Assembly: GCF_036242395.1 (NCBI RefSeq)
Contig: NZ_CP108458.1
Coordinates: 186,001-250,000, forward strand
Length of the DNA stretch: 64,000 nt
Reading direction: 5' to 3'
DNA from: Kitasatospora sp. NBC_01266
GTDB taxonomy: Bacteria > Actinomycetota > Actinomycetes > Streptomycetales > Streptomycetaceae
Every line of letters begins with the position of its first letter. The first letter of the stretch is position 1. The translations under genes were made by a program, and so were the position numbers. Below are positions 1 to 64,000 of the stretch, piece after piece. A model generated the notes under the pieces. That model was not told the origin of the DNA, did not search any database, and saw nothing but the letters and a program-made list of their open reading frames with translations.

Positions 1-257
1 GCGGCGGCCACCGCGGCGACCTTCCGCTTGCCGTCCGGGGCCACGCTCTGCCGCGCGGCGTAGTCCACCACCGCCGGCGACACCGGAAGCGCGCCGCCGT
101 AGACCCGCTGGCACAGTCCCTCGGCGGCGAGGTCGCGTAGGTCGCGCCGCACGCTGTCCTCGGAGATGCCCAGTTCGGCGGCGACGTCCTTGGCGACGAT
201 CTTGCCCTGGCGGGCGAGCAGGCCGATCAGGTGGTCGCGTCGTTCAGCAGCCAGCAT
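1..257 (-). CDS. DeoR-family transcriptional regulator, N-terminal part
   Basis: The reverse strand encodes a protein starting MLAAERRDHLIGLL that runs off the left edge of the window. The first 60 residues are a DeoR-type winged helix-turn-helix: a 'GKIVAKDVAAELGIS' helix pair is followed by 'DSVRRDLRDLAAEGL' and the wing 'RVYGGAL'. DeoR proteins usually repress sugar or nucleoside catabolism and sense a sugar phosphate through a C-terminal domain, which lies outside the window. The ATG at 257 is preceded by a GGAGAG ribosome site 6 nt upstream. It is divergent from the DUF4406-NUDIX pair and may control it. Family assignment is firm; effector and targets are unknown. Confidence 0.9.
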   Translation of the reverse strand, partial: MLAAERRDHLIGLLARQGKIVAKDVAAELGISEDSVRRDLRDLAAEGLCQRVYGGALPVSPAVVDYAARQSVAPDGKRKVAAVAA

Positions 258-305
258 CCGTATTCTCTCCTGTTCTTGCACGTTTCTGCATGTATGGTAG
301 CGCCC
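258..305. promoter_or_regulatory. Divergent promoter/operator region with a direct repeat
   Basis: The 48 bp between the divergent DeoR gene and the DUF4406 gene hold two similar blocks, TTGCACGT and CTGCATGT, about one helical turn apart. A TATGGT hexamer close to the rightward start could be a -10 element. DeoR-type repressors often bind short direct or inverted repeats in their own intergenic region, so this is a plausible operator. Binding is inferred only. Confidence 0.4.
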
Positions 306-689
306 ATGACCGACAAGCCCATGCTCATCCTGATCGCCGGCCCTTACCGCTCCGGCACCGACGGCGACCCGCAGGCCATGGCCGCCAACCTCGCCCGCCT
401 CGAAGCCGCCGCCTGGCCGGTCTTCGCCACCGGCCACCTCCCCGTGATCGGGGAGTGGATCGCCCTGCCCGTTCTGCGCTCGGCCGGCGCGGGCCCCACC
501 GACCCCCTCGCCGATCAGGTCCTCTACCCGACCGCCGACCGCCTGCTCGCACGCTGCGACGCCGTGTTGCGCCTGCCGGGCGACTCCACCGGGGCCGACC
601 AGGACGTGGCAACCGCCCGCCGCCGCGGCCTGCCCGTCTACCACGACGTGGCCGAGATCCCCCGCCGCACCCCGCGGGAGACCGTGTGA
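306..689 (+). CDS. DUF4406 (nucleoside 2-deoxyribosyltransferase-like) protein
   Basis: This 127-residue protein begins MTDKPMLILIAGPYRSG. The 'AGPYRSG' nucleotide-binding-like loop and the later 'GDSTGADQDVATARRRGLPVY' stretch are typical of the DUF4406 / nucleoside 2-deoxyribosyltransferase-like fold. The ATG at 306 was chosen because the longer reading frame from 231 would overlap the divergent regulator and its promoter. The stop overlaps the start of the following NUDIX gene (GTGA), so the two are probably translationally coupled. Such pairs suggest a role in nucleotide or nucleotide-sugar housekeeping, but the substrate is not known. Confidence 0.75.
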   Translation: MTDKPMLILIAGPYRSGTDGDPQAMAANLARLEAAAWPVFATGHLPVIGEWIALPVLRSAGAGPTDPLADQVLYPTADRLLARCDAVLRLPGDSTGADQDVATARRRGLPVYHDVAEIPRRTPRETV

Positions 690-1363
690 CGACCCGCCCC
701 GGCATCGACGCCCCCGACCACCGCGGCCGCACCGGCCTCGACCAGGCCGGCCGCGACCTGGACCGCAACCCCGACGTCCGGATCCGCGAGGTCGAGCTCA
801 CCTCCCACGGCTGGCACGTGCTGCGACGCACCACCTTCGACTACCGCCGCCGCGACGGACGCTGGGAGACCCAGCAGCGCGAGACGTACGACCGCGGCGA
901 CGGCGCCGTCGTCCTGCCCTACGACGCCGGACGCGGCTGCGTCCTGCTCACCCGCCAGTTCCGCTACCCGGCCTACGTCAACGGCCACCCCGACGGCATG
1001 CTCGTCGAAGCAGCCGCCGGGCTGCTCGACGCGGACGACCCGCCCGCCGCCGTCAGACGCGAGTGCGCCGAGGAGCTCGGCGTCACCCTCGGCCCGCTCA
1101 CCCACGTCCTCGACGCCTACATGAGCCCCGGCTCCGTCACCGAACGCGTGCACTTCTTCGCCGCCCCCTACACCCCGGCCGACCGGACCGGGACCGGGGG
1201 CGGACTCGAGGAGGACGGCGAGGACATCGAGGTCCTCGAACCGACCTTCGCCGAGGCCCTCGCCATGACCCGCGACGGACGCATCACCGACGGGAAGACC
1301 ATCCTGCTCCTGCAATGGGCAGCCCTGGAGGGGCCCTTCGCCCCCGCGGCGGGCGGCTGCTGA
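686..1363 (+). CDS. NUDIX hydrolase, NudK/ADP-sugar pyrophosphatase-like
   Basis: This 225-residue protein contains a Nudix box: a glycine-led 'AAAGLLDADD' loop and then 'RECAEELG', which supplies the catalytic RExxEE-G core, at about residues 110-135. The preceding 'VLLTRQFRYPAYVNGH' strand matches ADP-ribose and GDP-mannose pyrophosphatases of the NudK type, which cleave nucleoside diphosphate sugars to NMP and sugar phosphate. The GTG at 686 overlaps the stop of the upstream gene by 4 bp and gives a normal NUDIX length. The longer in-frame extension to 290 is shadow translation of the upstream gene. The exact substrate cannot be read from sequence. Confidence 0.88.
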   Translation: MTTRPGIDAPDHRGRTGLDQAGRDLDRNPDVRIREVELTSHGWHVLRRTTFDYRRRDGRWETQQRETYDRGDGAVVLPYDAGRGCVLLTRQFRYPAYVNGHPDGMLVEAAAGLLDADDPPAAVRRECAEELGVTLGPLTHVLDAYMSPGSVTERVHFFAAPYTPADRTGTGGGLEEDGEDIEVLEPTFAEALAMTRDGRITDGKTILLLQWAALEGPFAPAAGGC

Positions 1364-1594
1364 CAACAGCCCGTGGACTCCGAACGGATCGTCAGCAAGG
1401 CGCGGACCAAGGCTGATCGGACGCCCGGACCCGGCCTCGACCCCGCCCCGACCCCGCTATGACACCGCTCACACCGAATTCTGACTCTCCGTGAACATGG
1501 CTGGTCAGTAGCGGTGCGACGCCCCTCGGCCAGCTCCCATGGCCGAATTCGTCAGTAGACCGTCATTGCCGCCACCCTGCGCCGGATACAGGCT

Positions 1595-2617
1595 GTGACC
1601 GTGCATCAGCGACGTGTTGTGGTGGTGGTCTATCCAGGGGCGCAGGCACTGGACATAGCGGGGCCGATCGAGGTGTTCGACACCGTGAATCGCAGGCTCC
1701 CCGAGACGGGCGTCCGCTATCGGATCGAGTTCGTCTCCGCCGCTGCGCCGCTGGTGCGGACCTGTTCGGGCATGGTGGTCGCGGCAGAGCCGCTCGACAC
1801 GGGAGAGGGCCCGATCGACACCCTCCTCGTCCCGGGCGGTTGGAGCCTCAAGGAGGCCTTGGCGGACCGGGAGCTGGTCGCGTGGATCCGCCAGGCGGCC
1901 ACCCGGTCGCGTCGGGTCGCCTCGGTGTGCGGCGGGGCGTTCCTGCTCGCCGAGGCCGGCCTGCTCAAGGGGCGGCGCGCCACGACTCATTGGGCCTACT
2001 GCGAGGAGATGGCCCAGCGGTACCCGGACGTGACGGTGGACCGTGAGCCGATCTTCGTCTGGGACGGCCGGTTCGTCACCTCGGCCGGGGTGTCCACCGG
2101 GATAGACATGGCCTTGTCCCTGGTGGAGGCCGATCACGGTGCGGCCCTCGCGCTGGACGTGGCGCGGTTCCTGGTCCTCTTCTTCAAGCGGAACGGCGGG
2201 CAGTCGCAGTTCAGTGCCGTCCTGGAGGCCCAACTCGCCGATCGCGCACCGATTCGCGCTGCGCAGGAGTGGATCCTCGAGCACCTCGAGCAGCCGCTGC
2301 CCGTACCCGAGATCGCCGAGCGGGCCAATATGAGCGTGCGGAACTTCGCCCGGGTGTTCCGGCGCGAGGTGGGTACGCCCCCGGGCCAGTACATCGAACA
2401 GATGCGGATCGCCCGGGCCCGCAAGCTGCTGGAGACCACCGAGCTGCCGGTCGCCCAGATCGCACGCCGCTGCGGCTTCCCGGCCCCCGAGACGTTCTTC
2501 CGCTCCTTCGGCCGGGCCCTGGAACTGACCCCGAACGAATACCGGCACCGCTTCCAGACCATCTCGCCGTCCGGCCACATCGTCCGGTCCGGCCAATCCG
2601 ACAGGAGCTCCGCATGA
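1595..2617 (+). CDS. GlxA-family regulator (DJ-1/PfpI domain + AraC HTH)
   Basis: This 340-residue protein has an N-terminal class I amidotransferase-like DJ-1/PfpI domain (residues 1-185), with a Cys at the nucleophile elbow (C112 in 'VASVCGGAFLL'). A C-terminal AraC/XylS double helix-turn-helix follows (about 220-325, 'VPEIAERANMSVRNFARVF' and 'VAQIARRCGF'). GlxA-type proteins are usually transcriptional activators. Its stop overlaps the ATG of the next gene (ATGA), so it forms the head of the ThDP-SRPBCC-KAS III operon and probably controls it. The GTG start at 1595 gives the full first beta strand. The preceding 230 bp hold no gene. Confidence 0.9.
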   Translation: MTVHQRRVVVVVYPGAQALDIAGPIEVFDTVNRRLPETGVRYRIEFVSAAAPLVRTCSGMVVAAEPLDTGEGPIDTLLVPGGWSLKEALADRELVAWIRQAATRSRRVASVCGGAFLLAEAGLLKGRRATTHWAYCEEMAQRYPDVTVDREPIFVWDGRFVTSAGVSTGIDMALSLVEADHGAALALDVARFLVLFFKRNGGQSQFSAVLEAQLADRAPIRAAQEWILEHLEQPLPVPEIAERANMSVRNFARVFRREVGTPPGQYIEQMRIARARKLLETTELPVAQIARRCGFPAPETFFRSFGRALELTPNEYRHRFQTISPSGHIVRSGQSDRSSA

Positions 2618-4314
2618 CTGCCGAGGCCAGGCTCGTCGACTACCTGGCGAGGGAGCTGGCCAGGGCCGGCGTCCGGCACGTGTTCGGTGTCGGTGGCGCG
2701 AACATCGAGGACCTGTACGACGCCCTGCACGCCACCGGCGACGTGATCCGCACCGTCGTGGCCAAGCACGAGTTCTCCGCCGCCACCATGGCGGACGGGC
2801 AAGCCCGGGCCACCGGGCGGCTGGGCGTCGTCGCTGTGACCTCGGGGGGTGGAGCGGTGAACCTGGTGCCAGGGCTGGCGGAAGCGTATGCCTCGCGAGT
2901 GCCGGTGCTGGCGTTCGTGGGACAACCGCCCACCGGGTCGGAGGGGTTGGGGGCGTTCCAGGATTCCAGCGGCAAGGCGGGCTCCTTGGACGCGCGTGCG
3001 CTGTTCGCCCCCGTGACCCGGTTCTGCGCCCGGGTCGATGACGCGAACTCGATCCCCGAGCTGCTGGCCCGGGCTGTCGCGGCGGCCCAGCGCGACCCCA
3101 AGGGGCCGGCCGTGCTGCTGCTGCCCAAGGACGTGCAGCAGGCGCTGGTCGAGCTCCGGGAACCGGCACCGGCCGCGCCGCGGGCCCGTGCGGAACCCCG
3201 CATCCAGGACAGCACGGTGGCGGTGCTTCGCGGCGCGGAACGCGTCCTGGTGATCGCGGGCGAGGGCGTCGCCTCGGCCGACGCGCGGGCGGAGCTCGCC
3301 GAGGTGGCGCAGCGGCTCGGCGCCTGGGTGGCGGTCACCCCGGATGCCAAGGACGTGTTCGACAACCACGACGCCCGGTTCGCCGGAGTGGCCGGGGTGA
3401 TGGGTCACCAGAACGTGGGGCAGTGCCTGCGGCGGGCCGATGTCTGCCTGCTCGTGGGCACCCGGCTGCCGGCCATGGCCCGCGGCGGCCTGGAGCAGGC
3501 CCTGGCCGGGACCCCGGTCATCTGCATCGATCCCGAGCCGCCGTTCGTGCCCGGGGTCTTCGTTCGCGGGGAACTGCGGGACACCTTGCGGGTGCTGGCC
3601 GCACGCCTCGACCCCGGTCCGTGCCCGTCGCCCGAACACGCCGGCCCCACTCCCCTGCCGACCCCGCGCACCCCGCGCACCCCGGCCACCTCCTACGCCT
3701 CGGCAGTGGCCTCGGTCGAGGCCGCGCTGCCACCGGACGCCCACGTCTTCGTGGACGCCGGAAACGCCGGGGCCAGCGCGATCCACCTGCTCCCCGCCCC
3801 TCGCCACGGCCGCTTCGTGGTGGCCGTCGGCATGGGCGGCATGGGCTACACCTTCGGTGCCGGTATCGGCGCGGCGCTGGCCACCGGGCAGCGCACCTAC
3901 GTGATCGCCGGTGACGGCGCGTTCTTCATGCACGGCATGGAGGTCCACACCGCGGTCGAACACGCCGCACCCGTCACCTTCGTGATCTTCAACAACAACG
4001 CCCACGCCATGTGCGCCACGCGTGAGCAGCTGTTCCTCGGGGCGGCGCACCCCAGCAACCTGTTCCGCCCGGCCGACATCGCCGCGGGCGTGGCACACAT
4101 GTTCCCCGGCCTGGACGTGACCCGGGCCGACGACAGCGCACAACTGCGCCAAGCGTTGCTGCGGACCAACGCGGGCAGCGGTCCCGCCTTCGTCACCCTG
4201 GATTTCGACCCCGCCGAGATACCACCGTTCCTGCCCTTCCTGAACACCGCCGGCCGAACGCCGGCCGAGAACGAGGAGACCGCTGATGAGCGCGGACCAG
4301 TCCGTGTTGGCTGA
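2614..4314 (+). CDS. ThDP-dependent enzyme, acetolactate synthase/benzaldehyde lyase-like
   Basis: This 566-residue protein has the three-domain ThDP decarboxylase layout. The N-terminal PYR domain carries the cofactor-activating Glu (E53 in 'KHEFSAATMADG'). The C-terminal PP domain has the ThDP/Mg motif starting 'GDGAFF' and ending 'FNNNAHAM'. This group performs decarboxylation or carboligation of 2-oxo acids and aldehydes. The gene overlaps its regulator by 4 bp and the following SRPBCC gene by 29 bp, so co-translation is likely. Because a KAS III-like enzyme lies in the same operon, an acyloin-type C-C bond formation is plausible. It is not placed as housekeeping acetolactate synthase because no small subunit or ilvC is nearby. 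Confidence 0.82.
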   Translation: MTAEARLVDYLARELARAGVRHVFGVGGANIEDLYDALHATGDVIRTVVAKHEFSAATMADGQARATGRLGVVAVTSGGGAVNLVPGLAEAYASRVPVLAFVGQPPTGSEGLGAFQDSSGKAGSLDARALFAPVTRFCARVDDANSIPELLARAVAAAQRDPKGPAVLLLPKDVQQALVELREPAPAAPRARAEPRIQDSTVAVLRGAERVLVIAGEGVASADARAELAEVAQRLGAWVAVTPDAKDVFDNHDARFAGVAGVMGHQNVGQCLRRADVCLLVGTRLPAMARGGLEQALAGTPVICIDPEPPFVPGVFVRGELRDTLRVLAARLDPGPCPSPEHAGPTPLPTPRTPRTPATSYASAVASVEAALPPDAHVFVDAGNAGASAIHLLPAPRHGRFVVAVGMGGMGYTFGAGIGAALATGQRTYVIAGDGAFFMHGMEVHTAVEHAAPVTFVIFNNNAHAMCATREQLFLGAAHPSNLFRPADIAAGVAHMFPGLDVTRADDSAQLRQALLRTNAGSGPAFVTLDFDPAEIPPFLPFLNTAGRTPAENEETADERGPVRVG

Positions 4315-4939
4315 CATTCCCGGCCTGACCAGGGTCGAGAACACCGGCCTGGAACAGCTGATGGCCCGCTGTGCGGAACTGACCCGGCCCGCCTACCCGC
4401 ACGGTGAGGTCTACGGGACGTACTGCACGATCCAGGAGTACGTCGACTGTCCGCCCGAGCAGGTGTACGAGTACCTGAAGCAGGGTCACCACCTGGAGGA
4501 GTGGACGTTCAGCCTGCGGAACTTCGGACCCACCGGGACCCCCGGGCTCTGGGTCGGTGACGACCGTCTGGAGGAGCGGACCCGGATCTTCTGCAGGGTG
4601 GAGACCAACGCCGAGGCCATGACGGTGGACTTCCACTGCTCCTGGGACCAGGGTGACGAGCTCTGGATGGTCTACCTGATGCGCGTCGTGCCGGCCCAAC
4701 TGGTGTTCGGCAAGCCCGGCTCCGTGATCACCTGGACCAACTGCCGACACCCGTACTACGACGCCAACCCCCATCCCGGACTGGCACCGCGGGCCGACCG
4801 ACCGTGGGTGGGCGACTACTGGGACCTCTTCTACGCGGGCCACACGGTGGAGATGGGGAACCTCAAGGCGATCCTGGAACACCGCCACCGCAACGGCCTG
4901 CCGATCAGCTCCTCCCCCGCCACGGCGGTGGTGCGGTGA
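4286..4939 (+). CDS. SRPBCC/START-like protein in the ThDP operon
   Basis: This 217-residue protein has the pattern of the SRPBCC (START/polyketide cyclase-like) fold: an early helix, then 'IQEYVDCPPEQVYEYLKQGHHLEEWTFS', where 'xPxxxVaxxLxxxxxxxxW' is the usual first-strand signature. Aromatic-rich strands and a long C-terminal helix ('GNLKAILEHRHRN') follow. SRPBCC proteins bind hydrophobic ligands and some act as cyclases or hydroxylases. It starts inside the end of the ThDP gene and its stop overlaps the KAS III start (GTGA), so it very likely works on the same small molecule. No catalytic residues can be named. Confidence 0.68.
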   Translation: MSADQSVLADIPGLTRVENTGLEQLMARCAELTRPAYPHGEVYGTYCTIQEYVDCPPEQVYEYLKQGHHLEEWTFSLRNFGPTGTPGLWVGDDRLEERTRIFCRVETNAEAMTVDFHCSWDQGDELWMVYLMRVVPAQLVFGKPGSVITWTNCRHPYYDANPHPGLAPRADRPWVGDYWDLFYAGHTVEMGNLKAILEHRHRNGLPISSSPATAVVR

Positions 4940-5988
4940 CCACGGTCAGCCTCACCGACGTCGCCGGCTACCTGCCCGGCGAGCCGGTCCCCGCCGAGTT
5001 CTACACCGAGTACCCCGGCGCGGAGGACAAGCTCCGCGACAACCCCATGTTCAGGGTCCCCCCGATGCGGCACCACGTGGCCGCGGACGAGAGCAACGTG
5101 GACATGGTCGAGCGCGCGGTCGCACCCCTGATCGAGCGACACGGGGCGGACGAGATCCGCTCCGTGGACGTCCTGCTGATGCACAGCCAGCTTCCGGACA
5201 CGCCGTTCGTGGGGGCCGGGACCGAGGTGGCACGCCGGCTGGGACTGAAGCCGCAGTGGCTGATCGACGTGGCCAACGCGGGTTGTGCGTCCTTCGTCCA
5301 CATGCTCGAACTGGCCCGGCAGATCCTCACCACCACCGACGCCAGGACCGCGCTGATCTGCAACGCGCAGAGCGCCGCCGGCCAGCTGTTCACCCAGTCC
5401 AACGTACGCCGGCTCGCCCAGGCGGCGATCCCCGGAGACGGCTGCGGGGTGGGGTACGTGACCACCTCGGGAACCTCCCCGGTCCTGGACCTGGTCACCC
5501 GTCACATCAGCGACTACGGGGGCGACATGACGGCCGTTCTCGACGACGGCCGCAAGTACTGGGAGCCCGGCGAATCCCAGCTGCGGATCGGCTTCACCGA
5601 GGCCGCCATCGCGAAAGTCCTGGAGCGTGGCAACCGCCTGGTGCCGGAAGTGGTCACCGACCTGTGCCGACGCCTCGGGGTCAGCACCACCGAGATCGAC
5701 CTGCTGGTGACCAACCAGCCCAACCGCACCTTCCTCCGCAACTGGCGGGAGGCACTCCAACTGTCGGAGCGCCGCCACCCCGACACCTTCGACAGCTGCG
5801 GAAACCTGTTCGGTGCGGCGATACCCATCACCCTCGACCGCGCCATCCGTTCGGGACGGCTCAAGGACGGCGACCTGGTGGTGCTGGGCGGCTTCGCGCA
5901 CGCGGGCGACTACGCGGGCGCGGCCGCGATCCGCTGGAGCACCGGCCGCTCCGCCTCCTCGGCCGGCGGGACACCCCCACTGGCGTGA
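4936..5988 (+). CDS. KAS III (FabH-like) enzyme lacking the catalytic His
   Basis: This 350-residue thiolase-fold protein aligns with 3-oxoacyl-ACP synthase III. The nucleophile Cys is present (C117 in 'VANAGCASF') and so is the late Asn (N290 in 'DSCGNLFGA'). At the usual 'PHQAN' His position it reads 'VTNQPN', so the Cys-His-Asn triad becomes Cys-Asn-Asn (N260). Classical decarboxylative condensation is therefore doubtful. Acyl transfer, hydrolysis or another acyl-thioester reaction fits better, by analogy with pathway-specific KAS III acyltransferases. The GTG start overlaps the upstream stop by 4 bp. A strong hairpin ends the operon 12 bp downstream. Confidence 0.82.
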   Translation: MTTVSLTDVAGYLPGEPVPAEFYTEYPGAEDKLRDNPMFRVPPMRHHVAADESNVDMVERAVAPLIERHGADEIRSVDVLLMHSQLPDTPFVGAGTEVARRLGLKPQWLIDVANAGCASFVHMLELARQILTTTDARTALICNAQSAAGQLFTQSNVRRLAQAAIPGDGCGVGYVTTSGTSPVLDLVTRHISDYGGDMTAVLDDGRKYWEPGESQLRIGFTEAAIAKVLERGNRLVPEVVTDLCRRLGVSTTEIDLLVTNQPNRTFLRNWREALQLSERRHPDTFDSCGNLFGAAIPITLDRAIRSGRLKDGDLVVLGGFAHAGDYAGAAAIRWSTGRSASSAGGTPPLA

Positions 5989-6000
5989 GCGGGAGCGTGA

Positions 6001-6036
6001 ACGCTGTCGGCACGGGTCGCGCCGTGCCGACAGCGT
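6001..6036. terminator. Bidirectional hairpin terminator
   Basis: The arms ACGCTGTCGGCACGG and CCGTGCCGACAGCGT pair perfectly over 15 bp around a 6-nt loop. The hairpin sits exactly between the convergent KAS III-like gene (stop at 5988) and the DoxX gene (stop at 6040). There is no T-tract, as is usual in high-GC actinomycetes. Confidence 0.85.
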
Positions 6037-6039
6037 GGT

Positions 6040-6522
6040 TCAACGCCGGTGCAGGACGAGGCGGGTGGCGAGGCCGCCGCCCACACCGGCCAGCACGGCC
6101 AGCGGCAGCCACCAGGCGGGCCAGGGCAGCAGTCCGAGCGAGGCGTCGAGCGACCAGCGGCCGGGTCCGGTGGCGGACAGCGCCGCACCGATCGTGACCA
6201 GTACCAGCGGGTACTCGAACCCGTCGTTCTGCACCCACAGCCCGTGCGGCCGCTTGACGGTCAGCGCCACCGTCATCACACCCATCGTGCCGGCGGCGGC
6301 CAGCGGCGTGAGCAGACCCGCCGCGAGCAGCAGTCCGGCCCCGATCTGGGTGCCTCCCGCGGTGAGCGCGGTGAACACGCCACCGCGGAAGCCGTCGCCG
6401 CGGAACTCCTCGGTACCGCCGGCCAGCCCCCGGCCGCCCAGGTGGAAGCTGACCTTCTGGACCCCGTGCCCCGCGACCAGCAGACCGGCGACCAGCCGGA
6501 GCAGCAGGAGACCTGTGTTCAC
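6040..6522 (-). CDS. DoxX-family membrane protein
   Basis: This 160-residue protein has four predicted membrane helices. Its opening 'LLLLRLVAGLLVAGHGVQKV' matches the DoxX family, as does the later 'GFEYPLVLVTIGAAL' helix. DoxX proteins are small integral membrane proteins linked to redox or thiol stress in actinobacteria, and their reaction is not settled. It lies 35 bp downstream of, and on the same strand as, the isochorismatase-like hydrolase, so the two are probably co-transcribed from the promoter near 7220. Family assignment is strong. Confidence 0.88.
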   Translation of the reverse strand: MNTGLLLLRLVAGLLVAGHGVQKVSFHLGGRGLAGGTEEFRGDGFRGGVFTALTAGGTQIGAGLLLAAGLLTPLAAAGTMGVMTVALTVKRPHGLWVQNDGFEYPLVLVTIGAALSATGPGRWSLDASLGLLPWPAWWLPLAVLAGVGGGLATRLVLHRR

Positions 6523-6557
6523 TGGTGAACTCTCTTTCTGTGGTGACTGGTTGCCGG

Positions 6558-7220
6558 TCAGCCGGCCGCTTGCTCGTTGATCATGGTCTGCGCGTAGACC
6601 ACGCCCAGGCCGTAGGCGCCGGCGTGCTCCTTGACCACGTCCAGCACCGGCAGGTAGGTCTCGGTGCGGGCCCAGTCACGCTGCAGCTCCAGCAGCACCT
6701 GGATCCAGGTCACCGGCACCGCGCCGGCCGCCGTCATCCGCTGCACGGCGTGCTCGTGGGCCAGCGGGCTCACGCCGCCGGAGGCGTCCGAGACCACGTA
6801 CACCTCGTAGCCCTGGTCCAGGGCCGACAGGGCGGGCAGCACCAGGCACACCTCGGTCCACAGGCCGGCGAGGATGATCTTGCCGCGCCCGGTGGCCTTG
6901 ACCGCCTCGACCAGCGCCGCGTCCTCCCAGGCGTTCATCGAGGTCCGGTCGACCACCTCGTGGTCGGGGAAGACCGCCTTCAACTGCGGCAGGATCGGAC
7001 CGGAGAAGGACTCGGCGGCCACCGTGGAGAGCACCACCGGGACGTCGAAGACCCGGGCGGCCTTCGCCAGGCCGACGGTGGCGTTGATGATCGCCGTGCG
7101 GTCGCCGCTGCCCGTGCCGAAGAACATCTGCGGCTGGTGGTCGACGAACAGCATCATCGAGTTGTCCGGCGTCAGCAGATCGGAGCTGGGGGCGGCGTGC
7201 ACGAAGTCGAAGTCGACCAT
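6558..7220 (-). CDS. Isochorismatase-family cysteine hydrolase (YcaC-like)
   Basis: This 220-residue protein has the isochorismatase-like fold. The Asp of the first strand is in 'MMLFVDHQPQMFFG' and the nucleophilic Cys is in 'LAGLWTEVCLVLPAL'. Length and the 'DHQPQMFFG' motif place it with YcaC-like hydrolases, whose physiological substrates are mostly unknown. The ATG at 7220 was chosen because it starts just before the first conserved strand and has purine-rich sequence (GAGAG) upstream. It heads a two-gene unit with doxX. It is divergent from the amidohydrolase gene across a 375-bp gap. Confidence 0.88.
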   Translation of the reverse strand: MVDFDFVHAAPSSDLLTPDNSMMLFVDHQPQMFFGTGSGDRTAIINATVGLAKAARVFDVPVVLSTVAAESFSGPILPQLKAVFPDHEVVDRTSMNAWEDAALVEAVKATGRGKIILAGLWTEVCLVLPALSALDQGYEVYVVSDASGGVSPLAHEHAVQRMTAAGAVPVTWIQVLLELQRDWARTETYLPVLDVVKEHAGAYGLGVVYAQTMINEQAAG

Positions 7221-7595
7221 GGCGGTTCTCTCTTCCGGCTGAGGGGATGTGCGGAGGGGGTGTGCTGAGGGGGTGTCACGGGGACGTCGGAACAGCCAGG
7301 ACGCTATCCGGAGGCACCCGGACATCTCTTCTCCCGCCGTGCCCAGGACCGTTCCCACACTGCACGGGCTCCCGTCCGCCGCCGGTCCCGGCGCTGCCCG
7401 CCCGGTCGCTGCCCGCACAGGACAGCGCCGGTGCGTGCAGAGCAAAGTCGCGGCTCGACGTCGCCCTACGTTGACTCGTGCCAGAGCCCAACGGGCCGTG
7501 CGGCTCACGCTGTCCGGCCTGGACGACAAGGAACCGCTCGCCTTCATCGGCGACTGACCGACCGGCCTTCGAGAGCGTTCGAGAGCGAGAGACCC
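7221..7595. other. Divergent intergenic region, no convincing gene
   Basis: These 375 bp separate the leftward hydrolase and the rightward amidohydrolase. A TTGACT near 7471 could be a -35 element for the rightward gene. A short open stretch ending at 7557 with 'VRLTLSGLDDKEPLAFIGD' might be the tail of a lost gene, but it is too short to assign. No clear operator palindrome was seen. Confidence 0.4.
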
Positions 7596-9485
7596 ATGTC
7601 GAGCATGCCCGTTGCCGGGATCCGCGCCGGCCACCCCGACCAGCCCGCCGACCTGGTGGTACGCAACGCCAAGGTGTACACCGGCGACCCGGTGCGCCCG
7701 CGGGCGAGCGCGGTCGCGATCCGCGACGGCCTGATCACCGCCGTCGGGGACGACGCGGACGTCATACCGCGGATCGGCCCGCGGACCCGCGTCGTCGACG
7801 CGCTCGGGCGACGCGCCGTCCCGGGCCTCAACGACTCGCACCTGCACGTCATCCGGGGCGGCCTCAACTACGTGCTGGAGCTGCGCTGGGACGGCGTGCC
7901 GACGCTGCGCCAGGCGCTGGCCATGCTCCGGGCCCAGGCCGAGCGCACCCCGCCCGGCCAGTGGGTACGGGTGGTCGGCGGCTGGTCCGCCGACCAGTTC
8001 GCCGAGCGCCGGCTGCCCACGCTGAGCGAACTGAACGCCGCCGCGCCCGACACCCCCGTCTTCGTCCTGCACCTGTACCAGTCGGCGCTGATGAACCGCG
8101 CGGCACTGCGGGCCGCGGGCTTCGACCGCGACACCCCGGACCCGGCGGGCGGCCAGATCGTGCGCGGCCACGACGGACAGCCGACCGGCCTGCTGCTGGC
8201 CGCCCCCGGCGCCCTGCTGCTCTACTCCACCCTCGCCAAGGCGCCGACCCTGGACGAGGCGGAGAAGGCCGCCTCCACCCGGCACTTCCTGCGCGAGCTC
8301 AACCGGTTCGGGCTCACCTCGGCGATCGACGCGGCCGGCGGATTCCAGAGCTTCCCGGAGAACTACGGCACCGTCATGCAGCTCGCCCAGCAGGGCGAGT
8401 TGACGCTGCGGATCGCCTACCACCTCTTCCCGCAGACCGCCGGACAGGAGCTGGACGACCTGGCCCGCTGGGTGGCCACCGTCCGCCCGGGTGACGGGGA
8501 CGAGTGGCTGCGCCTCAACGGTGCCGGGGAGAACCTCACCTGGGCGGCGGCCGACTTCGAGAACTTCACCGAACCGCGCCCCGAACTCGGCCCGTACGAG
8601 GCCGGGTTCGAGCAGGCCGTGCGGCTGCTGATGGAACACGGCTGGGGTTTTCGGCTGCACGCCAGCTACGACGAGACGATCCGCCGCGACCTGGCGGTCT
8701 TCGAGAAGCTCGCCGCCGAGGGCCTCTTCCCCGGCGGGAACCGGTGGCTCTTCGACCACGCCGAGACCGTCTCCCCCGCGAGCCTGGACCGGATCGCCGC
8801 GCTCGGCGGCGCCCTGTCGGTGCAGAACCGGATGTCCTTCCAGGGCGAGGCGTTCGTGCGCCGCTACGGCGCCGCGGCGGCCGCCCAGGCGCCGCCGGTG
8901 CGGGCGATGCTGGAGCGCGGGCTGACGGTCGGCGCGGGCACCGACGCCACCCGGGTCTCCTCCTACAACCCGTGGGTGGCGCTGCACTGGCTGGTCTCCG
9001 GACGGGCCGTCAGCGGACGCACGCTGTCGCCGTCCGCCAACCGGCTCAGCCGCGAGGAGGCGCTGGAGCTGTACACCCTGGGCGGCGCCCGGCTCACCGG
9101 CGAGCAGGAGGTCAAGGGCCGGCTGCGGGTGGGCTGCTACGCCGACCTCGCGGTGCTCAGCGCCGACTACCTGACGGTGGAGGAGGCCGACATCCCGCAC
9201 ATCGAGTCCGTCCTCACCGTGGTCGGCGGGCGCATCGTGCACAGCGCCCAGGAGCACGAGGGCATCGCCCCCGAGCTGCCCGCCGTGGTCCCGCTGTGGA
9301 GCCCGGTGGCGCGCTTCGGCGGCTACCAGGCCACCCCCGCGCCCAGCCTCACCGGCGTCCGGCAGGCCGAGCTGCTGATCACGGCCGCCGCGGACTCCGA
9401 GGAGCAGCGCGAGTGGCGGCAGGCTCGGGGCCGGCTCGTTCCCGGCCAGGGCGGGCCGGCCCTCGACGACCCCTGCTTCCTCTGA
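7596..9485 (+). CDS. Amidohydrolase family protein, YtcJ-like
   Basis: This 629-residue metal-dependent hydrolase has the small beta-sandwich start 'DLVVRNAKVYTGD', the metal-binding HxH in 'GLNDSHLHVIRGG', and a late 'GAGTDATRVSSYNPW' Asp. The amidohydrolase_3/YtcJ closing segment 'GGARLTGEQEVKGRLRVGCYADLAVL' is also present. The family hydrolyses C-N bonds of cyclic or acyl amides, and the substrate here is unknown. The ATG at 7596 has a GAGAGCGAGAG purine stretch upstream and begins just before the first conserved strand. An inverted repeat follows the stop. Confidence 0.88.
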   Translation: MSSMPVAGIRAGHPDQPADLVVRNAKVYTGDPVRPRASAVAIRDGLITAVGDDADVIPRIGPRTRVVDALGRRAVPGLNDSHLHVIRGGLNYVLELRWDGVPTLRQALAMLRAQAERTPPGQWVRVVGGWSADQFAERRLPTLSELNAAAPDTPVFVLHLYQSALMNRAALRAAGFDRDTPDPAGGQIVRGHDGQPTGLLLAAPGALLLYSTLAKAPTLDEAEKAASTRHFLRELNRFGLTSAIDAAGGFQSFPENYGTVMQLAQQGELTLRIAYHLFPQTAGQELDDLARWVATVRPGDGDEWLRLNGAGENLTWAAADFENFTEPRPELGPYEAGFEQAVRLLMEHGWGFRLHASYDETIRRDLAVFEKLAAEGLFPGGNRWLFDHAETVSPASLDRIAALGGALSVQNRMSFQGEAFVRRYGAAAAAQAPPVRAMLERGLTVGAGTDATRVSSYNPWVALHWLVSGRAVSGRTLSPSANRLSREEALELYTLGGARLTGEQEVKGRLRVGCYADLAVLSADYLTVEEADIPHIESVLTVVGGRIVHSAQEHEGIAPELPAVVPLWSPVARFGGYQATPAPSLTGVRQAELLITAAADSEEQREWRQARGRLVPGQGGPALDDPCFL

Positions 9486-9494
9486 TCCGCATCC

Positions 9495-9535
9495 GCCGTG
9501 CGCCACGGGGCTCCGCACTCCTGGTGGCGCACGGC
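9495..9535. terminator. Hairpin terminator after the amidohydrolase gene
   Basis: Twelve-base arms GCCGTGCGCCAC and GTGGCGCACGGC pair perfectly around a 17-nt loop, starting 10 bp after the amidohydrolase stop. Position and stability fit an intrinsic-type terminator without a T-tract. Confidence 0.7.
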
Positions 9536-9561
9536 GCCAGACCGCCTTGAGGGAACCCCCG

Positions 9562-10272
9562 ATGACGACCCATCAGTCCGAGAGCGCCGTGGCCGCCGCG
9601 CAGATCCGCGACCGCCACCCGCTGGCCCTGGCGCTGTTCGCGCTGACCGCGGTGAGCGGCCTGATCGACGCGGTCAGCTACCTGGGGCTCGGCCACGTCT
9701 TCACCGCGAACATGACCGGGAACGTCGTCGTGGTCGCCTTCGCCCTCGTCGGCACGCCCGGCTTCTCGATCGCGGGCTCACTGACCTCGCTGGCGGCCTT
9801 CCTGCTGGGCTCGGTGCTGGCCGGCCGCCTGGCACTCAGGCATCGCGACCACCGCCGGGCGCACTGGCTGCGCGCCGCGCTGCTGGCCGAAACGGCACTC
9901 CAGGGCGTGGCCACCGCCATCGCGTTCACCGCGGGCGGCCAGCCGCGGCAGGAGGCGCTGATCGCGCTGCTGGCCGTGGCGATGGGCCTGCGCAACGGCA
10001 CAGTCCGCAAGTTGGGCGTGCCGGACCTGACCACGACGGTGCTCACCCTCACCCTGACCGGCATCGCCGCGGACTCCTCGCTGGCCGGCGGCGCCAACCC
10101 CCGCCTGAGCCGGCGCCTCTACGCGGTCCTGGCGATGCTCGCGGGCGCCGCTCCCGGAGCCGCGCTCGTCAGCCACGGACACCTCGCCTGGGCCCTGCTG
10201 GCCGGCACGGTCCTGGTCGCCGCGATCGCGGTCGGCTACCGCGAACGCGAACGCGAACGCGAACGCGACTGA
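9562..10272 (+). CDS. DUF1275 (YoaK-like) membrane protein
   Basis: This 236-residue protein has about six membrane helices and the DUF1275 hallmark 'GLIDAVSYLGLGHVFTANMTGN' split over helices 1 and 2. The function of the family is not established. The ATG at 9562 is used rather than an in-frame codon 15 bp upstream because it begins at a normal cytosolic N-terminus. The last residues are a repeated Arg-Glu tail encoded by four tandem GAACGC hexamers (10240-10269), which is simple-sequence expansion at the 3' end. Confidence 0.85.
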   Translation: MTTHQSESAVAAAQIRDRHPLALALFALTAVSGLIDAVSYLGLGHVFTANMTGNVVVVAFALVGTPGFSIAGSLTSLAAFLLGSVLAGRLALRHRDHRRAHWLRAALLAETALQGVATAIAFTAGGQPRQEALIALLAVAMGLRNGTVRKLGVPDLTTTVLTLTLTGIAADSSLAGGANPRLSRRLYAVLAMLAGAAPGAALVSHGHLAWALLAGTVLVAAIAVGYRERERERERD

Positions 10273-10329
10273 GGCGGTCGTCCGCTCTCACTCTCGCTGT
10301 CAACCCCCGATCCCGGAAGGACACTTCAC

Positions 10330-11268
10330 ATGCCCATGCGTCTGCCCATGCGTCTGCCCCTGCGCCTGCTGACGGCGGTCACCGCCGCCACCGCCCTGGC
10401 CTTCGCGACCGCTCCGTCAGCCCCTGCGGCGTCGAGCGCCGCCCGCCCCGGCACCGGCATCGCCGTCGGCCCCCAGTACGACTCGACCCACGTCTACGTG
10501 GCACCCGGCACGATGGACTCGTTCATCAGCAGTTGGGAGTCCACCTTCGGCGGCACCAACACCACGCAGGTCCTCGCCGACGTCACCCCGACCCCGAGCC
10601 AGACCAAGTCCGAGCTCGTCCTCTCCCCGGTCGGCACGCTGTCCGTCTTCGACTACCAGACGCCCATCCCTTACCCGTTCGGCGTCGAGCGCACCGGCTG
10701 GCTCGTCACGGACCTGGACCGCGGCGTGCGCAAGGCCGAGGCGGACGGGGCGAACACGGTCGTCACGCCGTTCGCCGACCCGATCGGCCGCGACGCGATC
10801 GTGCAGTTCCCCGGCGGCATCGACGCGCAGCTGTACTGGCACACCAAGGCGCCCTCGTACCCGGCACTCGCGTCCGTGCCGGAGAACCGCCTGTACCTGC
10901 CGAGCAGCGCGATCCGCTCCTTCCTGCACACGTACCTGGCCTTCACCGGTGGCACGGTGGTCTCCGACGACAAGCACGCACCGGGCGCCGAACTCGGCCT
11001 GCCCGGCACCACCTACCGACGGATCCGGATCAGCTCACCGTTCGGCGACACCTCCGTCGCGGTCACCGACGGGCACCTGCCCTACCCCTTCGGACGCGAG
11101 GCCACCGGCTACACCGTGACCGACCTCACCACGACCCTGACCAAGGCCCGGGCCGCCGGCGCGACCGTGCTGTGGGGGCCGTACACCTCGGCGCAGCGCG
11201 ACAGCGCGATGGTGCAGTTCCCCGGCGGCTTCATCGCCGAGCTCCACGACGGCGGCCCGCGCCCGTGA
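10330..11268 (+). CDS. Secreted protein with VOC/glyoxalase-like halves
   Basis: This 312-residue protein begins with a signal peptide: a basic 'MPMRLPMRLPLRLL' start, a hydrophobic core, and an 'APAASSAA'-type cleavage region near residue 35. The mature part has two repeated halves, each with 'YPFG..TGyxVxDL....kA...GA..v..p......RD....QFPGG..A.L', which is the beta-alpha-beta pattern of VOC (glyoxalase/bleomycin-resistance) modules. Secreted two-module VOC-like proteins are known in streptomycetes without a defined reaction. It lies 57 bp after the DUF1275 gene and may be co-transcribed with it. Confidence 0.7.
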   Translation: MPMRLPMRLPLRLLTAVTAATALAFATAPSAPAASSAARPGTGIAVGPQYDSTHVYVAPGTMDSFISSWESTFGGTNTTQVLADVTPTPSQTKSELVLSPVGTLSVFDYQTPIPYPFGVERTGWLVTDLDRGVRKAEADGANTVVTPFADPIGRDAIVQFPGGIDAQLYWHTKAPSYPALASVPENRLYLPSSAIRSFLHTYLAFTGGTVVSDDKHAPGAELGLPGTTYRRIRISSPFGDTSVAVTDGHLPYPFGREATGYTVTDLTTTLTKARAAGATVLWGPYTSAQRDSAMVQFPGGFIAELHDGGPRP

Positions 11269-11287
11269 GCCGGACCTGCGCGCGTGC

Positions 11288-11316
11288 TTGATCACCATCT
11301 TGTTGAATGCTAAATT
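11288..11316 (+). promoter_or_regulatory. Sigma-70-type promoter of the GNAT-OsmC-pirin operon
   Basis: A TTGATC -35 hexamer (11288-11293) and a TAAATT -10 hexamer (11311-11316) are spaced by exactly 17 bp, inside a short AT-rich patch that stands out in this GC-rich DNA. The predicted transcript starts about 45 bp before the GNAT gene. Confidence 0.75.
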
Positions 11317-11365
11317 AAATCCGTAGCCCGGGCCAGCAGCCCGCAGCCCGACAGCAGGAGGAACG

Positions 11366-11671
11366 ATGGCCAGCAGCGTCATGGACAACCCCGACCGGTC
11401 GCGGTTCGAGATCACGGACGACGGCGAACTCGCCGGCTTCGCCGAGTACTTCCGGCACGAGAACGAGATCGCCTTCATCCACACCGAGATCGACCCCGCC
11501 TTCGCGGGCCGCGGCCTGGCCGGCACGCTGGCCCGCGCCGCCCTCGACTCCGCCCGGGAGCAGGGCGCGGACGTACTCCCCTACTGCCCCTTCATCCGCG
11601 GCTGGCTCGGCAAGCACCCGGACTACGTCGACCTGGTCCCCGAGGCTCAGCGCGCCCGGTTCGGCCTGTGA
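11366..11671 (+). CDS. Small GNAT N-acetyltransferase-like protein (YjdJ type)
   Basis: This 101-residue protein matches the short GCN5-related acetyltransferase group. A strand with 'GELAGFAEYFRHENEIAFIHTEI' leads to 'FAGRGLAGTLARAALDSARE', the acetyl-CoA pyrophosphate-binding loop (RGxGxA-like), and the protein ends with 'YCPFIRGWLGKHPDY'. It probably transfers an acetyl group from acetyl-CoA to a small molecule or protein amine. An AGGAGG ribosome site stands before the ATG. The stop overlaps the OsmC start (GTGA), and the three-gene operon suggests an oxidative or electrophile stress role. Confidence 0.88.
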   Translation: MASSVMDNPDRSRFEITDDGELAGFAEYFRHENEIAFIHTEIDPAFAGRGLAGTLARAALDSAREQGADVLPYCPFIRGWLGKHPDYVDLVPEAQRARFGL

Positions 11672-12111
11672 CCGCCGCCCCGACCACGGCCACCGCCCCG
11701 GAGTTCGTCCGGGCGGCGGCCGTGGTCGCCACCAGCACCGGCGAGGACTACCGCGTCGACATCCGCTCCGGGCGCCACCGCCTGGCCGCCGACGAGCCGC
11801 AGTCCAACGGGGGTGCCGACACCGCCACCACGCCGGTCGGCCTGCTGCTGTCGGCGCTCGGCTCCTGCACCGCCATCACCCTGCGGATGTACGCGCAGCG
11901 CAAGCAGTGGCCACTGGAGAGCCTCCGAGTCCACCTCGGCTACGAGAAGGGCCCCGACCGGACGGCCCGGATCACCCGGCGCATCGACCTGGTCGGCGAG
12001 CTGGACGAGGCGCAGCGCGCCCGGCTGCTGGACATCGCCGAGCGCACTCCGGTCACCCGGGCGGTGTCCGGCGGCACACCGATCGTGGAGGAGCCCGCAC
12101 GCCATGAGTGA
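11668..12111 (+). CDS. OsmC-family protein
   Basis: This 147-residue protein has the OsmC/Ohr fold pattern, including 'TTPVGLLLSALGSCTAITLRMYAQ' with the first catalytic Cys. The second Cys position (usually 'CPVHRTL') reads 'TPVTRAV', so the thiol pair used in peroxide reduction by Ohr/OsmC is incomplete. It may be a non-peroxidatic OsmC relative. It overlaps the GNAT gene by 4 bp and the pirin gene by 8 bp, so all three are translationally coupled. Confidence 0.85.
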   Translation: MTAAPTTATAPEFVRAAAVVATSTGEDYRVDIRSGRHRLAADEPQSNGGADTATTPVGLLLSALGSCTAITLRMYAQRKQWPLESLRVHLGYEKGPDRTARITRRIDLVGELDEAQRARLLDIAERTPVTRAVSGGTPIVEEPARHE

Positions 12112-13066
12112 CCCCGACCAGACAGCCCCCACCCTGCGCGGCGGGCGCGAGGAGGTCCCGGCCGGCCCCGTCCGGGAGCTGCTGGCGCCGCGTGAGACCG
12201 CACTGGGCGGCAGCACCGTGGTGCGCCGGCTACTGCCCAACCTCGGGCGGCGGATGGTCGGCGCCTGGTGCTTCGTCGACCACTACGGCCCCGACGACAT
12301 CGCTGACGAACCCGGCATGCAGGTCCCACCCCACCCGCACATCGGCCTGCAGACCGTCAGCTGGCTGCACCAGGGCGAAGTCCTGCACCGCGACAGCCTC
12401 GGCAGCCTGCAGACCGTCCGGCCACGCGAGTTGGGCCTGATGACCTCAGGCCGCGGCATCTCCCACTCCGAGGAGTCCCCGCGCCCGCACGCGCGCCTGC
12501 TGCACGGCGCCCAGCTCTGGGTCGCCCTGCCCGAGGCCCACCGCCACACCGCCCCCGCCTTCGAACACCACGCCCGGCTCCCCGAGATCAACGCCGCCGG
12601 CCTGCACGGCACCGTGATCCTGGGCTCGGTGGATGGCGCCGTCTCACCGGGCACGACGTACACCCCGCTGGTCGGCGTCGACCTCACCCTGCGCGAAGGC
12701 AGCTCCACCCGGCTCCCCCTGGAGCCCGACTTCGAGTACGCCGTGCTGACCATGTCCGGCCTGACCGAGGTCGACGGCGTCCGCCTGGAACCCGGCTCGA
12801 TGCTCTACCTGGGCAGCGGACGGCGTGAGTTGCCGCTGCGCGCACTGGCCGACGGCTCGCTGCTGCTGCTCGGCGGCGAGCCCTTCGAGGAGAAGCTCGT
12901 CATGTGGTGGAACTTCATCGGCCGATCCAGTGAGGAGATCGCACAGGTACGATCTGACTGGATGGAAGGGTCGAGGTTCGGAGAAGTGCACGGCTACGAC
13001 GGTGGCCGCCTGGCCGCACCGCCGCTGCCGTCGATGCCCCTCAAGCCGCAGGGAAGGGCACGCTGA
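12104..13066 (+). CDS. Pirin family protein
   Basis: This 320-residue bicupin protein has the pirin N-terminal motif 'PHPHIGLQTVSWLHQGEVLHRDS' with metal-binding His residues, and 'LMTSGRGISHSEESP'. It ends with the pirin C-terminal block 'EEKLVMWWNFIGRS'. Some pirins oxidise flavonols (quercetinase) and others act as redox-sensing partners, so the activity here is open. The ATG at 12104 overlaps the OsmC gene end. A decayed second copy of its C-terminus lies at 14332-14496, and a more distant pirin is encoded at 30149. Confidence 0.92.
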   Translation: MSDPDQTAPTLRGGREEVPAGPVRELLAPRETALGGSTVVRRLLPNLGRRMVGAWCFVDHYGPDDIADEPGMQVPPHPHIGLQTVSWLHQGEVLHRDSLGSLQTVRPRELGLMTSGRGISHSEESPRPHARLLHGAQLWVALPEAHRHTAPAFEHHARLPEINAAGLHGTVILGSVDGAVSPGTTYTPLVGVDLTLREGSSTRLPLEPDFEYAVLTMSGLTEVDGVRLEPGSMLYLGSGRRELPLRALADGSLLLLGGEPFEEKLVMWWNFIGRSSEEIAQVRSDWMEGSRFGEVHGYDGGRLAAPPLPSMPLKPQGRAR

Positions 13067-13274
13067 GCTGGCGTTTTGTTCGGTGGGGCGGATGCGTTCG
13101 CCCACTGTCCGGGTGCCGGCAGGCTCGACCGCGACTGGCGGTGGAGGCCTCGCTCAGCTGGGTTCGATGACGCCCGCAGAGGCCCGTGAGCGCCGGAAGC
13201 GAGTCTCGTGTTCAGCTGCCTTTAACAGTGTCCAGTAGTACTGATGCTGACCTTTTGCTGACCTCTGAATGAAG

Positions 13275-13304
13275 TGAGGTCTATACCATTTGGTCTAGAC
13301 CTCA
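13275..13304. promoter_or_regulatory. DasR-like (dre) operator pair, apparently orphaned
   Basis: TGAGGTCTATACCA and TGGTCTAGACCTCA form an inverted repeat separated by TT, with one mismatch in 14. Each half carries the GGTCTAGACC-like core of the dre sites bound by DasR, the N-acetylglucosamine-responsive GntR regulator of streptomycetes. The surrounding 150 bp are unusually AT-rich, like a promoter. No intact gene follows, only the remnant at 13321-13569, so the element seems to have lost its target. The match rests on the consensus from memory. Confidence 0.6.
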
Positions 13305-13320
13305 CCTGCAACAAGGCTGA

Positions 13321-13569
13321 TGCTCGCAACCGCTGACGTGTAGTCAGATCGTCATCGCTTTCACCCTCTGGCACTCGATCGCCGACCTGGTCGACGCGCC
13401 CCAGACTCACGCCGCCCTCAAGGAGACCTACGGGCAACCGGGTTCGAGGATCCTGCGCCGCGACTACCGGCCGCTGGCCAAGCTGTGGGCCGGCATGGAC
13501 GAGTCCAGCCCGCTGGACCTCGGCTGGGCGGTGGAGAGCCTCACGGGGGCCGTCACCGAACGGCCTTGA
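13321..13569 (+). pseudogene. 5'-truncated gene remnant of unknown family
   Basis: A frame opens after a TGA at 13318 and ends at a TGA at 13569. It encodes about 75 residues containing 'FTLWHSIADLVDAPQTHAAL' and 'PLAKLWAGMDESSPL', with balanced composition and strong third-position GC, so it looks like real coding DNA. No start codon or ribosome site precedes it, and the frame has no ATG or GTG near its beginning. I do not recognise the family. It ends 36 bp before the SAV_915-like gene, so it may once have been its operon partner. Confidence 0.5.
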
Positions 13570-13604
13570 CCCCCTCCGGCGGCAGGATCCGGAGCTCCGT
13601 CCCC

Positions 13605-13928
13605 GTGACCAGTGCAGACCCGGGTCCTCGGGAACTCGCAGAACGCGCTGCCGCACTGTACGTCCCGGTCCGCACCGGTCGAGCCGGCCACACGCTCCGG
13701 CTCTTCCGGCGGCGCGACGGCCGCCGCTGCGCCATCGCCTTCAGCTGCCCCGAACAACTGACCGCGCTGCTCGGGCCGGCCCACCAGTTCGTGCGGCTCT
13801 CCGAGCCGGCGCTTCGGGCCCTGACGGAGCCGCTCCGCGCCGCCCTCGTCCTGGACCCGCGACTGATCTCCCAGCCGATCACCGCCCCACCCCCCGCCCA
13901 CCCGGCCCCCGTTCCCTCTCAGCGGTGA
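13605..13928 (+). CDS. SAV_915 family protein
   Basis: This 107-residue protein matches the streptomycete SAV_915 family (SseB-like). It has 'AAALYVPVRTGRAGHTLRLFRRRDGR', then 'AIAFSCPEQLTALLGPAHQFVRLSEPALRAL', then a Pro-rich tail. The family has no known biochemical function. The GTG at 13605 is chosen because upstream codons in the same frame belong to the preceding remnant. The gene may be intact, but its neighbourhood is rearranged. Confidence 0.72.
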   Translation: MTSADPGPRELAERAAALYVPVRTGRAGHTLRLFRRRDGRRCAIAFSCPEQLTALLGPAHQFVRLSEPALRALTEPLRAALVLDPRLISQPITAPPPAHPAPVPSQR

Positions 13929-14087
13929 ATCCGGTCCGAGGCGGCCGGACTCCATTGGCCGGCGGAGGTGGTCCCGAGGCAGCCGGGGGCGTCGTAGGCG
14001 TGGTGGAAGCCGGGCGGAGCAGCTCGGCGATCGGGAGGTCGGCGGCTCGGAAGTACGGCACGGTGACCCTCGGCGGGAAGCAACCTG

Positions 14088-14237
14088 GGTAGCGAAGCCG
14101 GACTCCTCGACCTGCCTCCCGGCCGCGTTGCGGTACCGGATCTTGTACTCGTGCGGGCACTTGGACCACCTCGCCCGAGGGTGCTCGCACTCCTTGAAGA
14201 AGGTGCCCATACCCCGGGCCAGGGTCCTGGTTGCCAT
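14088..14237 (-). pseudogene. Integrase (tyrosine recombinase) N-terminal remnant
   Basis: The reverse strand from 14237 encodes 'MATRTLARGMGTFFKECEH', 'WSKCPHEYKIRYRNAAGRQ' and 'VEESGFAT'. This is the characteristic beginning of actinomycete tyrosine integrases from integrative elements. After about 50 residues the integrase homology stops abruptly, and the rest of the frame is unrelated Arg/Pro-rich shadow translation. The catalytic domain is absent. It is a scar of an integrated element, next to the duplicated pirin tail. Confidence 0.75.
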
Positions 14238-14331
14238 GGTCGTTCGACTCCCCGCTTACCGATGCTGACGGTTTGGCGACGGGGATGGTCCACCAGGTCC
14301 CTGACCTGCGCGAAAACGGCAAGGCCGTGAT

Positions 14332-14496
14332 ATGTGGCGGAACTTCATCGGCCGCACCGGCGAGGAGATCAACCAAGCCCGCGAGGACTGGCTGACCGGC
14401 ACCCGCTTCGGCACCGTGCACGGCTACGACGGCGACCGGCTGGCCGCCCCCGCGCTTCCCCAACTGCCCCTGAAACCACGGGGACGAGTGCGCTGA
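14332..14496 (+). pseudogene. Pirin C-terminal fragment (second copy)
   Basis: This 54-codon stretch encodes 'MWRNFIGRTGEEINQARED', then 'GTRFGTVHGYDGDRLAAP', and ends 'LPLKPRGRVR'. It matches the last 55 residues of the intact pirin at 12104-13066 at most positions, including the sequence just past the stop (CGCTGAGCTGG). The rest of the gene is missing, so this is a diverged duplicate tail left by recombination. It lies beside the integrase remnant. Confidence 0.85.
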
Positions 14497-14682
14497 GCTG
14501 GGGATTGCTCGCCGGCGTCTCCGGATGCCGGTTCCACTGGTCGGCCAAGAGCCTCTTGTCCGGTCGTCTGCAACCGGGTTCGGTCAGACCGAAGCGCCGC
14601 ACGGTCAGCCCTGAGTACAGCGGCTCTTCACAGACGAGGGTGTAGCGGTCGGGAACCGTGAACCGGTACCCGTGCTGACCGG

Positions 14683-15387
14683 TCAGCGACCCAAACGGGC
14701 CGCGAGACCGTCGAGCACGCAGTCCAGGCCGAACGTGAACTCGACGTCAGGGTCGAGTTCCTCGCCTTCGAGGACGCGGCGGGCGAGCATCGGGTGCTCG
14801 CCCGCCGCGAGGACCTCGCTGATATAGGGGCCGACGCTGCGCTGCCACTGCTCCTCGGTCAGGCCGGTGCGCTGCTCGGCGCGCCGAGCGGCCTGCTGTG
14901 TGGCCACCGAGCCGAGCACGTACGCGCGCACGGCGCCGAGCGCCCGCGAGGCCAGGGTGATGTCGGGCGTGAGCGCGACGGCGGCGCGCAGCGCGGATTC
15001 GGACCGCCGCAACGAGTTGGGGCCGAGTGCGGGCCGGCCCGCCAGCTCTCCCGCCAACCATGGGTGCCGCAGCAGGGTCGTGCGCAGCGAGTGCGCGACC
15101 GCGGCCAGGTCGGCGCGCCAGTCCCGCGTGGGCTCGGGGAGCGGGTCCTCGCCCTGGGCCGCGTCGACCATCAGGTCCACCAGTTCGTCGCGGTTGGTGA
15201 TGTAGCGGTAGAGGGTGGCCGTCCCGGAACCGAGGTCGCCCGCGACCCGGCGCATCGACACCGCGGCCAAGCCCTCCGCGTCGGCGACGGCCAGCGCGGC
15301 GGCCACGTACTGGTCCACCCCCGGCGCGCGTCGGCGCGGTTCGGGGCGGGGCCTGGCCCACACCGTCGAAGGAGCGGGTTCGGTCAT
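14683..15387 (-). CDS. TetR-family repressor (TetR_C-type)
   Basis: This 234-residue regulator has an N-terminal helix-turn-helix at about residues 20-70 ('AALAVADAEGLAAVSMRRVAGDLGSGTATLYRYI'). Its C-terminal region resembles the tetracycline-repressor ligand domain. The ATG at 15387 has an AGGAA ribosome site, and an in-frame ATG 30 bp upstream lacks one. It is divergent from a FAD monooxygenase of the tetracycline/aromatic hydroxylase type, with a perfect palindrome on the shared promoter. Regulation of that monooxygenase is therefore very likely. Confidence 0.9.
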   Translation of the reverse strand: MTEPAPSTVWARPRPEPRRRAPGVDQYVAAALAVADAEGLAAVSMRRVAGDLGSGTATLYRYITNRDELVDLMVDAAQGEDPLPEPTRDWRADLAAVAHSLRTTLLRHPWLAGELAGRPALGPNSLRRSESALRAAVALTPDITLASRALGAVRAYVLGSVATQQAARRAEQRTGLTEEQWQRSVGPYISEVLAAGEHPMLARRVLEGEELDPDVEFTFGLDCVLDGLAARLGR

Positions 15388-15406
15388 CGGGTGGTTCCTT
15401 TCCTCA

Positions 15407-15443
15407 TTGCCCGGCATTCTATCTTCTGGCTACGATGTAGCCA
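15407..15443 (+). promoter_or_regulatory. Leaderless promoter with overlapping TetR operator
   Basis: A -35-like TTGCCC (15407-15412) and a -10-like TACGAT (15431-15436) are spaced by 18 bp. The expected start site falls at the ATG (15443), giving a leaderless message. The perfect palindrome TGGCTAC-GAT-GTAGCCA (15427-15443) covers the -10 and ends on the first base of the start codon. A bound TetR repressor would block polymerase directly. Confidence 0.7.
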
Positions 15444-17167
15444 TGACGGAAACGGTGTATCCAGAAGTGCCGCTGCTCGTGGTCGGTGGCGGCAGTGTCG
15501 GGCTGCTCACCGCGGCGCTGCTCGCCCACCACGGCGTCCCCGCAGTGCTCGTCGAACGCCGCTCGGGGCCGTCGGTCCACCCGCGCGCCACCGGTATCGG
15601 GCCCCGGACGGTCGAGATCCTGCGTGAACTCGGGCTGGACACCGCCGTCGACGCTGTCGCGGTCGACCTGCGGGGCGCCACGGCGAAGGCGGTGGCGCGG
15701 ACCGTCGTCGAGATGGGCGCGGGCGATGTCATGACCGTGCCCATGCCGATCCCGTCCGCCACCGAGCCGGACACGACGCCGTTCAGGCTGCGCGGCGTCT
15801 GCGCACAGGACCGCCTCGACGCCGCGGTGGCGGCCGACCTGGCGCGCCGCGGGGCGGATCTGCGCTGGTCGACCCGCCTGGTCGGCATCGCGCAGGACGC
15901 CGACGGAGTCGACGTCGAACTGGAGGGGCCCGACGGCCGCTACTCACTGCGCTGCGCGCACGTGGTGGCCGCGGACGGCACGCACAGCGCCGTGCGGACC
16001 GCGCTCGGCGTGGGCACCTCCGGGGCGGGCGACCTGGGCAAGTCGAAGATCAACATCCTGTTCCGTGCCGACCTCCGACCCCATCTGCGGGGGATGTCCT
16101 TCGGCACCTGCACGATCACCACGCCGGAGGCACCCGGCCTGCTGGTGACCGTGGACGGAGCGACCACCTGGGTCTTCCACGTCACCTGCGACGTGGACGG
16201 GGGCGAGCGGCCCGAGGACTTCACGGACGAACGCTGCGTCGCGGTCGTCCGCGCGGCGGTCGGCGATCCCGACCTCGACGTCGAGGTGCGCAGCGTGCTC
16301 CCGTGGCGGCCCCGGAGCGCTCTGGCCGACCGCTTCGCCGTCGGCCGCGTGTTCCTGGTCGGCGACGCCGCGCACACCGTGGCGCCCCTGGGTGCGTTCG
16401 GCCTCAACACCGGCGTCGCCGACGCCCACAACCTGGCGTGGAAACTGGCCGCCGTCCACCACGGCGAGGCGGGCGCCGGTCTGCTCGACACCTACGCGCG
16501 GGAGCGCGAGCCGGTCGCCGCGGCGACGCTGGACCAGGCGATGCGCAGGTTCGCCGACCCGGCGCTGCACTGGGGGCGTGGACCCGAGGCCGACGCCGCC
16601 AGGGCGGCGGCGGGGGTGTGGGCGGCGCCGGTCGTGCACCTCGGCCAGCGGTACGACTCGGCCGCCGTCGTCGATCCGCGGCCGGAACTCCCGTCCACGG
16701 TCGACCTGGTGGCGGCGCTGGACGGGTCGCCGGGTTCACGGGTGCCCCACGCGTGGGTCGACGGGGTCTCCACGCTCGACCTGGTCGCGTCCCGGTGGAC
16801 CCTGCTGGTGGGCGCCGCGGGCGACCGGTGGCTCGCCGCCGCGGCGGGCGTCGGCCTGCCGGCCTACCGGGTCTCCGCGCCGTGGCTGTCCGACGACGGG
16901 GCCCTGCTCGTGCGACCGGACGCGATCGTCGCGATGCGGGTCACGGCGCCGGTCCCGGATCCGGCGCGGTTCCTCGCCGACGTCCTGGACCAGGTGCTGG
17001 CCAGCGTGCCGAGCCCACAGTCGGCGGCGGGGAGCATCAGCGGATCCGCACGGTGGTCCGAGTCATCGTGCGGATCCGCCCGCCTGATCGACCACGTCGC
17101 CCGACCCGAGTCGTGCGACTTCTCGGCGCGGGGGGAGTCAGTCGCGGGTGCCCAGGGTGTCGCGTGA
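15443..17167 (+). CDS. FAD-dependent aromatic monooxygenase
   Basis: This 574-residue flavoprotein hydroxylase has the Rossmann GxGxxG loop ('LLVVGGGSVGLLTAALLAHHG'), the DG-type motif ('VVAADGTHSAVR') and the GD motif ('VFLVGDAAHTVAPLGAFGLN'), as in PHBH-like monooxygenases (TetX/RdmE/MhpA type). They use NAD(P)H and O2 to hydroxylate aromatic or polycyclic substrates, often antibiotics. The natural C-terminus is probably near residue 530. The last 43 codons run through a hairpin terminator and overlap the convergent SDR gene by 30 bp, which suggests loss of the original stop. Control by the divergent TetR gene is likely. Confidence 0.88.
   Translation: MTETVYPEVPLLVVGGGSVGLLTAALLAHHGVPAVLVERRSGPSVHPRATGIGPRTVEILRELGLDTAVDAVAVDLRGATAKAVARTVVEMGAGDVMTVPMPIPSATEPDTTPFRLRGVCAQDRLDAAVAADLARRGADLRWSTRLVGIAQDADGVDVELEGPDGRYSLRCAHVVAADGTHSAVRTALGVGTSGAGDLGKSKINILFRADLRPHLRGMSFGTCTITTPEAPGLLVTVDGATTWVFHVTCDVDGGERPEDFTDERCVAVVRAAVGDPDLDVEVRSVLPWRPRSALADRFAVGRVFLVGDAAHTVAPLGAFGLNTGVADAHNLAWKLAAVHHGEAGAGLLDTYAREREPVAAATLDQAMRRFADPALHWGRGPEADAARAAAGVWAAPVVHLGQRYDSAAVVDPRPELPSTVDLVAALDGSPGSRVPHAWVDGVSTLDLVASRWTLLVGAAGDRWLAAAAGVGLPAYRVSAPWLSDDGALLVRPDAIVAMRVTAPVPDPARFLADVLDQVLASVPSPQSAAGSISGSARWSESSCGSARLIDHVARPESCDFSARGESVAGAQGVA
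17040..17079. terminator. Hairpin inside the annotated monooxygenase tail
   Basis: The arms GCGGATCCGCACG and CGTGCGGATCCGC pair perfectly over 13 bp around a 14-nt loop. They lie between the end of recognisable monooxygenase homology and the convergent SDR stop. This position fits a bidirectional terminator even though the monooxygenase frame now reads through it. Confidence 0.6.
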
Positions 17168-18100
17168 GACCTGCCAGAGCAGGGCGGCCGCCGCTGGGTC
17201 GAGGGCGAATTCGGCGACGCCGGTACGAGCGCCGAGTTCGCCGCGGACGGCTTCGTTGCAGTCCTCGAAGTAGCGGCCGCTGACGCCCTCCAGCAGTGGC
17301 GAGGCCGCCAGCAGGACGGAGGTCGCCGCCCCCTGCTCCGTCGTCTTCCACTTCAGCTCCGCGCCGCCGGCGGCCTGGGTGCGCAGTCGGGCGAGTTCCT
17401 CGTCGGAGACGTAGCGCTGGAGGTTGGTGCGGATGCCGCCGGGCATCAGGGCGTTGACGGTGATGCCGTCCGCCGCCCAGCGCTTGGCGGCCTCGACCGC
17501 GAACAGGACGTTGGCGGTCTTGGACTGGCCGTAGGCGGACCAGGGCTCGTAAGGGCGCGAGCGGAAGTGGATGTCCTCGAAGACGACCGGGGAGCGGTGG
17601 TGGGCGCTGGAGCTGACGGCCACGACGCGCGCGCCACCGTCCCGCGCCAGCGCCGCGTGCAGACCGGTGGCCAGCGCGAAGTGCCCGAGGTGGTTGGTGG
17701 CGAACTGGAGTTCCCAGCCTTCCGGCGTGCGGAGCTCGGGCGAGGCCATCACGCCGGCGTTGTTGACCAGGATGTGCAGCGGCCCGTCCCACCCGGTGAC
17801 GAACGCGGCGACGGATGCCTGATCGGCCAGGTCCAGTGCCGCGACGTGGATGTCCTTGTTGCCGGTGGTCGCGCCGATGTCCTCGGCGGCGCGGGCGCCT
17901 GCGGCGAGGTCCCGTACGGCCAGGGTGACCTGGGCGCCGGCCGAGGCGAGGGCGCGTGCGGTCTCGACGCCGATGCCGGAGGCTCCGCCGGTGACGACGA
18001 CGCGGCGGCCGGTCAGGTCGATGCCGGAGATGACCTCGGCGGCCGTGGACTCGGCGCCGAAGGGGGTGGTGAGGCGCGGGGTGGGGATGTTGGCGTTCAT
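17138..18100 (-). CDS. Short-chain dehydrogenase/reductase
   Basis: This 320-residue classical SDR has the TGxxxGIG cofactor loop ('VVVTGGASGIGVETARAL'), the 'NNAGVM' motif, a catalytic Ser in 'VAVSSSAHH', and YxxxK in 'AYGQSKTANVLF'. Length and motifs resemble retinol/WW-domain-type oxidoreductases that use NADP(H). The substrate is unknown. The start at 18100 begins 18 codons before the conserved core. It is divergent from a TetR gene, with two palindromes between them, and is probably repressed by that regulator. Confidence 0.92.
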   Translation of the reverse strand: MNANIPTPRLTTPFGAESTAAEVISGIDLTGRRVVVTGGASGIGVETARALASAGAQVTLAVRDLAAGARAAEDIGATTGNKDIHVAALDLADQASVAAFVTGWDGPLHILVNNAGVMASPELRTPEGWELQFATNHLGHFALATGLHAALARDGGARVVAVSSSAHHRSPVVFEDIHFRSRPYEPWSAYGQSKTANVLFAVEAAKRWAADGITVNALMPGGIRTNLQRYVSDEELARLRTQAAGGAELKWKTTEQGAATSVLLAASPLLEGVSGRYFEDCNEAVRGELGARTGVAEFALDPAAAALLWQVSRDTLGTRD

Positions 18101-18168
18101 CGTCGTTCCCGTCTGGCTGGAGGTCTGGAGCTGGGGTGCGCGGGGCAGGCAGCCGGTAGAGTGAGAAC

Positions 18169-18213
18169 CGGAGGACCCTCCGCATATCTCAGACTAAGCG
18201 GAGGAACCTCCGC
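18169..18213. promoter_or_regulatory. Twin TetR operators between SDR and tetR
   Basis: Two related palindromes occur in the divergent region: CGGAGG-AC-CCTCCG (18169-18182) and GCGGAGG-AA-CCTCCGC (18198-18213). Their centres are 30 bp apart, about three helical turns. They probably bind the TetR protein encoded at 18281 and control both directions. Confidence 0.7.
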
Positions 18214-18280
18214 TTGCAACCGACCGCGCCCCCGAATGGAGCAGCCGGCCGACCGCCCGCGGACCAGAAGGAGAACCGCC

Positions 18281-18862
18281 GTGACCACCGCCGACCCCCG
18301 GCCGCTGCGCGCCGACGCGCGCCGCAACCGCGACCGACTGATCGAGGTGGCCGCGCGGGCCTTCACCCAGGACGGGCCCGAGGTGACGCTGGAAGCGATC
18401 GCCAAGGAGGCAGGCGTGGGCATTGGCACCCTCTACCGCCATTTCGCCACCCGCGAGGAGCTCGTGGAGGCGGCGTATCGCAGCGAGCTCGCCAAACTCT
18501 GCGGCTCCGCCATGGAGCTCCTGGCAACCATGGAACCTGACGCCGCGTTGCGCGCTTGGATGGACGGTTTCGTCCACTACATGACGACCAAGCGCGGGAT
18601 GTCCGACGCGCTGCGTGCCCTCATCGCCTCCGGCGGCGACCCGTTCTCGCACAGCCGCGCGATGCTGACCACCGCGATCACCGAACTCCTGCAAGCCGGC
18701 ACCGCGACGGGTGTGCTGCGCGCCGACGTCGAACCGGCCGACGTACTGTTCAGCCTCAGCGGCCTGTCCCTGGCCGCGACGACCCCGGAGCACCGCGCCC
18801 GGATGGCACGCCTCCTCGACCTCCTGATGGACGGCCTCCGCTACCGCGCCGTATCCGACTGA
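18281..18862 (+). CDS. TetR-family repressor
   Basis: This 193-residue protein has the helix-turn-helix 'VTLEAIAKEAGVGIGTLYRHFATREELVEAAY' at residues 30-62. The C-terminal ligand domain is of the short TetR/AcrR type with 'RALIASGGDPFSHSRAML' helices. The GTG at 18281 has an AGAAGGAG ribosome site upstream, and longer in-frame extension would cross the operators. It is divergent from the SDR gene and probably represses both itself and the SDR. Confidence 0.9.
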   Translation: MTTADPRPLRADARRNRDRLIEVAARAFTQDGPEVTLEAIAKEAGVGIGTLYRHFATREELVEAAYRSELAKLCGSAMELLATMEPDAALRAWMDGFVHYMTTKRGMSDALRALIASGGDPFSHSRAMLTTAITELLQAGTATGVLRADVEPADVLFSLSGLSLAATTPEHRARMARLLDLLMDGLRYRAVSD

Positions 18863-19089
18863 CCGACCCGTCGCGGCCGGACCCCGAAGAGCCGATCGCC
18901 CGCGTCGCCGCACGCTTCCCGGGAGCACCTCGGGGCCACCGAAGCCTTACTGGACCACCACGCGCATCGTGGATGTGGACACGCGCCATCTCCCCGCACG
19001 AACCGATCAGACGGAATGGGCGACGCGAGGCCGGGGGACTTCGGGCGTTAGGCCGCGTATGGATGCAGCCCTGGTTGCCGGTCAAGGAC

Positions 19090-19374
19090 CCGCTACGGGC
19101 GTTGCGGGTCAGATCGCCCGCATCCTGCGCGAGAAGCTCCCCCACCGAAGCCGCCAAGGTGCCCACCCGCACCATGCCCGACACCGTCGTCAAGCTGCTC
19201 GCGCGGCGCAACCCGCAGATGGCGATGCTGCGCGCCGAACTCGGCCGCACCAGGCTCGTCGACAGCGGCAAGGCACGCACCCAGCTCGGCTGGCAGCCCC
19301 GCCCCACCGAACAGACGATCACCGACACCGCCGCCACGCTCATCGCCGCAGCACGAAAGGACCGGGCAGCATGA
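19090..19374 (+). pseudogene. NAD-dependent epimerase/reductase, C-terminal remnant, frameshifted
   Basis: The sequence encodes 'GQIARILREKL' in one frame and, after a shift near 19140, 'TEAAKVPTRTMPDTVVKLL', 'MAMLRAELGRTRLVDSGKA' and 'LGWQPRPTEQTITDTAATLI'. This is the end of an extended SDR of the dihydroflavonol reductase/epimerase type. The first 200 or more residues with the cofactor site are missing. Its stop overlaps the ATG of the next remnant, so an old operon is visible in decayed form. Confidence 0.7.
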
Positions 19375-19690
19375 TGCTCCCACCAGTGCGGCGCACTTCC
19401 GTTCCCGCCTACTCACTGGCCGAGCGGGGCAGGCGCTGGAACCTGGCTCGCAGCTTCATGGAAGCAGAGGGCCTCGACGGATTGGTCGTGTTCGGCGAAG
19501 GAGACGCAGGACACCCGCACCCCTCGCCTTCGACAGCTGGTTCACCAATGATCGACCGGGCGTCCTTCTCCTCTTCCCCCGCGAACAGACACCGATGGCG
19601 CTCGTGCCGATCCCGACGCCGGTACCAGCACGAGGGTCTCCGCCGAGAGCCACGAACTGCTCACCCTGGCCCAGTTCGGATGGCCTGTCC
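19371..19690 (+). pseudogene. M24-family peptidase (Xaa-Pro aminopeptidase-like) remnant, frameshifted
   Basis: The first frame gives 'PPVRRTSVPAYSLAERGRR', 'WNLARSFMEAEGLDGLVVFGE' and 'GDAG'. After a shift near 19515, another frame continues with 'LAFDSWFTNDRPGVLLLFPR' and 'TPMALVPIPTPVPAR'. Together they match the creatinase-like N-terminal domain of M24 metallopeptidases. The catalytic domain is absent. A pseudogene is the simplest reading. Confidence 0.65.
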
Positions 19691-19788
19691 GGGGTGGCAG
19701 GTATCCTCCCGCCACGGTGGCCAGCACCGCACCCGATCGTCGGGGCGGCACCCGGACAGGGCCGCCGTCCCGACCATCGTCGGGACGT

Positions 19789-20178
19789 TCAGTAGATCTT
19801 GATCCCGTCCACCTCGATCCCGTCCGGGTAGTGCGGCCAGGTGTAGACGGTCCACTTAGCGATCGGCGAGTCCGGCTGCCACCTGCCGTCGCCGTGCCAC
19901 TGGACGACGTTGTTGCCGGTCGAGAGTTGGATCATCCACCCGAGGAAGTACTGGCCGCCGCCCCACTCGTCCGTCCCGGCGTTGGCCCAGCAGTAGTCAT
20001 GGTTGTCGTTGTTGTCGGCGCCGGCGTCGTGCCCGTAGGCGTCCACGAAGTCCGAATTCGGGGAGCACGTGACGCGGCCGATCGCGGAAGCCGGCGACGT
20101 GGTGGCGAAGGTGAGTGAGGCCGCCGTCACGAGGGCCGTCAGGGCGGACAGGAACACTCGTGCAACTCTTCGGTTCAT
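19789..20178 (-). CDS. Secreted beta/gamma-crystallin-like (SKLP-type) protein
   Basis: This 129-residue protein has a Sec signal peptide (basic start, hydrophobic core, cleavage after 'SPASA' near residue 32). The mature domain of about 97 residues opens 'IGRVTCSPNSDFVDAYGHD' and has 'YCWANAGTDEW', 'STGNNVVQWHGDGRW' and 'IEVDGIKIY'. The paired Cys and the 'tGNNvv..' strand resemble small secreted streptomycete beta/gamma-crystallin proteins related to killer-like SKLP. A lipoprotein gene lies 55 bp upstream on the same strand. Antimicrobial action is possible but unproven. Confidence 0.6.
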   Translation of the reverse strand: MNRRVARVFLSALTALVTAASLTFATTSPASAIGRVTCSPNSDFVDAYGHDAGADNNDNHDYCWANAGTDEWGGGQYFLGWMIQLSTGNNVVQWHGDGRWQPDSPIAKWTVYTWPHYPDGIEVDGIKIY

Positions 20179-20233
20179 GGCAGTTCTCCTTGTTCTCGTC
20201 GTGCCGAGGGGGGTGGATGGTGAGGAGTTCGGT

Positions 20234-21163
20234 TCAGGGCGAGGGAGACAGGGCCAGCAGGTGTGCCACCTGGTCGATCTGCTCCCGGACCTGTCTCTGG
20301 TAGCCGGTCAGGGCTTCGGCGTTGGCGGACACGAGCTGCTGCTGGTATCCGGTGAGGACGGCGAAGTAGACGGCGGCGAGTCCCGCTGACCGCGTGCAGG
20401 ACTCGTCGGCCGTGGCTTCCGCGATCTCCGTCGCGGTCGGACTCTCCGTCTTCCAGGGGCCGTTGGCCAGTCTCTCGGGAGCGTCGGTCGGATGCCCCGC
20501 TGTGCTCATGCAGGCCGACCAGCGATCCCGCGCGGCGCCGACCCGGCTGTCCTCGGCCGCCTGCCGGAACGACCGGTTGAACAGGTCGTGGGTGAGTCTC
20601 CAGCCCTTGGTCCCGGCGAGAGAGGGCAGTTGCTTGTCCGCCTTGTCGTAGCAGGTGTTGTAGTCCTGCAACGCCTGGCCGCTCGGGCCTTCGGTGGCCG
20701 GGAGCGGCACGGCGACGTGGAATCCGATGCGCTCGGCGGTCGTGGTGCCGATGTAGCCCCAGGCGCCGGCCGGGTGGATCGCTTCTTTTTCCTCGTGCGT
20801 CTTGGTGATGGTCCGAGTCGTGTTCCGGCTTGAATAGTCCGCGTGTCCCAGGCTTTTCATACAATGGGTGATCAGCACCTCGTTCGCCTGGTACAGCAGG
20901 ACGTCATCCTGCTCGGAAGTTCCGTAGGCGGAAAGCGGCAGCTGCATCAGCCCGTCGTATCCGGTGGCGGGCACTGTAGGCGTGGCCGCGATGGTCGGCC
21001 GGGCCATGTCCGCGGCGCTACCGGTGAGATCAGAGGAGCAGCCGGAGGTCAGAAGGCCGGCAGCGATCACGGCGGCACCGGCCACGCCGGCCACAGGCCG
21101 GATCAGGAAATCTTCATGGCGTCGAGTCCGCCCCTCCGGGATGGTGGGGAAAGTAATAGGCAT
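20234..21163 (-). CDS. Putative lipoprotein of unknown function
   Basis: This 309-residue protein has a basic N-terminus, the hydrophobic stretch 'VAGVAGAAVIAAGLLTSGC' and a lipobox-like Cys at residue 42, predicting export and lipid anchoring. The mature part is helical and rich in polar residues with several Cys ('LITHCMKSLGH', 'NTCYDKADK', 'WSACMSTAG'), which may pair as disulfides. I do not recognise a named family, though similar hypothetical lipoproteins occur in streptomycetes. The ATG at 21163 was chosen over an upstream one because it leaves a short normal leader. It may be co-transcribed with the crystallin-like gene. Confidence 0.6.
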   Translation of the reverse strand: MPITFPTIPEGRTRRHEDFLIRPVAGVAGAAVIAAGLLTSGCSSDLTGSAADMARPTIAATPTVPATGYDGLMQLPLSAYGTSEQDDVLLYQANEVLITHCMKSLGHADYSSRNTTRTITKTHEEKEAIHPAGAWGYIGTTTAERIGFHVAVPLPATEGPSGQALQDYNTCYDKADKQLPSLAGTKGWRLTHDLFNRSFRQAAEDSRVGAARDRWSACMSTAGHPTDAPERLANGPWKTESPTATEIAEATADESCTRSAGLAAVYFAVLTGYQQQLVSANAEALTGYQRQVREQIDQVAHLLALSPSP

Positions 21164-21343
21164 ACGTCCCAACCTGACAGACCGTCGGCGAACGACGCGT
21201 ACGACCGGGCAGGCGCCCATCGCCGACTGCGTGAGAACCTCCCTCCATACTGTGCGTCCACGGAGGGCATTGTGTCTATTCCCGCGCGTACTTGACGTGT
21301 CATCAGAACCCGAAAGAGGGACTCGACCGAAATCATGTCCGAA

Positions 21344-22001
21344 TTACCGTGCGTCGACAGCAGCCTCGTTGAGGATGTTGATGCGTGCAAGTGGCCTGTG
21401 GACCTCCCACTCGGCGACCTGGCCGAGGACTCCGAGGCGGGTGAGCGCCACCTGAGCGTCGGCGACGCGAGTCTCCAGCGGGCGCACCGAGTTGATGGGT
21501 GCGTCCGCAGCCGAGACTGCCGGCTCCTGCGGGGGCCAGGGCAGGTGCGTCCGCAGGTATGCCGCCATGATCGCGAGACCGCCTCGTAGTCACGGACGGA
21601 ATGGTCGGCGACCCGCCACAGTGCGTAGATGCCTCCGATCCGCCCGTCCGGCCTCTCGCTGCCCGGCTGTTCCACGGCCCAGCTGAAGCGGTCGGTGACT
21701 TGGCCCTCCCGGGTGGCGTTCAGCCCGTCCTGACTCACGTGCGGCTGCCGCCAGGTGGCATAGGCGCCGAACAGGACGACGGCACCACCGATCACTTGAA
21801 GCAGCGTGGTGCGCTCGTGTTCACGGCAGTCAACCGGTCTGCGGCGGCGAGCCGGGCACCAGCGAGGTCGTGGTCGACGACCAGTCCTGGAAGCACCAGG
21901 AGCGCAACCGACAGCACAGCCAGACCGGCCACCACGACCGAGACCACGACAACGGCCCGACCCAGCCGCTGACGGCCATGAACAGATCCCCCCATAGCCA
22001 C
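21344..22001 (-). pseudogene. Pentapeptide-repeat-type membrane protein, frameshifted and truncated
   Basis: Three reading frames together give one known streptomycete protein type. From 22001 a membrane helix region 'VVVAGLAVLSVALLVLPGLV' runs to 'AADRLTAVN'. After a shift near 21815, 'EHERTTLLQVIGGAVVLFGAY' and 'REGQVTDRFSWAVEQPGSE' follow. After a shift near 21570, 'MAAYLRTHLPWPPQEPAVS' and 'EWEVHRPLARINI' follow before a stop. In intact relatives a pentapeptide-repeat domain comes next; it is absent here. Two frameshifts plus truncation argue for a pseudogene. Confidence 0.65.
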
Positions 22002-22048
22002 CGGTTCCTGGGGCAGGACCGGACCCGTGAGCCCATGTGGTCAGAGCC

Positions 22049-22630
22049 TTAGCTGAGGTCTGCGACCGCCGCGCGGAGTTCGTCGAACGTCGCTCGCGTG
22101 AGGGCTGCCAGCTCGCCGGGGTTGTCGTGGCGGGCAGGGTCCGCCCACCGTGCGTATCCCAGCCTGAACGCGAGCACGCCCAGTTCGGCGGCCACCTGGG
22201 CCGTGGCTTCCGCAACGCCCCGCCGCTTCAGCGCGTCGACCATCGCCGCGGCCATGCCGGCGCTCTTCAGCGCCTCGCGACTGCGCAGTTCCTCGTTCGC
22301 CTCGATCGCCGCGTGCAGCAGCGGACCGAGCGAGCGGTTGAACGCCGTCATCTCCCCCGACGCGCGCTCCAGGCCGGCCGCGACGGCCGTCATCGGCGTC
22401 GCCTCGCCGGGAGCGGCGTCGATGCCTTCCGCCAGCAGTCGGCTCAGGGCCTGCTGCCCCGCGGTGAGGATCTCGCGCTTGTCCGCGAAGTGGCGAAAGA
22501 ACGTGCTGCGCGTCAGTTCGGCGCGCTCGGCGATCTGCGCGACCGTCGTCTCGTCGTAGCCCTGCTCGGCGAACAGCCCGAGCGCCGCCACGACCAGACG
22601 CTGACGCGCATCCGGCTTCCATCTAGGCAT
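22049..22630 (-). CDS. TetR-family repressor
   Basis: This 193-residue protein has the helix-turn-helix 'TTVAQIAERAELTRSTFFRHFADKREIL' at residues 28-55 and a compact C-terminal domain. It is divergent from the NAD-dependent reductase gene at 22715 across 84 bp that carry two copies of a GGGACA-N3-GTCGCATCA element. Autoregulation and control of the reductase and hydrolase operon are likely. The start at 22630 is the usual MPRWKPDARQR form of this group. Confidence 0.92.
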   Translation of the reverse strand: MPRWKPDARQRLVVAALGLFAEQGYDETTVAQIAERAELTRSTFFRHFADKREILTAGQQALSRLLAEGIDAAPGEATPMTAVAAGLERASGEMTAFNRSLGPLLHAAIEANEELRSREALKSAGMAAAMVDALKRRGVAEATAQVAAELGVLAFRLGYARWADPARHDNPGELAALTRATFDELRAAVADLS

Positions 22631-22648
22631 GTGGCCATCCTAGACGAC

Positions 22649-22698
22649 GGGACATGTGTCGCATCATGCGGTACGGTGATGGGACACCAGTCGCATCA
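22649..22698. promoter_or_regulatory. Repeated TetR operator (direct repeat, 32-bp period)
   Basis: GGGACATGTGTCGCATCA (22649-22666) and GGGACACCAGTCGCATCA (22681-22698) match in 15 of 18 bases and start 32 bp apart, three helical turns. Each holds a GAC...GTC dyad; the first is the perfect palindrome GACATGTGTC. They flank the divergent starts and are probably bound by the adjacent TetR protein. Confidence 0.7.
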
Positions 22699-22714
22699 CT
22701 GCTTGGAGCTCGTC

Positions 22715-23596
22715 ATGCGCGTCTTCATCACCGGCGGAACCGGCCTCATCGGCTCGGCCGTCGTCGCCGAACTGCTCTCCGCGGGACACTCGGTCACCGC
22801 CCTCGCCCGCTCCGACGCCTCCGCGGCGCACGCCAAGGCCGCCGGCGCCGAGGTGCTCAGCGGCGCACTCGCCGACCTCGCCGTGCTGCGAGCCGGCGCG
22901 CAGCGGGCCGACGGCGTCATCCACCTCGCCTTCAGCAACGACTTCAGCTCGCCCGAGGCCCTGGCCCAGGGCGTCGCCGAGGAGGCCGCCGCGCTCGCCA
23001 CGCTCGGCGACACCCTCGTCGGCACGGACCGCCCGCTCGTCACCGTGGCCGGCACGCCCTACCTGCCGGGGCGCGCATCCACCGAGGACGACGCCCTGCC
23101 GACCGAGGGGCCGGTCGCCGGCCGCAGCCGGTCGGTGACCCGCGCGCTCGGACTCGCCTCGCAGGGCGTGCGCAGCTCGGCGGTACGGCTCCCGCGCACG
23201 GTCCACAACGAGGGCCGGGGCGGGTTCGCCGGGCTGCTCACCGACATCGCCCGCCGTACCGGCGTCGCCGGCTACCCCTCGGACGGCGCGCAGCGCTGGC
23301 CGGCCGTCCACGCGCGGGACGCCGCCGTGCTGTTCCGGCTCGCCCTGGAGCAGGCTCCGGCCGGAAGCTCCTGGCACGCCGTCGCCGACGAGGGCGACGC
23401 GGTCCACGACATCGCCGCGGTCATCGGCCGACGGCTCGGCCTGCCCGTCGAGTCGGTACCGCAGGAGAACTTCGGTCCCCTCGGCCCGATCTTCGCGGCC
23501 GACCAGCCCGCGTCCAGCGCCCGCACCCGCGCCGCCCTCGGCTGGCAGCCGACCCACCCGAGCCTGCTCGCCGACCTGGAGAACATCGAACCCTGA
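22715..23596 (+). CDS. NAD(P)-dependent reductase, atypical extended SDR
   Basis: This 293-residue protein has the Rossmann GGTGLIG loop ('MRVFITGGTGLIGSAVVAEL'), the 'ALARSDASAAHAKAAGAEV' second strand and the late 'AVHARDAAVLFRLALEQ' segment typical of atypical SDRs of the YbjT/epimerase-like class. It probably reduces a carbonyl with NAD(P)H. It is followed 39 bp later by an alpha/beta hydrolase and controlled by the divergent TetR gene. A diverged fragment of this gene (residues about 140-175) recurs at 35226-35330. Confidence 0.9.
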   Translation: MRVFITGGTGLIGSAVVAELLSAGHSVTALARSDASAAHAKAAGAEVLSGALADLAVLRAGAQRADGVIHLAFSNDFSSPEALAQGVAEEAAALATLGDTLVGTDRPLVTVAGTPYLPGRASTEDDALPTEGPVAGRSRSVTRALGLASQGVRSSAVRLPRTVHNEGRGGFAGLLTDIARRTGVAGYPSDGAQRWPAVHARDAAVLFRLALEQAPAGSSWHAVADEGDAVHDIAAVIGRRLGLPVESVPQENFGPLGPIFAADQPASSARTRAALGWQPTHPSLLADLENIEP

Positions 23597-23635
23597 GACG
23601 CGCCCGGACGGCCCTGACGAGAGGAACGAGTTCCC

Positions 23636-24601
23636 ATGACCTACGGAACCTACGGACCGCACAACCCCGAGGCGACCTACGTCGCTCACGACTACCCCGA
23701 GCACGCCTTCGACACCGGCGAGGTCAGCCTCAACTACGCCACGACCGGATCGCCCGACAACCCCGCCCTGCTGCTCATCCCCGCGCAGGGCGAGTCCTGG
23801 TGGGGCTACGAGGCGGCGATGAAGCTGCTCGAGGACGACTTCGAGGTCTTCGCCGTCGACCTGCGCGGCCAGGGCCGTTCCACCCGCACCCCCGGCCGCT
23901 ACACCCTCGACAACATGGGCAACGACCTGGTCCGGTTCGTCTCCGGACGCATCGCACGCCCGGTCATCGCCTGCGGCCTGTCCTCCGGCGGCGTCATCGC
24001 CGCATGGCTCTCCGCCTACGCGCCGCCCGGCGTGCTGCGCGGCGCGTACTACGAGGACGCACCGCTGTTCTCCTCGGAGATCCAGCCCGCCTACGGCCAG
24101 GGCATGAACCAGGTCATCGGCCCCTGGTTCGAGCTGATGCACAAGTACCTCGGCGATCAGTGGTCGGTCGGCGACTGGCCGGGCCTGAAACGAGCCATGG
24201 CCACCGACCTGCCGCCGGCACTCGCACGAGGCCTGGCGGCGATGGGCGACTTCCTGGGCGGGGACGAACCACCCCAGACGTTCAAGGAGTACGACCCCGA
24301 GTGGGCCCGCGCCTTCGCCAGCGGCTCGGCCAGCGCCTCGGTCGACCACGCCCGGATGCTCGCGGCCGTGAAGGTCCCGGTGCTCTTCACCCACCACTTC
24401 CACCACGTCGACGAGGAGTCAGGCCGACTCCAAGGCGCCATCTCGGACCTGCAGCTGCGGCACGCACGCGAGCTGATCACCGGCGCCGGCCAGCGGTTCG
24501 ACTACCGGACGTTCCCGAAGGCCGGCCACGTCATGCACGGCAGCGATCCACAGCTCTACAGCCGGACTCTGCGTGAGTGGAGCCGCACACTCGACACCTG
24601 A
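23636..24601 (+). CDS. Alpha/beta hydrolase
   Basis: This 321-residue alpha/beta-hydrolase has the nucleophile elbow 'ACGLSSGGVIAAWL' (Ser in GLSSGG), an oxyanion region near 'LLIPAQGESWW', and the late catalytic His in 'FPKAGHVMHGSDP'. The 'VDLRGQGRSTRTPG' motif is typical of epoxide-hydrolase/lactonase-like members. The substrate is unknown. It follows the reductase by 39 bp and is probably under the same TetR control. Confidence 0.9.
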   Translation: MTYGTYGPHNPEATYVAHDYPEHAFDTGEVSLNYATTGSPDNPALLLIPAQGESWWGYEAAMKLLEDDFEVFAVDLRGQGRSTRTPGRYTLDNMGNDLVRFVSGRIARPVIACGLSSGGVIAAWLSAYAPPGVLRGAYYEDAPLFSSEIQPAYGQGMNQVIGPWFELMHKYLGDQWSVGDWPGLKRAMATDLPPALARGLAAMGDFLGGDEPPQTFKEYDPEWARAFASGSASASVDHARMLAAVKVPVLFTHHFHHVDEESGRLQGAISDLQLRHARELITGAGQRFDYRTFPKAGHVMHGSDPQLYSRTLREWSRTLDT

Positions 24602-24679
24602 CATCAACACGGCAGAACAGCGCGTCAGCGGTCCCCCGCCACCGACGGCAGCGTGGCGCGGGTACGGGTGGCGGCCCGG

Positions 24680-24838
24680 TCAGCCGGTCGTGGCGCGTAC
24701 GGCTTCGCCGATCGGCTCGGCCACCTTCTCGGGATGGACCGGCATCACCTGGTGCGAGGAGTGGACCTCGACCGGGGTCATGTGGTCGGCCGGGGCCGCC
24801 ACGTTGGCAGGTGGGCTCCTCGGGTCGGTGCGAAGCGG
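24680..24838 (-). pseudogene. Alpha/beta hydrolase C-terminal remnant
   Basis: Reading leftward to a stop at 24680-24682, the strand encodes 'APADHMTPVEVHSSHQVMPV' followed by 'HPEKVAEPIGEAVRATTG'. This is the familiar end of an alpha/beta hydrolase with the catalytic His ('SSHxxM') and final helix. Nothing upstream continues the fold, and no start codon fits. It lies just past the stop of the intact hydrolase on the same strand. Confidence 0.65.
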
Positions 24839-24847
24839 ACGATGTTC

Positions 24848-25819
24848 TCAGGCGGCGTGCAGCGCGTCGCGCAGGGTCTGGATCGCCAGGGTGATGGCGG
24901 CCTGCGCGGCGTAGGTCTCGCGCAAGGCGTTGAGCATCACGAAGTCGTGGATGACGCCCTGGTAGCGGACGGCGGTGACGGGGACGCCGGCCTGGCGGAG
25001 CTTGTTGGCGTAGGCCTCGCCCTCGTCGCGCAGCACGTCGGCCTCACCGGTGATCACCAGCGCGGCGGGCAGGCCGGTCAGCTGCTCGGTGGTGGCGCGC
25101 AGCGGGGAGGCGGTGATCTCGGCGCGCTGGGCGGGGTCGGTCGTGTACTGGTCCCAGAACCACTGCATGCCGTCGCGGCGCAGGAAGTAGCCTTCGGCGA
25201 ACTGGTGGTAGGACGGGGTGTCGAAGGACGCGTCGGTCACCGGGTAGAAGAGCACCTGGTGACGGAGCGACACGTCGCCGCGCTCCTTGGCCATCAGCGT
25301 CAGCGCGGCGCTCATGTTCCCGCCGACCGAGTCACCCGCGACGGCGAGGCGCGCACTGTCCAGACCCTTGCCCGCGCCCTCCCGCACGATCCACCGCGCG
25401 ACCGCGTAGTTCTGCTCGATGGCGACCGGGTAGCGGGCCTCGGGCGACAGGTCGTACTCGGGGAACACCACGGCCGCCCCCGTGCCGACCGCCAGCTCGC
25501 GGACCAGCCGGTCGTGGGTGTGGGCGTTGCCGAAGACCCAGCCGGCGCCGTGGAGGTAGAGGATCACCGGCACGGTCCCGGTGGCACCGGCGGGCCGCAC
25601 GATCCGGGCCCGGACGCTGCCGGTAGGGCCGCCCGTCACGGTGATCCACTCCTCGTCGATCGCCGGCAGCTCGACCGGGCCCGACTGGACCTCGTCCACA
25701 GCCTTGCGGCCCTGCGCGGGCGCGAGTTCGAACAGGTACGGGGGCTCCGCCGTGGCCTGTGCGAACGCCGCGGCCGCCGTCTCCAGGACGGGCTGGACCG
25801 GCTCGAGGTCGTGCGTCAT
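24848..25819 (-). CDS. Alpha/beta hydrolase of the hormone-sensitive lipase family
   Basis: This 323-residue esterase has the HSL-family oxyanion motif HGAG ('ILYLHGAGWVFG'), the nucleophile elbow 'VAGDSVGGNMSAAL' (GDSxGG), an Asp in 'GEADVLRDEGEAYA' and a His in 'YQGVIHDFVML'. These enzymes hydrolyse short-chain esters. The ATG at 25819 is preferred over one 15 bp upstream because GGAGGAG stands at the right distance. It lies 194 bp downstream of the LAL regulator on the same strand and may be its target. Confidence 0.92.
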   Translation of the reverse strand: MTHDLEPVQPVLETAAAAFAQATAEPPYLFELAPAQGRKAVDEVQSGPVELPAIDEEWITVTGGPTGSVRARIVRPAGATGTVPVILYLHGAGWVFGNAHTHDRLVRELAVGTGAAVVFPEYDLSPEARYPVAIEQNYAVARWIVREGAGKGLDSARLAVAGDSVGGNMSAALTLMAKERGDVSLRHQVLFYPVTDASFDTPSYHQFAEGYFLRRDGMQWFWDQYTTDPAQRAEITASPLRATTEQLTGLPAALVITGEADVLRDEGEAYANKLRQAGVPVTAVRYQGVIHDFVMLNALRETYAAQAAITLAIQTLRDALHAA

Positions 25820-26013
25820 TTCCGTCTCCTCCATGGTGCGGGGTGGTCCGCCTCGCCGGGGCCGGCCGCGACGTTGCCCGGCCGGCCCCGGAACCCCGAG
25901 GCGCGATCGCCACCGTATGACCGCTCGACCGGGCCGCGTTGCCCGCCGGCGCCCGGCCTCTGATCCCTGCGCGCACTCGACGCGCGGGCAGCGGTCACCG
26001 CGCGGGCCCGCGG

Positions 26014-28803
26014 TCAGTCCACGGCCCGCACATCACCCAGCGCGTCGCGCAGTTGGGCCCGGGTGGTGATGCCGAGCTTGGGAAATATCTTGTGCAGGTG
26101 GAAGCCGACGGTGCGCGGGGAGAGCAGCAGCTTGGCGCCGATCTCCCGGTTGGTCAGACCGGCGGCGGCCGCGCGGGCGATCTCCAGTTGCTGCGGAGTC
26201 AGGTCGGCCGTGCGGCTGACGGATTCCGTGCGGGCGGTCGGCACACCGGCGGCCCGCAGCTCCGACGCGGCCCGCTCGGTCCAGGGACGGGCGTCGAGCC
26301 GCTCGAAGACACCGAGGGCGGCGCCCAGTTCGGCGCGTGCCTCGGTGACCCGGCGGTGGCGGCGCAGCCACTCCCCGAACTCCAGCCGCACCAGCGCCCG
26401 TTCGAAGGGCCACTGGTCCCCGGCCGGGTCGGCGAGGGCGGCCCGGAAGTGCTGCTCCGCCTCGTCCAGCTCCGTCAGCAGCGCGCGGGCCCGGTGCACC
26501 ACCACGTCCAGGCGGGCGGAGCGGTGCTCGCCGAGCGTGCCGACGGCGGCCTCCAGGACAGCGCGGGCGTCCTGCGCCTGGCCGGCGCGCACGGCTGCCG
26601 CGGCGAGGTCGGCGAGGTAGTAGTACGACGCGTGGTAGTGCACGGGGGCGGGGTGGAAGTCACGGGAGAAGAGCCCTCGCAGGTGCTGGTACGCCGTGTT
26701 GTGGTCCGCCTCGGCGAGGGCCGCCAGGGCGAGCGCGTGGCAGGCGCGTACGTGCAGGCTCGGCGAACAGGACAGGTCTACCCCTGCGACGGCCGTCTCG
26801 ATGAGCCGGCGCGCCCCGGCCGCGTCCCCGTGCAACGCCAGCAGCGTGCCCTGCAGGATCGGCGATCCCACCGCGGAGTTGTCCGCCCCGACCTCGACGG
26901 CCATCCGGTACGCCTCCTGCGCGGTGGAGCGGGCCGCGGACCACGCGCCGCTCTCGAAGAGCGCCAGCGCGAGCGCCTGCGCGACGACTGCGTTGCCGCC
27001 GGCGGTGGGCGTGCGGCGCAGGTGGTCCATCGCCTGGCCGAGGAGCCGCACGGCCAGCTCGGTCTCGTCGAGGACCCAGGCGGCGGCGCCGAGTTGGGCC
27101 AGGTGGGAGAGCGAGTCCTCGGGCGCTTCGGCCAGTGACCGGGACAGGGCCCGCAGCGCCCACGCACGGTCCGCGAACGGCTCGGTGCAGGCCCGCAGCC
27201 AGACCCGGTCCACCTCGTCGGGCTGTTCCGGCACCAGGTCCGCGATACGGCGCAGCTCCGCGCGGTAGAAGGGGGACCCGGAGTTGTACGCCGGGGTGGC
27301 CGCCGTGCCCAGGGCGTCCATGGCGAGTCCTGGTGCCTGCTCGGCCATGGACTGCGCGACGGGCACCAGGAATCCCAGCGACTCCTCGTGCCGGGTGGTC
27401 ACCGCCAGGGACCAGCCGGCCCGCATGGACGCCTGGGCGAGCAGTTCCGGGTCGTCCGCGATGGCGCAGACCTTGACCGCCAGCTCGCCCACCCACTGGG
27501 GGCAGCCGCCGTACATCGCCATGGTGGCGGCTCGCAGCAGACGCCTCGCCCGCTCGTCCCGGTCGGGGGTCAGCGCCGCCGCGCGTTCGAGGGTGGCCGC
27601 CGCGGCCGCGTAGCCGCCCCGGCCGCGCGCCCGGTCCGCACTCTCGGCCAGCGTCCGGGCCACCTCCTCGTCCGGTCCGAGCGTGGCGGCGGCGAGGTGC
27701 CAGGCGCGGCGGTCCGGGTGGTCCGGCAGGGCGGCGGCGAGCGCCTGGTGGGCGGCCCGCCGCTCCTCGAAGGAGGCGGCCTGGTAGACGGCGGAGCGCA
27801 CCAGCGGGTGGCGCAGCCGGACCTGACCGGCCGACAGCCGCGCCAGGCCCGCCTGTTCGGCGGGCAGCCACACCTGCGGGTCCCCCGCGTCGGGGGTGGC
27901 CCGCAGCACCTCGGAGAACTGCGCGGTGCCGGCCGCGGCCGCCAGCAGCAGCACCTGGCGGGTCCGCTGCGGAAGGCCGACGAGATCTGCCGCGAAGATG
28001 CGTTCCAGGCGGGCGGTGAGCGGAAGCGATTCGGCGGCGTCCGCCCCCTGCGCTCCCCCGGGCTCCAGGGCGACCGCTCGGGCCAGCTCGATCAGTGCCA
28101 GCGGATTGCCGCCCGCCTGCTCGAAGATCCGCAGCCGGGCCCGGCCGCGCGGCGGCTGCGGCTGGCGGTCGAGCAGCAGGCCTGCGGCCGCGCGGTCCAG
28201 CGGTGTGACGGCCAGGACGGCGAACTCCCGGTCGAACTGGCTGGGAAGGCCCTCCTCCCGCGCGGCCAGCAGGACGGCTATCGCCTCACCGTCCAGCCGG
28301 CGGGCGACGAAGGCGAGGACCTCCGCGCTGCCCTGGTCCAGCCACTGGACGTCGTCGACGAGCAGGAGCAGCCGCCGGTCGGTGGCCGCGTCGGACAGCA
28401 GGCTCAGGGCGGCGTAGCGGATCAGCAGCGGGTCGAGCGGCCGGTCGCCGGTCGCCGCCGGCCGGCCGAAGGCGGCCAGCAGCGCTTCGCGTTGCGGGGC
28501 GGGCAACCGATCGGCCTCCCCCAGCAGCGGCCGCAGGAGCTGGTGCAACCCGGCGAATCCGAACCCCTCCTCACCCTCGCCGGCACGAGCCCGCAGCACC
28601 TGGAAGCCCCGGCTCGCCGCTCGGGCGGCGGCCCAGTCGACCAGCGTGCTCTTTCCCGCGCCCGGTTCGGCGGTCAGCACGAGCACCTGGACGCCGACCC
28701 CGCCACGGCTGTCCACCGCGTCGAGCACCCCCGCGATCCGCGCCAGTTCCCGCCCCCTGCCGACGATCTCCGGGACCGGCCCCGACTCGCGGACGCTCTC
28801 CAT
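26014..28803 (-). CDS. LAL-type LuxR-family regulator
   Basis: This 929-residue protein has an N-terminal AAA/STAND ATPase region with a Walker A loop near residues 45-52 ('TAEPGAGKST') and Walker B ('RLLLLVDDVQWLD'). A long helical (TPR/MalT-like) middle follows, and the C-terminus is a LuxR helix-turn-helix ('LTPQQLEIARAAAAGLTNREI', then 'LLLSPRTVGFHLHKIF'). LAL proteins activate catabolic or antibiotic genes after sensing a ligand and ATP. The ATG at 28803 begins just before the conserved 'IVGRGREL' motif and has a GGTGGAG site; the longer frame is Arg-rich shadow. The nearest candidate target is the HSL-type esterase downstream. Confidence 0.92.
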   Translation of the reverse strand: MESVRESGPVPEIVGRGRELARIAGVLDAVDSRGGVGVQVLVLTAEPGAGKSTLVDWAAARAASRGFQVLRARAGEGEEGFGFAGLHQLLRPLLGEADRLPAPQREALLAAFGRPAATGDRPLDPLLIRYAALSLLSDAATDRRLLLLVDDVQWLDQGSAEVLAFVARRLDGEAIAVLLAAREEGLPSQFDREFAVLAVTPLDRAAAGLLLDRQPQPPRGRARLRIFEQAGGNPLALIELARAVALEPGGAQGADAAESLPLTARLERIFAADLVGLPQRTRQVLLLAAAAGTAQFSEVLRATPDAGDPQVWLPAEQAGLARLSAGQVRLRHPLVRSAVYQAASFEERRAAHQALAAALPDHPDRRAWHLAAATLGPDEEVARTLAESADRARGRGGYAAAAATLERAAALTPDRDERARRLLRAATMAMYGGCPQWVGELAVKVCAIADDPELLAQASMRAGWSLAVTTRHEESLGFLVPVAQSMAEQAPGLAMDALGTAATPAYNSGSPFYRAELRRIADLVPEQPDEVDRVWLRACTEPFADRAWALRALSRSLAEAPEDSLSHLAQLGAAAWVLDETELAVRLLGQAMDHLRRTPTAGGNAVVAQALALALFESGAWSAARSTAQEAYRMAVEVGADNSAVGSPILQGTLLALHGDAAGARRLIETAVAGVDLSCSPSLHVRACHALALAALAEADHNTAYQHLRGLFSRDFHPAPVHYHASYYYLADLAAAAVRAGQAQDARAVLEAAVGTLGEHRSARLDVVVHRARALLTELDEAEQHFRAALADPAGDQWPFERALVRLEFGEWLRRHRRVTEARAELGAALGVFERLDARPWTERAASELRAAGVPTARTESVSRTADLTPQQLEIARAAAAGLTNREIGAKLLLSPRTVGFHLHKIFPKLGITTRAQLRDALGDVRAVD

Positions 28804-29029
28804 CTCCACCCCTGCTGTTGGTCCTTGTTCGCCGCTGCTCGAGGTGTTCCGCCGCCGAGACCGGTCATCTGACAGAAGCGCCGCCGCGCGGGCCGCCTGC
28901 AAGATAGTGCCAGGTCAGCGGTGGTGACTCCAGGCCCGACGCTCACCGGCCGTACGCCGTTCCCGCTCCGGAGGTCCTCCGCCAGCGGCCTCGCGGGGCG
29001 TTCGAGCACCGACGACGAGGGGAGCCCCT

Positions 29030-30010
29030 GTGCCAACCGCCGTATCCACCGAACCGCTGTCCCCCGCGGAGCGTGCCGAGTTCTGGCACGAGGCCATCGA
29101 ACAGGCGTTCATCCCGCTGGAGCTCAGACTCCTCGAACGGGAGCCCTCCTCCGGAGTCCTCAGCAGTGACCACCTGGGACTCGTGCAGATCTCCGGCGTG
29201 GCAGCCGGGCCGCAGGTGGTCACCCGCAGCCGCCGCACGATCGAGGCCGGCGGCGAGGGCTGGGTCGCGCTCACGCTGCAACACCAGGGCCAGGCGAGGA
29301 TCTCCCAGGATGGTCGGGAGATCATCTGCGGCCCGGGCGAGTTGGCACTCTGCGACTCCAGCCGCCCGTTCAGCAAGGAGTTCCCGACCACCTTCGGGTT
29401 CACCGCGTTCCGGCTGCCGCGGCACGCCCTGCACGTGCGGGACCAGGAGCTCAGAGCGGCCACCGCCGCGCCGTTCGAGTCCGCGTCCGGATCCGTCGAG
29501 CTGGTCACCACGTACCTGCGGAAACTGGCCTCCGGGGCGGCGAAGCTCGACCCCCGCACGGGCAGCCGGCTCGCCGACACCGCCGTCGATCTGCTCGCCC
29601 TGCTCATCCAGGAGCGCAGCGGCACCCTGGACCCGGCGGCACCGCAGACGGCTCCGGCCATGCTCGCGCGGATCAAGGACTACGCGATGTGCCACCTTGG
29701 CGACCCGTCGCTCTCACCCGAGCGGATCGCCACCGCACACCACGTCTCGGTCCGCTACCTCCACAAGCTCTTCCAGGGCGAGGAGACCACGGTGGCCCGC
29801 TGGATCCAGCGCCGCCGACTGGAGATGTGCGCGCACGATCTGTCCCGGCGCGCCTTCGCCGCGCCGACCGTGTCATCCGTGGCCCGGCGCTGGGGATTCG
29901 TCAGCCCGACCCACTTCAGCCGCGTCTTCCGCGCCGCCTACGGCGTCACGCCCCGCGAATGGCGCGCCCGGGCAGGGAGCGGCGATCATCCGCGCACTCC
30001 GGCTCGGTGA
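29030..30010 (+). CDS. AraC-family regulator
   Basis: This 326-residue protein has an N-terminal cupin-like AraC-binding domain ('ERAEFWHEAIEQAFIPLELRL', 'CGPGELALCDSSRPF'). A C-terminal AraC double helix-turn-helix follows ('LSPERIATAHHVSVRYLHKLF' and 'VSSVARRWGFVSPTHFSRVFR'). It is a clear paralogue of the regulator at 33044. It lies 138 bp before the pirin gene at 30149, which it may regulate. The GTG start has GGGGAG upstream. Confidence 0.9.
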   Translation: MPTAVSTEPLSPAERAEFWHEAIEQAFIPLELRLLEREPSSGVLSSDHLGLVQISGVAAGPQVVTRSRRTIEAGGEGWVALTLQHQGQARISQDGREIICGPGELALCDSSRPFSKEFPTTFGFTAFRLPRHALHVRDQELRAATAAPFESASGSVELVTTYLRKLASGAAKLDPRTGSRLADTAVDLLALLIQERSGTLDPAAPQTAPAMLARIKDYAMCHLGDPSLSPERIATAHHVSVRYLHKLFQGEETTVARWIQRRRLEMCAHDLSRRAFAAPTVSSVARRWGFVSPTHFSRVFRAAYGVTPREWRARAGSGDHPRTPAR

Positions 30011-30052
30011 CGGTGTGCGCCCTGGTCGGCCCGGGCATCGGCGAACTTCGGA

Positions 30053-30072
30053 ATAGTTGAACAGTGAACTAT
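30053..30072. promoter_or_regulatory. Palindromic operator before the pirin gene
   Basis: ATAGTT (30053-30058) and AACTAT (30067-30072) are perfect inverted arms around 8 bp, in an AT-rich patch 77 bp before the pirin start. The half-site TTGAAC/TGAAC style resembles MarR- or HxlR-type operators. No MarR or HxlR gene is adjacent, so the binding protein is unknown. Confidence 0.55.
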
Positions 30073-30148
30073 GTTCTGTGGTGCAGGGCGCCACGAAGGC
30101 GCCACCGGGGCCTCGCGAGAGCCCCCGGACCCCCGAAGGGAGCACCAG

Positions 30149-30919
30149 GTGAACACCACCGCGACCCAGCCGCGGATCGACGTCCGCCGTGCCGGCGAGC
30201 GTTCCGCCACGAAGATCGACTGGCTGGACTCCAAGCACTCCTTCTCCTTCGGCGGACACTACGACCCGGCCAACACCCACCACGGACTGCTGCTCGTCAA
30301 CAACGACGACCTCGTCAAGCCGGGCAGCGGCTTCGAGACCCATCCGCACCGCGACATGGAGATCGTCACCTGGGTGCTGCAGGGCTCGCTGGTCCACCAG
30401 GACTCCACCGGTCACTCCGGCGTGATCTACCCCGGACTCGCCCAGCGGATGAGCGCCGGATCCGGCATCCTGCACTCGGAGAAGAACGACTCCTGGCGCC
30501 TGCGCGGTACCGACGCCCACACCGACCCCGTCCACTTCGTCCAGATGTGGGTCGTCCCCGACGAGGGCGGCATCACGCCGGGCTACGAACAGCTCGAAAT
30601 CGACAACGAGCTGCTGTCCGGCGCCCTGATCCCGGTCGCCTCGGGGATGGACAGGCACGACGGCGCGTCCGCGATCCGGATCAGGAACCGCCACGCGGCG
30701 CTGCACGTGGCCCGCCTGCGGCCCGGCCAGCGCGTCGAGCTGCCCGACGCCCCCTTCGTGCACCTGTTCATCCCCCGGGGCAGCGTCACCCTGGAGGGTG
30801 TCGGCCCGCTGGCCGCCGGCGACGCCGTGCGCTTCACCGCGGTCGGCGGGCAGCGGGTCACCGCGGTCGAGCCGGCGGAGATCCTGGTGTGGGAGATGCA
30901 CGCCACCCTCGCCCACTGA
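30149..30919 (+). CDS. Pirin family protein (YhhW-like)
   Basis: This 256-residue bicupin protein has the pirin motifs 'HPHRDMEIVTWVLQGSLVHQDS' and 'RMSAGSGILHSEKND', with metal-binding His residues in the first cupin. It resembles YhhW-type quercetinase-like pirins more than the pirin at 12104. The GTG at 30149 has GAAGGGAG upstream and gives the normal start before 'IDVRRAGER'. It is convergent with the poxB-like gene, with a strong hairpin between. Confidence 0.9.
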   Translation: MNTTATQPRIDVRRAGERSATKIDWLDSKHSFSFGGHYDPANTHHGLLLVNNDDLVKPGSGFETHPHRDMEIVTWVLQGSLVHQDSTGHSGVIYPGLAQRMSAGSGILHSEKNDSWRLRGTDAHTDPVHFVQMWVVPDEGGITPGYEQLEIDNELLSGALIPVASGMDRHDGASAIRIRNRHAALHVARLRPGQRVELPDAPFVHLFIPRGSVTLEGVGPLAAGDAVRFTAVGGQRVTAVEPAEILVWEMHATLAH

Positions 30920-30940
30920 CCGCCCGGACAGCGCAAGGCG

Positions 30941-30973
30941 CGGCGCGCGGTGGAGGAGATCCACCGCGCGCCG
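30941..30973. terminator. Bidirectional hairpin terminator
   Basis: The 14-bp perfect arms CGGCGCGCGGTGGA and TCCACCGCGCGCCG enclose a 5-nt loop between the convergent pirin gene (stop 30919) and the poxB-like gene (stop 30992). Confidence 0.85.
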
Positions 30974-30991
30974 CCGAGGTGTGATGCATCG

Positions 30992-32734
30992 TCAGATTCC
31001 GGGAATGTTGCGCAGGTTGGCACGGGCCAGCTGCACCATCCGGCCGACGCCGCCGTTCAGGACGGTGCGGCCGGCGGAGAGGGCGAAGCCGGTCACCTGC
31101 TCGGGCGTGATCCTGGGCGGGATGGACAGGGCGTTGGGGTCGGTGACCACGTCGACCAGAGCCGGGCCGGGGTGCCGCAGGGCCTCGCGCAGCGCCTCGC
31201 GCACCTCTCCCGGCTGCTCCACCCGGATCCCCCGCGCGCCCGCTGCCCTGGCGATCGCCGCGTAGTCGGTGTGCGGATAGGAGGTCCCGTGCGGCGGCAG
31301 GCCGTCGACCATCATCTCCAGGTCGACCATGCCGAGCGAGGAGTTGTTGAACACCACGACCTTGACCGGCAGTTCGTACTGCACCAGGGTCAGGAAGTCA
31401 CCCATCAGCATCGAGAACCCGCCGTCGCCGGACATCGAGACCACCTGACGGCCGCGGTCCAGGAACTGCGCGCCGATCGCCTGCGGCAGTGCGTTGGCCA
31501 TCGAGCCGTGGACGAAGGAGCCGAGCACCCGGCGCCTTCCGTTGGGCGTCAGATAGCGGGCCGCCCACACGCAGCACATTCCGGTGTCGACGGTGAACAC
31601 CGCGTCCTCGGCCGCCTCCTCGTCCAGCACCGAGGCCACGTACTCGGGGTGGACGGGCGTGTGTGTGTCGACATTGCGGGTGTAGGCGCTGACCGCCCCG
31701 TCCAGGGCCCGGGCATGGCGCCGCAGCATGGAGTCCAGGAAGCGCCGGGAGGCCTTCGCCCGGACCTGGGGCGTCAGGCAGGCCAGGGTCTCCCGCACGT
31801 CCCCCCACACCGCCAGGTCCAGCCGGGTGCGCCGGCCGAGCCGCTCGGGCTGGTTGTCCACCTGCACGGTGCGCACGTTCCGGGGCAGGAAGTCGGTGTA
31901 GGGGAAGTCGGTGCCGAGCAGGATCAGCAGGTCGCACTCGTGCATCGCCTCATAGGCGGCGCCGTAGCCGAGCAGCCCGGACATCCCCACGTCGTAGGGG
32001 TTGTCGTACTGGATGTGCTCCTTGCCGCGCAGGGCGTGGCCCACCGGAGCGTTGACCCGCTCCGCGAAGGCCATCACCTCGGCATGCGCGCCCGCGACGC
32101 CGCGCCCGCAGAACAGGGTCACCCGCTCTGCGGCGTCGACGAGTTCGACCAGTCGCGCCAGCTCCGCGTCCCCGGGACGCACGGCCGGGCGGTCCAGCGG
32201 AACGGCCAACTGGGCCGATCCCTCGGGCGCGTGCCTGCCCGCGATGTCCCCGGGCAGGGCTACCACCGACACGCCGCGCCGGCCGACGGCGTGCTGGATC
32301 GCCGTCTGGACCACGCGCGGCATCTGCGCGGGGTCGGCGATCAGCTCCGAGTAGTGGCTGCACTCCGCGAAGAGCCGGTCCGGGTGGGTCTCCTGGAAGT
32401 AGCCGGTGCCGATCTCGCTGCTGGGGATCTGCGCCGCCAGGGCGAGTACCGGCGCCATCGAGCGGTGCGCGTCGTACAGGCCGTTGATCAGGTGCAGGTT
32501 CCCGGGGCCGCAGGAGCCCGCGCAGGCGGCCAGACGACCCGTCAGCTGCGCCTCGGCGCCGGCCGCGAAGGCGGCGACCTCCTCGTGCCGGACCTGGATC
32601 CACTCCACCCCGTCGTGCCGGCGCACCGCGTCCACGACCGGATTGAGGCTGTCACCCACCACGCCGTACATCCGCCGCACGCCGGCGCGGGCGATCAGGT
32701 CGACGTACTGCTCGGCCACGGTCTGCTTGGCCAC
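30992..32734 (-). CDS. poxB: Pyruvate oxidase/dehydrogenase-like ThDP flavoenzyme
   Basis: This 580-residue ThDP enzyme opens 'TVAEQYVDLIARAGVRRMYGVVGDSL'. It has the activating Glu in 'VRHEEVAAFAAGAEAQLTG' and the ThDP motif from 'SGDGGFSMLMGDF' to 'FNNSSLGM'. Overall it matches PoxB-type pyruvate:quinone oxidoreductases, which decarboxylate pyruvate to acetate and feed electrons to the quinone pool at the membrane. The C-terminal 'TGFALSAGRTVLNGG' lipid-binding-region end is present. It is divergent from an AraC regulator. I do not assign it to phosphonopyruvate decarboxylation because length and motifs are those of PoxB and it is 12 kb from the phosphonate genes. Confidence 0.88.
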   Translation of the reverse strand: MAKQTVAEQYVDLIARAGVRRMYGVVGDSLNPVVDAVRRHDGVEWIQVRHEEVAAFAAGAEAQLTGRLAACAGSCGPGNLHLINGLYDAHRSMAPVLALAAQIPSSEIGTGYFQETHPDRLFAECSHYSELIADPAQMPRVVQTAIQHAVGRRGVSVVALPGDIAGRHAPEGSAQLAVPLDRPAVRPGDAELARLVELVDAAERVTLFCGRGVAGAHAEVMAFAERVNAPVGHALRGKEHIQYDNPYDVGMSGLLGYGAAYEAMHECDLLILLGTDFPYTDFLPRNVRTVQVDNQPERLGRRTRLDLAVWGDVRETLACLTPQVRAKASRRFLDSMLRRHARALDGAVSAYTRNVDTHTPVHPEYVASVLDEEAAEDAVFTVDTGMCCVWAARYLTPNGRRRVLGSFVHGSMANALPQAIGAQFLDRGRQVVSMSGDGGFSMLMGDFLTLVQYELPVKVVVFNNSSLGMVDLEMMVDGLPPHGTSYPHTDYAAIARAAGARGIRVEQPGEVREALREALRHPGPALVDVVTDPNALSIPPRITPEQVTGFALSAGRTVLNGGVGRMVQLARANLRNIPGI

Positions 32735-33043
32735 GTCACGCTCCTTCCGGATGGCAACTCAAAGCACCCACGGTAGTTCGGCTCGGCCCTCGCCCTGGTC
32801 CCGACGCGCACCGGGAACTGTCCGCCAGCGCACGGCGCCTGCCGGGGATGGACGGGATCATCGATCGCCGAGAGGGCCCGTCCGCGTCCTTGCCGCCACT
32901 TCCTGTCCCGCCCGTGCACTGCGCCTGCTCCGAGAGCGCACGACCGTCCCCGCTGCGCGCACCGGCAGCCGAATGGCCTGGACCAGCTGCCGGCCGGCGG
33001 ACCAGGCTGGCTGCGCAGAGCATCGGCCGAAAGGGGCAGTCAG
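32735..33043. other. Divergent intergenic region poxB / araC
   Basis: About 309 bp separate the leftward poxB-like gene and the rightward AraC gene. The first 60 bp are less GC-rich and probably hold the poxB promoter. A GATCATCGATC near-palindrome occurs around 32858. No small gene or clear twin operator was seen. Confidence 0.4.
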
Positions 33044-34117
33044 GTGAGCTTGCTGGTGACGACCGCTTCCGTCCCGGACGGGAGGAAGGCGGCGTTCTGG
33101 GGAGAAGCGGTGTCCCGGACACTGGTGCCGGTGGAGGTGGTGCCACCGGCCGACCGGCCGTTCGAGGGCCGCCTGGTGTCGCACCGGCTCGGATACCTGC
33201 GGGTGTCCACGATGGAGGCGGACGCGACGCGGGTGTCCCGCACGGCCGGCCTGATCGCACGGTCCCCGCGAGCCGAGCCGCAGGTGGGGGTGGGAGTACA
33301 GGTGTCCGGCCGCGCCGTGTTGCGGCAGGACGGGCGTCGGGCCGAGGTGGCGGCGGGCGGCCTCGTGCTGTACGACACCGCGCGACCGTACTCGTTCGAC
33401 TACCCGGAGCGCTTCCGCTCCCATGTGTTCCAGGTACCGCGCAGGCTGCTGGGGGTGCCGGAGTGCGACATCCGGCAGGCGGCGGGGACGGCCGTCACCT
33501 CCACCGAGGGGTTCGGGGCCGTCCTGCTGCCCTTCCTCGGCACACTGGCGGCCTCCGCGCACTCCTACCCCGCCGCCGTCGGCGATCGGCTGGCCGGCAG
33601 TGTCGCCGATCTGCTCATCATGCTCGTCGCCCAGCTCACCGGGCCGACGGCCACCGACCCCCGGACGACCTCGAACGGCGGTCTCGTGCAGCGGGTGCGG
33701 GACCACATCAACCGCCACCTGGGCGACCCGGAGCTGTCACCGGAGATCATCGCGCAGGCCCACCACATCTCGGTGCGATACCTGCACCGGCTCTTCGAAG
33801 GCGAAGGGGTCACGGTGGGCCGGCTCATCCAGCAGTGCCGACTGGCTGCCTGCGCCCAGGAGTTGGCCCGGCGCAGCCGCACTGCGCCGACCGTGTCGGC
33901 GGTCGCCCAGCGGTGGGGGTTCGTCAACCCGGCGCACTTCAGCCGGGCCTTCCGCGCCGCCTACGGGGTGTCCCCGCGCGAGTGGCGCGCGTCCCGTACC
34001 GCCGAAGGGACTGACAGCGCGCCGAGCCCCGCGGCGCCCGCCGGCCCGCAACCGTGCGCGGTGGAGCCCATGGCGATACCGCCTCTACCACCTGCCCGCG
34101 AGGCCCCGTGCGAGTGA
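33044..34117 (+). CDS. AraC-family regulator (paralogue of 29030)
   Basis: This 357-residue protein has an N-terminal AraC-binding cupin-like domain ('GRKAAFWGEAVSRTLVPVEV', 'AAGGLVLYDTARPYSFDYPE'). The C-terminal AraC helix-turn-helix pair is 'LSPEIIAQAHHISVRYLHRLF' and 'VSAVAQRWGFVNPAHFSRAFR'. The DNA-binding part is very close to that of the regulator at 29030, so the two may recognise related sites. It is divergent from the poxB-like gene and may control it. A Pro-rich tail of about 35 residues follows the HTH domain. Confidence 0.9.
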   Translation: MSLLVTTASVPDGRKAAFWGEAVSRTLVPVEVVPPADRPFEGRLVSHRLGYLRVSTMEADATRVSRTAGLIARSPRAEPQVGVGVQVSGRAVLRQDGRRAEVAAGGLVLYDTARPYSFDYPERFRSHVFQVPRRLLGVPECDIRQAAGTAVTSTEGFGAVLLPFLGTLAASAHSYPAAVGDRLAGSVADLLIMLVAQLTGPTATDPRTTSNGGLVQRVRDHINRHLGDPELSPEIIAQAHHISVRYLHRLFEGEGVTVGRLIQQCRLAACAQELARRSRTAPTVSAVAQRWGFVNPAHFSRAFRAAYGVSPREWRASRTAEGTDSAPSPAAPAGPQPCAVEPMAIPPLPPAREAPCE

Positions 34118-34161
34118 CGGCCACGGTGGCTGGCAGACTGGCCGGTCATGGGGAGGAGATC

Positions 34162-35154
34162 ATGAAGACAATACAACCGCTCGACCAACAATCCGGGTCC
34201 ACAAGAAGCGGCACTGGCACCGAGAGCGGGACGAACGGCGTAGCGACCGACGCGGGGACGAGCGCGAAACGCGGATTCCGGAGGATCGGCCCGATCCTGC
34301 CGGCCCGGCTGCGACCGGTGAACCGCCCCACCATGTGGATCGAGATCGCGCTCATCGGTATCAGCTACTACTGCTACCGGGTGACGCAGAACGCGGCGAG
34401 AACCGGCGGCGAGGCCCCGTACCACCGGGGCCGGGACATCCTGAGTCTGGAGCACGCGCTCCACATCGACATCGAGCACTGGCTCAACCACACGATCGCC
34501 AGGATCGACTGGCTGATCGTGGGCATGAACTACTACTACGCGACGCTCCACTTCATCGTGACGATAGCGGTCTTCATCTGGGTCTACATCAAGTTCCCTG
34601 ACCGCTACCGCGCGATCCGCACCGTGATGTTCGCGATGAACGGCGTGGCCCTGATCGGCTTCTACCTCTATGCCGTCGCCCCGCCGCGCTTGCTCGACCC
34701 GACCCGGTTCATCGACACGTTCTGCGTCCACCACACCTGGGGCGAGCAGACCTGCAGCGGAGTGGCGGGCCTGTCCGGCTCGATGACGAACGAGTTCGCC
34801 GCGATGCCGTCCCTCCACATCGGCTGGGCGGTCTGGTGCGCCCTGGCGATCGCCCACCTGGCCAGACGCAGGTGGGTGAAGATCCTGGGCATCCTGTACC
34901 CGGTGGCGACCTTCACGGTCATCATCTCGACGGCCAACCACTACGTCCTGGACGCGGTCGGCGGCCTGGTCACCCTGGGTGCCGCCTTCCTGGTCCAGCG
35001 CATCCTGCAAGGACGGCCCGTGTACGGCGCGGCGCCGCCAGCGAGACCTGTCCGGACGCCACAGCAGGGCGCGGCGGAGGACGACGTCGCCAAGACCGTG
35101 GACTTCCCCTCGGACCGTACGGCCGAGGATCAGCCTCGGGTATTCAGCGGCTGA
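34162..35154 (+). CDS. PAP2-superfamily membrane phosphatase
   Basis: This 330-residue protein has about six membrane helices and the PAP2 signature residues in 'AAMPSLHIGWAVW' (PSxH motif) and 'STANHYVLDAVGG' (the HxxxD motif). It resembles inositol phosphorylceramide synthase-like PAP2_3 proteins of actinobacteria, which act on lipid phosphates or transfer phospho-groups in the membrane. The first 50 and last 45 residues are polar and disordered-looking. A GGGAGGAG site precedes the ATG at 34162. It starts 44 bp after the AraC stop. Confidence 0.88.
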   Translation: MKTIQPLDQQSGSTRSGTGTESGTNGVATDAGTSAKRGFRRIGPILPARLRPVNRPTMWIEIALIGISYYCYRVTQNAARTGGEAPYHRGRDILSLEHALHIDIEHWLNHTIARIDWLIVGMNYYYATLHFIVTIAVFIWVYIKFPDRYRAIRTVMFAMNGVALIGFYLYAVAPPRLLDPTRFIDTFCVHHTWGEQTCSGVAGLSGSMTNEFAAMPSLHIGWAVWCALAIAHLARRRWVKILGILYPVATFTVIISTANHYVLDAVGGLVTLGAAFLVQRILQGRPVYGAAPPARPVRTPQQGAAEDDVAKTVDFPSDRTAEDQPRVFSG

Positions 35155-35225
35155 GGTGAGCTGAGGTGAGGCGAGGTCGAGCCAACAGAAGGTGCCCGCA
35201 GCGTGGGCGGTTTCGTGACCGCCCG

Positions 35226-35330
35226 CCGGGTCGGTGACCCGCGCGCTCGAACTCGCCTCGCAGGGCGTGCGCAGCTCGGTGGTACGGCTTCCGCGCACGG
35301 TCCCCAACAAGGGCCGGCGCGGGCGTACCG
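35226..35330 (+). pseudogene. Fragment of an NAD-dependent reductase gene (copy of 22715 region)
   Basis: This stretch encodes 'SVTRALELASQGVRSSVVRL' and then 'PRTVPNKGRRG'. It is nearly identical to residues about 140-172 of the reductase at 22715-23596 ('SVTRALGLASQGVRSSAVRL'). At the DNA level about 100 bp align almost without gaps to about 23138-23242. Nothing else of the gene is present on either side, so this is an isolated duplicate fragment. Confidence 0.8.
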
Positions 35331-35468
35331 CAGCCGTGCCAGCGGAGGCCGGCACCGCAGAGAAGCCAACGGCAGTGCGGCGGGATGCCGGATGCACCCG
35401 TCAGAGACTCATCCCTGACCTGAGGGTCCCCGAGCCTGGCTGACCGCCGCGGCGGCACCGGCCAGTGC

Positions 35469-35690
35469 TCAGGGCTTGAGCGCCACTCCGCCGTACATCC
35501 CGATCCGGTCGTCCCCGGCGAGGACCTGCGCGTCCGGCCGCCACCGCGACAGCATCACCAGGCCGGGGTCGACCGGCCGCAGGCCGTCGAAGAACGCGGC
35601 GATCTCCTTGCCGCTTCGCGCGGCGGTCTTCACCGACGATCGGTCGTAGGCCTTCGCCGTCGCGCGCACCCCTTCCGGCACGTCGTTCCC
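35469..35690 (-). pseudogene. DUF574 SAM-dependent methyltransferase, C-terminal remnant
   Basis: The reverse strand encodes 'VPEGVRATAKAYDRSSVKTA', then 'RSGKEIAAFFDGLRPVDPGL', 'VMLSRWRPDAQV' and 'RIGMYGGVALKP' before a stop at 35469. This is the conserved end of the streptomycete DUF574 methyltransferases. The SAM-binding domain is missing and the frame upstream turns unrelated, so the gene is 5'-truncated. Confidence 0.7.
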
Positions 35691-35992
35691 AACCCGTCGA
35701 CATTCGTACGATGACCTGAGCATAGCGCGGGGTCGTCAACGCCGCTTGACAGAGGGGCGTGATCGCCAGGATTGATCGGCCGTCACATCGCCTCGGGTGG
35801 TTCGCTGTTGTGCGTACACCTACCAAGTCGGACCTCCCCTCCAGCGGAACGACAGCCCCGGTCGGCTGCTGCGGGGCATCCAACTCCGCACAGGCGAAAG
35901 TGCGTTGGCAAGGCCCCTCGGCGGCGCTTCCTGATGTAGTCGACTTCGAGCAGCCGCCGTTAGCGTCGCCGGGAGTCGAACCGGAGGCAAAG

Positions 35993-36376
35993 ATGACCAG
36001 CGCCGCTGACCTGCTCACCGCCCCGACGGCACCCGAAGTACCAGGCGCAGTGCGGGAGTTCTTCCCTTCCGAGCTGCCCGGGCTGCTCCCGTACGCCTAT
36101 CATCCGCACGCCGCCGAGATCGAGTTCGCCTCCAACGGCTGGATCCGCGCCCGGCTGGGTGACTGCTTTGCGGGCGAGGCGGAGCTGCTGCACTTCCTGC
36201 GCCAGCGCAACGGGCTCTACGGCCCGCTGACCGTTCCCCGGGCCGACCGGCGCCGGGCCCGCGACATCGCGGACTTCTACCAGTTCGTCACGGTGGTCGA
36301 CAGCTTCGTCTCGGACCGCGCGGAGCTGGGCGCCAGCGTCGAGGGGGCGCGCGAGGTCTTCGCCGCCATGGGCTGA
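35993..36376 (+). pseudogene. Terpene synthase, N-terminal part only
   Basis: This 127-codon frame begins MTSAADLLTAP. It shows the start of a bacterial family-2 terpene cyclase: 'YHPHAAEIEFASNGWIRARL', then 'RQRNGLYGPLTVPRADRRRA', and an Asp-rich motif of the DxxxxD form (D103-D108, 'VVDSFVSD') where the first metal-binding motif belongs. Such enzymes are normally about 330 residues and need a second NSE metal motif, which is absent. The frame stops at 36376 and P450 sequence follows at once, so a deletion probably fused the two genes. The ATG at 35993 has GGAGG upstream. Confidence 0.75.
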
Positions 36377-37547
36377 ACAGCTTCGGCTGCGAGTTCATCG
36401 AGCTGCTGACCGAGTACGGCGCCGGGGTCGACATGAGCGACCTGCCGCCCGAGCCAACCCGCGGACCGCGGCGGCGGGACTGCCGCTGGCCGATCCCAGC
36501 GAACTGACCCTGGGCAGCATGTCCTTCTCGGACGGGGAGCGCCACACCAGGCGCCGCAGGCTGGTCGCCAAGGCCTTCACCCGCCGCCGGGTCGAGGAGC
36601 TGAGCGCGCTGATCGCGGACAACGCCAACCGGCTGCTGGACGCGATGGCGGCCGGTGGCGAGGCGGAGCTGATCTCCGGGTTCACCACCCCGCTGCCGCT
36701 CAACGTGATGACGACCTTCCTCGGCGTGCCCTTCGCCGACCAGGGCGCCTTCCAGCGCTGGCTCGACCTGATGGTCTCGGTGGACCCCGCGGACGTGGCG
36801 GACATCCCGGTCGGGGTGACGGCCATGATCGAGTACATCGCCGCCCTGATCGCCGAGAAGCGCGCGCAGCTGGGCGACGACCTGATCTCCGCGCTGATCC
36901 AACTCTCCGACGAGGACGGCGGACTCGGCGGCTCGGAGGTGCTGGCGATGGTCTTCGAGCTGATGACCGGCGCCTACGAGACCACCAAGAACCTGCTGTC
37001 CAACGGCATACTCGCGCTGATCGAGCACCCCGGCCAACTCGCCGCCCTGCGCGCGGACCCCGGGCTGACCGGCCCCGCGGTGGAGGAGATGCTCCGCTTC
37101 GAGAGCCCCACCACCTCCACCCTGTGGCGCTTCCCGCGCGAGGACGTGGTGATCGGCGGCCGGCGCATCCCGGCCGGCGATCCGGTGCTTCCGCTGCTCG
37201 GCGCCGCCAACCGCGACCCGCGGGTCTTCGCGGACCCGAACCGCTTCGACCTGTTCCGGCCGAACCTCAAGCACGTCGCCTTCGGCAGCGGTCCGCACAC
37301 CTGCCCGGGGGCCGCGATCCCGCGTCTCGAGGCGAGGATCGCGCTGCCGTTGCTGCTGGCCCGGCTCGGCGACCTGCGCCTGGCCGTCGACCGCGGCCAG
37401 GTCCGGTACCGGCGGACCTTCATGGCCCGGGCGCTGAACGCGGTGCCGATCGCCTTCCGCGCGGCGACTCAGGACATCGCCGGCACACCTGCGGCGTCGA
37501 GGGAGGCGGCGAAGTCGGCGGCGGCGGTCTCGTCGCCGAAGTGGTGA
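36377..37547 (+). pseudogene. Cytochrome P450, 5'-truncated and frameshifted
   Basis: The main frame contains 'LTLGSMSFSDGERHTRRRRL', the I-helix 'MTGAYETTKNLL', the ExxR region 'PAVEEMLRFESPTTSTLWRF' and the haem loop 'FGSGPHTCPGAAIPRLEAR'. These are clear signs of a bacterial class I P450. The N-terminal part up to the B-C region is missing, and a shift near 36450 joins 'SFGCEFIELLTEYGAGVDM' to the main frame. The C-terminus runs about 80 bp into the convergent hydrolase gene. With the terpene synthase stub, this looks like a collapsed terpene-oxidation operon. Residual translation from 36519 is possible but unlikely to be functional. Confidence 0.72.
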
Positions 37548-38119
37548 ATCACGTGCTCGCGGACGTGGTCCTGCTGGGCGCGGGTGAAGGCCGCGCAGGC
37601 GTCATGGATCACATGGCCGGTGTAGCCGCGGTCGTGGGCCTCGCGCAGGGTGGACTCCACGCACACGTGGGTGGCGAAGCCCGCCAGGTACAGGTCGGTG
37701 ACACCGAGTCGACGCAGGATCAGGTCGAAGTCGGAGGAGCCGGCGAACGCGCTGGCGCCGGTGCGGCCGCGCACGATCGGTTCGCCCGAGGCGGGCTGGA
37801 ACGCCTCGGCGAACGCGACGCCGGTGCCGCCCTCGATCCAGGTGCCGGCCTTGGGGATCGCGGCGCGCAGGCCGAGCCGCGCCGGGGTCCAGCCCGCCAG
37901 CTCCGGTGCGCCGGGGGTCAGGACGAACGGCACGTGCACGACCGGAACGCCGTGCGCGCGGGCGGCGGCCAGCGCGGTGGCCGCGCCGCGCACAGCCGTA
38001 TCGAGCAGGTCGCGGTCCTCGACCAGGTGGTGGAGGCGACCGTGCTCAGGGTCGAGCCACTCGCGCTGGAACTCGATCAGGACGAGTGCGGCGTTCGGGC
38101 GTGCGGACATGGCCGTCAT
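37469..38119 (-). CDS. Isochorismatase-family cysteine hydrolase
   Basis: This 216-residue protein has the isochorismatase-like fold, with the catalytic Cys in 'YLAGFATHVCVESTLREAHDRG' and the first strand 'NAALVLIEFQREWL', where Glu replaces the more common Asp. The family hydrolyses amides or vinyl ethers, and the substrate is unknown. The ATG at 38119 has AGGAG 8 nt upstream; a frame reaching 38152 would cover the operator. Twin palindromes upstream indicate tight control by an unlinked regulator. The gene end overlaps the P450 remnant. Confidence 0.9.
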   Translation of the reverse strand: MTAMSARPNAALVLIEFQREWLDPEHGRLHHLVEDRDLLDTAVRGAATALAAARAHGVPVVHVPFVLTPGAPELAGWTPARLGLRAAIPKAGTWIEGGTGVAFAEAFQPASGEPIVRGRTGASAFAGSSDFDLILRRLGVTDLYLAGFATHVCVESTLREAHDRGYTGHVIHDACAAFTRAQQDHVREHVIHHFGDETAAADFAASLDAAGVPAMS

Positions 38120-38144
38120 GGTCGGGCTCCTGGGGTGCGAGGGT

Positions 38145-38215
38145 ATTTCCAACTGACTAGTTGGACGCTATCGCGAGCGGGCCGCATTTCCAACCCTCTG
38201 GTTGGAAATGCGGCC
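38145..38215. promoter_or_regulatory. Twin operators ATTTCCAAC-N6-GTTGGA
   Basis: Two related palindromes lie upstream of the cysteine hydrolase. ATTTCCAAC-TGACTA-GTTGGA is at 38145-38165. The second is part of a 16-bp perfect stem, GGCCGCATTTCCAACC / GGTTGGAAATGCGGCC (38180-38215), with loop CTCT. The half-sites start 41 bp apart, about four helical turns. They look like sites for a TetR- or HxlR/MarR-type repressor not encoded next to them. The second stem could also act as a terminator. Confidence 0.65.
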
Positions 38216-38312
38216 GGCGTGGGCTTCCGGTCACCTCGGGCCTACCCGTTGCCCACCGCCAGTACGGCGGCCACCGCCTGCCCCGCCGGGCGCGACCTGG
38301 GCCAGGAACGCC

Positions 38313-39221
38313 TTACAGCTGCTGGACGTTGCCCCCACTGCCGTCAGTGACCACCACCGCCTGGCCGTTCGCGCTCGCCTGCCCGTTGGCGCTCGCCGGG
38401 TCGGCAGGGCCGCCGCCGGCACCCGGCGGCCGGAGCGCGGCGAGCAGCGGAACGAGCGAGGGGAAGCCGTCCAGCGACCGCCCCTTGCGGTCGACCGGCG
38501 CCGCCGGCTGCGCGGCGGCCGCGCGCAGCTCGATCGAGTCGCTCGCGGTCAGCAGCGGATTGATGACGCTGGGGTCCCAGTGCACCAGCGCCTTCCCGCC
38601 GCCCGCCTGCCGCACGCCCAGCCCGCTCTGGTACGTCCACGGGTTCCCGCTCGCGGCCGCGAAGCTGACGGTGACCTTGAACCCGACCGTCGCGTCACCG
38701 GCGGTGGCCTTCGCGTCGACGGCCTGGCCGCCGGCTGCCAGCGCCAGCGAGGTGTACGCCAGCTTCTGTTTGAACTCGGCCAGTTGGGCGGTCGCCGCGT
38801 CCGGCTGGTCGGTCAACGCGCCCGCCGCCGACAGGTCGCCGCCGGCCCAGGCAGCCAGGAACGCCTGGGCGGTGGCCGAGGCCTGGGCCGCGTCCGGTGG
38901 CGAGGTCGACACCGCGTCGTGCGAGGGATCGGAGGACCCGCCCAGCACCGCGGAGACGAGGTTGTCGGCCGCGAAGCCGCCGACGGCGAGCAGCCCGGCG
39001 AAGAGCACTCCGCTGGCGATCAGTACCACCCGACGTGCCCCCGGACGCCGGGCGCCGAGCTCGTCCCCGGCTTCCTCGTCCAGCTCAGCGCCGAACAACC
39101 CGTCCTGGCCTACCTCCTGGTCGACGTCCGGGTCGACGTCCGGGTCGACGTCCGGCTCCTCGTGCTCGGCCGACTGCCGCCACCACGGCCATCCGCCCGG
39201 CTGCTCGTCCTCGGCATCCAT
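38313..39221 (-). CDS. Truncated penicillin-binding-protein-like membrane protein
   Basis: This 302-residue protein has an acidic cytosolic start with a DVDPDVDPDVD repeat, one membrane helix (about residues 63-85) and an NTF2-like domain ('AAQASATAQAFLAAWAGGDL' to 'WDPSVINPLLTASDSIEL') as at the N-terminus of MecA-type class B PBPs. In PBPs a dimerisation and a transpeptidase domain follow. Here the frame ends after 'VVVTDGSGGNVQQL', and the next 90 bp hold only PBP-like scraps out of frame. No SxxK or KTG motif exists, so it cannot be a transpeptidase. It may be a decayed PBP or a sensor kept in the sigma operon. Confidence 0.65.
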   Translation of the reverse strand: MDAEDEQPGGWPWWRQSAEHEEPDVDPDVDPDVDQEVGQDGLFGAELDEEAGDELGARRPGARRVVLIASGVLFAGLLAVGGFAADNLVSAVLGGSSDPSHDAVSTSPPDAAQASATAQAFLAAWAGGDLSAAGALTDQPDAATAQLAEFKQKLAYTSLALAAGGQAVDAKATAGDATVGFKVTVSFAAASGNPWTYQSGLGVRQAGGGKALVHWDPSVINPLLTASDSIELRAAAAQPAAPVDRKGRSLDGFPSLVPLLAALRPPGAGGGPADPASANGQASANGQAVVVTDGSGGNVQQL

Positions 39222-39246
39222 TCCCTCTTCTCCCCCTGCTCATAGG

Positions 39247-40074
39247 TCACTTGTCCCATTGCGGACTCACCGCCGCCGCCCGCACCTCATCAGGGCTGAG
39301 CGCCAGCGGGTGCCCCCCGTCGGCGGTGGCATCGATCACCTCGACCACGGTCACGTCACGGCCGTCCGGGTGAAACACCGCAGCCGACCAGCGCAACTGC
39401 CCCTTGCCGTCCGGCCCGTCCCGCTCGACCCGCACGACGGTGCCGTCCCGAAGCTTCTGGCAGACCTCGGCGGGATAGCCCGCGCAGGTGAGGTTGATGG
39501 CTTCCGGAGTCGTGTCCTGAACCATCAGCAGCACGCCGGCCGTGCCCTGGCTGTCGGTGTAGTGCAACAAGGCGCCGATCTCGGTCTGGCCAGGGTGCGG
39601 CGCCAGCCGCCGGTCGGCGGCGATGCCACCGGCGCCCTGCGCCTCGGTCACCGTCCCGCGCTTGGGCAGCAGCGCGGCGAGCTGGTCCTGGGCCGACACG
39701 TAGCCCGCCGGCAGGCTCGACGAGAGCGAAGGCGAAGGCGAGGACGAGGGCGAAGGTGTCGGTGAGCCCGACGACGAGGGCGAAGGCACCGCGTCAGCCG
39801 CCGGGGCCGGCCGGACCACGACGTCCCCGCCCCCGGCCACCCCCCGGGCCGCCAGCAGGCTCCCGCCGATGACCAGCAGCGCGGCCGCTCCCCCGACCCG
39901 CGCCCGCCGCACCCACCGCAGGCGCCGTCCGCGCACCGCCGCCCGCCGCACCAGATCCGGGCTGTGCGCCGGGAAGAGCCCGACGACCTGCTCCAACGCA
40001 CCCGGCAACGCCCGCTCGGTGCGTTCACGCCATGCGGGCAGCTGGTCCTGATCGTCCGTCACATGCCTCACCAC
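39247..40074 (-). CDS. Single-pass membrane protein next to ECF sigma, possible anti-sigma factor
   Basis: This 275-residue protein has a cytosolic N-terminus with conserved 'RTERALPGALEQVVGLFPAH', a membrane helix ('VGGAAALLVIGGSLLAARGV'), a Ser/Pro-rich linker and an extracellular domain of about 150 residues. The topology and its position overlapping the end of the SigE-type sigma gene by 7 bp fit an anti-sigma-like regulator. No zinc-binding HxxxCxxC motif is present, so it is not a ZAS protein. The start is uncertain by 12 bp because several GTG codons are clustered. A PBP-like gene follows 25 bp later. Confidence 0.65.
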   Translation of the reverse strand: MVRHVTDDQDQLPAWRERTERALPGALEQVVGLFPAHSPDLVRRAAVRGRRLRWVRRARVGGAAALLVIGGSLLAARGVAGGGDVVVRPAPAADAVPSPSSSGSPTPSPSSSPSPSLSSSLPAGYVSAQDQLAALLPKRGTVTEAQGAGGIAADRRLAPHPGQTEIGALLHYTDSQGTAGVLLMVQDTTPEAINLTCAGYPAEVCQKLRDGTVVRVERDGPDGKGQLRWSAAVFHPDGRDVTVVEVIDATADGGHPLALSPDEVRAAAVSPQWDK

Positions 40075-40571
40075 GACCTCACCAAGTCCTGGAGCTCCTC
40101 GCCGAGCACGGCCCGCAGCTTCTCCAACGCCCGCAGGCTGCGCACCCGCACCGCGCCCGGCGACACCCGCAGCACCCGGGCCGTCTCCTCCACCGAGTGG
40201 TCCTCCCAGTAGCGCAGCACCAGTACCGCCCGGTCCTTGGCCGCCAGCCGGGCCAACCCCTGCAGCAACGCGATCCGCAACTCCGGCTCACCCGCCCGCT
40301 CCGCCATCTCCGGCACCGCTTCGACCGGCTGCTCACTGGCGCTGCGCCTGCGACGGTAGGAGACGAAGGTACGGAACAGCACGGTCTGGGCGAAGGCGGC
40401 CGGCGATCCGTTCTGGTCGATCCGGCGCCAGGACCGGTACATCTTGGCCAGCGTCTCCTGGACCAGGTCCTCGGCCAGATGCCAGTCACCGGTGAGCAGG
40501 CAGGCGGTGCGGAAGAGGTGCCCGCTGCGTGCGTGTGCGAACTCCATGAAGTCCGCGGGTACTTCCCCCAC
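40068..40571 (-). CDS. SigE-family ECF RNA polymerase sigma factor
   Basis: This 167-residue ECF sigma factor has region 2 ('HLAEDLVQETLAKMYRSWRRI') and region 4 ('LARLAAKDRAVLVLRYWEDHSVEE', 'VLRVSPGAVRVRSLRALEKL'), as in the actinobacterial SigE-like group. It directs polymerase to a small set of promoters, often for surface stress. The GTG at 40571 has a GGGGGAGG ribosome site; longer frames lack one. It heads an operon with the membrane protein and PBP-like gene, suggesting envelope sensing. Confidence 0.9.
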   Translation of the reverse strand: MGEVPADFMEFAHARSGHLFRTACLLTGDWHLAEDLVQETLAKMYRSWRRIDQNGSPAAFAQTVLFRTFVSYRRRRSASEQPVEAVPEMAERAGEPELRIALLQGLARLAAKDRAVLVLRYWEDHSVEETARVLRVSPGAVRVRSLRALEKLRAVLGEELQDLVRSW

Positions 40572-40806
40572 CGGGTTGCCCTCCCCCTGAAACGATGTCA
40601 CTCCTGATACGCCCGAACCCCCCGGGTGTGTTACAGGATGGGGCGGCTGAGCAGCCGCCGCCAGGGCGCGAACGCGGGGCATGCAGAACCGCCGGCTCGC
40701 TGGGTACGGGCAGCGAGCCGGTCGGCGGTTGCGGCTGTCGATGACGGGCCTGGCGAAGAGTCGTGTCCTACCGGCTCGAGGCGCGGCCGACCACCCCTGC
40801 CACGTC

Positions 40807-41036
40807 CTACTCCTCCGGCTCCCAGGCGCGGAGCAGGTCGATCAGCCCGGCGTCTCCGTCAACGTGCAGTGAGTCGGCCGGGATACGGTCGTAGCAGAAG
40901 AGGACCAACTCACTGGCCGTGCCGTGGATGGAGGCGTCGGCTTCCGATCCCTCGCCGGTCGTGGCGGCGGGCGCGGGGATGCGGGTGGCGCGTGCGCCGT
41001 CGCCGTCGACCGTGAGGCGCCAGCAGCGACCCTCGG
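40807..41036 (-). pseudogene. Maleylpyruvate isomerase-type mycothiol-dependent protein, C-terminal remnant
   Basis: Reading leftward to a TAG at 40807-40809, the strand encodes 'RCWRLTVDGDGARATRIPAP', then 'GSEADASIHGTASELVLFCY', and ends 'DRIPADSLHVDGDAGLIDLL', 'RAWEPEE'. This is the conserved C-terminal domain of actinobacterial maleylpyruvate isomerase-like (DinB-related) mycothiol proteins. The N-terminal metal-binding helical bundle is missing. No start codon or ribosome site precedes it. Confidence 0.75.
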
Positions 41037-41217
41037 CTGCTCAGGTGCCACTTCCTTGATCGGAGTTACACCGTTCTTCCTCACGGACCCTCGTCTGGCG
41101 CGGCACTGGCGACTGGCCCGCTCCGTTTGCGCTGACACCGCTCCGTGCGCTTGCGTGTGTCACACACACGGCCGCAGCGGCCGCGTGGACGCTTCCCCAG
41201 CCAGCCACGGAGACAGC

Positions 41218-41979
41218 ATGACCAGGGTTCAACTCGAAGAACTGCGCGGTGTGGTCCACCCGCCCGGCAAGCTCGACAGCAGGGCGGAGCACTGGGCCGG
41301 GCGCCTCTACATGCGCTCCGTCTCGCTGCGGGTGACCCGTCTGCTGCTCAACACCCGCTGGTCGCCCAACCAGATCACCGGTGTCATGGTGGTCGCGGGC
41401 GTGCTCTCCGGGGCCGCGCTGCTGATTCCCGGACTGGCCGGGGCCCTGCTCTGCGTCCTGTTCATGCAGCTCTATCTGCTCCTCGACTGCGTGGACGGGG
41501 AAGTCGCCCGCTGGCGCCTTCAGTTCAGCCCGCTCGGGGTCTACCTGGACCGCCTCGGCGCGTATCTCGCGGACGCCGCCGTCATGATCGGCATGGGGTG
41601 CCGGGCCTCCTCGCTCGGGCTGTCGCCCTACCTGGTGGCCGGTCTGGCCGCGGCCATCGGCGTCCTGCTGCTGAAGGCCTCCTCCGACCTGGTCCACGTG
41701 GCGCGGTCGGACAGCGGGCTGGCGAAGGCCACCGACCAGTCGGTCGTGCCACGTTCCTCCGGCCTCGCCCGCCTCCGCCGCCTGGCCTCCGCCGTGGGCA
41801 TTCACCGGCTGAGCAACGGAATCGAGTGCACGCTGCTGCTGCTCGTCGCGGCAGTGGTCGACATGACACTCGGCCACCTGACCGCCACCAAGGTCGCGGT
41901 CACCGCCGTCACGGCGATCGTGTGGGTCCTCGTGCCGGCGCACATCGTCTCGATCGTCGCCTCGTCACGGCTGAAGTGA
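41218..41979 (+). CDS. CDP-alcohol phosphatidyltransferase family protein
   Basis: This 253-residue membrane protein has several helices and the CDP-OH-P motif: D90-x2-D93-G94-x2-A97-R98-x8-G107-x3-D111. The last Asp of the canonical motif (D-x3-D) reads Ala at position 115, so one metal/base residue is absent. Family members transfer a phospho-alcohol from a CDP-linked donor to an acceptor such as inositol or glycerol phosphate. The ATG at 41218 lies after a region with a CACACACACGG tract. It is the last gene before the secreted hydrolase and phosphonate cluster, but no cytidylyltransferase is nearby to link it to them. Confidence 0.82.
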   Translation: MTRVQLEELRGVVHPPGKLDSRAEHWAGRLYMRSVSLRVTRLLLNTRWSPNQITGVMVVAGVLSGAALLIPGLAGALLCVLFMQLYLLLDCVDGEVARWRLQFSPLGVYLDRLGAYLADAAVMIGMGCRASSLGLSPYLVAGLAAAIGVLLLKASSDLVHVARSDSGLAKATDQSVVPRSSGLARLRRLASAVGIHRLSNGIECTLLLLVAAVVDMTLGHLTATKVAVTAVTAIVWVLVPAHIVSIVASSRLK

Positions 41980-42201
41980 CGACCGGGATGAACGACTGAG
42001 GCAGCGACCGCAGGAGTCGCCGACCAGCGTTCTCGGATAGGGCCGTCGAGCCGGAGCCCGCGGATCGCTCCCGTGATCGGCCCCGGGATGTACATCCGTG
42101 GGCCGATGCCCGCGCGAGTGATCAATCGGTGGGCTGATGCCGGGTCGGCGGAGCACCTGACAGCGTTCCCCTGTGCCCACGGACTGTCCGTCGCGGCACG
42201 A

Positions 42202-42216
42202 TTGACGATCCGTCAA
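42202..42216. promoter_or_regulatory. Perfect palindrome before the secreted hydrolase start
   Basis: TTGACG-ATC-CGTCAA is a perfect 15-bp inverted repeat ending 12 bp before the GTG start at 42229. A second palindrome GGATGTACATCC (42086-42097) and the direct repeat GTGGGC(C/T)GATGCC (42098-42110 and 42129-42141, 31-bp period) lie upstream in the same gap. Together they suggest multi-site regulation by an unlinked repressor. Confidence 0.5.
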
Positions 42217-42228
42217 CGAGGAGGAACC

Positions 42229-43485
42229 GTGACCACCACGCCGTTCACCGGCTGGCAGGGCATGCCGCGCCGCCGCATGCTGGGAGCCGCGCTGGCCGCC
42301 GGGGCCGCCGTGCCGCTTGCCGCCGTCGTCGCCGCCGGCCCCGCGTGGGCGGACCCGGGCGCGCCGGCCGCTCCGGCCGCTCCGGGCGCGCCCGCCCCCG
42401 CCCCGACGCGGCTCACGCTGCCCGTGCCCACCGGACCGCACCCGGTGGGCACGGTCCAGCTGCACCTCGTCGACCGGTCGCGCCCGGACGCCATCGCGGG
42501 CCCCGGGCACTTCCGCGAGCTGATGGCCACCGTCTGGTACCCCGCCCGGGACGTCGAGCGGTACCCGGTGGCGCCGTGGATGCCGGCCGGCGTGCTGAAG
42601 GCGTTCCTCGCCGACGCGGGGTTCAGCTCCCTGGTCGACCTGGCGCCGGTCACCTCCGGTCACGTGGGCGCTCCCGTGCGGCGGTCGGGCCGGCGGCTGC
42701 CCGTCCTCGTGTACTCGCACGGCGCGCACAGCCACCAGGGCGACCACACGGTCATGGTCCAGGAGCTCGCCAGCCACGGCTACGCGGTCGTGACGGTGGC
42801 CCACACCTACGACACCTACACGGAGTTCCCCGACGGCCGGATCGACGTCCCGAGCGGCGACCCGAAGGCGCCCACCGCACCGAGGGACTTCGCCGCAGAC
42901 CTCCGCTTCCTCCTCGACTGCGTCGAGCAGCTCGCCGCCGGGTGCAATCCGGACGTCGACCGCCGGGAGCTGCCGGCCGGGCTGCTCGGCGGCCTCGACC
43001 CCCACCGCATGGGCGCGTTCGGCTGGTCGAAGGGCGGGTCCGCCGCCGCCTGCGCGACGCTCGAGGACGAGCGCATCCGGGCCGGACTGAGCCTCGACGG
43101 CCCGATGCAGATGAACCCGCCGCTGACCGGAGAGCTGGATCGGCCGTTCATGATGATGACCGCCGTGTTCACCCGGGCCCAGGATCCGGCCGCCGCCCAG
43201 TTCTGGTCGCTCCTGCGGGGCTGGCGGCTGAACATCCAGGCCCAGGGCGCCGTCCACGTGTCGTACGGCGACGACGAGGCGCTGTTCCCGCAGGTGGCCA
43301 AGCTGTTCGGCTGGAGCGGGCAGCAGCTCCAGGACACGATCGGCACCCTCGATCCCGACCAGGCGGTGAAGATCCAGCAGGCGTACCCGCCCGCGTTCTT
43401 CGACGAGCACCTGCGTGGCCACCGTCGGGGGCACCTGCTCGACGGCCCTTCCCCGGCCTTCCCGGCGGTGACGTTCCTCCCGTGA
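42229..43485 (+). CDS. Secreted alpha/beta hydrolase, PAF-acetylhydrolase-like
   Basis: This 418-residue protein begins with a twin-arginine-like leader ('MPRRRMLGAALAAGAAVPLA', cleavage near 'AWADPG'), so it is probably exported folded. The mature part resembles PAF-acetylhydrolase/PET-hydrolase-like lipases. It has the oxyanion region 'VLVYSHGAHSHQGDHTVMV', the nucleophile Ser in 'GAFGWSKGGSAAA' and a late His in 'QGAVHVSYGDD'. It likely cleaves short-chain esters or lipids outside the cell. The GTG at 42229 has GAGGAGG upstream. A palindrome precedes it and a hairpin follows. Confidence 0.85.
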   Translation: MTTTPFTGWQGMPRRRMLGAALAAGAAVPLAAVVAAGPAWADPGAPAAPAAPGAPAPAPTRLTLPVPTGPHPVGTVQLHLVDRSRPDAIAGPGHFRELMATVWYPARDVERYPVAPWMPAGVLKAFLADAGFSSLVDLAPVTSGHVGAPVRRSGRRLPVLVYSHGAHSHQGDHTVMVQELASHGYAVVTVAHTYDTYTEFPDGRIDVPSGDPKAPTAPRDFAADLRFLLDCVEQLAAGCNPDVDRRELPAGLLGGLDPHRMGAFGWSKGGSAAACATLEDERIRAGLSLDGPMQMNPPLTGELDRPFMMMTAVFTRAQDPAAAQFWSLLRGWRLNIQAQGAVHVSYGDDEALFPQVAKLFGWSGQQLQDTIGTLDPDQAVKIQQAYPPAFFDEHLRGHRRGHLLDGPSPAFPAVTFLP

Positions 43486-43506
43486 GCTCCTAGCCGGCGG
43501 CGCCGC

Positions 43507-43522
43507 GGTCCGTCGACGGACC
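43507..43522. terminator. Hairpin after the secreted hydrolase gene
   Basis: GGTCCGTCGACGGACC is a perfect 16-bp palindrome, extended by imperfect GCGGT/ACCGC flanks, beginning 21 bp after the hydrolase stop. It fits a terminator. Confidence 0.6.
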
Positions 43523-43860
43523 ACCGCCTCAGCGCCGGGGCTCAGTGCCACCCTCGGCTTCCGCACCGCCTCTCCCGCCATCGCGGCCCGCGCCAGCAGG
43601 AGCGGCGGTGCCGATTGCCCTGAGCCAGGAGTCGAATCGGTCTCATCTACTCAGAACATCCCCTGACACCTAAAGCGGTCATCCGCTCCAAGCCGGACAC
43701 GCACCGGCATTCAGGAAACCGCACCACGATGCCCCCGCACCGGCCGACCACCCCTGACCGGGCAGCACGCCCGAGGCATCACGACAAACCGCTGCAACCC
43801 ACCACGAAAACAAACCGAAACTTCACCGCACACCAGCCGCCGCCCAGTACCTGACCAAAG
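43523..43860. other. Non-coding gap left of the phosphonate cluster
   Basis: These 338 bp contain no convincing reading frame. The middle (43620-43850) is less GC-rich than the surroundings and contains A-rich stretches such as ACGAAAACAAACCGAAAC. No RNA gene, transposase or terminal repeat could be recognised. Confidence 0.4.
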
Positions 43861-43950
43861 GTGGACTGGATCCGCACCCATCCGAGTTGACGTAGTGCGG
43901 GCTGGCTCCGGGCGTTACCTGTCGGCCCTCAGTGGGCGTAGTTAGCATCT
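43861..43950 (+). promoter_or_regulatory. Cluster promoter, copy A (glycosyltransferase-pepM unit)
   Basis: This 90-bp block matches 50761-50850 without gaps at 70 of 90 positions (78%). Conserved parts include CCGAGTTGAC, the 10-bp AGTGGGCGT(A/G) and GTTAGC(A/G)TCT. A -10-like TAGCAT (43943-43948) with TGTCGG 17 bp upstream is the most likely promoter core. It lies about 210 bp before the glycosyltransferase gene. Conservation in two places suggests common regulation of both halves of the cluster. Confidence 0.75.
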
Positions 43951-43958
43951 TTTAGGCC

Positions 43959-44064
43959 GGGCGGTCAGCGCTGCCGAATTCGGGTGGCAGATATTCTGGC
44001 CCGCACCGGCCGACTGCTGATGCCAAGGCAGTTCGTCGCGAAACCGGACGCTACGCGGTTTGAA
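43959..44064 (+). pseudogene. Decayed thiolation-domain fragment
   Basis: Directly after promoter copy A, about 105 bp match the coding sequence around the phosphopantetheine site of the T domain at 51088-51196. The best part reads CCCGCACCGGCC, then GGCAGTTCGTCGCGAA and CCGGACGCT(A/G)CGCGG. Single-base indels destroy the frame, and about 240 bp between promoter and Ser motif are missing. It is a relic of a duplicated NRPS gene start. Confidence 0.75.
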
Positions 44065-44157
44065 TCATGAAGAGGGCAGGTGAAGCGCTTGAGTTCGGCT
44101 TTCGAATTCAAGGATTGAATTTTCCGTCTTCTCCGGAGCTGGACTACAAGGAAACCT

Positions 44158-45354
44158 ATGAGAATCCTTGCGCTGAGCCACGTCCCCGCCTATGGCTCGG
44201 GAAGCGGCATCTACGCCGCGCAGGTGGCAGGGATGCTGGCCCGGCACGGCCACGAAACAGCCCTGCTGACACCGGCGCACTCTCCCTACGACGTTCCTGA
44301 GGGCGTCCGGCTCAACTGGATCGGCACGCCCGGGCATGTCGGCCGGTGGACGTTCGCGACTCCGTTCCCCAGCTTCTCCGGGCACCGTGAGAGCACTCTC
44401 ACGTACGACGACCTGACCCCGGGCGAGATTGCCAGTTATCTGGCCGTCGCAAGGACGGCCGTCAATGACGTGGCAGCGGAGTTCAGGCCGGATGTGATAC
44501 ACGTCAATCACGCGTTTCTGCTCGCCATGGTCGTCGCCGAGGCCGCCCGCTGGCCTTCGGTCGTGGTGTCCCACGGAAGCGAGTTCATGCGTCCGATGAA
44601 CGGCCACCTGCAAGCGCTGCGGCAGCGGGCGCTGGACGGAGCCGGCGTCCTGGCCGCCGTCAGCGCCGCGAGCCGGGACGAACTGGCCGACCATACCGGC
44701 CGGGCACCGTCGGCGATTGCGCTGGTGCCGCCTGGATACGACCCGGAGATCTTCAGGCCGACCAGCGTCGACCGCTCGGCGGTACTGAGCCGACTGGGCA
44801 TGGATCCACTGCGGCCGTGTGCCGCGTATCTCGGGCGGCTCGTCCAGTACAAGCGCGTCGGTGACCTCCTGCGGGCGGTGGCCGCCATTCCCGTTCACCT
44901 CCGCCCGGATGTCCTGATCATGGGAGACGGACCAGAGCGCGGGAAACTGGAGGAGCTCGCTGCAGCCCTGGGGCTGGGACGCATCAGGTTCCACGCGGCG
45001 ACGCGCGATCCCGGACGCGTCGCCGAGGTCATGAATGCCGTGGATGCAGTGGTAATTCCGAGCGAAGACGATCCCTTTCCGATGGCCGGCATAGAGGCCA
45101 TGGCCTGCGGCACGCCCGTCATTACGAGCGATCGGTGCGGGACAGCGGAGCTTGCCGCGAGCGGTCCTGGCGCGAGCTATCGGACCGGAGATGTCGACGC
45201 ACTGGCCGATCTGCTGCGTGAGGCGTGCGCCGAGGACTGGAAACATGCGCGCGGCATGCTCGGCCCGGCGGCTGTCCGAGAATTCACCTGGCGTCATGCA
45301 ACAGACATGCTGACCGCGCTCTACGAGCGCGCCGCCGGAGGGGTTGGCAATTGA
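44158..45354 (+). CDS. Glycosyltransferase family 4
   Basis: This 398-residue GT-B enzyme has the N-terminal Gly-rich loop 'SHVPAYGSGSGIYAAQVAGML', the acceptor-domain 'VVVSHGSEFMRP', and the donor-domain GT4 pattern 'AAYLGRLVQYKRVGDLLRAV' with 'EDDPFPMAGIEAMACGTPV' (the ExxxxxxxE nucleotide-sugar site). GT4 enzymes transfer a sugar from an NDP- or GDP-sugar with retention. The stop overlaps the TTG start of pepM, so it is the first gene of the phosphonate unit. It may glycosylate the phosphonate product or a precursor for self-protection. AAGGAA stands 6 nt before the ATG. Confidence 0.88.
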   Translation: MRILALSHVPAYGSGSGIYAAQVAGMLARHGHETALLTPAHSPYDVPEGVRLNWIGTPGHVGRWTFATPFPSFSGHRESTLTYDDLTPGEIASYLAVARTAVNDVAAEFRPDVIHVNHAFLLAMVVAEAARWPSVVVSHGSEFMRPMNGHLQALRQRALDGAGVLAAVSAASRDELADHTGRAPSAIALVPPGYDPEIFRPTSVDRSAVLSRLGMDPLRPCAAYLGRLVQYKRVGDLLRAVAAIPVHLRPDVLIMGDGPERGKLEELAAALGLGRIRFHAATRDPGRVAEVMNAVDAVVIPSEDDPFPMAGIEAMACGTPVITSDRCGTAELAASGPGASYRTGDVDALADLLREACAEDWKHARGMLGPAAVREFTWRHATDMLTALYERAAGGVGN

Positions 45355-46280
45355 TTACTCGGTCGATAACAAACGACCAGAGGCGCGGTCTGCTCAAGGG
45401 CCTACTGCGCGGGGAGCAGTGCATACGCGTCATGGAGACCCACAACCCGATCTCCGCGATGATCGCGGAGAACGCATGCGTGATCGACGGGAACGGGCAG
45501 CCGGTTGAGTTCGATGCGTTCTGGTCGAGTTCACTCACTGATTCGAGCTCGCGCGGACTGCCGGACATCGAGGTCCTGTCTCCGCGAGCCCGCCTGGCCG
45601 GCATCGACGATGCGTTCTCGGTGACCTCGAAGCCACTGATGATGGACGCCGACACCGGCGGTCCGAGAGAGCATTTCGAGTTGTGGGTGCGCGACATCGA
45701 ACGGCACGGTGTCTCGGCATTGATAATCGAGGACAAGAGCGGTCTCAAGCAGAATTCTCTCCTCGGCGCGTCGAGCCGTCAGCGGCTCGCCGACGTCGGC
45801 GAGTTCTGCGAGAAGATCGGCGCCGGCAAAGCCGCTCAGGCCACCGACGACTTCCAGATTTTCGCGCGGCTGGAGAGCCTGATCCTCGGCCATGGCATCG
45901 ACGACGCGCTCATGCGCGCCGATGCCTATCTGGATGCCGGCTCGGACGGGATCATGATCCACAGTCGCAGGCACGACGGTGCGGAAGTACTCGAGTTCAC
46001 GTCGCGGTTCCGCGACCGGCACCCCGAGGTGCCGCTGATCGCGGTCCCGACGGCCTACCCCGGGCTGCGCGTCGATGAGCTGGCCGAAGCCGGCGTCAAC
46101 GTCGTCATCTACGCGAACCACATGCTTCGCGCGTCCCTGAAGGCCATGCAGGAGGTCTGCGAGACGATCCTGCGACACGGGCGCGCCTTGGAGGCCGAGG
46201 AGTTCTGCGCCGGACTGGAAGACATCCTCCACTTTGATCCGCCCTTGCCCGTCGATCGTGCCGGCCGGCTCACGACCTAG
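45351..46280 (+). CDS. pepM: Phosphoenolpyruvate phosphomutase
   Basis: This 309-residue TIM-barrel protein of the isocitrate lyase/PEP mutase superfamily carries the diagnostic EDKX5NS motif ('IIEDKSGLKQNSLLG'). It also has the metal/substrate region 'PLMMDADTGGPREHFELWV', 'AHNPISA'-like 'METHNPISAMIAENA' and 'GSDGIMIHSRR'. PepM rearranges phosphoenolpyruvate to phosphonopyruvate, the C-P bond-forming first step of almost all phosphonate pathways. The subtype with 'FDAFWSSSLTDSSSRGLPD' is the full-length mutase rather than phosphonopyruvate hydrolase or lyase. The TTG start overlaps the glycosyltransferase stop by 4 bp. The equilibrium strongly favours PEP, so a driving partner enzyme is required. 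Confidence 0.95.
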   Translation: MITRSITNDQRRGLLKGLLRGEQCIRVMETHNPISAMIAENACVIDGNGQPVEFDAFWSSSLTDSSSRGLPDIEVLSPRARLAGIDDAFSVTSKPLMMDADTGGPREHFELWVRDIERHGVSALIIEDKSGLKQNSLLGASSRQRLADVGEFCEKIGAGKAAQATDDFQIFARLESLILGHGIDDALMRADAYLDAGSDGIMIHSRRHDGAEVLEFTSRFRDRHPEVPLIAVPTAYPGLRVDELAEAGVNVVIYANHMLRASLKAMQEVCETILRHGRALEAEEFCAGLEDILHFDPPLPVDRAGRLTT

Positions 46281-46309
46281 GTAGCGGAAACCAGCGAAGG
46301 GCGAGACAG

Positions 46310-47011
46310 ATGAAAGCTTTGTCGGGGGACCTGCCTGAGTTCATGGGAACGCTTACGGTCGGCGGGCTGAGAGAGGCCATGCGAGCCGACGGCTTCGCCA
46401 CGTTCGCCTGTCCGGACGAGGGGGCGGTTGTCGACATCGCGCAGCAGTACGGCACCGTCATGATGCACCGGGACAGCGATGACCGGGGCGTCACGCCGAT
46501 CCGGGAGACCCCTGGACGCGATCCGGCGCGTGACATCGGGCTCACGACAGCGGAGCTCCTCCCCCATACCGACCGCCCCGCGATTGCGGAACCTCCCCGC
46601 GTCCTGCTGCTGTGGTGCCAGGACGCGGGGGCCGAGGGCGGCGAGGCGGTGGTCGTGCGCGCGTCGGACGTCGTACGGCACTTGGGCGAGCGGGACGCGG
46701 GCGCCCTGAGGGCGCTGTGCGATCCGGAGGCGGTGATCTTCCGGACCGGCGGCGATCAGTTCGTCAGTCCGGTGTTCAAGGTCGAGGACGGCATCGTGAC
46801 GGAAGTGCGGCTCCGGTTCGACCCCTTTGTGCACTTCTCCTGCGCCGCGGCCCGCGCCCTGCCGTCGCTGGAGTCCGCCCTTAGCGACGTCGCCCTGACG
46901 TTCACCCTGCGGCCGGGAACGGGTTATGCGTTGCGCAACGACATCTGGCTCCACGGGCGGGCCGCTTACGCGGGTCCCCGTGAGATGTCGAGGGTGATGA
47001 TCGCGTCATGA
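46310..47011 (+). CDS. TauD/TfdA-like Fe(II)/2-oxoglutarate dioxygenase
   Basis: This 233-residue protein has the facial triad of the TauD family: H86 and D88 in 'LLPHTDRPAIAEPPRVLLLW' and a distal His at about 215 in 'LRNDIWLHGRAAY'. Arg residues in 'GPREMSR' follow for 2-oxoglutarate. Such enzymes hydroxylate, desaturate or cleave small acids using O2, and several phosphonate pathways use them. The start follows pepM by 29 bp with an AAGGGCGAG site, and the stop overlaps the GMC oxidoreductase start (ATGA). A role on a PepM-derived phosphonate or on the aminoacyl product is inferred. Confidence 0.85.
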   Translation: MKALSGDLPEFMGTLTVGGLREAMRADGFATFACPDEGAVVDIAQQYGTVMMHRDSDDRGVTPIRETPGRDPARDIGLTTAELLPHTDRPAIAEPPRVLLLWCQDAGAEGGEAVVVRASDVVRHLGERDAGALRALCDPEAVIFRTGGDQFVSPVFKVEDGIVTEVRLRFDPFVHFSCAAARALPSLESALSDVALTFTLRPGTGYALRNDIWLHGRAAYAGPREMSRVMIAS

Positions 47012-48492
47012 GCCGCTCGTCCGGATCGTACGACTACATCGTCGTCGGAAGCGGGTCGGCGGGATCAGTCCTGTCCTACCGCCTGGGACGTGCCGGGCAT
47101 TCGGTGGCCGTCATCGAGGCGGGTGACCGGGGCGACGCCGAGCTGGTCGCCGACCCGCTCGCCTACGGACGATTCCGCCGGACGCGGCACGACTGGAACT
47201 ACGACTCCCTCCCGCAGGCCGAGACCGACGGCCGCACCCACGTCTTCCCGCGCGGGAAGCTCTGGGGCGGATCCAGCAGCGTGAACGGCATGGTGTACAT
47301 CCGGGGCGCCAGAACGGACTTCGACGCCTGGGCGCGAGCCGCGGGCGAGCAGTGGGGATGGGATCGAGCCGTCCGGGCATTCGAGGAACTCGAGGCCGAG
47401 CCGGGACAGCTCGCCGCCACGCTGCCGGGACCGGAACGGACGCTCTGGCACGAGGCGTTCCTGGCGGCATGCGCCCGGCATGGTCTGGCGGCCCGCGGGA
47501 CCTTCGACGACGGAGTCCTCGACGGGGCCGGCTGGACGAGACTGACCATGCGATCGGGCCGCCGCCGCGGCGCGCATGAGGCCTTCTTGCTGCCGGCGCT
47601 CGCCACCTCGCAGGTTGACATGAACGACGAGTGCACGGCGCTGCGGGTACTGTTCGACGGCGACAGGGCCTTCGGTGTCGAATGCCGACGCGGTCGGGAG
47701 ACTGTCCGTCTCACGGCGGAGCGTGAGGTGATCGTCTGCTGCGGGGCTCTCAACTCACCCCAGCTTCTGCTCCGTTCTGGCATCGGGGCGCCGGACGAGC
47801 TTTCCCTGCTCGGTATCCCGGCCGTGTCCGCGGTACCCGGGGTGGGCAGGAACCTCTCCGACCACCTGGTGACCGGAGCGGTGTTCACCGCCGATGAGGG
47901 TGTACCTGCGGGGCCGACGGCCGTGGCGGCCTTCGCGCGGTCGGGCGGCCAGGTGAGCGGCTCGGACCTTCAGCTCTGGCTGAACCGGCGCCGCCACTCG
48001 GCGGAGCACGACGCCGGCGACAGCAGCTTCACGATTCTCTGCGCCCTGGTGCGGCCGGCCAGCAGGGGGACCGTTCGGCTGGCGCCGGGTGGCGGGCACG
48101 CCCGGCCGGTTATCGATACCGGGTATCTCACCGACAAGGCCGACCTGGACGCGCTGGTCCAGGGCGTGCGACTGGCCCGCGAGCTCGGGAGGGTCGAGAG
48201 CTTCTCGTCGGTCCGCCCGGTGGAGGCCCAGCCGGGTGGCAGCCTGGTGAGCGACGACGAGCTTGCCGGGTTCGTGCGTCGATCAGTCACCGGCCAGCAT
48301 CATCCGATGGGCACCTGCCGGATGGGCAGCGATGACGAGTCCGTGGTCGACCCATGTCTTCGCGTGCGCGGCGTTCATGGGCTGCGTGTCGCGGATGCCT
48401 CGGTTTTCCCCTTCCCCGTCGGGACCGGGCCGGACGCCAGCACCCAGATGGTGGCGTGGCGAGCCGCCGACCTGATCCTCAGCGGCGACTGA
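47008..48492 (+). CDS. GMC-family FAD oxidoreductase
   Basis: This 494-residue flavoprotein has the GMC N-terminal dinucleotide motif ('YIVVGSGSAGSVLSYRLG'), signature 1 ('GKLWGGSSSVNGMVYIRG') and signature 2 ('GALNSPQLLLRSGIG'). The C-terminal part has 'TGQHHPMGTCRMG' with catalytic His and 'PVGTGPDASTQMVAWRAADL'. Members oxidise alcohols such as choline to aldehydes with FAD. It is coupled to the first dioxygenase (4-bp overlap) and probably oxidises a hydroxyl group introduced by it. It was not found to resemble any one named phosphonate enzyme. Confidence 0.92.
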   Translation: MSRSSGSYDYIVVGSGSAGSVLSYRLGRAGHSVAVIEAGDRGDAELVADPLAYGRFRRTRHDWNYDSLPQAETDGRTHVFPRGKLWGGSSSVNGMVYIRGARTDFDAWARAAGEQWGWDRAVRAFEELEAEPGQLAATLPGPERTLWHEAFLAACARHGLAARGTFDDGVLDGAGWTRLTMRSGRRRGAHEAFLLPALATSQVDMNDECTALRVLFDGDRAFGVECRRGRETVRLTAEREVIVCCGALNSPQLLLRSGIGAPDELSLLGIPAVSAVPGVGRNLSDHLVTGAVFTADEGVPAGPTAVAAFARSGGQVSGSDLQLWLNRRRHSAEHDAGDSSFTILCALVRPASRGTVRLAPGGGHARPVIDTGYLTDKADLDALVQGVRLARELGRVESFSSVRPVEAQPGGSLVSDDELAGFVRRSVTGQHHPMGTCRMGSDDESVVDPCLRVRGVHGLRVADASVFPFPVGTGPDASTQMVAWRAADLILSGD

Positions 48493-48584
48493 CCGCTGTT
48501 CAGCGCAGTGACCGTCACGGCGGGCGCCCTGGTGGGTCTGCCGGTGCGGCATCAATTTCCGAGGCCGAGAGAAGGGTGTCCAGG

Positions 48585-49466
48585 ATGGGCATGCGGGAAG
48601 CCGACCGCGATCACAATGGGTCCCTCATCATCACACTGCCGCCGGACACCGTGCGGGCGCTGGCCGCCAAAGGCGAGCGGCAGATCAGCGAGGCGGCCGA
48701 CCTGTGCCGGACCGCCGAGGCTGCCCTGGAGAGCTTTCCCGGGTACGTCCGGGTCCGCGGCCTCGGCATCCTGCCTCCGGACCAGTTGGGGGACGCTCTC
48801 ACCGCGCTGTCAGCCCTGTTCGGGCGCCTGATCGAACAGGATCGCGAAGGTACCGTCGTCCGGCGCGTCGAGGATCGCGGGACGAAGATCGGCGAAGGCA
48901 CCCGTGCTCGGTACGCCGACTCCCGGTTCGGCGGGAGCCTGCACACCGACGGCGCGGAGCTGCCCCAGCCGGTGCCCGGCCGGTTCGCGCTACTGTGCGT
49001 CCGGCAGGCGCCCGTCGGGGGCGAGCTCAACCTGGTCCACCTCGCGCAGCTCGAGCCGCGCCTCACCGCCGCGGAACGGGCGCGCCTGCGCAGGCCTTTC
49101 CACTTCGATCGCAGGGGTGACCAGGATCCGACCGAAGCCCCGACGACAGAGAAGGCGATCCTGTTCGACGCCGGGGGAACGACCGGTGTCACGTACCTCC
49201 GTGAATATGTCGAGCTGGGCCACGAGCACCAGCACGCACCACCACTGGCGAGCGCGGATCGTGCCGCGCTCGACGCGCTCGACGCCGCCCTGGGGGCGGA
49301 CGACCTCCGGCTGACGATCCGCCTGGAAGCCGGTGAGGCCGCCATCTTCGACAACCTGCGGCTGCTGCACGGCCGCACGACCTTCGAGGACGACCAGCAC
49401 CGGCGCCGCCTGCTGCTGAGGACGTGGATCCAGCCCGACGACCGCGGCGAGCGGAGCAGTGCGTGA
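48585..49466 (+). CDS. Clavaminate-synthase-like Fe(II)/2-oxoglutarate dioxygenase
   Basis: This 293-residue TauD/TfdA-superfamily protein has H120 and D122 ('FGGSLHTDGAELPQPV'), a distal His at about 262 ('IFDNLRLLHGRTTF') and a 2-oxoglutarate Arg in 'RRRLLLRTWIQ'. The 'SLHTDGAELPQPVPGRFALL' segment is closer to clavaminate synthase-like enzymes that act on amino-acid-derived substrates than to the short enzyme at 46310. It overlaps the alcohol dehydrogenase start by 4 bp (GTGA). An ATG at 48585 with AGAAGGG upstream was chosen; a second ATG two codons later is possible. Confidence 0.87.
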   Translation: MGMREADRDHNGSLIITLPPDTVRALAAKGERQISEAADLCRTAEAALESFPGYVRVRGLGILPPDQLGDALTALSALFGRLIEQDREGTVVRRVEDRGTKIGEGTRARYADSRFGGSLHTDGAELPQPVPGRFALLCVRQAPVGGELNLVHLAQLEPRLTAAERARLRRPFHFDRRGDQDPTEAPTTEKAILFDAGGTTGVTYLREYVELGHEHQHAPPLASADRAALDALDAALGADDLRLTIRLEAGEAAIFDNLRLLHGRTTFEDDQHRRRLLLRTWIQPDDRGERSSA

Positions 49467-50740
49467 TCCCGGCCGCGCGTGACGAATCGACCGGCGGCCG
49501 GCCGGCCCTTGCCGGCGCTCTCGACCGGGAGCAGCTCGGGACCGCCACCGGGTACCGCACGACGCGGTTGTGCCGATCCGCGGCGGAGGCCGAGCAGGCA
49601 CGGCCCGAGCTGAGCGGCGCCGCGCCACAGGTCTTCGGCACCGGCAGGCTGCCCGAAGTGGCCGGGATCGTCGCCACCCACGGGACCGGCCGGGTACTCC
49701 TGGTGGGCAGTGACGCGGCGGTGCGGCGGTCGGGGATCGAGCGCTTCCTGCCTGCGGGGACGCGCAGGTTCAACGGCTTCAGCCCGAACCCGCGACTGCA
49801 GGACGTGCTGGACGGCTGCGACCTCGTCGCCCGCTACCAGCCCGACGTCGTGGTCGGCGTCGGCGGCGGATCCGCCATGGACGCGGCCAAGCTGGCACGC
49901 GTACTGCCGCCCGGCGACGCGGGTCGGCACGCGGTACTGCACAGCGACGTCGGCCTGCTGCGCACGGACGCGCCGGCGCTGGTGCTCGTGCCGACCGTCA
50001 GCGGATCGGGCAGCGAGGTCACCCGGTTCGCGACGGTCTACGACGACGGCCGGAAGTACTCCGTGGACCACGCACGGGTGCTCTCCACGGTTTCGATCGT
50101 GGACCCCGATCTGGCCGCGACCTGTCCACCCGCTGTGGCCTTCAGCTGCGTTCTCGACGCGCTGGCGCACGCTGTCGAGTCCTACTGGTCGTTGCGGTCC
50201 ACCGCCGACTCCCGGGCACTGGCCGGCGAGGCGCTGGTCACTCTGCGGCAGATCGCCGCCGGGGGCCGCCGGCGACTGGACTCCGCGGCCCGCGTCCACA
50301 TCGCGCTGTCCGCGATCCGCGCGGGCCGGGCCATCGACGTGACCCGGACAACGGCCGCCCACGCGTTCGCCTATCCGACCACGGTCCGCTTCGGTGTCCC
50401 ACACGGCCTGGCCTGCGGCCTGCACCTGATCTGGCTGCTGGACCATGTGGCGTCGCTGGTGGAGACCGACTGCGTCGACCCACGAGGGGCGGAGTTCGTC
50501 ACCGCCCGGCTCGACGAGATCGCTTCGCTGCTCGGAGTGGAGCACCCGAAGGAGAGCGCGCACGCGCTGGAAAGCCTGGTTGCAGCTGCCGGCTTCGCCA
50601 CGCGGTTGGGTATGTACGGGGTGACGGGAGCCGACACCGCCGCCATCGTCGGTGACGGTCTCGGGTCGGTCCGAGCCGGCAACCTCCCCGTCCGCCTCCC
50701 GCCGGACGCCGCCCTCACCGCCCTGCGCGACCGGCTCTGA
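49463..50740 (+). CDS. Iron-type (group III) alcohol dehydrogenase, phosphonate-pathway type
   Basis: This 425-residue group III metal-dependent alcohol dehydrogenase has the NAD-binding 'VVVGVGGGSAMDAAKLAR', 'PTVSGSGSEVTRFATVYDDG' and metal-ligand motifs 'LDALAHAVESYWS', 'AAHAFAYP' and 'FGVPHGLACG'. This family includes the phosphonoacetaldehyde reductases PhpC, FomC and DhpG. It could reduce phosphonoacetaldehyde to 2-hydroxyethylphosphonate, or reduce phosphonopyruvate itself, because no phosphonopyruvate decarboxylase is encoded here. The GTG at 49463 overlaps the dioxygenase stop. The substrate is inferred from context. Confidence 0.85.
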   Translation: MIPAARDESTGGRPALAGALDREQLGTATGYRTTRLCRSAAEAEQARPELSGAAPQVFGTGRLPEVAGIVATHGTGRVLLVGSDAAVRRSGIERFLPAGTRRFNGFSPNPRLQDVLDGCDLVARYQPDVVVGVGGGSAMDAAKLARVLPPGDAGRHAVLHSDVGLLRTDAPALVLVPTVSGSGSEVTRFATVYDDGRKYSVDHARVLSTVSIVDPDLAATCPPAVAFSCVLDALAHAVESYWSLRSTADSRALAGEALVTLRQIAAGGRRRLDSAARVHIALSAIRAGRAIDVTRTTAAHAFAYPTTVRFGVPHGLACGLHLIWLLDHVASLVETDCVDPRGAEFVTARLDEIASLLGVEHPKESAHALESLVAAAGFATRLGMYGVTGADTAAIVGDGLGSVRAGNLPVRLPPDAALTALRDRL

Positions 50741-50760
50741 TATGGGCCGCCGTGGTGACG

Positions 50761-50850
50761 GTGGGCTGGGTCCGTACCCGACCGAGTTGACACAGTCCGG
50801 GCCGGCTCGGGGGAATCCCTGTCCGTCCCGAGTGGGCGTGGTTAGCGTCT
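50761..50850 (+). promoter_or_regulatory. Cluster promoter, copy B (NRPS-PKS unit)
   Basis: This block is the second copy of the 90-bp element at 43861-43950 (70 of 90 identical, no gaps, offset exactly 6900 bp). The likely -10 is TAGCGT (50843-50848) with TGTCCG 17 bp upstream. It lies about 140 bp before the T-C gene and starts the NRPS-PKS transcription unit. Confidence 0.75.
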
Positions 50851-50986
50851 GCGGGTGTGTGGTCGCCATTCGTGGCTTCGGGTGGATGGAGGCGGGCTGT
50901 AGCGCCTCCATTGGCACTCGGTTCTTGGATTCTTCGTTGCGGCGACGCGTTTTCCCGGGCAAGGCGAGAGGTGGAGGTGATGGCCG

Positions 50987-52645
50987 GTGAGCGACACGAG
51001 CCTCGAGGTCGGCCGCGTTGTGGCGGCTGCCTGGAGCAGGGTCCTGAAGGTCGAGCAGGTTGATCCGGATGCGGACTTCTTCGAGCTGGGCGGCGACTCC
51101 CTGGGGGCGGCGCGGGTGTGTGCCGCGATTCAGGCCCGCACCGGCCAGTCGCTCACGCTGCGGCAGTTCGTCGCGAACCGGACGCTGCGCGGCCTGAGTT
51201 CCCTGCTGGCCTCGATGCCGCAGCGCCCGGTCTCCGCGGTCCACGTCAACGCCGGTCAGGCCGAGCAGGCCGAGCAGGCCGAGCAGGCCGAGCCGCGCAC
51301 CCTGCCCGTACTGCCGGCCCAGGAGATCTACCTGCGGCGGGAGGCCTGGTCGAAGAAGTCCGGAGTGACCGACAACGGGCATGCGGTGGTGGAGACCCTG
51401 CGGTTCACCGGCACGTTGGACACCGACGCGCTCGGCACGGCGGTCACCAGGGTGGGTCGTCATCATGCGGCACTGCGGGCCAGGTTCGGCGTGGGCTCGC
51501 AGGACGACGACTACGTCATCTGGATCTCCGACGAGGACGTGTGGCTCCGGATCCACGAGACGAACGCCATCGAGTACGCGTGGAAGGCCTTCGACCAGGC
51601 CCACCGGGTCCGGCGAGATCGCCTGGCCAGGCTTCCGCTGTGCGGATTCGACCTCTATCCGCTCTCCGAGGACGATCACATTCTGATCATCTGGGTCGAC
51701 CACATGGTCTCCGACAGCTGGTCTTTCGCGGTGCTGGTCGATGACCTGGCCATCCAGTACAACGCCGCGCTGAAGGGACTGGACGAGCCGCTGCGCGGTG
51801 ACCTGACGTACGAGCGCTTCCACGCGGACAGGCTCGCGTGGCAGCGGTCCGACGAGGCCGCTGCCGCCCGGGCGTTCTGGCACGACGCGCTCAAGGAGGT
51901 CGGTCCCGATCCGGAGGTCGACTTCCTCGGTGCCCCGCGCGGTGACCGGCCGCCGGCCGAAGGGCAGGACGAGATTCGCGTTCCCGTCCCCCCGGCCGTC
52001 TACGCGCCGTCCGCCGCGCTGCCCGGCGCCACGCCTTATGCGGTCTTCTGTGCGGCCATGGCCATGGCGCTGGGGCGGCACAGCGGTCGGACCCACATCG
52101 GGATCATCGCGTCGGTCGCGCTGCGGCGGGATCCGGCGCTCGAGCGGCTGGTGGGCTGGGTCTCGAACTCGATCGTCATCCCCGTCGAGCTCGACCCGCG
52201 GGCCACCCTCGGCGAGTTGGCCGGCCAGGTCAGCTCGTTCGTGATCAGCGCGCAGGACTACGGCACCTACGGCCGCAACAGCCTCATTCGTGAGCTCGAT
52301 CCCCTGAAGAGCGAGGTTGTCCGGCGGCACTCGGGGGCGTTCGTGGCGACCGTGTCGAGCCAGGCGGATGACGGTGACGAACCCTTCGACGGCCTCCGGA
52401 CGCAGTCGCTTCCGTGGACCAGGGGCTTCTCCCGGCACGGGATCACCTGCGTCCTGTACCCGTCGGCGGCGGCCGTGGCGACAGTCGGGCTGGAAGCCGG
52501 CTGGCTCAGCGAGCAACGCCGGCGGCAGCTCGGCGACGATCTGGCGATCGCGCTGCGGATGCTTCCCGGTGAACCCGCCGCCACCGTGGGGCAGGCGTTG
52601 TCCGCGATGAGCGGCCCGGACGACTGGTTCGCCGAGGAAGCGTGA
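50987..52645 (+). CDS. NRPS protein, thiolation-condensation (T-C)
   Basis: This 552-residue protein has a thiolation domain (residues 5-75, Ser38 in 'FFELGGDSLGAARV') and, after a linker with four Glu-Gln-Ala repeats, a condensation domain (about 105-530). The HHxxxDG active site reads D238-H239-M-V-S-D243-S244, so the second, catalytic His is kept but the first His and the Gly are replaced. No adenylation domain is present, so the T domain must be loaded in trans, probably by the Ser adenylation protein at 60556. The GTG at 50987 follows a GTGGAGGTGATGG site. Its T-domain coding start has a decayed copy at 43959. Confidence 0.9.
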   Translation: MSDTSLEVGRVVAAAWSRVLKVEQVDPDADFFELGGDSLGAARVCAAIQARTGQSLTLRQFVANRTLRGLSSLLASMPQRPVSAVHVNAGQAEQAEQAEQAEPRTLPVLPAQEIYLRREAWSKKSGVTDNGHAVVETLRFTGTLDTDALGTAVTRVGRHHAALRARFGVGSQDDDYVIWISDEDVWLRIHETNAIEYAWKAFDQAHRVRRDRLARLPLCGFDLYPLSEDDHILIIWVDHMVSDSWSFAVLVDDLAIQYNAALKGLDEPLRGDLTYERFHADRLAWQRSDEAAAARAFWHDALKEVGPDPEVDFLGAPRGDRPPAEGQDEIRVPVPPAVYAPSAALPGATPYAVFCAAMAMALGRHSGRTHIGIIASVALRRDPALERLVGWVSNSIVIPVELDPRATLGELAGQVSSFVISAQDYGTYGRNSLIRELDPLKSEVVRRHSGAFVATVSSQADDGDEPFDGLRTQSLPWTRGFSRHGITCVLYPSAAAVATVGLEAGWLSEQRRRQLGDDLAIALRMLPGEPAATVGQALSAMSGPDDWFAEEA

Positions 52646-52726
52646 GTTCTGGGGAGGAGGGCAGGGCCGTCGGGGCCGGGACCTGCCCGCGCACGACAGC
52701 GGATCGTTGACGAGGGGTGGACAGTT

Positions 52727-54079
52727 ATGGACGCATCTCCGGGCACGGAGAGCGAGTCCGGCGAGGGGCGAAGCGGCCCTCTTGGAGCGGTGGCGAAGAT
52801 CCTGGGCACCCCGTTCTCCGCCGATCCGGTCCGCATCATTCAGACCAACTCGCTTATCCAGATGACCGGTTACGGGCTCTATACGGCGGGCAGCGCGCTG
52901 TACTTCGTACGTGCGGCCGGTATCCCCGCCGAACGCGTCGGTCTGGGCTTCTCACTGGCAGGGCTCGCCGGGCTGGCTCTGAGCGTCCGGATGGGGAGAC
53001 TCGCCGACCGCCTGGGCCCGCGCGATGTCGGCATCGCCTTCGCGTTCGCCCGAGTCGCACTGCTCATCACCGCCGTACTCATCCACGGGACGGCGGCCTT
53101 CCTGATCGTGATCGTGTGCTTGGGCATCGCGGAGAACGGCAGCAGGGTCGCCCGCGGCGCGCTGGTCGCGCGTCTCGTGCCGAAGTCGGGCCGGGTGCGC
53201 ACGCAGGCCATGACACGTGTGCTGACGAACGTGGGTTTCTCGATCGGCGTCGTGGTCGCCGGCGTCGCGATCGCCTTCAACACCCGCGCCGCCTACGCGT
53301 CGCTGATCCTCGGCATGGCCTTGGCGGCCTTGCTCACCGCGCTGCTCAGCTTCCGTCTGCCGCGGACCGTGGCCGACCCGGCCGGCAAGGGCGCGCGGAG
53401 CGGGCGCACCCGGTACGACTTCCCCTACATGGCCGTCTCCTTCGTGAGCAGCATGACCCTGATCGGCGACACGGTGCTCACGGTGGGACTGCCGATCTGG
53501 GTCGTCACACACACCGGCATACCGCGACCGCTCGCCGCGTGGGCGATCCTCGCCAACACGGTCCTGGTCATCGGGCTCCAGGTGAAGTTCTCCTCGCTGG
53601 GGAGCACCGTCGCCTCCGCCCGCAAGATCCAGCGCTGGGCGTTCATCGTCCTCGCGGCGGCCTGCTGCGCGGCGGCGGCCACCGACGGCCGCGGCGGCCT
53701 GCTCGGCAGCGGCCTGCTCCTGGTAACGGTCGCCCTGCTCACCCTTGGCGAGCTATGGGGAGAGAGCGCCAACTGGAGCTTTCGCTACGGCTTCGCCCAG
53801 GCCAAGGCCCAAGGGGCGTACGGCGGGATGTTCATCCTCGCCGGCTCCGCCCCGACGGTGATCGGTCCGGTTGTCGTCACGTCCCTCACCTCGCGCTTCG
53901 TCCCGGGCGGCTGGTTCGTCCTCGCGCTGCTCTTCATCGTCTGCACGGCCTTGAACGGTCCGGTGATCTCGTGGGCGGAACGCACCAGGATCCCCGACGA
54001 GGACGAGGACGAGGACGAGAGCGAAGACGCCCGGCCGGCAGCAGAGACAACCGCGGCCCCGTCCATGGAGGCGAGCTGA
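52727..54079 (+). CDS. MFS transporter
   Basis: This 450-residue major facilitator protein has about 12 membrane helices. The inter-helix 2-3 loop is of the MFS type ('RMGRLADRLGPRDVG') and there is an acidic disordered C-terminal tail (Asp-Glu repeats). It lies between the T-C gene and the T-C-A-T gene (1 bp before the latter), so it is probably the export pump and self-resistance factor for the cluster product. GAGGGG precedes the ATG at 52727. Confidence 0.88.
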   Translation: MDASPGTESESGEGRSGPLGAVAKILGTPFSADPVRIIQTNSLIQMTGYGLYTAGSALYFVRAAGIPAERVGLGFSLAGLAGLALSVRMGRLADRLGPRDVGIAFAFARVALLITAVLIHGTAAFLIVIVCLGIAENGSRVARGALVARLVPKSGRVRTQAMTRVLTNVGFSIGVVVAGVAIAFNTRAAYASLILGMALAALLTALLSFRLPRTVADPAGKGARSGRTRYDFPYMAVSFVSSMTLIGDTVLTVGLPIWVVTHTGIPRPLAAWAILANTVLVIGLQVKFSSLGSTVASARKIQRWAFIVLAAACCAAAATDGRGGLLGSGLLLVTVALLTLGELWGESANWSFRYGFAQAKAQGAYGGMFILAGSAPTVIGPVVVTSLTSRFVPGGWFVLALLFIVCTALNGPVISWAERTRIPDEDEDEDESEDARPAAETTAAPSMEAS

Positions 54080-54080
54080 G

Positions 54081-57000
54081 ATGACGGAAGACGGGCACCG
54101 CACGGAGCGGGCACCGGCGGAGCTGGCGGAGCTGGCGGAGCTGGCGGGCACCGTGCTCGGGGTACCGCCGCACGCGCTTGCCGGCTCGTCCTTCGCCGCC
54201 CTGGGCGGAACCTCGCTGCGTGCCGTTGATCTGGCCGCCCGCGCGCAGGCGGCGGGATTCGGACTGGACCTGCCCCGGCTGCTGGGGCGCGAGCCGCTGG
54301 CCGAGGTGCTCGCAACCGCGGTTCGCGTCCGCCCGGTGACGGACCCCGAAGCCGGCTGCGTGGCGGCGACCCGCACCGGGTCGAGGCCCGCGTCCGCGCT
54401 CGAGCTGCACATGCTCCTCGGTGAGGAGACGGGTACTTCGCGCGCCTGGAACCTGCAGTTCAGCGCGGACATCCGAGGCGAACTCGACCAGGGCAGGCTG
54501 GAACGCGCGATCCAGGACGTGGTCGACCGGCACGACGCGCTGCGGACCGTGTTCGAATCCGGTGACGACGGCCTGCGGGCTCGGGTGATCCGGCGGATGC
54601 GGGCACGGATCCTCTCCGGGAACCTGCCCCCGCTCGAACCCGCGGCTGTCATCGACACCGTGCACGCGATGACGAGTCGGGACGCCAACGCCCGGCTCGC
54701 GCCGTTCGTGGCCCCTCCCGTGGTCTTCTCCGTCTACCGCGCGGCTGCGGCCCGCCACATCCTCACCATCCGGATCCATCACGTCATCACCGACGGCTGG
54801 AGCATCGGCCTGCTCTGGCGCGAGGTGTTCGCCGCGTACGTCGACCCTGGCGCGGTTCATCCGCACCCGCGGATCCCGCGGTTCGGCGAGCCTCAGGAGG
54901 CCGTCGTGCGAGCGCGAGTCGCCGAGCTGGCCGGCACCCCGACCGTGCTCGAACCGGTCTGCGACACTCCCCGACCTGCGGAGTTCGACCACGTCGGAGT
55001 GCGGATACCGTTCGCGCTGGACTCGTCCGCGCGCGCCGCCTGCGAGTTGCTGGCGCGCAGCTGCGGCGTGACCCGGAACACCGTGCTGTTCGCCGCCTGG
55101 AACCTGGTGCTGGCGCGGCGCACGGGCTCGACCCGGTTCCTCGTCGGCCTGTCCTGGATGGGGCGCGATACCCCTCGGTCGCGAGAAGCCGTCGGGCTCG
55201 CGACCGCGCTGCTGCCCGTGGTCCATGACACCCAGGGCGTTCGCACTGTACGGGAGTTGCTGGAATCCACCGCCGGCCGGGTGCAGGACGCGCTCCGCAG
55301 CGCGGAGGTTCCTTTCGCCCGGCTCGTGTCCGGTCTCGTCGTGGACCGCGATCCACGACGTCCCACCCTCGTGCAATCCGCCTTCGCGGCACACGACGAG
55401 ATGATTCCGCACGCTCTGTCGGTGCCCGGCCTCGAGGTGCGCCTGCATGAGGGCCACTGCGGCGGATCCGTCTTCGACGCCTTGCTCTACGTCCAGCGCT
55501 GGGAGCGGACTGCGCGGCTGTGTCTGGAGTACAGCTCCTCCGTGTACTCCGCCCGGGAAGCGGCCGAACTGGTCGCGGACTTCTCCCGCGTGCTCACCGC
55601 GATGACGCGGGACCCCGAAGGCGGCGTCGAGCTCGCGCCGCTCCCCACGGACTCCGGCCCCGAGGTCGGCCCCGTGCCGTCGTGGACCTCGCCGCCAGGG
55701 CTGTGGCACCTGTTCGAGCGGAGCGCGCGGCGCCACCTCGACGCCGAGGCGGTCGACGAGGCGGGCGTCGGCACACTGACCTATCGCGAACTGCTGGAAG
55801 CGGCCGAGGAGCAGGCCGCTCGCCTCCACGCGGCTGGGGTACGGACCGGCGACCGCGTCCTGGTCGCGGTTCCCCGCTCCGCCCGCGAGACCGTGGCGAT
55901 CCTCGCGATCCTGCGGTGCGGCGCGGCGTATGTCGGCCTCGAACCCGGTCTGCCGGCATCCGTCGTGGAGCGGATGCTGCGCATCGCCGAGCCGGTCCTC
56001 ATCGTGGCCGACCCGGACCGCGCGGCTGAGCTGGCAGGTCTCGCCGACGCCCCGCGCGTCGTCGGCCCCGTTGATCCTCTTGATCCTCGAAGCGATACTC
56101 GGAGCCGGGCGTCCGGGAGCGGCGTGCTGCCGCCACCGGCCGAGCCGGATCCGGAGCGGATCGCGTACATCGCCTTCACCTCGGGCACCTCGGGGACGCC
56201 GAAGGCGGTACGGATCGCGCAGCGGGGCGTGCTGCGCCTGGTCGACGGGTCCGGCATCGTCGCCGCGGACGCGGCCCGCCGGTTCCTGCGCTTCGCGCCG
56301 CTCTCCTTCGATGCCTCGACCCTTGAGATCTTCGCGCCGCTGGCCCAGGGCGGGGCGATCGTGGTGCTGCCGGATCAACACCCCACCGCGGCCGCGCTCG
56401 CCGCGTTCCTCGAGCGCTACTCGGTCACCGGACTCTGGCTCACCGCGGGCCTGTTCCGACTCGTCGCCGACCACCTGCCCGGCGCGTTCCGCCCGGTGCG
56501 GCAACTGCTCACCGGCGGGGACACGGTTCCGCCGGCCCAGGTTCGCGCCGTGCTCGAACGCTGCCCGGGCATCCGGGTGACCAACGGGTACGGTCCCACG
56601 GAGAACACGACCTTCACCACGGTCCACCACATCGACGACGCGACCGAGGTCGGCACCGTGCTGCCGATCGGCCGGCCGATCGCCGGCACCGGCGTCCTGG
56701 TCGCCGACGACGACGGCCGGCCAGTCGTGCGCGGCGCCGTCGGAGAGCTGCTCACCAGCGGGCTCGGCTTGGCGGTCGACTACGCCGGTGATCCGCAGGA
56801 CACCGCCCGCCGTTTCGTCCTCGCCCCGGACGGCGTGCGCTACTACCGGACCGGCGACCTGGCGCGCTGGGACGGGAACGGTGAGCTGCGCATCCTCGGG
56901 CGCCGCGATCACCAGGTGAAGATCAGAGGCTTCCGCATCGAGCTCGACGCCGTCGGCCGAGCGCTCAGGACCCTCCCCGGCATCACCGACGCAGTCGCCG

Positions 57001-57548
57001 TGGCGGTCGGCGACGACGCCGCCGACCGGCGGATCGTGGCCGGACTCGTGGCCGGACGGGGCGTGACCGCGGCATCGGTGCGTGCCGCCGCGGCGGAGCT
57101 GCTTCCGGAGCATGCGATTCCAGCGCTCTGGGCCCTGGTGGGTGAACTGCCGCTCACCCGGCAGGGCAAAGTGGACGGCGCGGCACTGGTCGCCGCGGCA
57201 CTCAGTACCGCTGACGCGTCGAGCAGTACCGCTGCCGCGTCGAGCGTTACCGCCGACGCGTCGGGCAGCGCGAACCAGGTGGCAGCGGAGCCCGCCACCG
57301 AGAGCCGGCTCGAGGAGCTGGAAGACCGGATCGCGCAGATCTGGGAAGAGGTTCTGGACACCGACGACTTCGGGTACGACGACCGGTTCTTCGAGGTGGG
57401 CGGCACCTCGCTGCTCGTTCCGGTCGTGCGGGAGCGGTTGCGGACGGCGTATCCCGGCTGCGAGATCAAGCTGGTCGATCTGTTCGCCCACACGACCGTC
57501 GCCGAACTGGCGGCGTTCCTCAACACACGGTCGGCGGTGGGGGCGTGA
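54081..57548 (+). CDS. NRPS, T-C-A-T, valine-like adenylation code
   Basis: This 1155-residue protein has a T domain (Ser45 in 'LGGTSLRAV'), a condensation domain (canonical HHVITDG at 233-239), an adenylation domain (about 510-1050: 'FTSGTSGTPKAV', 'NGYGPTENTTF', 'YRTGDLARW', 'LTRQGKVDG') and a second T domain (Ser1110 in 'VGGTSLLV'). The specificity residues read D-A-L-W-L-G-G-T-F-K, close to the valine code D-A-F-W-I-G-G-T-F-K. Valine or a similar aliphatic residue is predicted. The N-terminal T domain has no own adenylation domain and must be loaded in trans. The stop overlaps the PKS start (GTGA). Confidence 0.93.
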   Translation: MTEDGHRTERAPAELAELAELAGTVLGVPPHALAGSSFAALGGTSLRAVDLAARAQAAGFGLDLPRLLGREPLAEVLATAVRVRPVTDPEAGCVAATRTGSRPASALELHMLLGEETGTSRAWNLQFSADIRGELDQGRLERAIQDVVDRHDALRTVFESGDDGLRARVIRRMRARILSGNLPPLEPAAVIDTVHAMTSRDANARLAPFVAPPVVFSVYRAAAARHILTIRIHHVITDGWSIGLLWREVFAAYVDPGAVHPHPRIPRFGEPQEAVVRARVAELAGTPTVLEPVCDTPRPAEFDHVGVRIPFALDSSARAACELLARSCGVTRNTVLFAAWNLVLARRTGSTRFLVGLSWMGRDTPRSREAVGLATALLPVVHDTQGVRTVRELLESTAGRVQDALRSAEVPFARLVSGLVVDRDPRRPTLVQSAFAAHDEMIPHALSVPGLEVRLHEGHCGGSVFDALLYVQRWERTARLCLEYSSSVYSAREAAELVADFSRVLTAMTRDPEGGVELAPLPTDSGPEVGPVPSWTSPPGLWHLFERSARRHLDAEAVDEAGVGTLTYRELLEAAEEQAARLHAAGVRTGDRVLVAVPRSARETVAILAILRCGAAYVGLEPGLPASVVERMLRIAEPVLIVADPDRAAELAGLADAPRVVGPVDPLDPRSDTRSRASGSGVLPPPAEPDPERIAYIAFTSGTSGTPKAVRIAQRGVLRLVDGSGIVAADAARRFLRFAPLSFDASTLEIFAPLAQGGAIVVLPDQHPTAAALAAFLERYSVTGLWLTAGLFRLVADHLPGAFRPVRQLLTGGDTVPPAQVRAVLERCPGIRVTNGYGPTENTTFTTVHHIDDATEVGTVLPIGRPIAGTGVLVADDDGRPVVRGAVGELLTSGLGLAVDYAGDPQDTARRFVLAPDGVRYYRTGDLARWDGNGELRILGRRDHQVKIRGFRIELDAVGRALRTLPGITDAVAVAVGDDAADRRIVAGLVAGRGVTAASVRAAAAELLPEHAIPALWALVGELPLTRQGKVDGAALVAAALSTADASSSTAAASSVTADASGSANQVAAEPATESRLEELEDRIAQIWEEVLDTDDFGYDDRFFEVGGTSLLVPVVRERLRTAYPGCEIKLVDLFAHTTVAELAAFLNTRSAVGA

Positions 57549-60500
57549 CGCGGATCGCGGTCATCGGCTTCGCGGGCCGGTTCCCCGGAGCGCCCGACGT
57601 GGACACGTTCTGGGCGAATCTTCTCGAAGGACGGGAATCGATCAGCCGGTTCACCCCCGGGGAGCTCACCGAGGCCGGCGTGCCCGAACCGGAACACGCG
57701 CAGGCGGACTATGTGGCGGCGCGCGGGGTCGTGGCGGACGCGGACTGCTTCGACGCGGAGTTCTTCGGATACTCGGCGGGTGAGGCGATGCTCACCGATC
57801 CCCAGCAGCGGGTGCTCCTGGAGTGCGCCTGGCACGCGGCGGAGCATGCGGGGTACGGCGCCGGAGACCACCGGACCGGCGTCTTCGTCGGGACCGGGGA
57901 GAACAGCTACCTGGGCCTGCTGGCAGCGAGCGGTGTGCTGACCTCCGAAGACGCTCTGCGACTGGCGCTGAGCAACGCGAAGGACCACGCGGCGACCCGG
58001 ATCGCCTACAAGCTGGGGCTCACCGGTCCCGCCGTGGCCGTGCAGACGGCCTGCTCCACCTCGCTGGTCGCCGTGCACCTCGCCGCGTCGAGCCTGCGCC
58101 TGGGCGACTGCGATCTCGCGCTCGCCGGTGGTGCCTCCATCCAGTTCCCGCAGATCGAGGGCTACCGGTACAGCCCGCACGGAATCCTCTCGCCCGACGG
58201 GCGGTGCCGTCCGTTCGCCGATGACGCGCACGGCACCGTTCCCGGGTCGGGCGCCGCCGTGGTCGTGCTCAAGCGGCTGGACGAGGCGCTCGCCGACGGG
58301 GACACGGTGCACGCGGTCATCCGCGGTTCAGCCGTGAACAACGACGGTTCGCGCAAGGCGGGCTATACCGCACCGAGCCCGCACGGCCAACGTGACGTCA
58401 TCCTCCGAGCCCTTGACGCGGCCGAGGTGGACCCGGCGACGATCGGCTACGTCGAAGCCCACGGAACCGGAACCGAGATGGGCGACGGGATCGAAGTGCA
58501 GGCGCTCACCGAAGCCTTCGGTGTGCACACCGACTTGCGCGAGTACTGCGCGCTCGGCAGCGTCAAGTCGAACGTCGGCCACCTCGACGCCGCCGCCGGC
58601 GTCACCGGGCTCATCAAGGCCGTGCTCGCGGTGCGCGAAGGCGTGATTCCGCGCTCTCTGCACTGCGAGGTCCCGCACCGGGCGATCGCCTGGGGCGAGA
58701 CCCCGTTCGTCCCCGCGCGCGGCACCACGGAGTGGCCGGTGGCGGTGGCACCCCGCCGCGCGGCGGTCAGCGCGTCCGGCATGGGGGGCACCAACGCGCA
58801 CGTCATCCTCGAGCAGGCACCGGCTGACGCCCGGCCCCAGCCCCGGCTCCGGCCCCGGGACGAGCGCGCCCTCGAGGTCCCGGCCCTCATCCCGCTCTCC
58901 GGGGCCGGCGAGACCGCGGTTGCCGAGCTGCGCGATGCGTTGGCCAAGCAGTTGGCGGGCACCGGGGTGAACCTCGCCGATGCGGCCCACACGCTGCGCG
59001 TGGGACGCGCGGCGCAGCCCTGGCGGATCGCGGTGGCGGGCTCGGCGCACGACCTGCCCGCTCTGCTGCGTGCGGCCGTCGCGCGCAAGTACGCGCGCGG
59101 CACGCTGGGGTTCCTCTTCCCCGGCCAGGGGACGCAGCATCCGGGAATGGCCGAAGACCTCTACGAGGCGTTTCCGGTGTTCCGCGAGCGGTTCGACGAG
59201 TGCATGTCCGGCTTCGACCCTTCGCTCGCGTCGACCCTGAGAACACTGATGCTCCGGCGCAGCACGAACGAGGAGGACCGGGCGTCACTGAACCGGACCC
59301 GGCTCGCGCAGCCGGCGCTGTTCGCACTTGAGTACTCGGTGTGCGGCCAGCTCGAATTCTGGGGAATGCGTCCGCGGCTCCTGCTGGGACACAGCGTCGG
59401 CGAGATCACCGCCGCCTGTGTCGCCGGGGCGTTCACCCTCGCCGAAGCCCTGCGCCTGGTCGAGGCACGCGGTCGGCTGATGGACGCGTTGCCGGGCGGA
59501 TCGATGCTCGCCGTGTTCGCCGGAGAGGCCGAGACCACCGCCCTGCTGCCGCGGGGTCTGCAGATCGCGGCGGTGAACGGACCGCGCTCCTGTGTCGTGG
59601 CCGGGCCGACACCGCAGGTCGGGGCCTTCGCCGAGGACGCCGCCGCACGCGGTGTCAGTACGCGCCGCCTGCGCGTTTCGCATGCGTTCCACTCCGCGAT
59701 GATGGCACCCGCCGTCGACGCGTTCCGCACCGTCGCGGAGGCGGTCCACTACCGACGGCCGAGCACGCGGGTGATCTCCAACCTCACCGGAGAGCCTGTG
59801 CGGGAGTACTCGGCGCGGTACTGGGTGGAGCACCTGCTCAGCCCGGTCCGGTTCGCCGACGGTCTCGCCACGGTGCTCGCCGCGCGGCGTCCGGTCCTGA
59901 TCGAGGTGGGCCCGGGCCGATCGCTGGGTCGGCTCGCCCAGGAGATCGACCCGGCCGCGAGTGATCGGTTCCTGTCCGCGCTGCCTGCTGCCGAGGCCGA
60001 CGCGAGCGCCGCGGTGAGCCTGTTGCAGGCGGTGGGTTCCGCGTGGGCCACCGGGGTCGAGGTGGACTGGTCCGCCTTCGGCGCCGGCCGGCGGATCCCG
60101 CTGCCGCTCTACCCCTTCGACAGGCGCAGGCACTGGCCGCAGGACACGCACGACGAAGGGCGCCTGACGGACCGTCCCTCGGCCGCGGACCCGACGGGGG
60201 CCGCCAGGCCGACCCCGCAGGCCGGCGCCGCGGCCGAGGACACGGCCAGGAACGCGGCCGAGGACGCGGCCGAGGACGAGATCGAATCGCTGCTTCGCGC
60301 CACCTGGCACACGCTCCTCGCCGTCACCGTGGACGAGCCGGACGCCGACTTCTTCGCGCTCGGCGGAGACTCGCTGCTCGCCGTGCGGCTGCTCGCGACC
60401 ATCCGGCGCGGGCTCGACCTGCGGCCGACGCTCGATCAGATCCTGAACCGCAGGACCTTTGCCGCCCAGGTCGAGCTGTTGCGCGGCCTCCAGGCGGCCG

Positions 60501-60556
60501 TTCCCACGACAGCGGGCCGGGAATCCGGGCCGACCACGAACACCGGTGGAAGCTGA
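57545..60556 (+). CDS. Type I PKS module, KS-AT-ACP, malonyl-specific
   Basis: This 1003-residue single module has a ketosynthase (Cys170 in 'TACSTSLVA', His306 in 'EAHGTGT', His346 in 'KSNVGHLDAA') and an acyltransferase (Ser617 in GHSVGE; 'HAFH' at 713-716, the malonyl-CoA signature). A carrier domain follows (Ser943 in 'LGGDSLLAV', more PCP-like than ACP-like). No ketoreductase, dehydratase or thioesterase is present, so the extended chain keeps a beta-keto group. Acting after the valine module, it would give a gamma-amino-beta-keto thioester. Start GTG overlaps the NRPS stop by 4 bp; its stop overlaps the next ATG by 1 bp. Confidence 0.94.
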   Translation: MTRIAVIGFAGRFPGAPDVDTFWANLLEGRESISRFTPGELTEAGVPEPEHAQADYVAARGVVADADCFDAEFFGYSAGEAMLTDPQQRVLLECAWHAAEHAGYGAGDHRTGVFVGTGENSYLGLLAASGVLTSEDALRLALSNAKDHAATRIAYKLGLTGPAVAVQTACSTSLVAVHLAASSLRLGDCDLALAGGASIQFPQIEGYRYSPHGILSPDGRCRPFADDAHGTVPGSGAAVVVLKRLDEALADGDTVHAVIRGSAVNNDGSRKAGYTAPSPHGQRDVILRALDAAEVDPATIGYVEAHGTGTEMGDGIEVQALTEAFGVHTDLREYCALGSVKSNVGHLDAAAGVTGLIKAVLAVREGVIPRSLHCEVPHRAIAWGETPFVPARGTTEWPVAVAPRRAAVSASGMGGTNAHVILEQAPADARPQPRLRPRDERALEVPALIPLSGAGETAVAELRDALAKQLAGTGVNLADAAHTLRVGRAAQPWRIAVAGSAHDLPALLRAAVARKYARGTLGFLFPGQGTQHPGMAEDLYEAFPVFRERFDECMSGFDPSLASTLRTLMLRRSTNEEDRASLNRTRLAQPALFALEYSVCGQLEFWGMRPRLLLGHSVGEITAACVAGAFTLAEALRLVEARGRLMDALPGGSMLAVFAGEAETTALLPRGLQIAAVNGPRSCVVAGPTPQVGAFAEDAAARGVSTRRLRVSHAFHSAMMAPAVDAFRTVAEAVHYRRPSTRVISNLTGEPVREYSARYWVEHLLSPVRFADGLATVLAARRPVLIEVGPGRSLGRLAQEIDPAASDRFLSALPAAEADASAAVSLLQAVGSAWATGVEVDWSAFGAGRRIPLPLYPFDRRRHWPQDTHDEGRLTDRPSAADPTGAARPTPQAGAAAEDTARNAAEDAAEDEIESLLRATWHTLLAVTVDEPDADFFALGGDSLLAVRLLATIRRGLDLRPTLDQILNRRTFAAQVELLRGLQAAVPTTAGRESGPTTNTGGS

Positions 60557-62934
60557 TGAATGACAATCCGGAGAATGTGCTCAGCGTCGTCGTCGACGGG
60601 CCCGGCCCCGCGCTCGTCGTCGACTTCAAGGAGTTCTCGACCAATGTCACGCTCTCCGCGGCCTTGGCCGCCGCCCACCCGGACCGGCCGCTACGCCGCA
60701 TCGATGCCGTCGCGGCGGTCACCCGCGCCGGGTCCGGGCTCGAAACGGCCGCCGCCCACTGCGTGGCTCAAGTGATCGACTCCGACTGCGAACCCGGAGT
60801 CATCTTCGGCTACTGCAGTGCCGCCGGACTCGCCCTGCACCTCGCCGCCGGCCTGGAGCGCCGCGGTCTACGCCGACCGCCCGTCATCCTCGTGGAGCCG
60901 AGCTGGCCGACACCGGGGCTCGTCCGGCAGGACGTGGAGGCGTTGAGCGGCGCGGGACCGGGCGGATATCAGGGCCCGCTCGACGTGGCCTCCATCGTCT
61001 CCGCGCTGCGCGGGCAGGTCGAGCGGAACCTGCGGGCGGAGGGGCTCGAAGCCGAGGAGATCGAACTCTGCCTGGAGATCATGGCGGAGCGCCACCGTGA
61101 ATGGTTCGCGTTCCTCGCGGCAGCCGAGGAGGGGGGCGTACCGCCGAACGTACTCCCGGCGGGCGTGCTGCTGGCGGACGACGGGCAGCGCTTCCCGCAC
61201 CCTCGGTGGCCGACAGCGCCGATCCGCCTGGAGCGCCTGCCGGGGCGCAGCGGAGGCCTGCTGGGGCAGCCGGAGGCCATGGCGGTGATCGAGTGCCTGC
61301 GGGAGAAGGCGGTGTCCGATCCCGGTGCTCCCGATCCCGGGTACTGGTTCGGTCCCCAGGCCCGAGCGGACGACCACACCCGTGTGTCGGACCTGCTGCT
61401 CGAGGCGTTCTCGCGGACGCCGGACGCGGACGCGGTGACCGACGAGCGGGAGACGATCAGCTACGCCGAACTTCACCGACGCGCGCTGCGCCTCTCCATG
61501 GCCCTGCGGGGGCGCGGCGTGGGCCGGGAGGAGATCGTCGCGATCTGCGCGGAACGGTCGGTGTCCCTGTGCGTGGCGATCGTGGCCGTGCTGTTGGCCG
61601 ACGGAGCGTACCTTCCGCTCGATCCGAGCTGGCCGAGCGCGCGTCTGGAACGGATCCTCGATGAGGCGGCGCCCCGCGTCGTGCTGGGGGACGCGCGCGG
61701 CCTGGCAGCCCTCGACCGGTCGACCCGGGCTCCGCTGCTCGGCCTCGACGGGTCCGGACCCGACGGCCGTGCGGCGGTGCCGGTCCGCGCCGAGGGTCGC
61801 GGGCCCGGCTCGCCGGTCGCCGACGACCTGGCCTACGTGCTCTACACGTCGGGGTCGACCGGCTGGCCCAAGGGCGTCGCGGTGCCGCACCGCGGCCTGG
61901 TGAACCGTCTGCGCTGGATGCAGGAGCGCTTCGGGATCGGGGTCGGCGACTCGGTGCTCCAGAAGACGCCGTACACGTTCGATGTCTCGGTCTGGGAGTT
62001 CCTCTGGCCACTGATGGCCGGGGCACGTCTGGTGATGGCACGGCCCGAAGGGCATCGGGACCCCGAGTACCTGGCCGAGGTCATCCGCTCCGAGCAGGTG
62101 ACCGTCACCCACTTCGTCCCGTCGATGCTCGCGCTCTACCTCGCCGCCGTCGAACCGCACAGCTGTCCTTCGCTGCGCCAGGTGATCTGCAGCGGCGAGG
62201 CCCTGAGCCCGGCCGTCGCCAACCGCTTCACCGCATCGCACGCGGCCGAACTGCACAATCTCTACGGCCCGACCGAGGCCTCGATCGACGTGACGGCGTG
62301 GACCTGCCGACGGCCCGAGAACGAAACCTCGGTGCCGATCGGCACGCCCATCAGCGGCGTGCTGACCGCCGTGCGGGACGCGCGGGGCCGGCCGGTGACG
62401 GACGGTGGGATCGGCGAGCTCCATCTCGGCGGACCCTGCCTTGCCCGCGGCTACCTGGGCCGGGAGGACCTGACCGGCGCCGCGTTCGTCGAGGACCCCT
62501 GCGCGCCCGGTGTGCGGCTGTACCGCACCGGCGACCTGGTACGCCGGGATGCGGAAGGAGTGCTGCGGTACCACGGCCGCCTCGACCACCAGGTGAAGCT
62601 CAACGGAGTCCGGATCGAGCTCGGTGAGATCGAGTCGTGCGCCAGTGAGTACGCCGCTGTGGAGAATGCGGCGGCAGTGGTCAGGGAGGGCGCCCCCGGG
62701 TCGGTACGACTCGCGTTGTACGTGGCCCCCGAACTCGCTCCGGAGTCGGTTGCCGGACTTCGTGCCCATCTCGCGGGCCGACTGCCCGCGGCCTCGGTGC
62801 CGGCGGTCATCGTCCCCCTCGCCGAACTGCCGGTGACGCCGAACGGCAAGTGCGACCGCGCGGCGCTGCCCGATCCGCCGCGCGCGGGCAGTGGCCGGGG
62901 CGAGAGCCGGCGTCGGGCGCGGCGCCCGGACTGA
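60556..62934 (+). CDS. Thioesterase-like domain (Cys nucleophile) fused to a serine adenylation domain
   Basis: This 792-residue protein has an N-terminal region (1-230) that looks like an alpha/beta-hydrolase thioesterase whose nucleophile elbow reads G-Y-C87-S-A instead of GxSxG. A full adenylation domain follows (about 280-780: 'LYTSGSTGWPKGV', 'NLYGPTEAS', 'YRTGDLVRR', 'LPVTPNGKCDRAALP'). Specificity residues read D-V-W-H-I-S-L-I-D-K, nearly the serine code D-V-W-H-L-S-L-I-D-K. There is no carrier domain, so seryl-AMP must be passed to a T domain in trans, most simply the T-C protein. The thioesterase-like part may release the final chain or edit misloaded carriers. Confidence 0.88.
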   Translation: MNDNPENVLSVVVDGPGPALVVDFKEFSTNVTLSAALAAAHPDRPLRRIDAVAAVTRAGSGLETAAAHCVAQVIDSDCEPGVIFGYCSAAGLALHLAAGLERRGLRRPPVILVEPSWPTPGLVRQDVEALSGAGPGGYQGPLDVASIVSALRGQVERNLRAEGLEAEEIELCLEIMAERHREWFAFLAAAEEGGVPPNVLPAGVLLADDGQRFPHPRWPTAPIRLERLPGRSGGLLGQPEAMAVIECLREKAVSDPGAPDPGYWFGPQARADDHTRVSDLLLEAFSRTPDADAVTDERETISYAELHRRALRLSMALRGRGVGREEIVAICAERSVSLCVAIVAVLLADGAYLPLDPSWPSARLERILDEAAPRVVLGDARGLAALDRSTRAPLLGLDGSGPDGRAAVPVRAEGRGPGSPVADDLAYVLYTSGSTGWPKGVAVPHRGLVNRLRWMQERFGIGVGDSVLQKTPYTFDVSVWEFLWPLMAGARLVMARPEGHRDPEYLAEVIRSEQVTVTHFVPSMLALYLAAVEPHSCPSLRQVICSGEALSPAVANRFTASHAAELHNLYGPTEASIDVTAWTCRRPENETSVPIGTPISGVLTAVRDARGRPVTDGGIGELHLGGPCLARGYLGREDLTGAAFVEDPCAPGVRLYRTGDLVRRDAEGVLRYHGRLDHQVKLNGVRIELGEIESCASEYAAVENAAAVVREGAPGSVRLALYVAPELAPESVAGLRAHLAGRLPAASVPAVIVPLAELPVTPNGKCDRAALPDPPRAGSGRGESRRRARRPD

Positions 62935-62972
62935 GGAGGATCCGAGTCCGGCCGTGAGGCACCGAGCCGTCG

Positions 62973-64000
62973 TCAGGCGGCCCGTCCGGCATCCTCACGG
63001 ACCGGCGAGTACGCCTGAGGCAGGCCACGACCTCCGACTCGCAGAGAGTCGTAGGCGGCCGCGACCTTGAACAGCCAGGAAACCTCCTCCGCGGGCGTCC
63101 TGGCATCCGGCGGGGGCGGGGGCGTGGCCGGGCCACCGCCTGAATGCCCACTCCCGTGCAGGACGGAGAACAGCCATGCCGCCTCCGCGCGGGCCCGTTC
63201 CGTCTCGCCGCCGGCCGCTCTCTCCGTCGCAGGCCACCCGGCGGCCGAGGGCGCTGTCACGCCCAGATCGCGCAGCACGAGCGAGGCGTCCCGGATCTCG
63301 AAAGCGCGGTGAGCCAGGTCGAGGGACCGGTCGCCGAGGGTCAGGAGGTCGCGGATCCGGCTGATCCGCGGCCCGAATGCCACGGTGGGCTCGGCCTCGA
63401 TCAGGCCGGACCAGAGCGGGTACAGCCGCCACAGCGCGTACTGGTCCCTGGCGTAGCGGGCCAGCGTCCCCACCGGGGGCAGCGCCAGACCCGCGACGAC
63501 GAGCAGGATGGCGATCGCCGGGAGGGCCTCGGAGATGGGATCGAACGTTCCGGGTCCCGGCACCTGGGCCTGGCTTCGCTGCTGGGCGAGGAAGATCACC
63601 CGGTAGACCGTGTAGACGAAGCCCAGGCCGGATCCGCCGGCCAGGCAGAGCACACCGGCTCGCAGCGGGCCCGGCGGAACGCTGCGTCGGTTGGACCAGA
63701 ACAGCTTCGCCGACAGTACGGTCGAGCTGCCGAGGTAGGCGTAGACGATGCCCTCGTACAGCCGCACCGCCGGGTCCCCGAGGTGGGCATCGGTCACGCG
63801 GCTCGCCGGACCGTTCGGATCGTGCTTGAAGCAGAAGACGAACAGCACGGTCAGGCCCAGCGCGGCGGCCACCGCCAGCGCGATCCGCAGCCCGAACGCC
63901 ACTGTGTGCCGCGGCCGTGGACCGCGATCACGTACTCCAAGATGAAGTAGCTCGATGCCAGCCCGGCGACGTGCTTGACGAGGACGGACAGGTCCGGTGA
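62973..64000 (-). CDS. MAB_1171c-like membrane protein, partial at window end
   Basis: The reverse strand encodes at least 309 residues with several membrane helices ('IALAVAAALGLTVLFVFCF', 'ALPAIAILLVVAGLALPPV') and a cytosolic C-terminal helical region ('RISRIRDLLTLGDRSLDLAH'). This is the layout of the actinobacterial MAB_1171c-like putative transporter family. Homology appears to continue past 63902 in another frame ('SVLVKHVAGLASSYFILEYV'), so either a frameshift near 63905-63925 or a sequence error splits the gene; the rest lies beyond the window. It is convergent with the cluster and probably marks its right border. Confidence 0.6.
   Translation of the reverse strand, partial: TGPVRPRQARRRAGIELLHLGVRDRGPRPRHTVAFGLRIALAVAAALGLTVLFVFCFKHDPNGPASRVTDAHLGDPAVRLYEGIVYAYLGSSTVLSAKLFWSNRRSVPPGPLRAGVLCLAGGSGLGFVYTVYRVIFLAQQRSQAQVPGPGTFDPISEALPAIAILLVVAGLALPPVGTLARYARDQYALWRLYPLWSGLIEAEPTVAFGPRISRIRDLLTLGDRSLDLAHRAFEIRDASLVLRDLGVTAPSAAGWPATERAAGGETERARAEAAWLFSVLHGSGHSGGGPATPPPPPDARTPAEEVSWLFKVAAAYDSLRVGGRGLPQAYSPVREDAGRAA

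What the first reader, a model, noticed from the sequence alone, without database searches (positions are those of the whole stretch)
43861..62934. Hybrid phosphonate-NRPS-PKS gene cluster
A bona fide PEP phosphomutase (EDKX5NS) sits in one gene cluster with a valine-type NRPS, a malonyl-specific KS-AT-ACP module, a stand-alone serine adenylation protein, two 2-oxoglutarate dioxygenases, a GMC oxidase, an iron-type dehydrogenase and a glycosyltransferase. Described phosphonates use small peptide assembly, ATP-grasp ligation or tRNA-dependent ligation; I know of none with an in-line type I PKS module. The product is inferred to be a (possibly glycosylated) phosphonate joined to a Ser/Val/beta-keto unit.
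Basis: partly seen in the sequence, partly recalled or inferred. Interest (0 to 1): 0.95.

Follow-up and report, generated by a model that had tools for sequence, protein, structure and literature searches.

The report
Phosphonate operon captured by tetramate cluster
In one actinobacterial genome a gene set predicted to make a carbon-phosphorus compound lies beside a peptide-polyketide assembly line whose releasing enzyme is predicted to close a ring, and both begin with related DNA whose core is seen at no other place in that genome within two mismatches, so the two likely work together to make a phosphonate of an undescribed kind.

Summary
Eleven co-directional genes (44158-62934) encode a true PEP mutase, two 2OG dioxygenases, a GMC oxidase, a phosphonoacetaldehyde-reductase-like Fe-ADH and a glycosyltransferase, then PCP-C, MFS, PCP-C-A(Val-like)-PCP, KS-AT-ACP, and a Ser-like A domain fused behind an NcmC-like cysteine (Dieckmann-type) cyclase. 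The NRPS-PKS part recurs as a cassette in three relatives without PepM, and PepM+Fe-ADH+dioxygenase recur without it, so the halves have separate histories. What joins them here: a 91-bp leader, 78% identical, before both operons; its core has no other match within 2 mismatches in 8.57 Mb, and the first copy is followed by a decayed PCP fragment of the second operon's first gene. The phosphonate operon thus lies between two copies of the NRPS leader, which argues for capture and co-regulation. Around 99 other PepM-type loci (up to 10 kb each side; 80 GTDB, 19 same genus) none had a KS-AT pair; this genome's own second pepM locus does, likely by chance. The product, the attachment of the phosphonate and the pull on phosphonopyruvate (no decarboxylase in the cluster) are inferred. 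New variant of a known kind.

The parts
43860..43950 (+). leader element, copy 1 (before the phosphonate operon)
   Evidence: 78% identical over 91 bp to 50760-50850, E 3e-16 in the window; 0 of 500 shuffles reach the score; 25-base core at 0 mismatches only here and at copy 2, one other place at 3 mismatches
43981..44063 (+). decayed fragment of the PCP domain of the PCP-C gene
   Evidence: matches the 5' part of gene 50987-52645 (score 44.0, shuffle maximum 31.0, 0 of 500); translated pieces match the PCP-C family best, in two frames
44158..45354 (+). glycosyltransferase, GT4 type
   Evidence: PF00534, PF13439
45351..46280 (+). PepM, phosphoenolpyruvate mutase (TTG start inferred from overlap with the previous stop)
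   Evidence: TIGR02320 368 bits, over cut-off; EDKSGLKQNS; tree
46310..47011 (+). 2OG-Fe(II) dioxygenase 1
   Evidence: PF02668; nearest solved: gamma-butyrobetaine dioxygenase E 2.1e-6, TmpA phosphonate hydroxylase E 6.9e-6
47008..48492 (+). GMC-family FAD oxidoreductase
   Evidence: PF00732, PF05199
48585..49466 (+). 2OG-Fe(II) dioxygenase 2, FrbJ-like (start uncertain)
   Evidence: PF02668; nearest solved structure FrbJ, E 1.2e-8; 46-47% relatives near PepM and Fe-ADH in G219 and G111
49463..50740 (+). iron-type dehydrogenase, phosphonoacetaldehyde-reductase-like
   Evidence: best NCBIfam TIGR03405 Phn_Fe-ADH 171 bits, below its cut-off 423.7; many NCBI-named relatives are called phosphonoacetaldehyde reductase
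50760..50850 (+). leader element, copy 2 (before the NRPS-PKS operon)
50987..52645 (+). PCP-C didomain; condensation motif DHMVSDS (first His replaced, second His kept)
   Evidence: PF00550 + PF00668; D238, H239, D243 invariant in 7 of 7
52727..54079 (+). MFS transporter of the cassette
   Evidence: PF07690; relatives in the cassettes of G128, G110, G364
54081..57548 (+). NRPS: PCP-C-A(Val-like)-PCP
57545..60556 (+). type I PKS module KS-AT(malonyl-type)-ACP
60556..61305 (+). NcmC-like cysteine cyclase domain (GYCSAA)
   Evidence: profile of 5 family members hits NcmC E 6.9e-8 over 47-254 of 260; model (pLDDT 61.7) has NcmC as its four best Foldseek rows, best E 2.7e-8
61306..62934 (+). adenylation domain, Ser-like, fused to the cyclase
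   Evidence: PF00501 289 bits; pocket letters

Best explanation
This is likely one 11-gene cluster that is predicted to make a phosphonate joined to a Ser-Val-malonyl peptide-polyketide chain, which an NcmC-like cysteine cyclase would release as a tetramic-acid-type ring. Shown by sequence: the enzyme families, their order and overlaps, the leader element shared by both operons and the restriction of its core to these two places within 2 mismatches, the PCP remnant, and the cassette's existence without PepM elsewhere. Inferred: PepM turns PEP into phosphonopyruvate; this is pulled forward either by the lone phosphonopyruvate decarboxylase of the genome (C1:1694670) plus the Fe-ADH, giving 2-hydroxyethylphosphonate, or by direct reduction by the Fe-ADH; the FrbJ-like dioxygenase, the second dioxygenase and the GMC oxidase oxidise the carbon backbone, likely to a phosphono-carboxylic acid; this acid is carried by the extra PCP and passed by its unusual C domain (DHxxxDS) to the serine that the fused A domain loads on the N-terminal PCP of the NRPS; Val and malonyl are added in line; the cyclase releases a pyrrolidine-2,4-dione; the GT may add a sugar. 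History, inferred: the phosphonate operon was captured between two copies of the leader of a pre-existing tetramate-type cassette.
For: Leader: 91 bp at 78% identity before both operons; 25-base core with 0 mismatches at two places in 8.57 Mb, one further place at 3 mismatches, reversed control 0; PCP remnant behind copy 1. Operon structure: overlapping stops and starts GT/PepM (start inferred), TauD1/GMC, TauD2/Fe-ADH, NRPS/PKS, PKS/cyclase-A. PepM over cut-off with motif. Fe-ADH closest to the phosphonate Fe-ADH model and to proteins named phosphonoacetaldehyde reductase; in 43 of 80 PepM loci an Fe-ADH relative lies nearby. Dioxygenase 2 nearest to FrbJ (a phosphonate hydroxylase, recalled) and near PepM+Fe-ADH in two other genomes. 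Cyclase NcmC-like by profile and fold, Cys kept in 5 of 5. Cassette with Val-like and Ser-like pockets in G128, G110, G364. Phosphonate half of different origin: PepM in a 100/100 group without any of the 20 other same-genus PepM-type rows; GC3 0.78-0.89 against 0.875-0.895.
Against: No enzyme in the cluster is seen to activate a phosphonate for the extra PCP: two A domains, both explained by Ser and Val. No phosphonopyruvate decarboxylase, aminotransferase or phosphonomethylmalate synthase among the 11 genes. The 12 closest Fe-ADH relatives (68-80%) and the 7 PCP-C relatives in the protein database share no contig length, so elsewhere the halves look unlinked. The gene order (NRPS before PKS) is not the usual Dieckmann order. 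A His near the cyclase's C-terminus is kept in the close family but not in G364 and G380. The Fe-ADH is under the TIGR03405 cut-off. Both halves together were found in one genome only. No sigma-70-type promoter was found in 43400-63100.
Confidence: 0.5

Rival explanations
1. Two neighbouring, independent clusters: a small phosphonate pathway (44158-50740) and a tetramate-type NRPS-PKS (50987-62934) that merely share a regulator through the duplicated leader and make two products.
For: Each half occurs alone in relatives; the closest Fe-ADH and the PCP-C relatives lie on contigs of different length; GC3 and PepM ancestry differ; no enzyme links phosphonate to PCP.
Against: Same strand, 246-bp gap, leader core shared and restricted to the two places within 2 mismatches, PCP remnant at the far side of the phosphonate operon, no exporter in the phosphonate half, an extra PCP-C without an A domain in the NRPS half.
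Confidence: 0.3
2. Same cluster, other chain order (malonomycin-like, recalled): Ser is extended by the PKS, then joined to Val (or Val extended and joined to Ser on the extra PCP), and the cyclase does a true Dieckmann closure to a 3-acyl tetramic acid; the phosphonate caps the free amine or the hydroxyl.
For: The cyclase is of the Dieckmann family and is fused to the Ser-like A domain here, in P0001 and in P0002; Dieckmann closure needs an aminoacyl thioester at the end (established chemistry, recalled).
Against: In G128 and G364 cyclase and A domain are separate genes. In the G364 cassette the NRPS gene shows one C motif and no PCP-C relative was found in L128, which fits Ser-Val-malonyl in line; further flanks were not scanned for C domains.
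Confidence: 0.15
3. The phosphonate is used without staying in the product, for instance as a leaving group or as a donor of a C2 unit, so that the end product is a phosphorus-free tetramate.
For: No ligase for a phosphonate is visible; some dioxygenases cleave C-P bonds (recalled).
Against: No known C-P cleaving family (PhnX, PhnZ type) among the Pfam matches of the 11 genes.
Confidence: 0.05

Closest known systems
Phosphonate clusters with PepM, Ppd and Fe-ADH (2-hydroxyethylphosphonate branch)
   Same: PepM with EDKX5NS; Fe-ADH of the phosphonoacetaldehyde-reductase kind; 2OG dioxygenase nearby as in G219
   Different: No Ppd in the cluster; NRPS-PKS part added; GMC oxidase
Pantaphos-like (Hvr) clusters
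   Same: nearest PepM relatives: Amycolatopsis bartoniae 61%, Nocardiopsis 57%, Pantoea agglomerans plasmid 54%; their neighbours (LLM-type oxidoreductase, aconitase-like, methyltransferase) look pantaphos-like by eye, name recalled
   Different: none of those neighbour families among the 11 genes; in 0 of the 80 nearest PepM loci was an NRPS-PKS relative found
Phosphinothricin tripeptide type (phosphonate with NRPS; recalled)
   Same: PepM pathway feeding an NRPS in one cluster
   Different: no PKS module and no Dieckmann-type cyclase there (recalled, not tested)
Tetramate NRPS-PKS lines with NcmC/TrdC/SlgL cyclases (nocamycin, tirandamycin)
   Same: NcmC-like cyclase domain with Cys, NRPS and PKS modules (PMC5466765, passages)
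   Different: one PKS module only, cyclase fused to a Ser-like A domain, phosphonate operon; NRPS gene precedes PKS gene
Unnamed cassette in G110 (Streptacidiphilus jiangxiensis), G128 and G364
   Same: MFS, PCP-C-A(Val-like)-PCP, KS-AT-ACP, cyclase, A(Ser-like) at 30-65% identity
   Different: no PepM hit in these genomes; asparagine-synthase-like genes, by eye, beside the cassette in G110 and G128

Membership tests
PepM-dependent phosphonate cluster | PEP mutase with EDKX5NS, over the equivalog cut-off | tested here: met
PepM-dependent phosphonate cluster | coupled enzyme that removes phosphonopyruvate | tested here: inconclusive
   Fe-ADH present (below TIGR03405 cut-off); Ppd not in the cluster, one elsewhere in the genome
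PepM-dependent phosphonate cluster | phosphonate produced (31P NMR) | not testable with these tools
   needs the strain or a host
Pantaphos (Hvr) family | PepM of that clade | tested here: inconclusive
   nearest by identity to pantaphos-like loci, but the supported group of the tree also holds PepMs of many other phyla and clusters
Pantaphos (Hvr) family | phosphonomethylmalate synthase and aconitase-like genes | tested here: not met
   none among the Pfam matches of the 11 genes
Tetramate lines with NcmC-type Dieckmann cyclase | alpha/beta-hydrolase cyclase of the NcmC family with a cysteine nucleophile position | tested here: met
Tetramate lines with NcmC-type Dieckmann cyclase | Cys-Asp-His triad | tested here: inconclusive
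   Cys kept in 5 of 5; His215 in 3 of 5 rows; Asp not assigned
Tetramate lines with NcmC-type Dieckmann cyclase | aminoacyl-PCP module last, after a PKS module | tested here: inconclusive
   gene order is NRPS then PKS; order of use unknown
Hybrid NRPS-PKS | C-A-PCP and KS-AT-ACP with intact motifs | tested here: met
   HHVITDG, GGTS, TACS, GHSVG, GGDS

The most novel reading that the evidence does not exclude
The first phosphonate-polyketide: a phosphono-acyl starter is built by PepM, Fe-ADH, two dioxygenases and a GMC oxidase, loaded on a dedicated PCP, transferred by a DHxxxDS condensation domain to Ser-Val, extended once with malonate and closed to a phosphonate-capped tetramic acid; the pathway arose when a foreign phosphonate operon was captured between duplicated leaders of a tetramate cassette and so came under its control.
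Probability: 0.38. Interest if true: 0.88.

Novelty: new variant of a known kind. Interest (0 to 1): 0.72.

Why it matters
Phosphonates are often potent enzyme inhibitors, and tetramic acids include metal-binding antibiotics (both recalled); a natural joint of the two would be a new scaffold class and would show that C-P chemistry can feed a type I PKS line. The duplicated leader with a PCP remnant is a readable trace of how one pathway may have captured another, and it makes the link directly testable by single knock-outs and reporter fusions.

Tried and rejected
Cyclisation (Cy) reading of the PCP-C motif DHMVSDSWS: rejected, since the second His is invariant in 7 of 7 relatives while the last Ser is not, and I recognise no solved Cy domain among the 24 matches. 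Phosphonopyruvate decarboxylase hidden in the window: only weak thiamine-enzyme matches there, far under cut-off; 13 of 14 control genomes ring as weakly. MbtH-like gene in the 246-bp gap: one frame is open across it but reads unlike MbtH by eye; not searched. RNA element in the leader: no Rfam match there; two sub-threshold microRNA-family matches lie elsewhere in 43400-51300. Whole-protein model of cyclase-A: too poor (pLDDT 39.5); the domain alone was modelled instead. Leader search by similarity in the own genome missed the known second copy, so its empty answers, there and in 12 other genomes, show nothing; the pattern search was used for the own genome only. Second pepM locus of the genome as a second hybrid: three of its genes (pepM, FAD-NAD, DUF6002) recur in G055 without the modular PKS in the 20 kb read, so adjacency is likely chance.

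Literature: in the listings (titles and abstract starts) I saw no paper on a PepM cluster with an in-line type I PKS; others (phosphonopyruvate reductase; FzmG) found no paper at all; two searches were on tetramates. Papers opened: PMC12723261 (outline, section 7, passages), PMC13302981, PMC12871164, PMC11867202 and PMC5466765 (passages). The two large genome-mining papers of 2013 and 2015 are not held and were not checked, so novelty rests on an open-licence part of the literature.

The loci of G219, G111 and G380 were in the database but not in its printed counts; G219 has an NRPS-like frame at its contig end, about 13 kb from PepM.
Full report
Place. The window is G000:C1:186001-250000 of an 8.57-Mb, 99.6% complete genome. 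The genus is not named by the tools; the family holds Streptacidiphilus jiangxiensis (the cyclase domain of G110 reads like P0002), hence Streptomycetaceae by recalled taxonomy.

Anatomy. Eleven genes run on the + strand from 44158 to 62934. Operon 1: GT4 glycosyltransferase, PepM, dioxygenase 1, GMC oxidase, dioxygenase 2, Fe-ADH. Operon 2, after a 246-bp gap: PCP-C, MFS, PCP-C-A-PCP, KS-AT-ACP, cyclase-A. Stops and starts overlap at GT/PepM (start inferred), TauD1/GMC, TauD2/Fe-ADH, NRPS/PKS and PKS/cyclase-A. To the right follow a minus-strand DUF6545 gene and genes that do not look biosynthetic by eye. PepM passes TIGR02320 (368 against 319.6 bits) and has EDKSGLKQNS. The Fe-ADH is closest to the phosphonate Fe-ADH model TIGR03405 but under its cut-off (171 against 423.7); many NCBI-named relatives are called phosphonoacetaldehyde reductase. 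Dioxygenase 2 has FrbJ as nearest solved structure (E 1.2e-8), dioxygenase 1 gamma-butyrobetaine dioxygenase and TmpA.

Relatives. Of 394 family genomes, 5 (own included) had the cyclase domain at E 1e-8 and 3 (own included) an Fe-ADH at E 1e-40. G128, G110 and G364 carry the cassette MFS, PCP-C-A-PCP, KS-AT-ACP, cyclase, A, with Val-like and Ser-like pockets and no PepM hit at E 1e-15; the other three genomes of that test, G380, G219 and G111, had one. G380 has a remote cyclase-domain relative and a PepM 6.8 Mb apart. G110 also has a C domain with the signature DHLVSDLWS beside the cassette. G219 and G111 carry PepM, Fe-ADH and a dioxygenase-2 relative; in G219 a thiamine-diphosphate enzyme lies between PepM and Fe-ADH, which reads like a phosphonopyruvate decarboxylase, and an NRPS-like frame lies at the contig end about 13 kb off. 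In the protein database cyclase-A had 2 relatives, PCP-C 7, all from sources marked jgi or lgn, Fe-ADH 293 at E 1e-30, 120 listed. The 12 closest Fe-ADHs (own left out) and the 7 PCP-Cs share no contig length, which speaks against linkage in those organisms.

What joins the halves. A 91-bp element at 43860-43950 is 78% identical to 50760-50850, each shortly before its operon (0 of 500 shuffles). The core GAGTTGACNNAGTNCGGGCNGGCTC matches the genome without mismatch at these two places, at one further place with 3 mismatches, and not at all in the reversed control; a second stretch of the element, AGTGGGCGTNGTTAGCNTCT, matches the window only at the two places with up to 3 mismatches. The core pattern was drawn from the two copies themselves. 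Behind copy 1 lies a decayed fragment of the PCP of the PCP-C gene (43981-44063). So the phosphonate operon lies between two copies of the leader of the NRPS operon. PepM belongs to a 100/100 group with Amycolatopsis, Nocardiopsis, Cellulomonas and PepMs of other phyla, without any of the 20 other same-genus rows, the second PepM of this genome included. GC3 is 0.78 (GT) to 0.89 (Fe-ADH) in operon 1 and 0.875-0.895 in operon 2. I read this as capture of a foreign phosphonate operon.

How rare. In the 80 nearest GTDB PepM loci (of 191 confirmed) none had a KS, AT, C, A, GMC, GT, dioxygenase 1 or 2, PCP-C or cyclase relative at E 1e-10 within the DNA held (up to 10 kb each side, many contigs shorter); 43 of 80 had an Fe-ADH relative. 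In 19 other genomes of the genus (15 with EDKX5NS, 4 without) 0 of 19 had an AT, 1 of 19 a lone KS (34%), 1 of 19 a C domain, 9 of 19 an A-domain-like protein. The second pepM locus of this genome does have a KS and an AT beside it. PMC12723261 (section 7 read) reports one pepM per genome in its set except in three strains; this genome has two with EDKX5NS, the second just under the TIGR02320 cut-off (297.5 against 319.6).

Limits. The product is not known; no activation of a phosphonate for the extra PCP is visible; the Ppd lies about 1.46 Mb from pepM; both halves together were seen in one genome only.

Noticed in passing
G000:C1:1691000-1744000 (L006, L139, L140): A second pepM (EDKCFPKVNS, 297.5 bits, under the TIGR02320 cut-off) with Ppd, FAD-NAD(P)-binding and DUF6002 genes sits next to a multi-gene modular type I PKS. 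PepM (86%), FAD-NAD (81%) and DUF6002 (89%) recur in G055 without that PKS in the 20 kb read, so the adjacency is likely chance.
   Followed up: partly
window 44088-44112: A hairpin with 11 pairs followed by T-rich DNA lies between the PCP remnant and the GT start; it may be an attenuator or terminator, but the number of such sites in the region is at chance level.
   Followed up: no
G110 (S. jiangxiensis) and G128 cassettes: Asparagine-synthase-like genes (by eye) lie beside the tetramate-type cassette; I know of no description of this cassette, which is of interest without phosphonate.
   Followed up: partly
G023:C12:39400-59300 (L167): PepM with an Fe-ADH relative (36%), a C domain (27%) and an A domain (36%) within 10 kb: perhaps a phosphonate NRPS cluster of the phosphinothricin kind.
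   Followed up: no
P0076, P0090, P0094: Proteins that join thiamine-diphosphate enzyme domains to this Fe-ADH family; two of them are named phosphonopyruvate decarboxylase.
   Followed up: no
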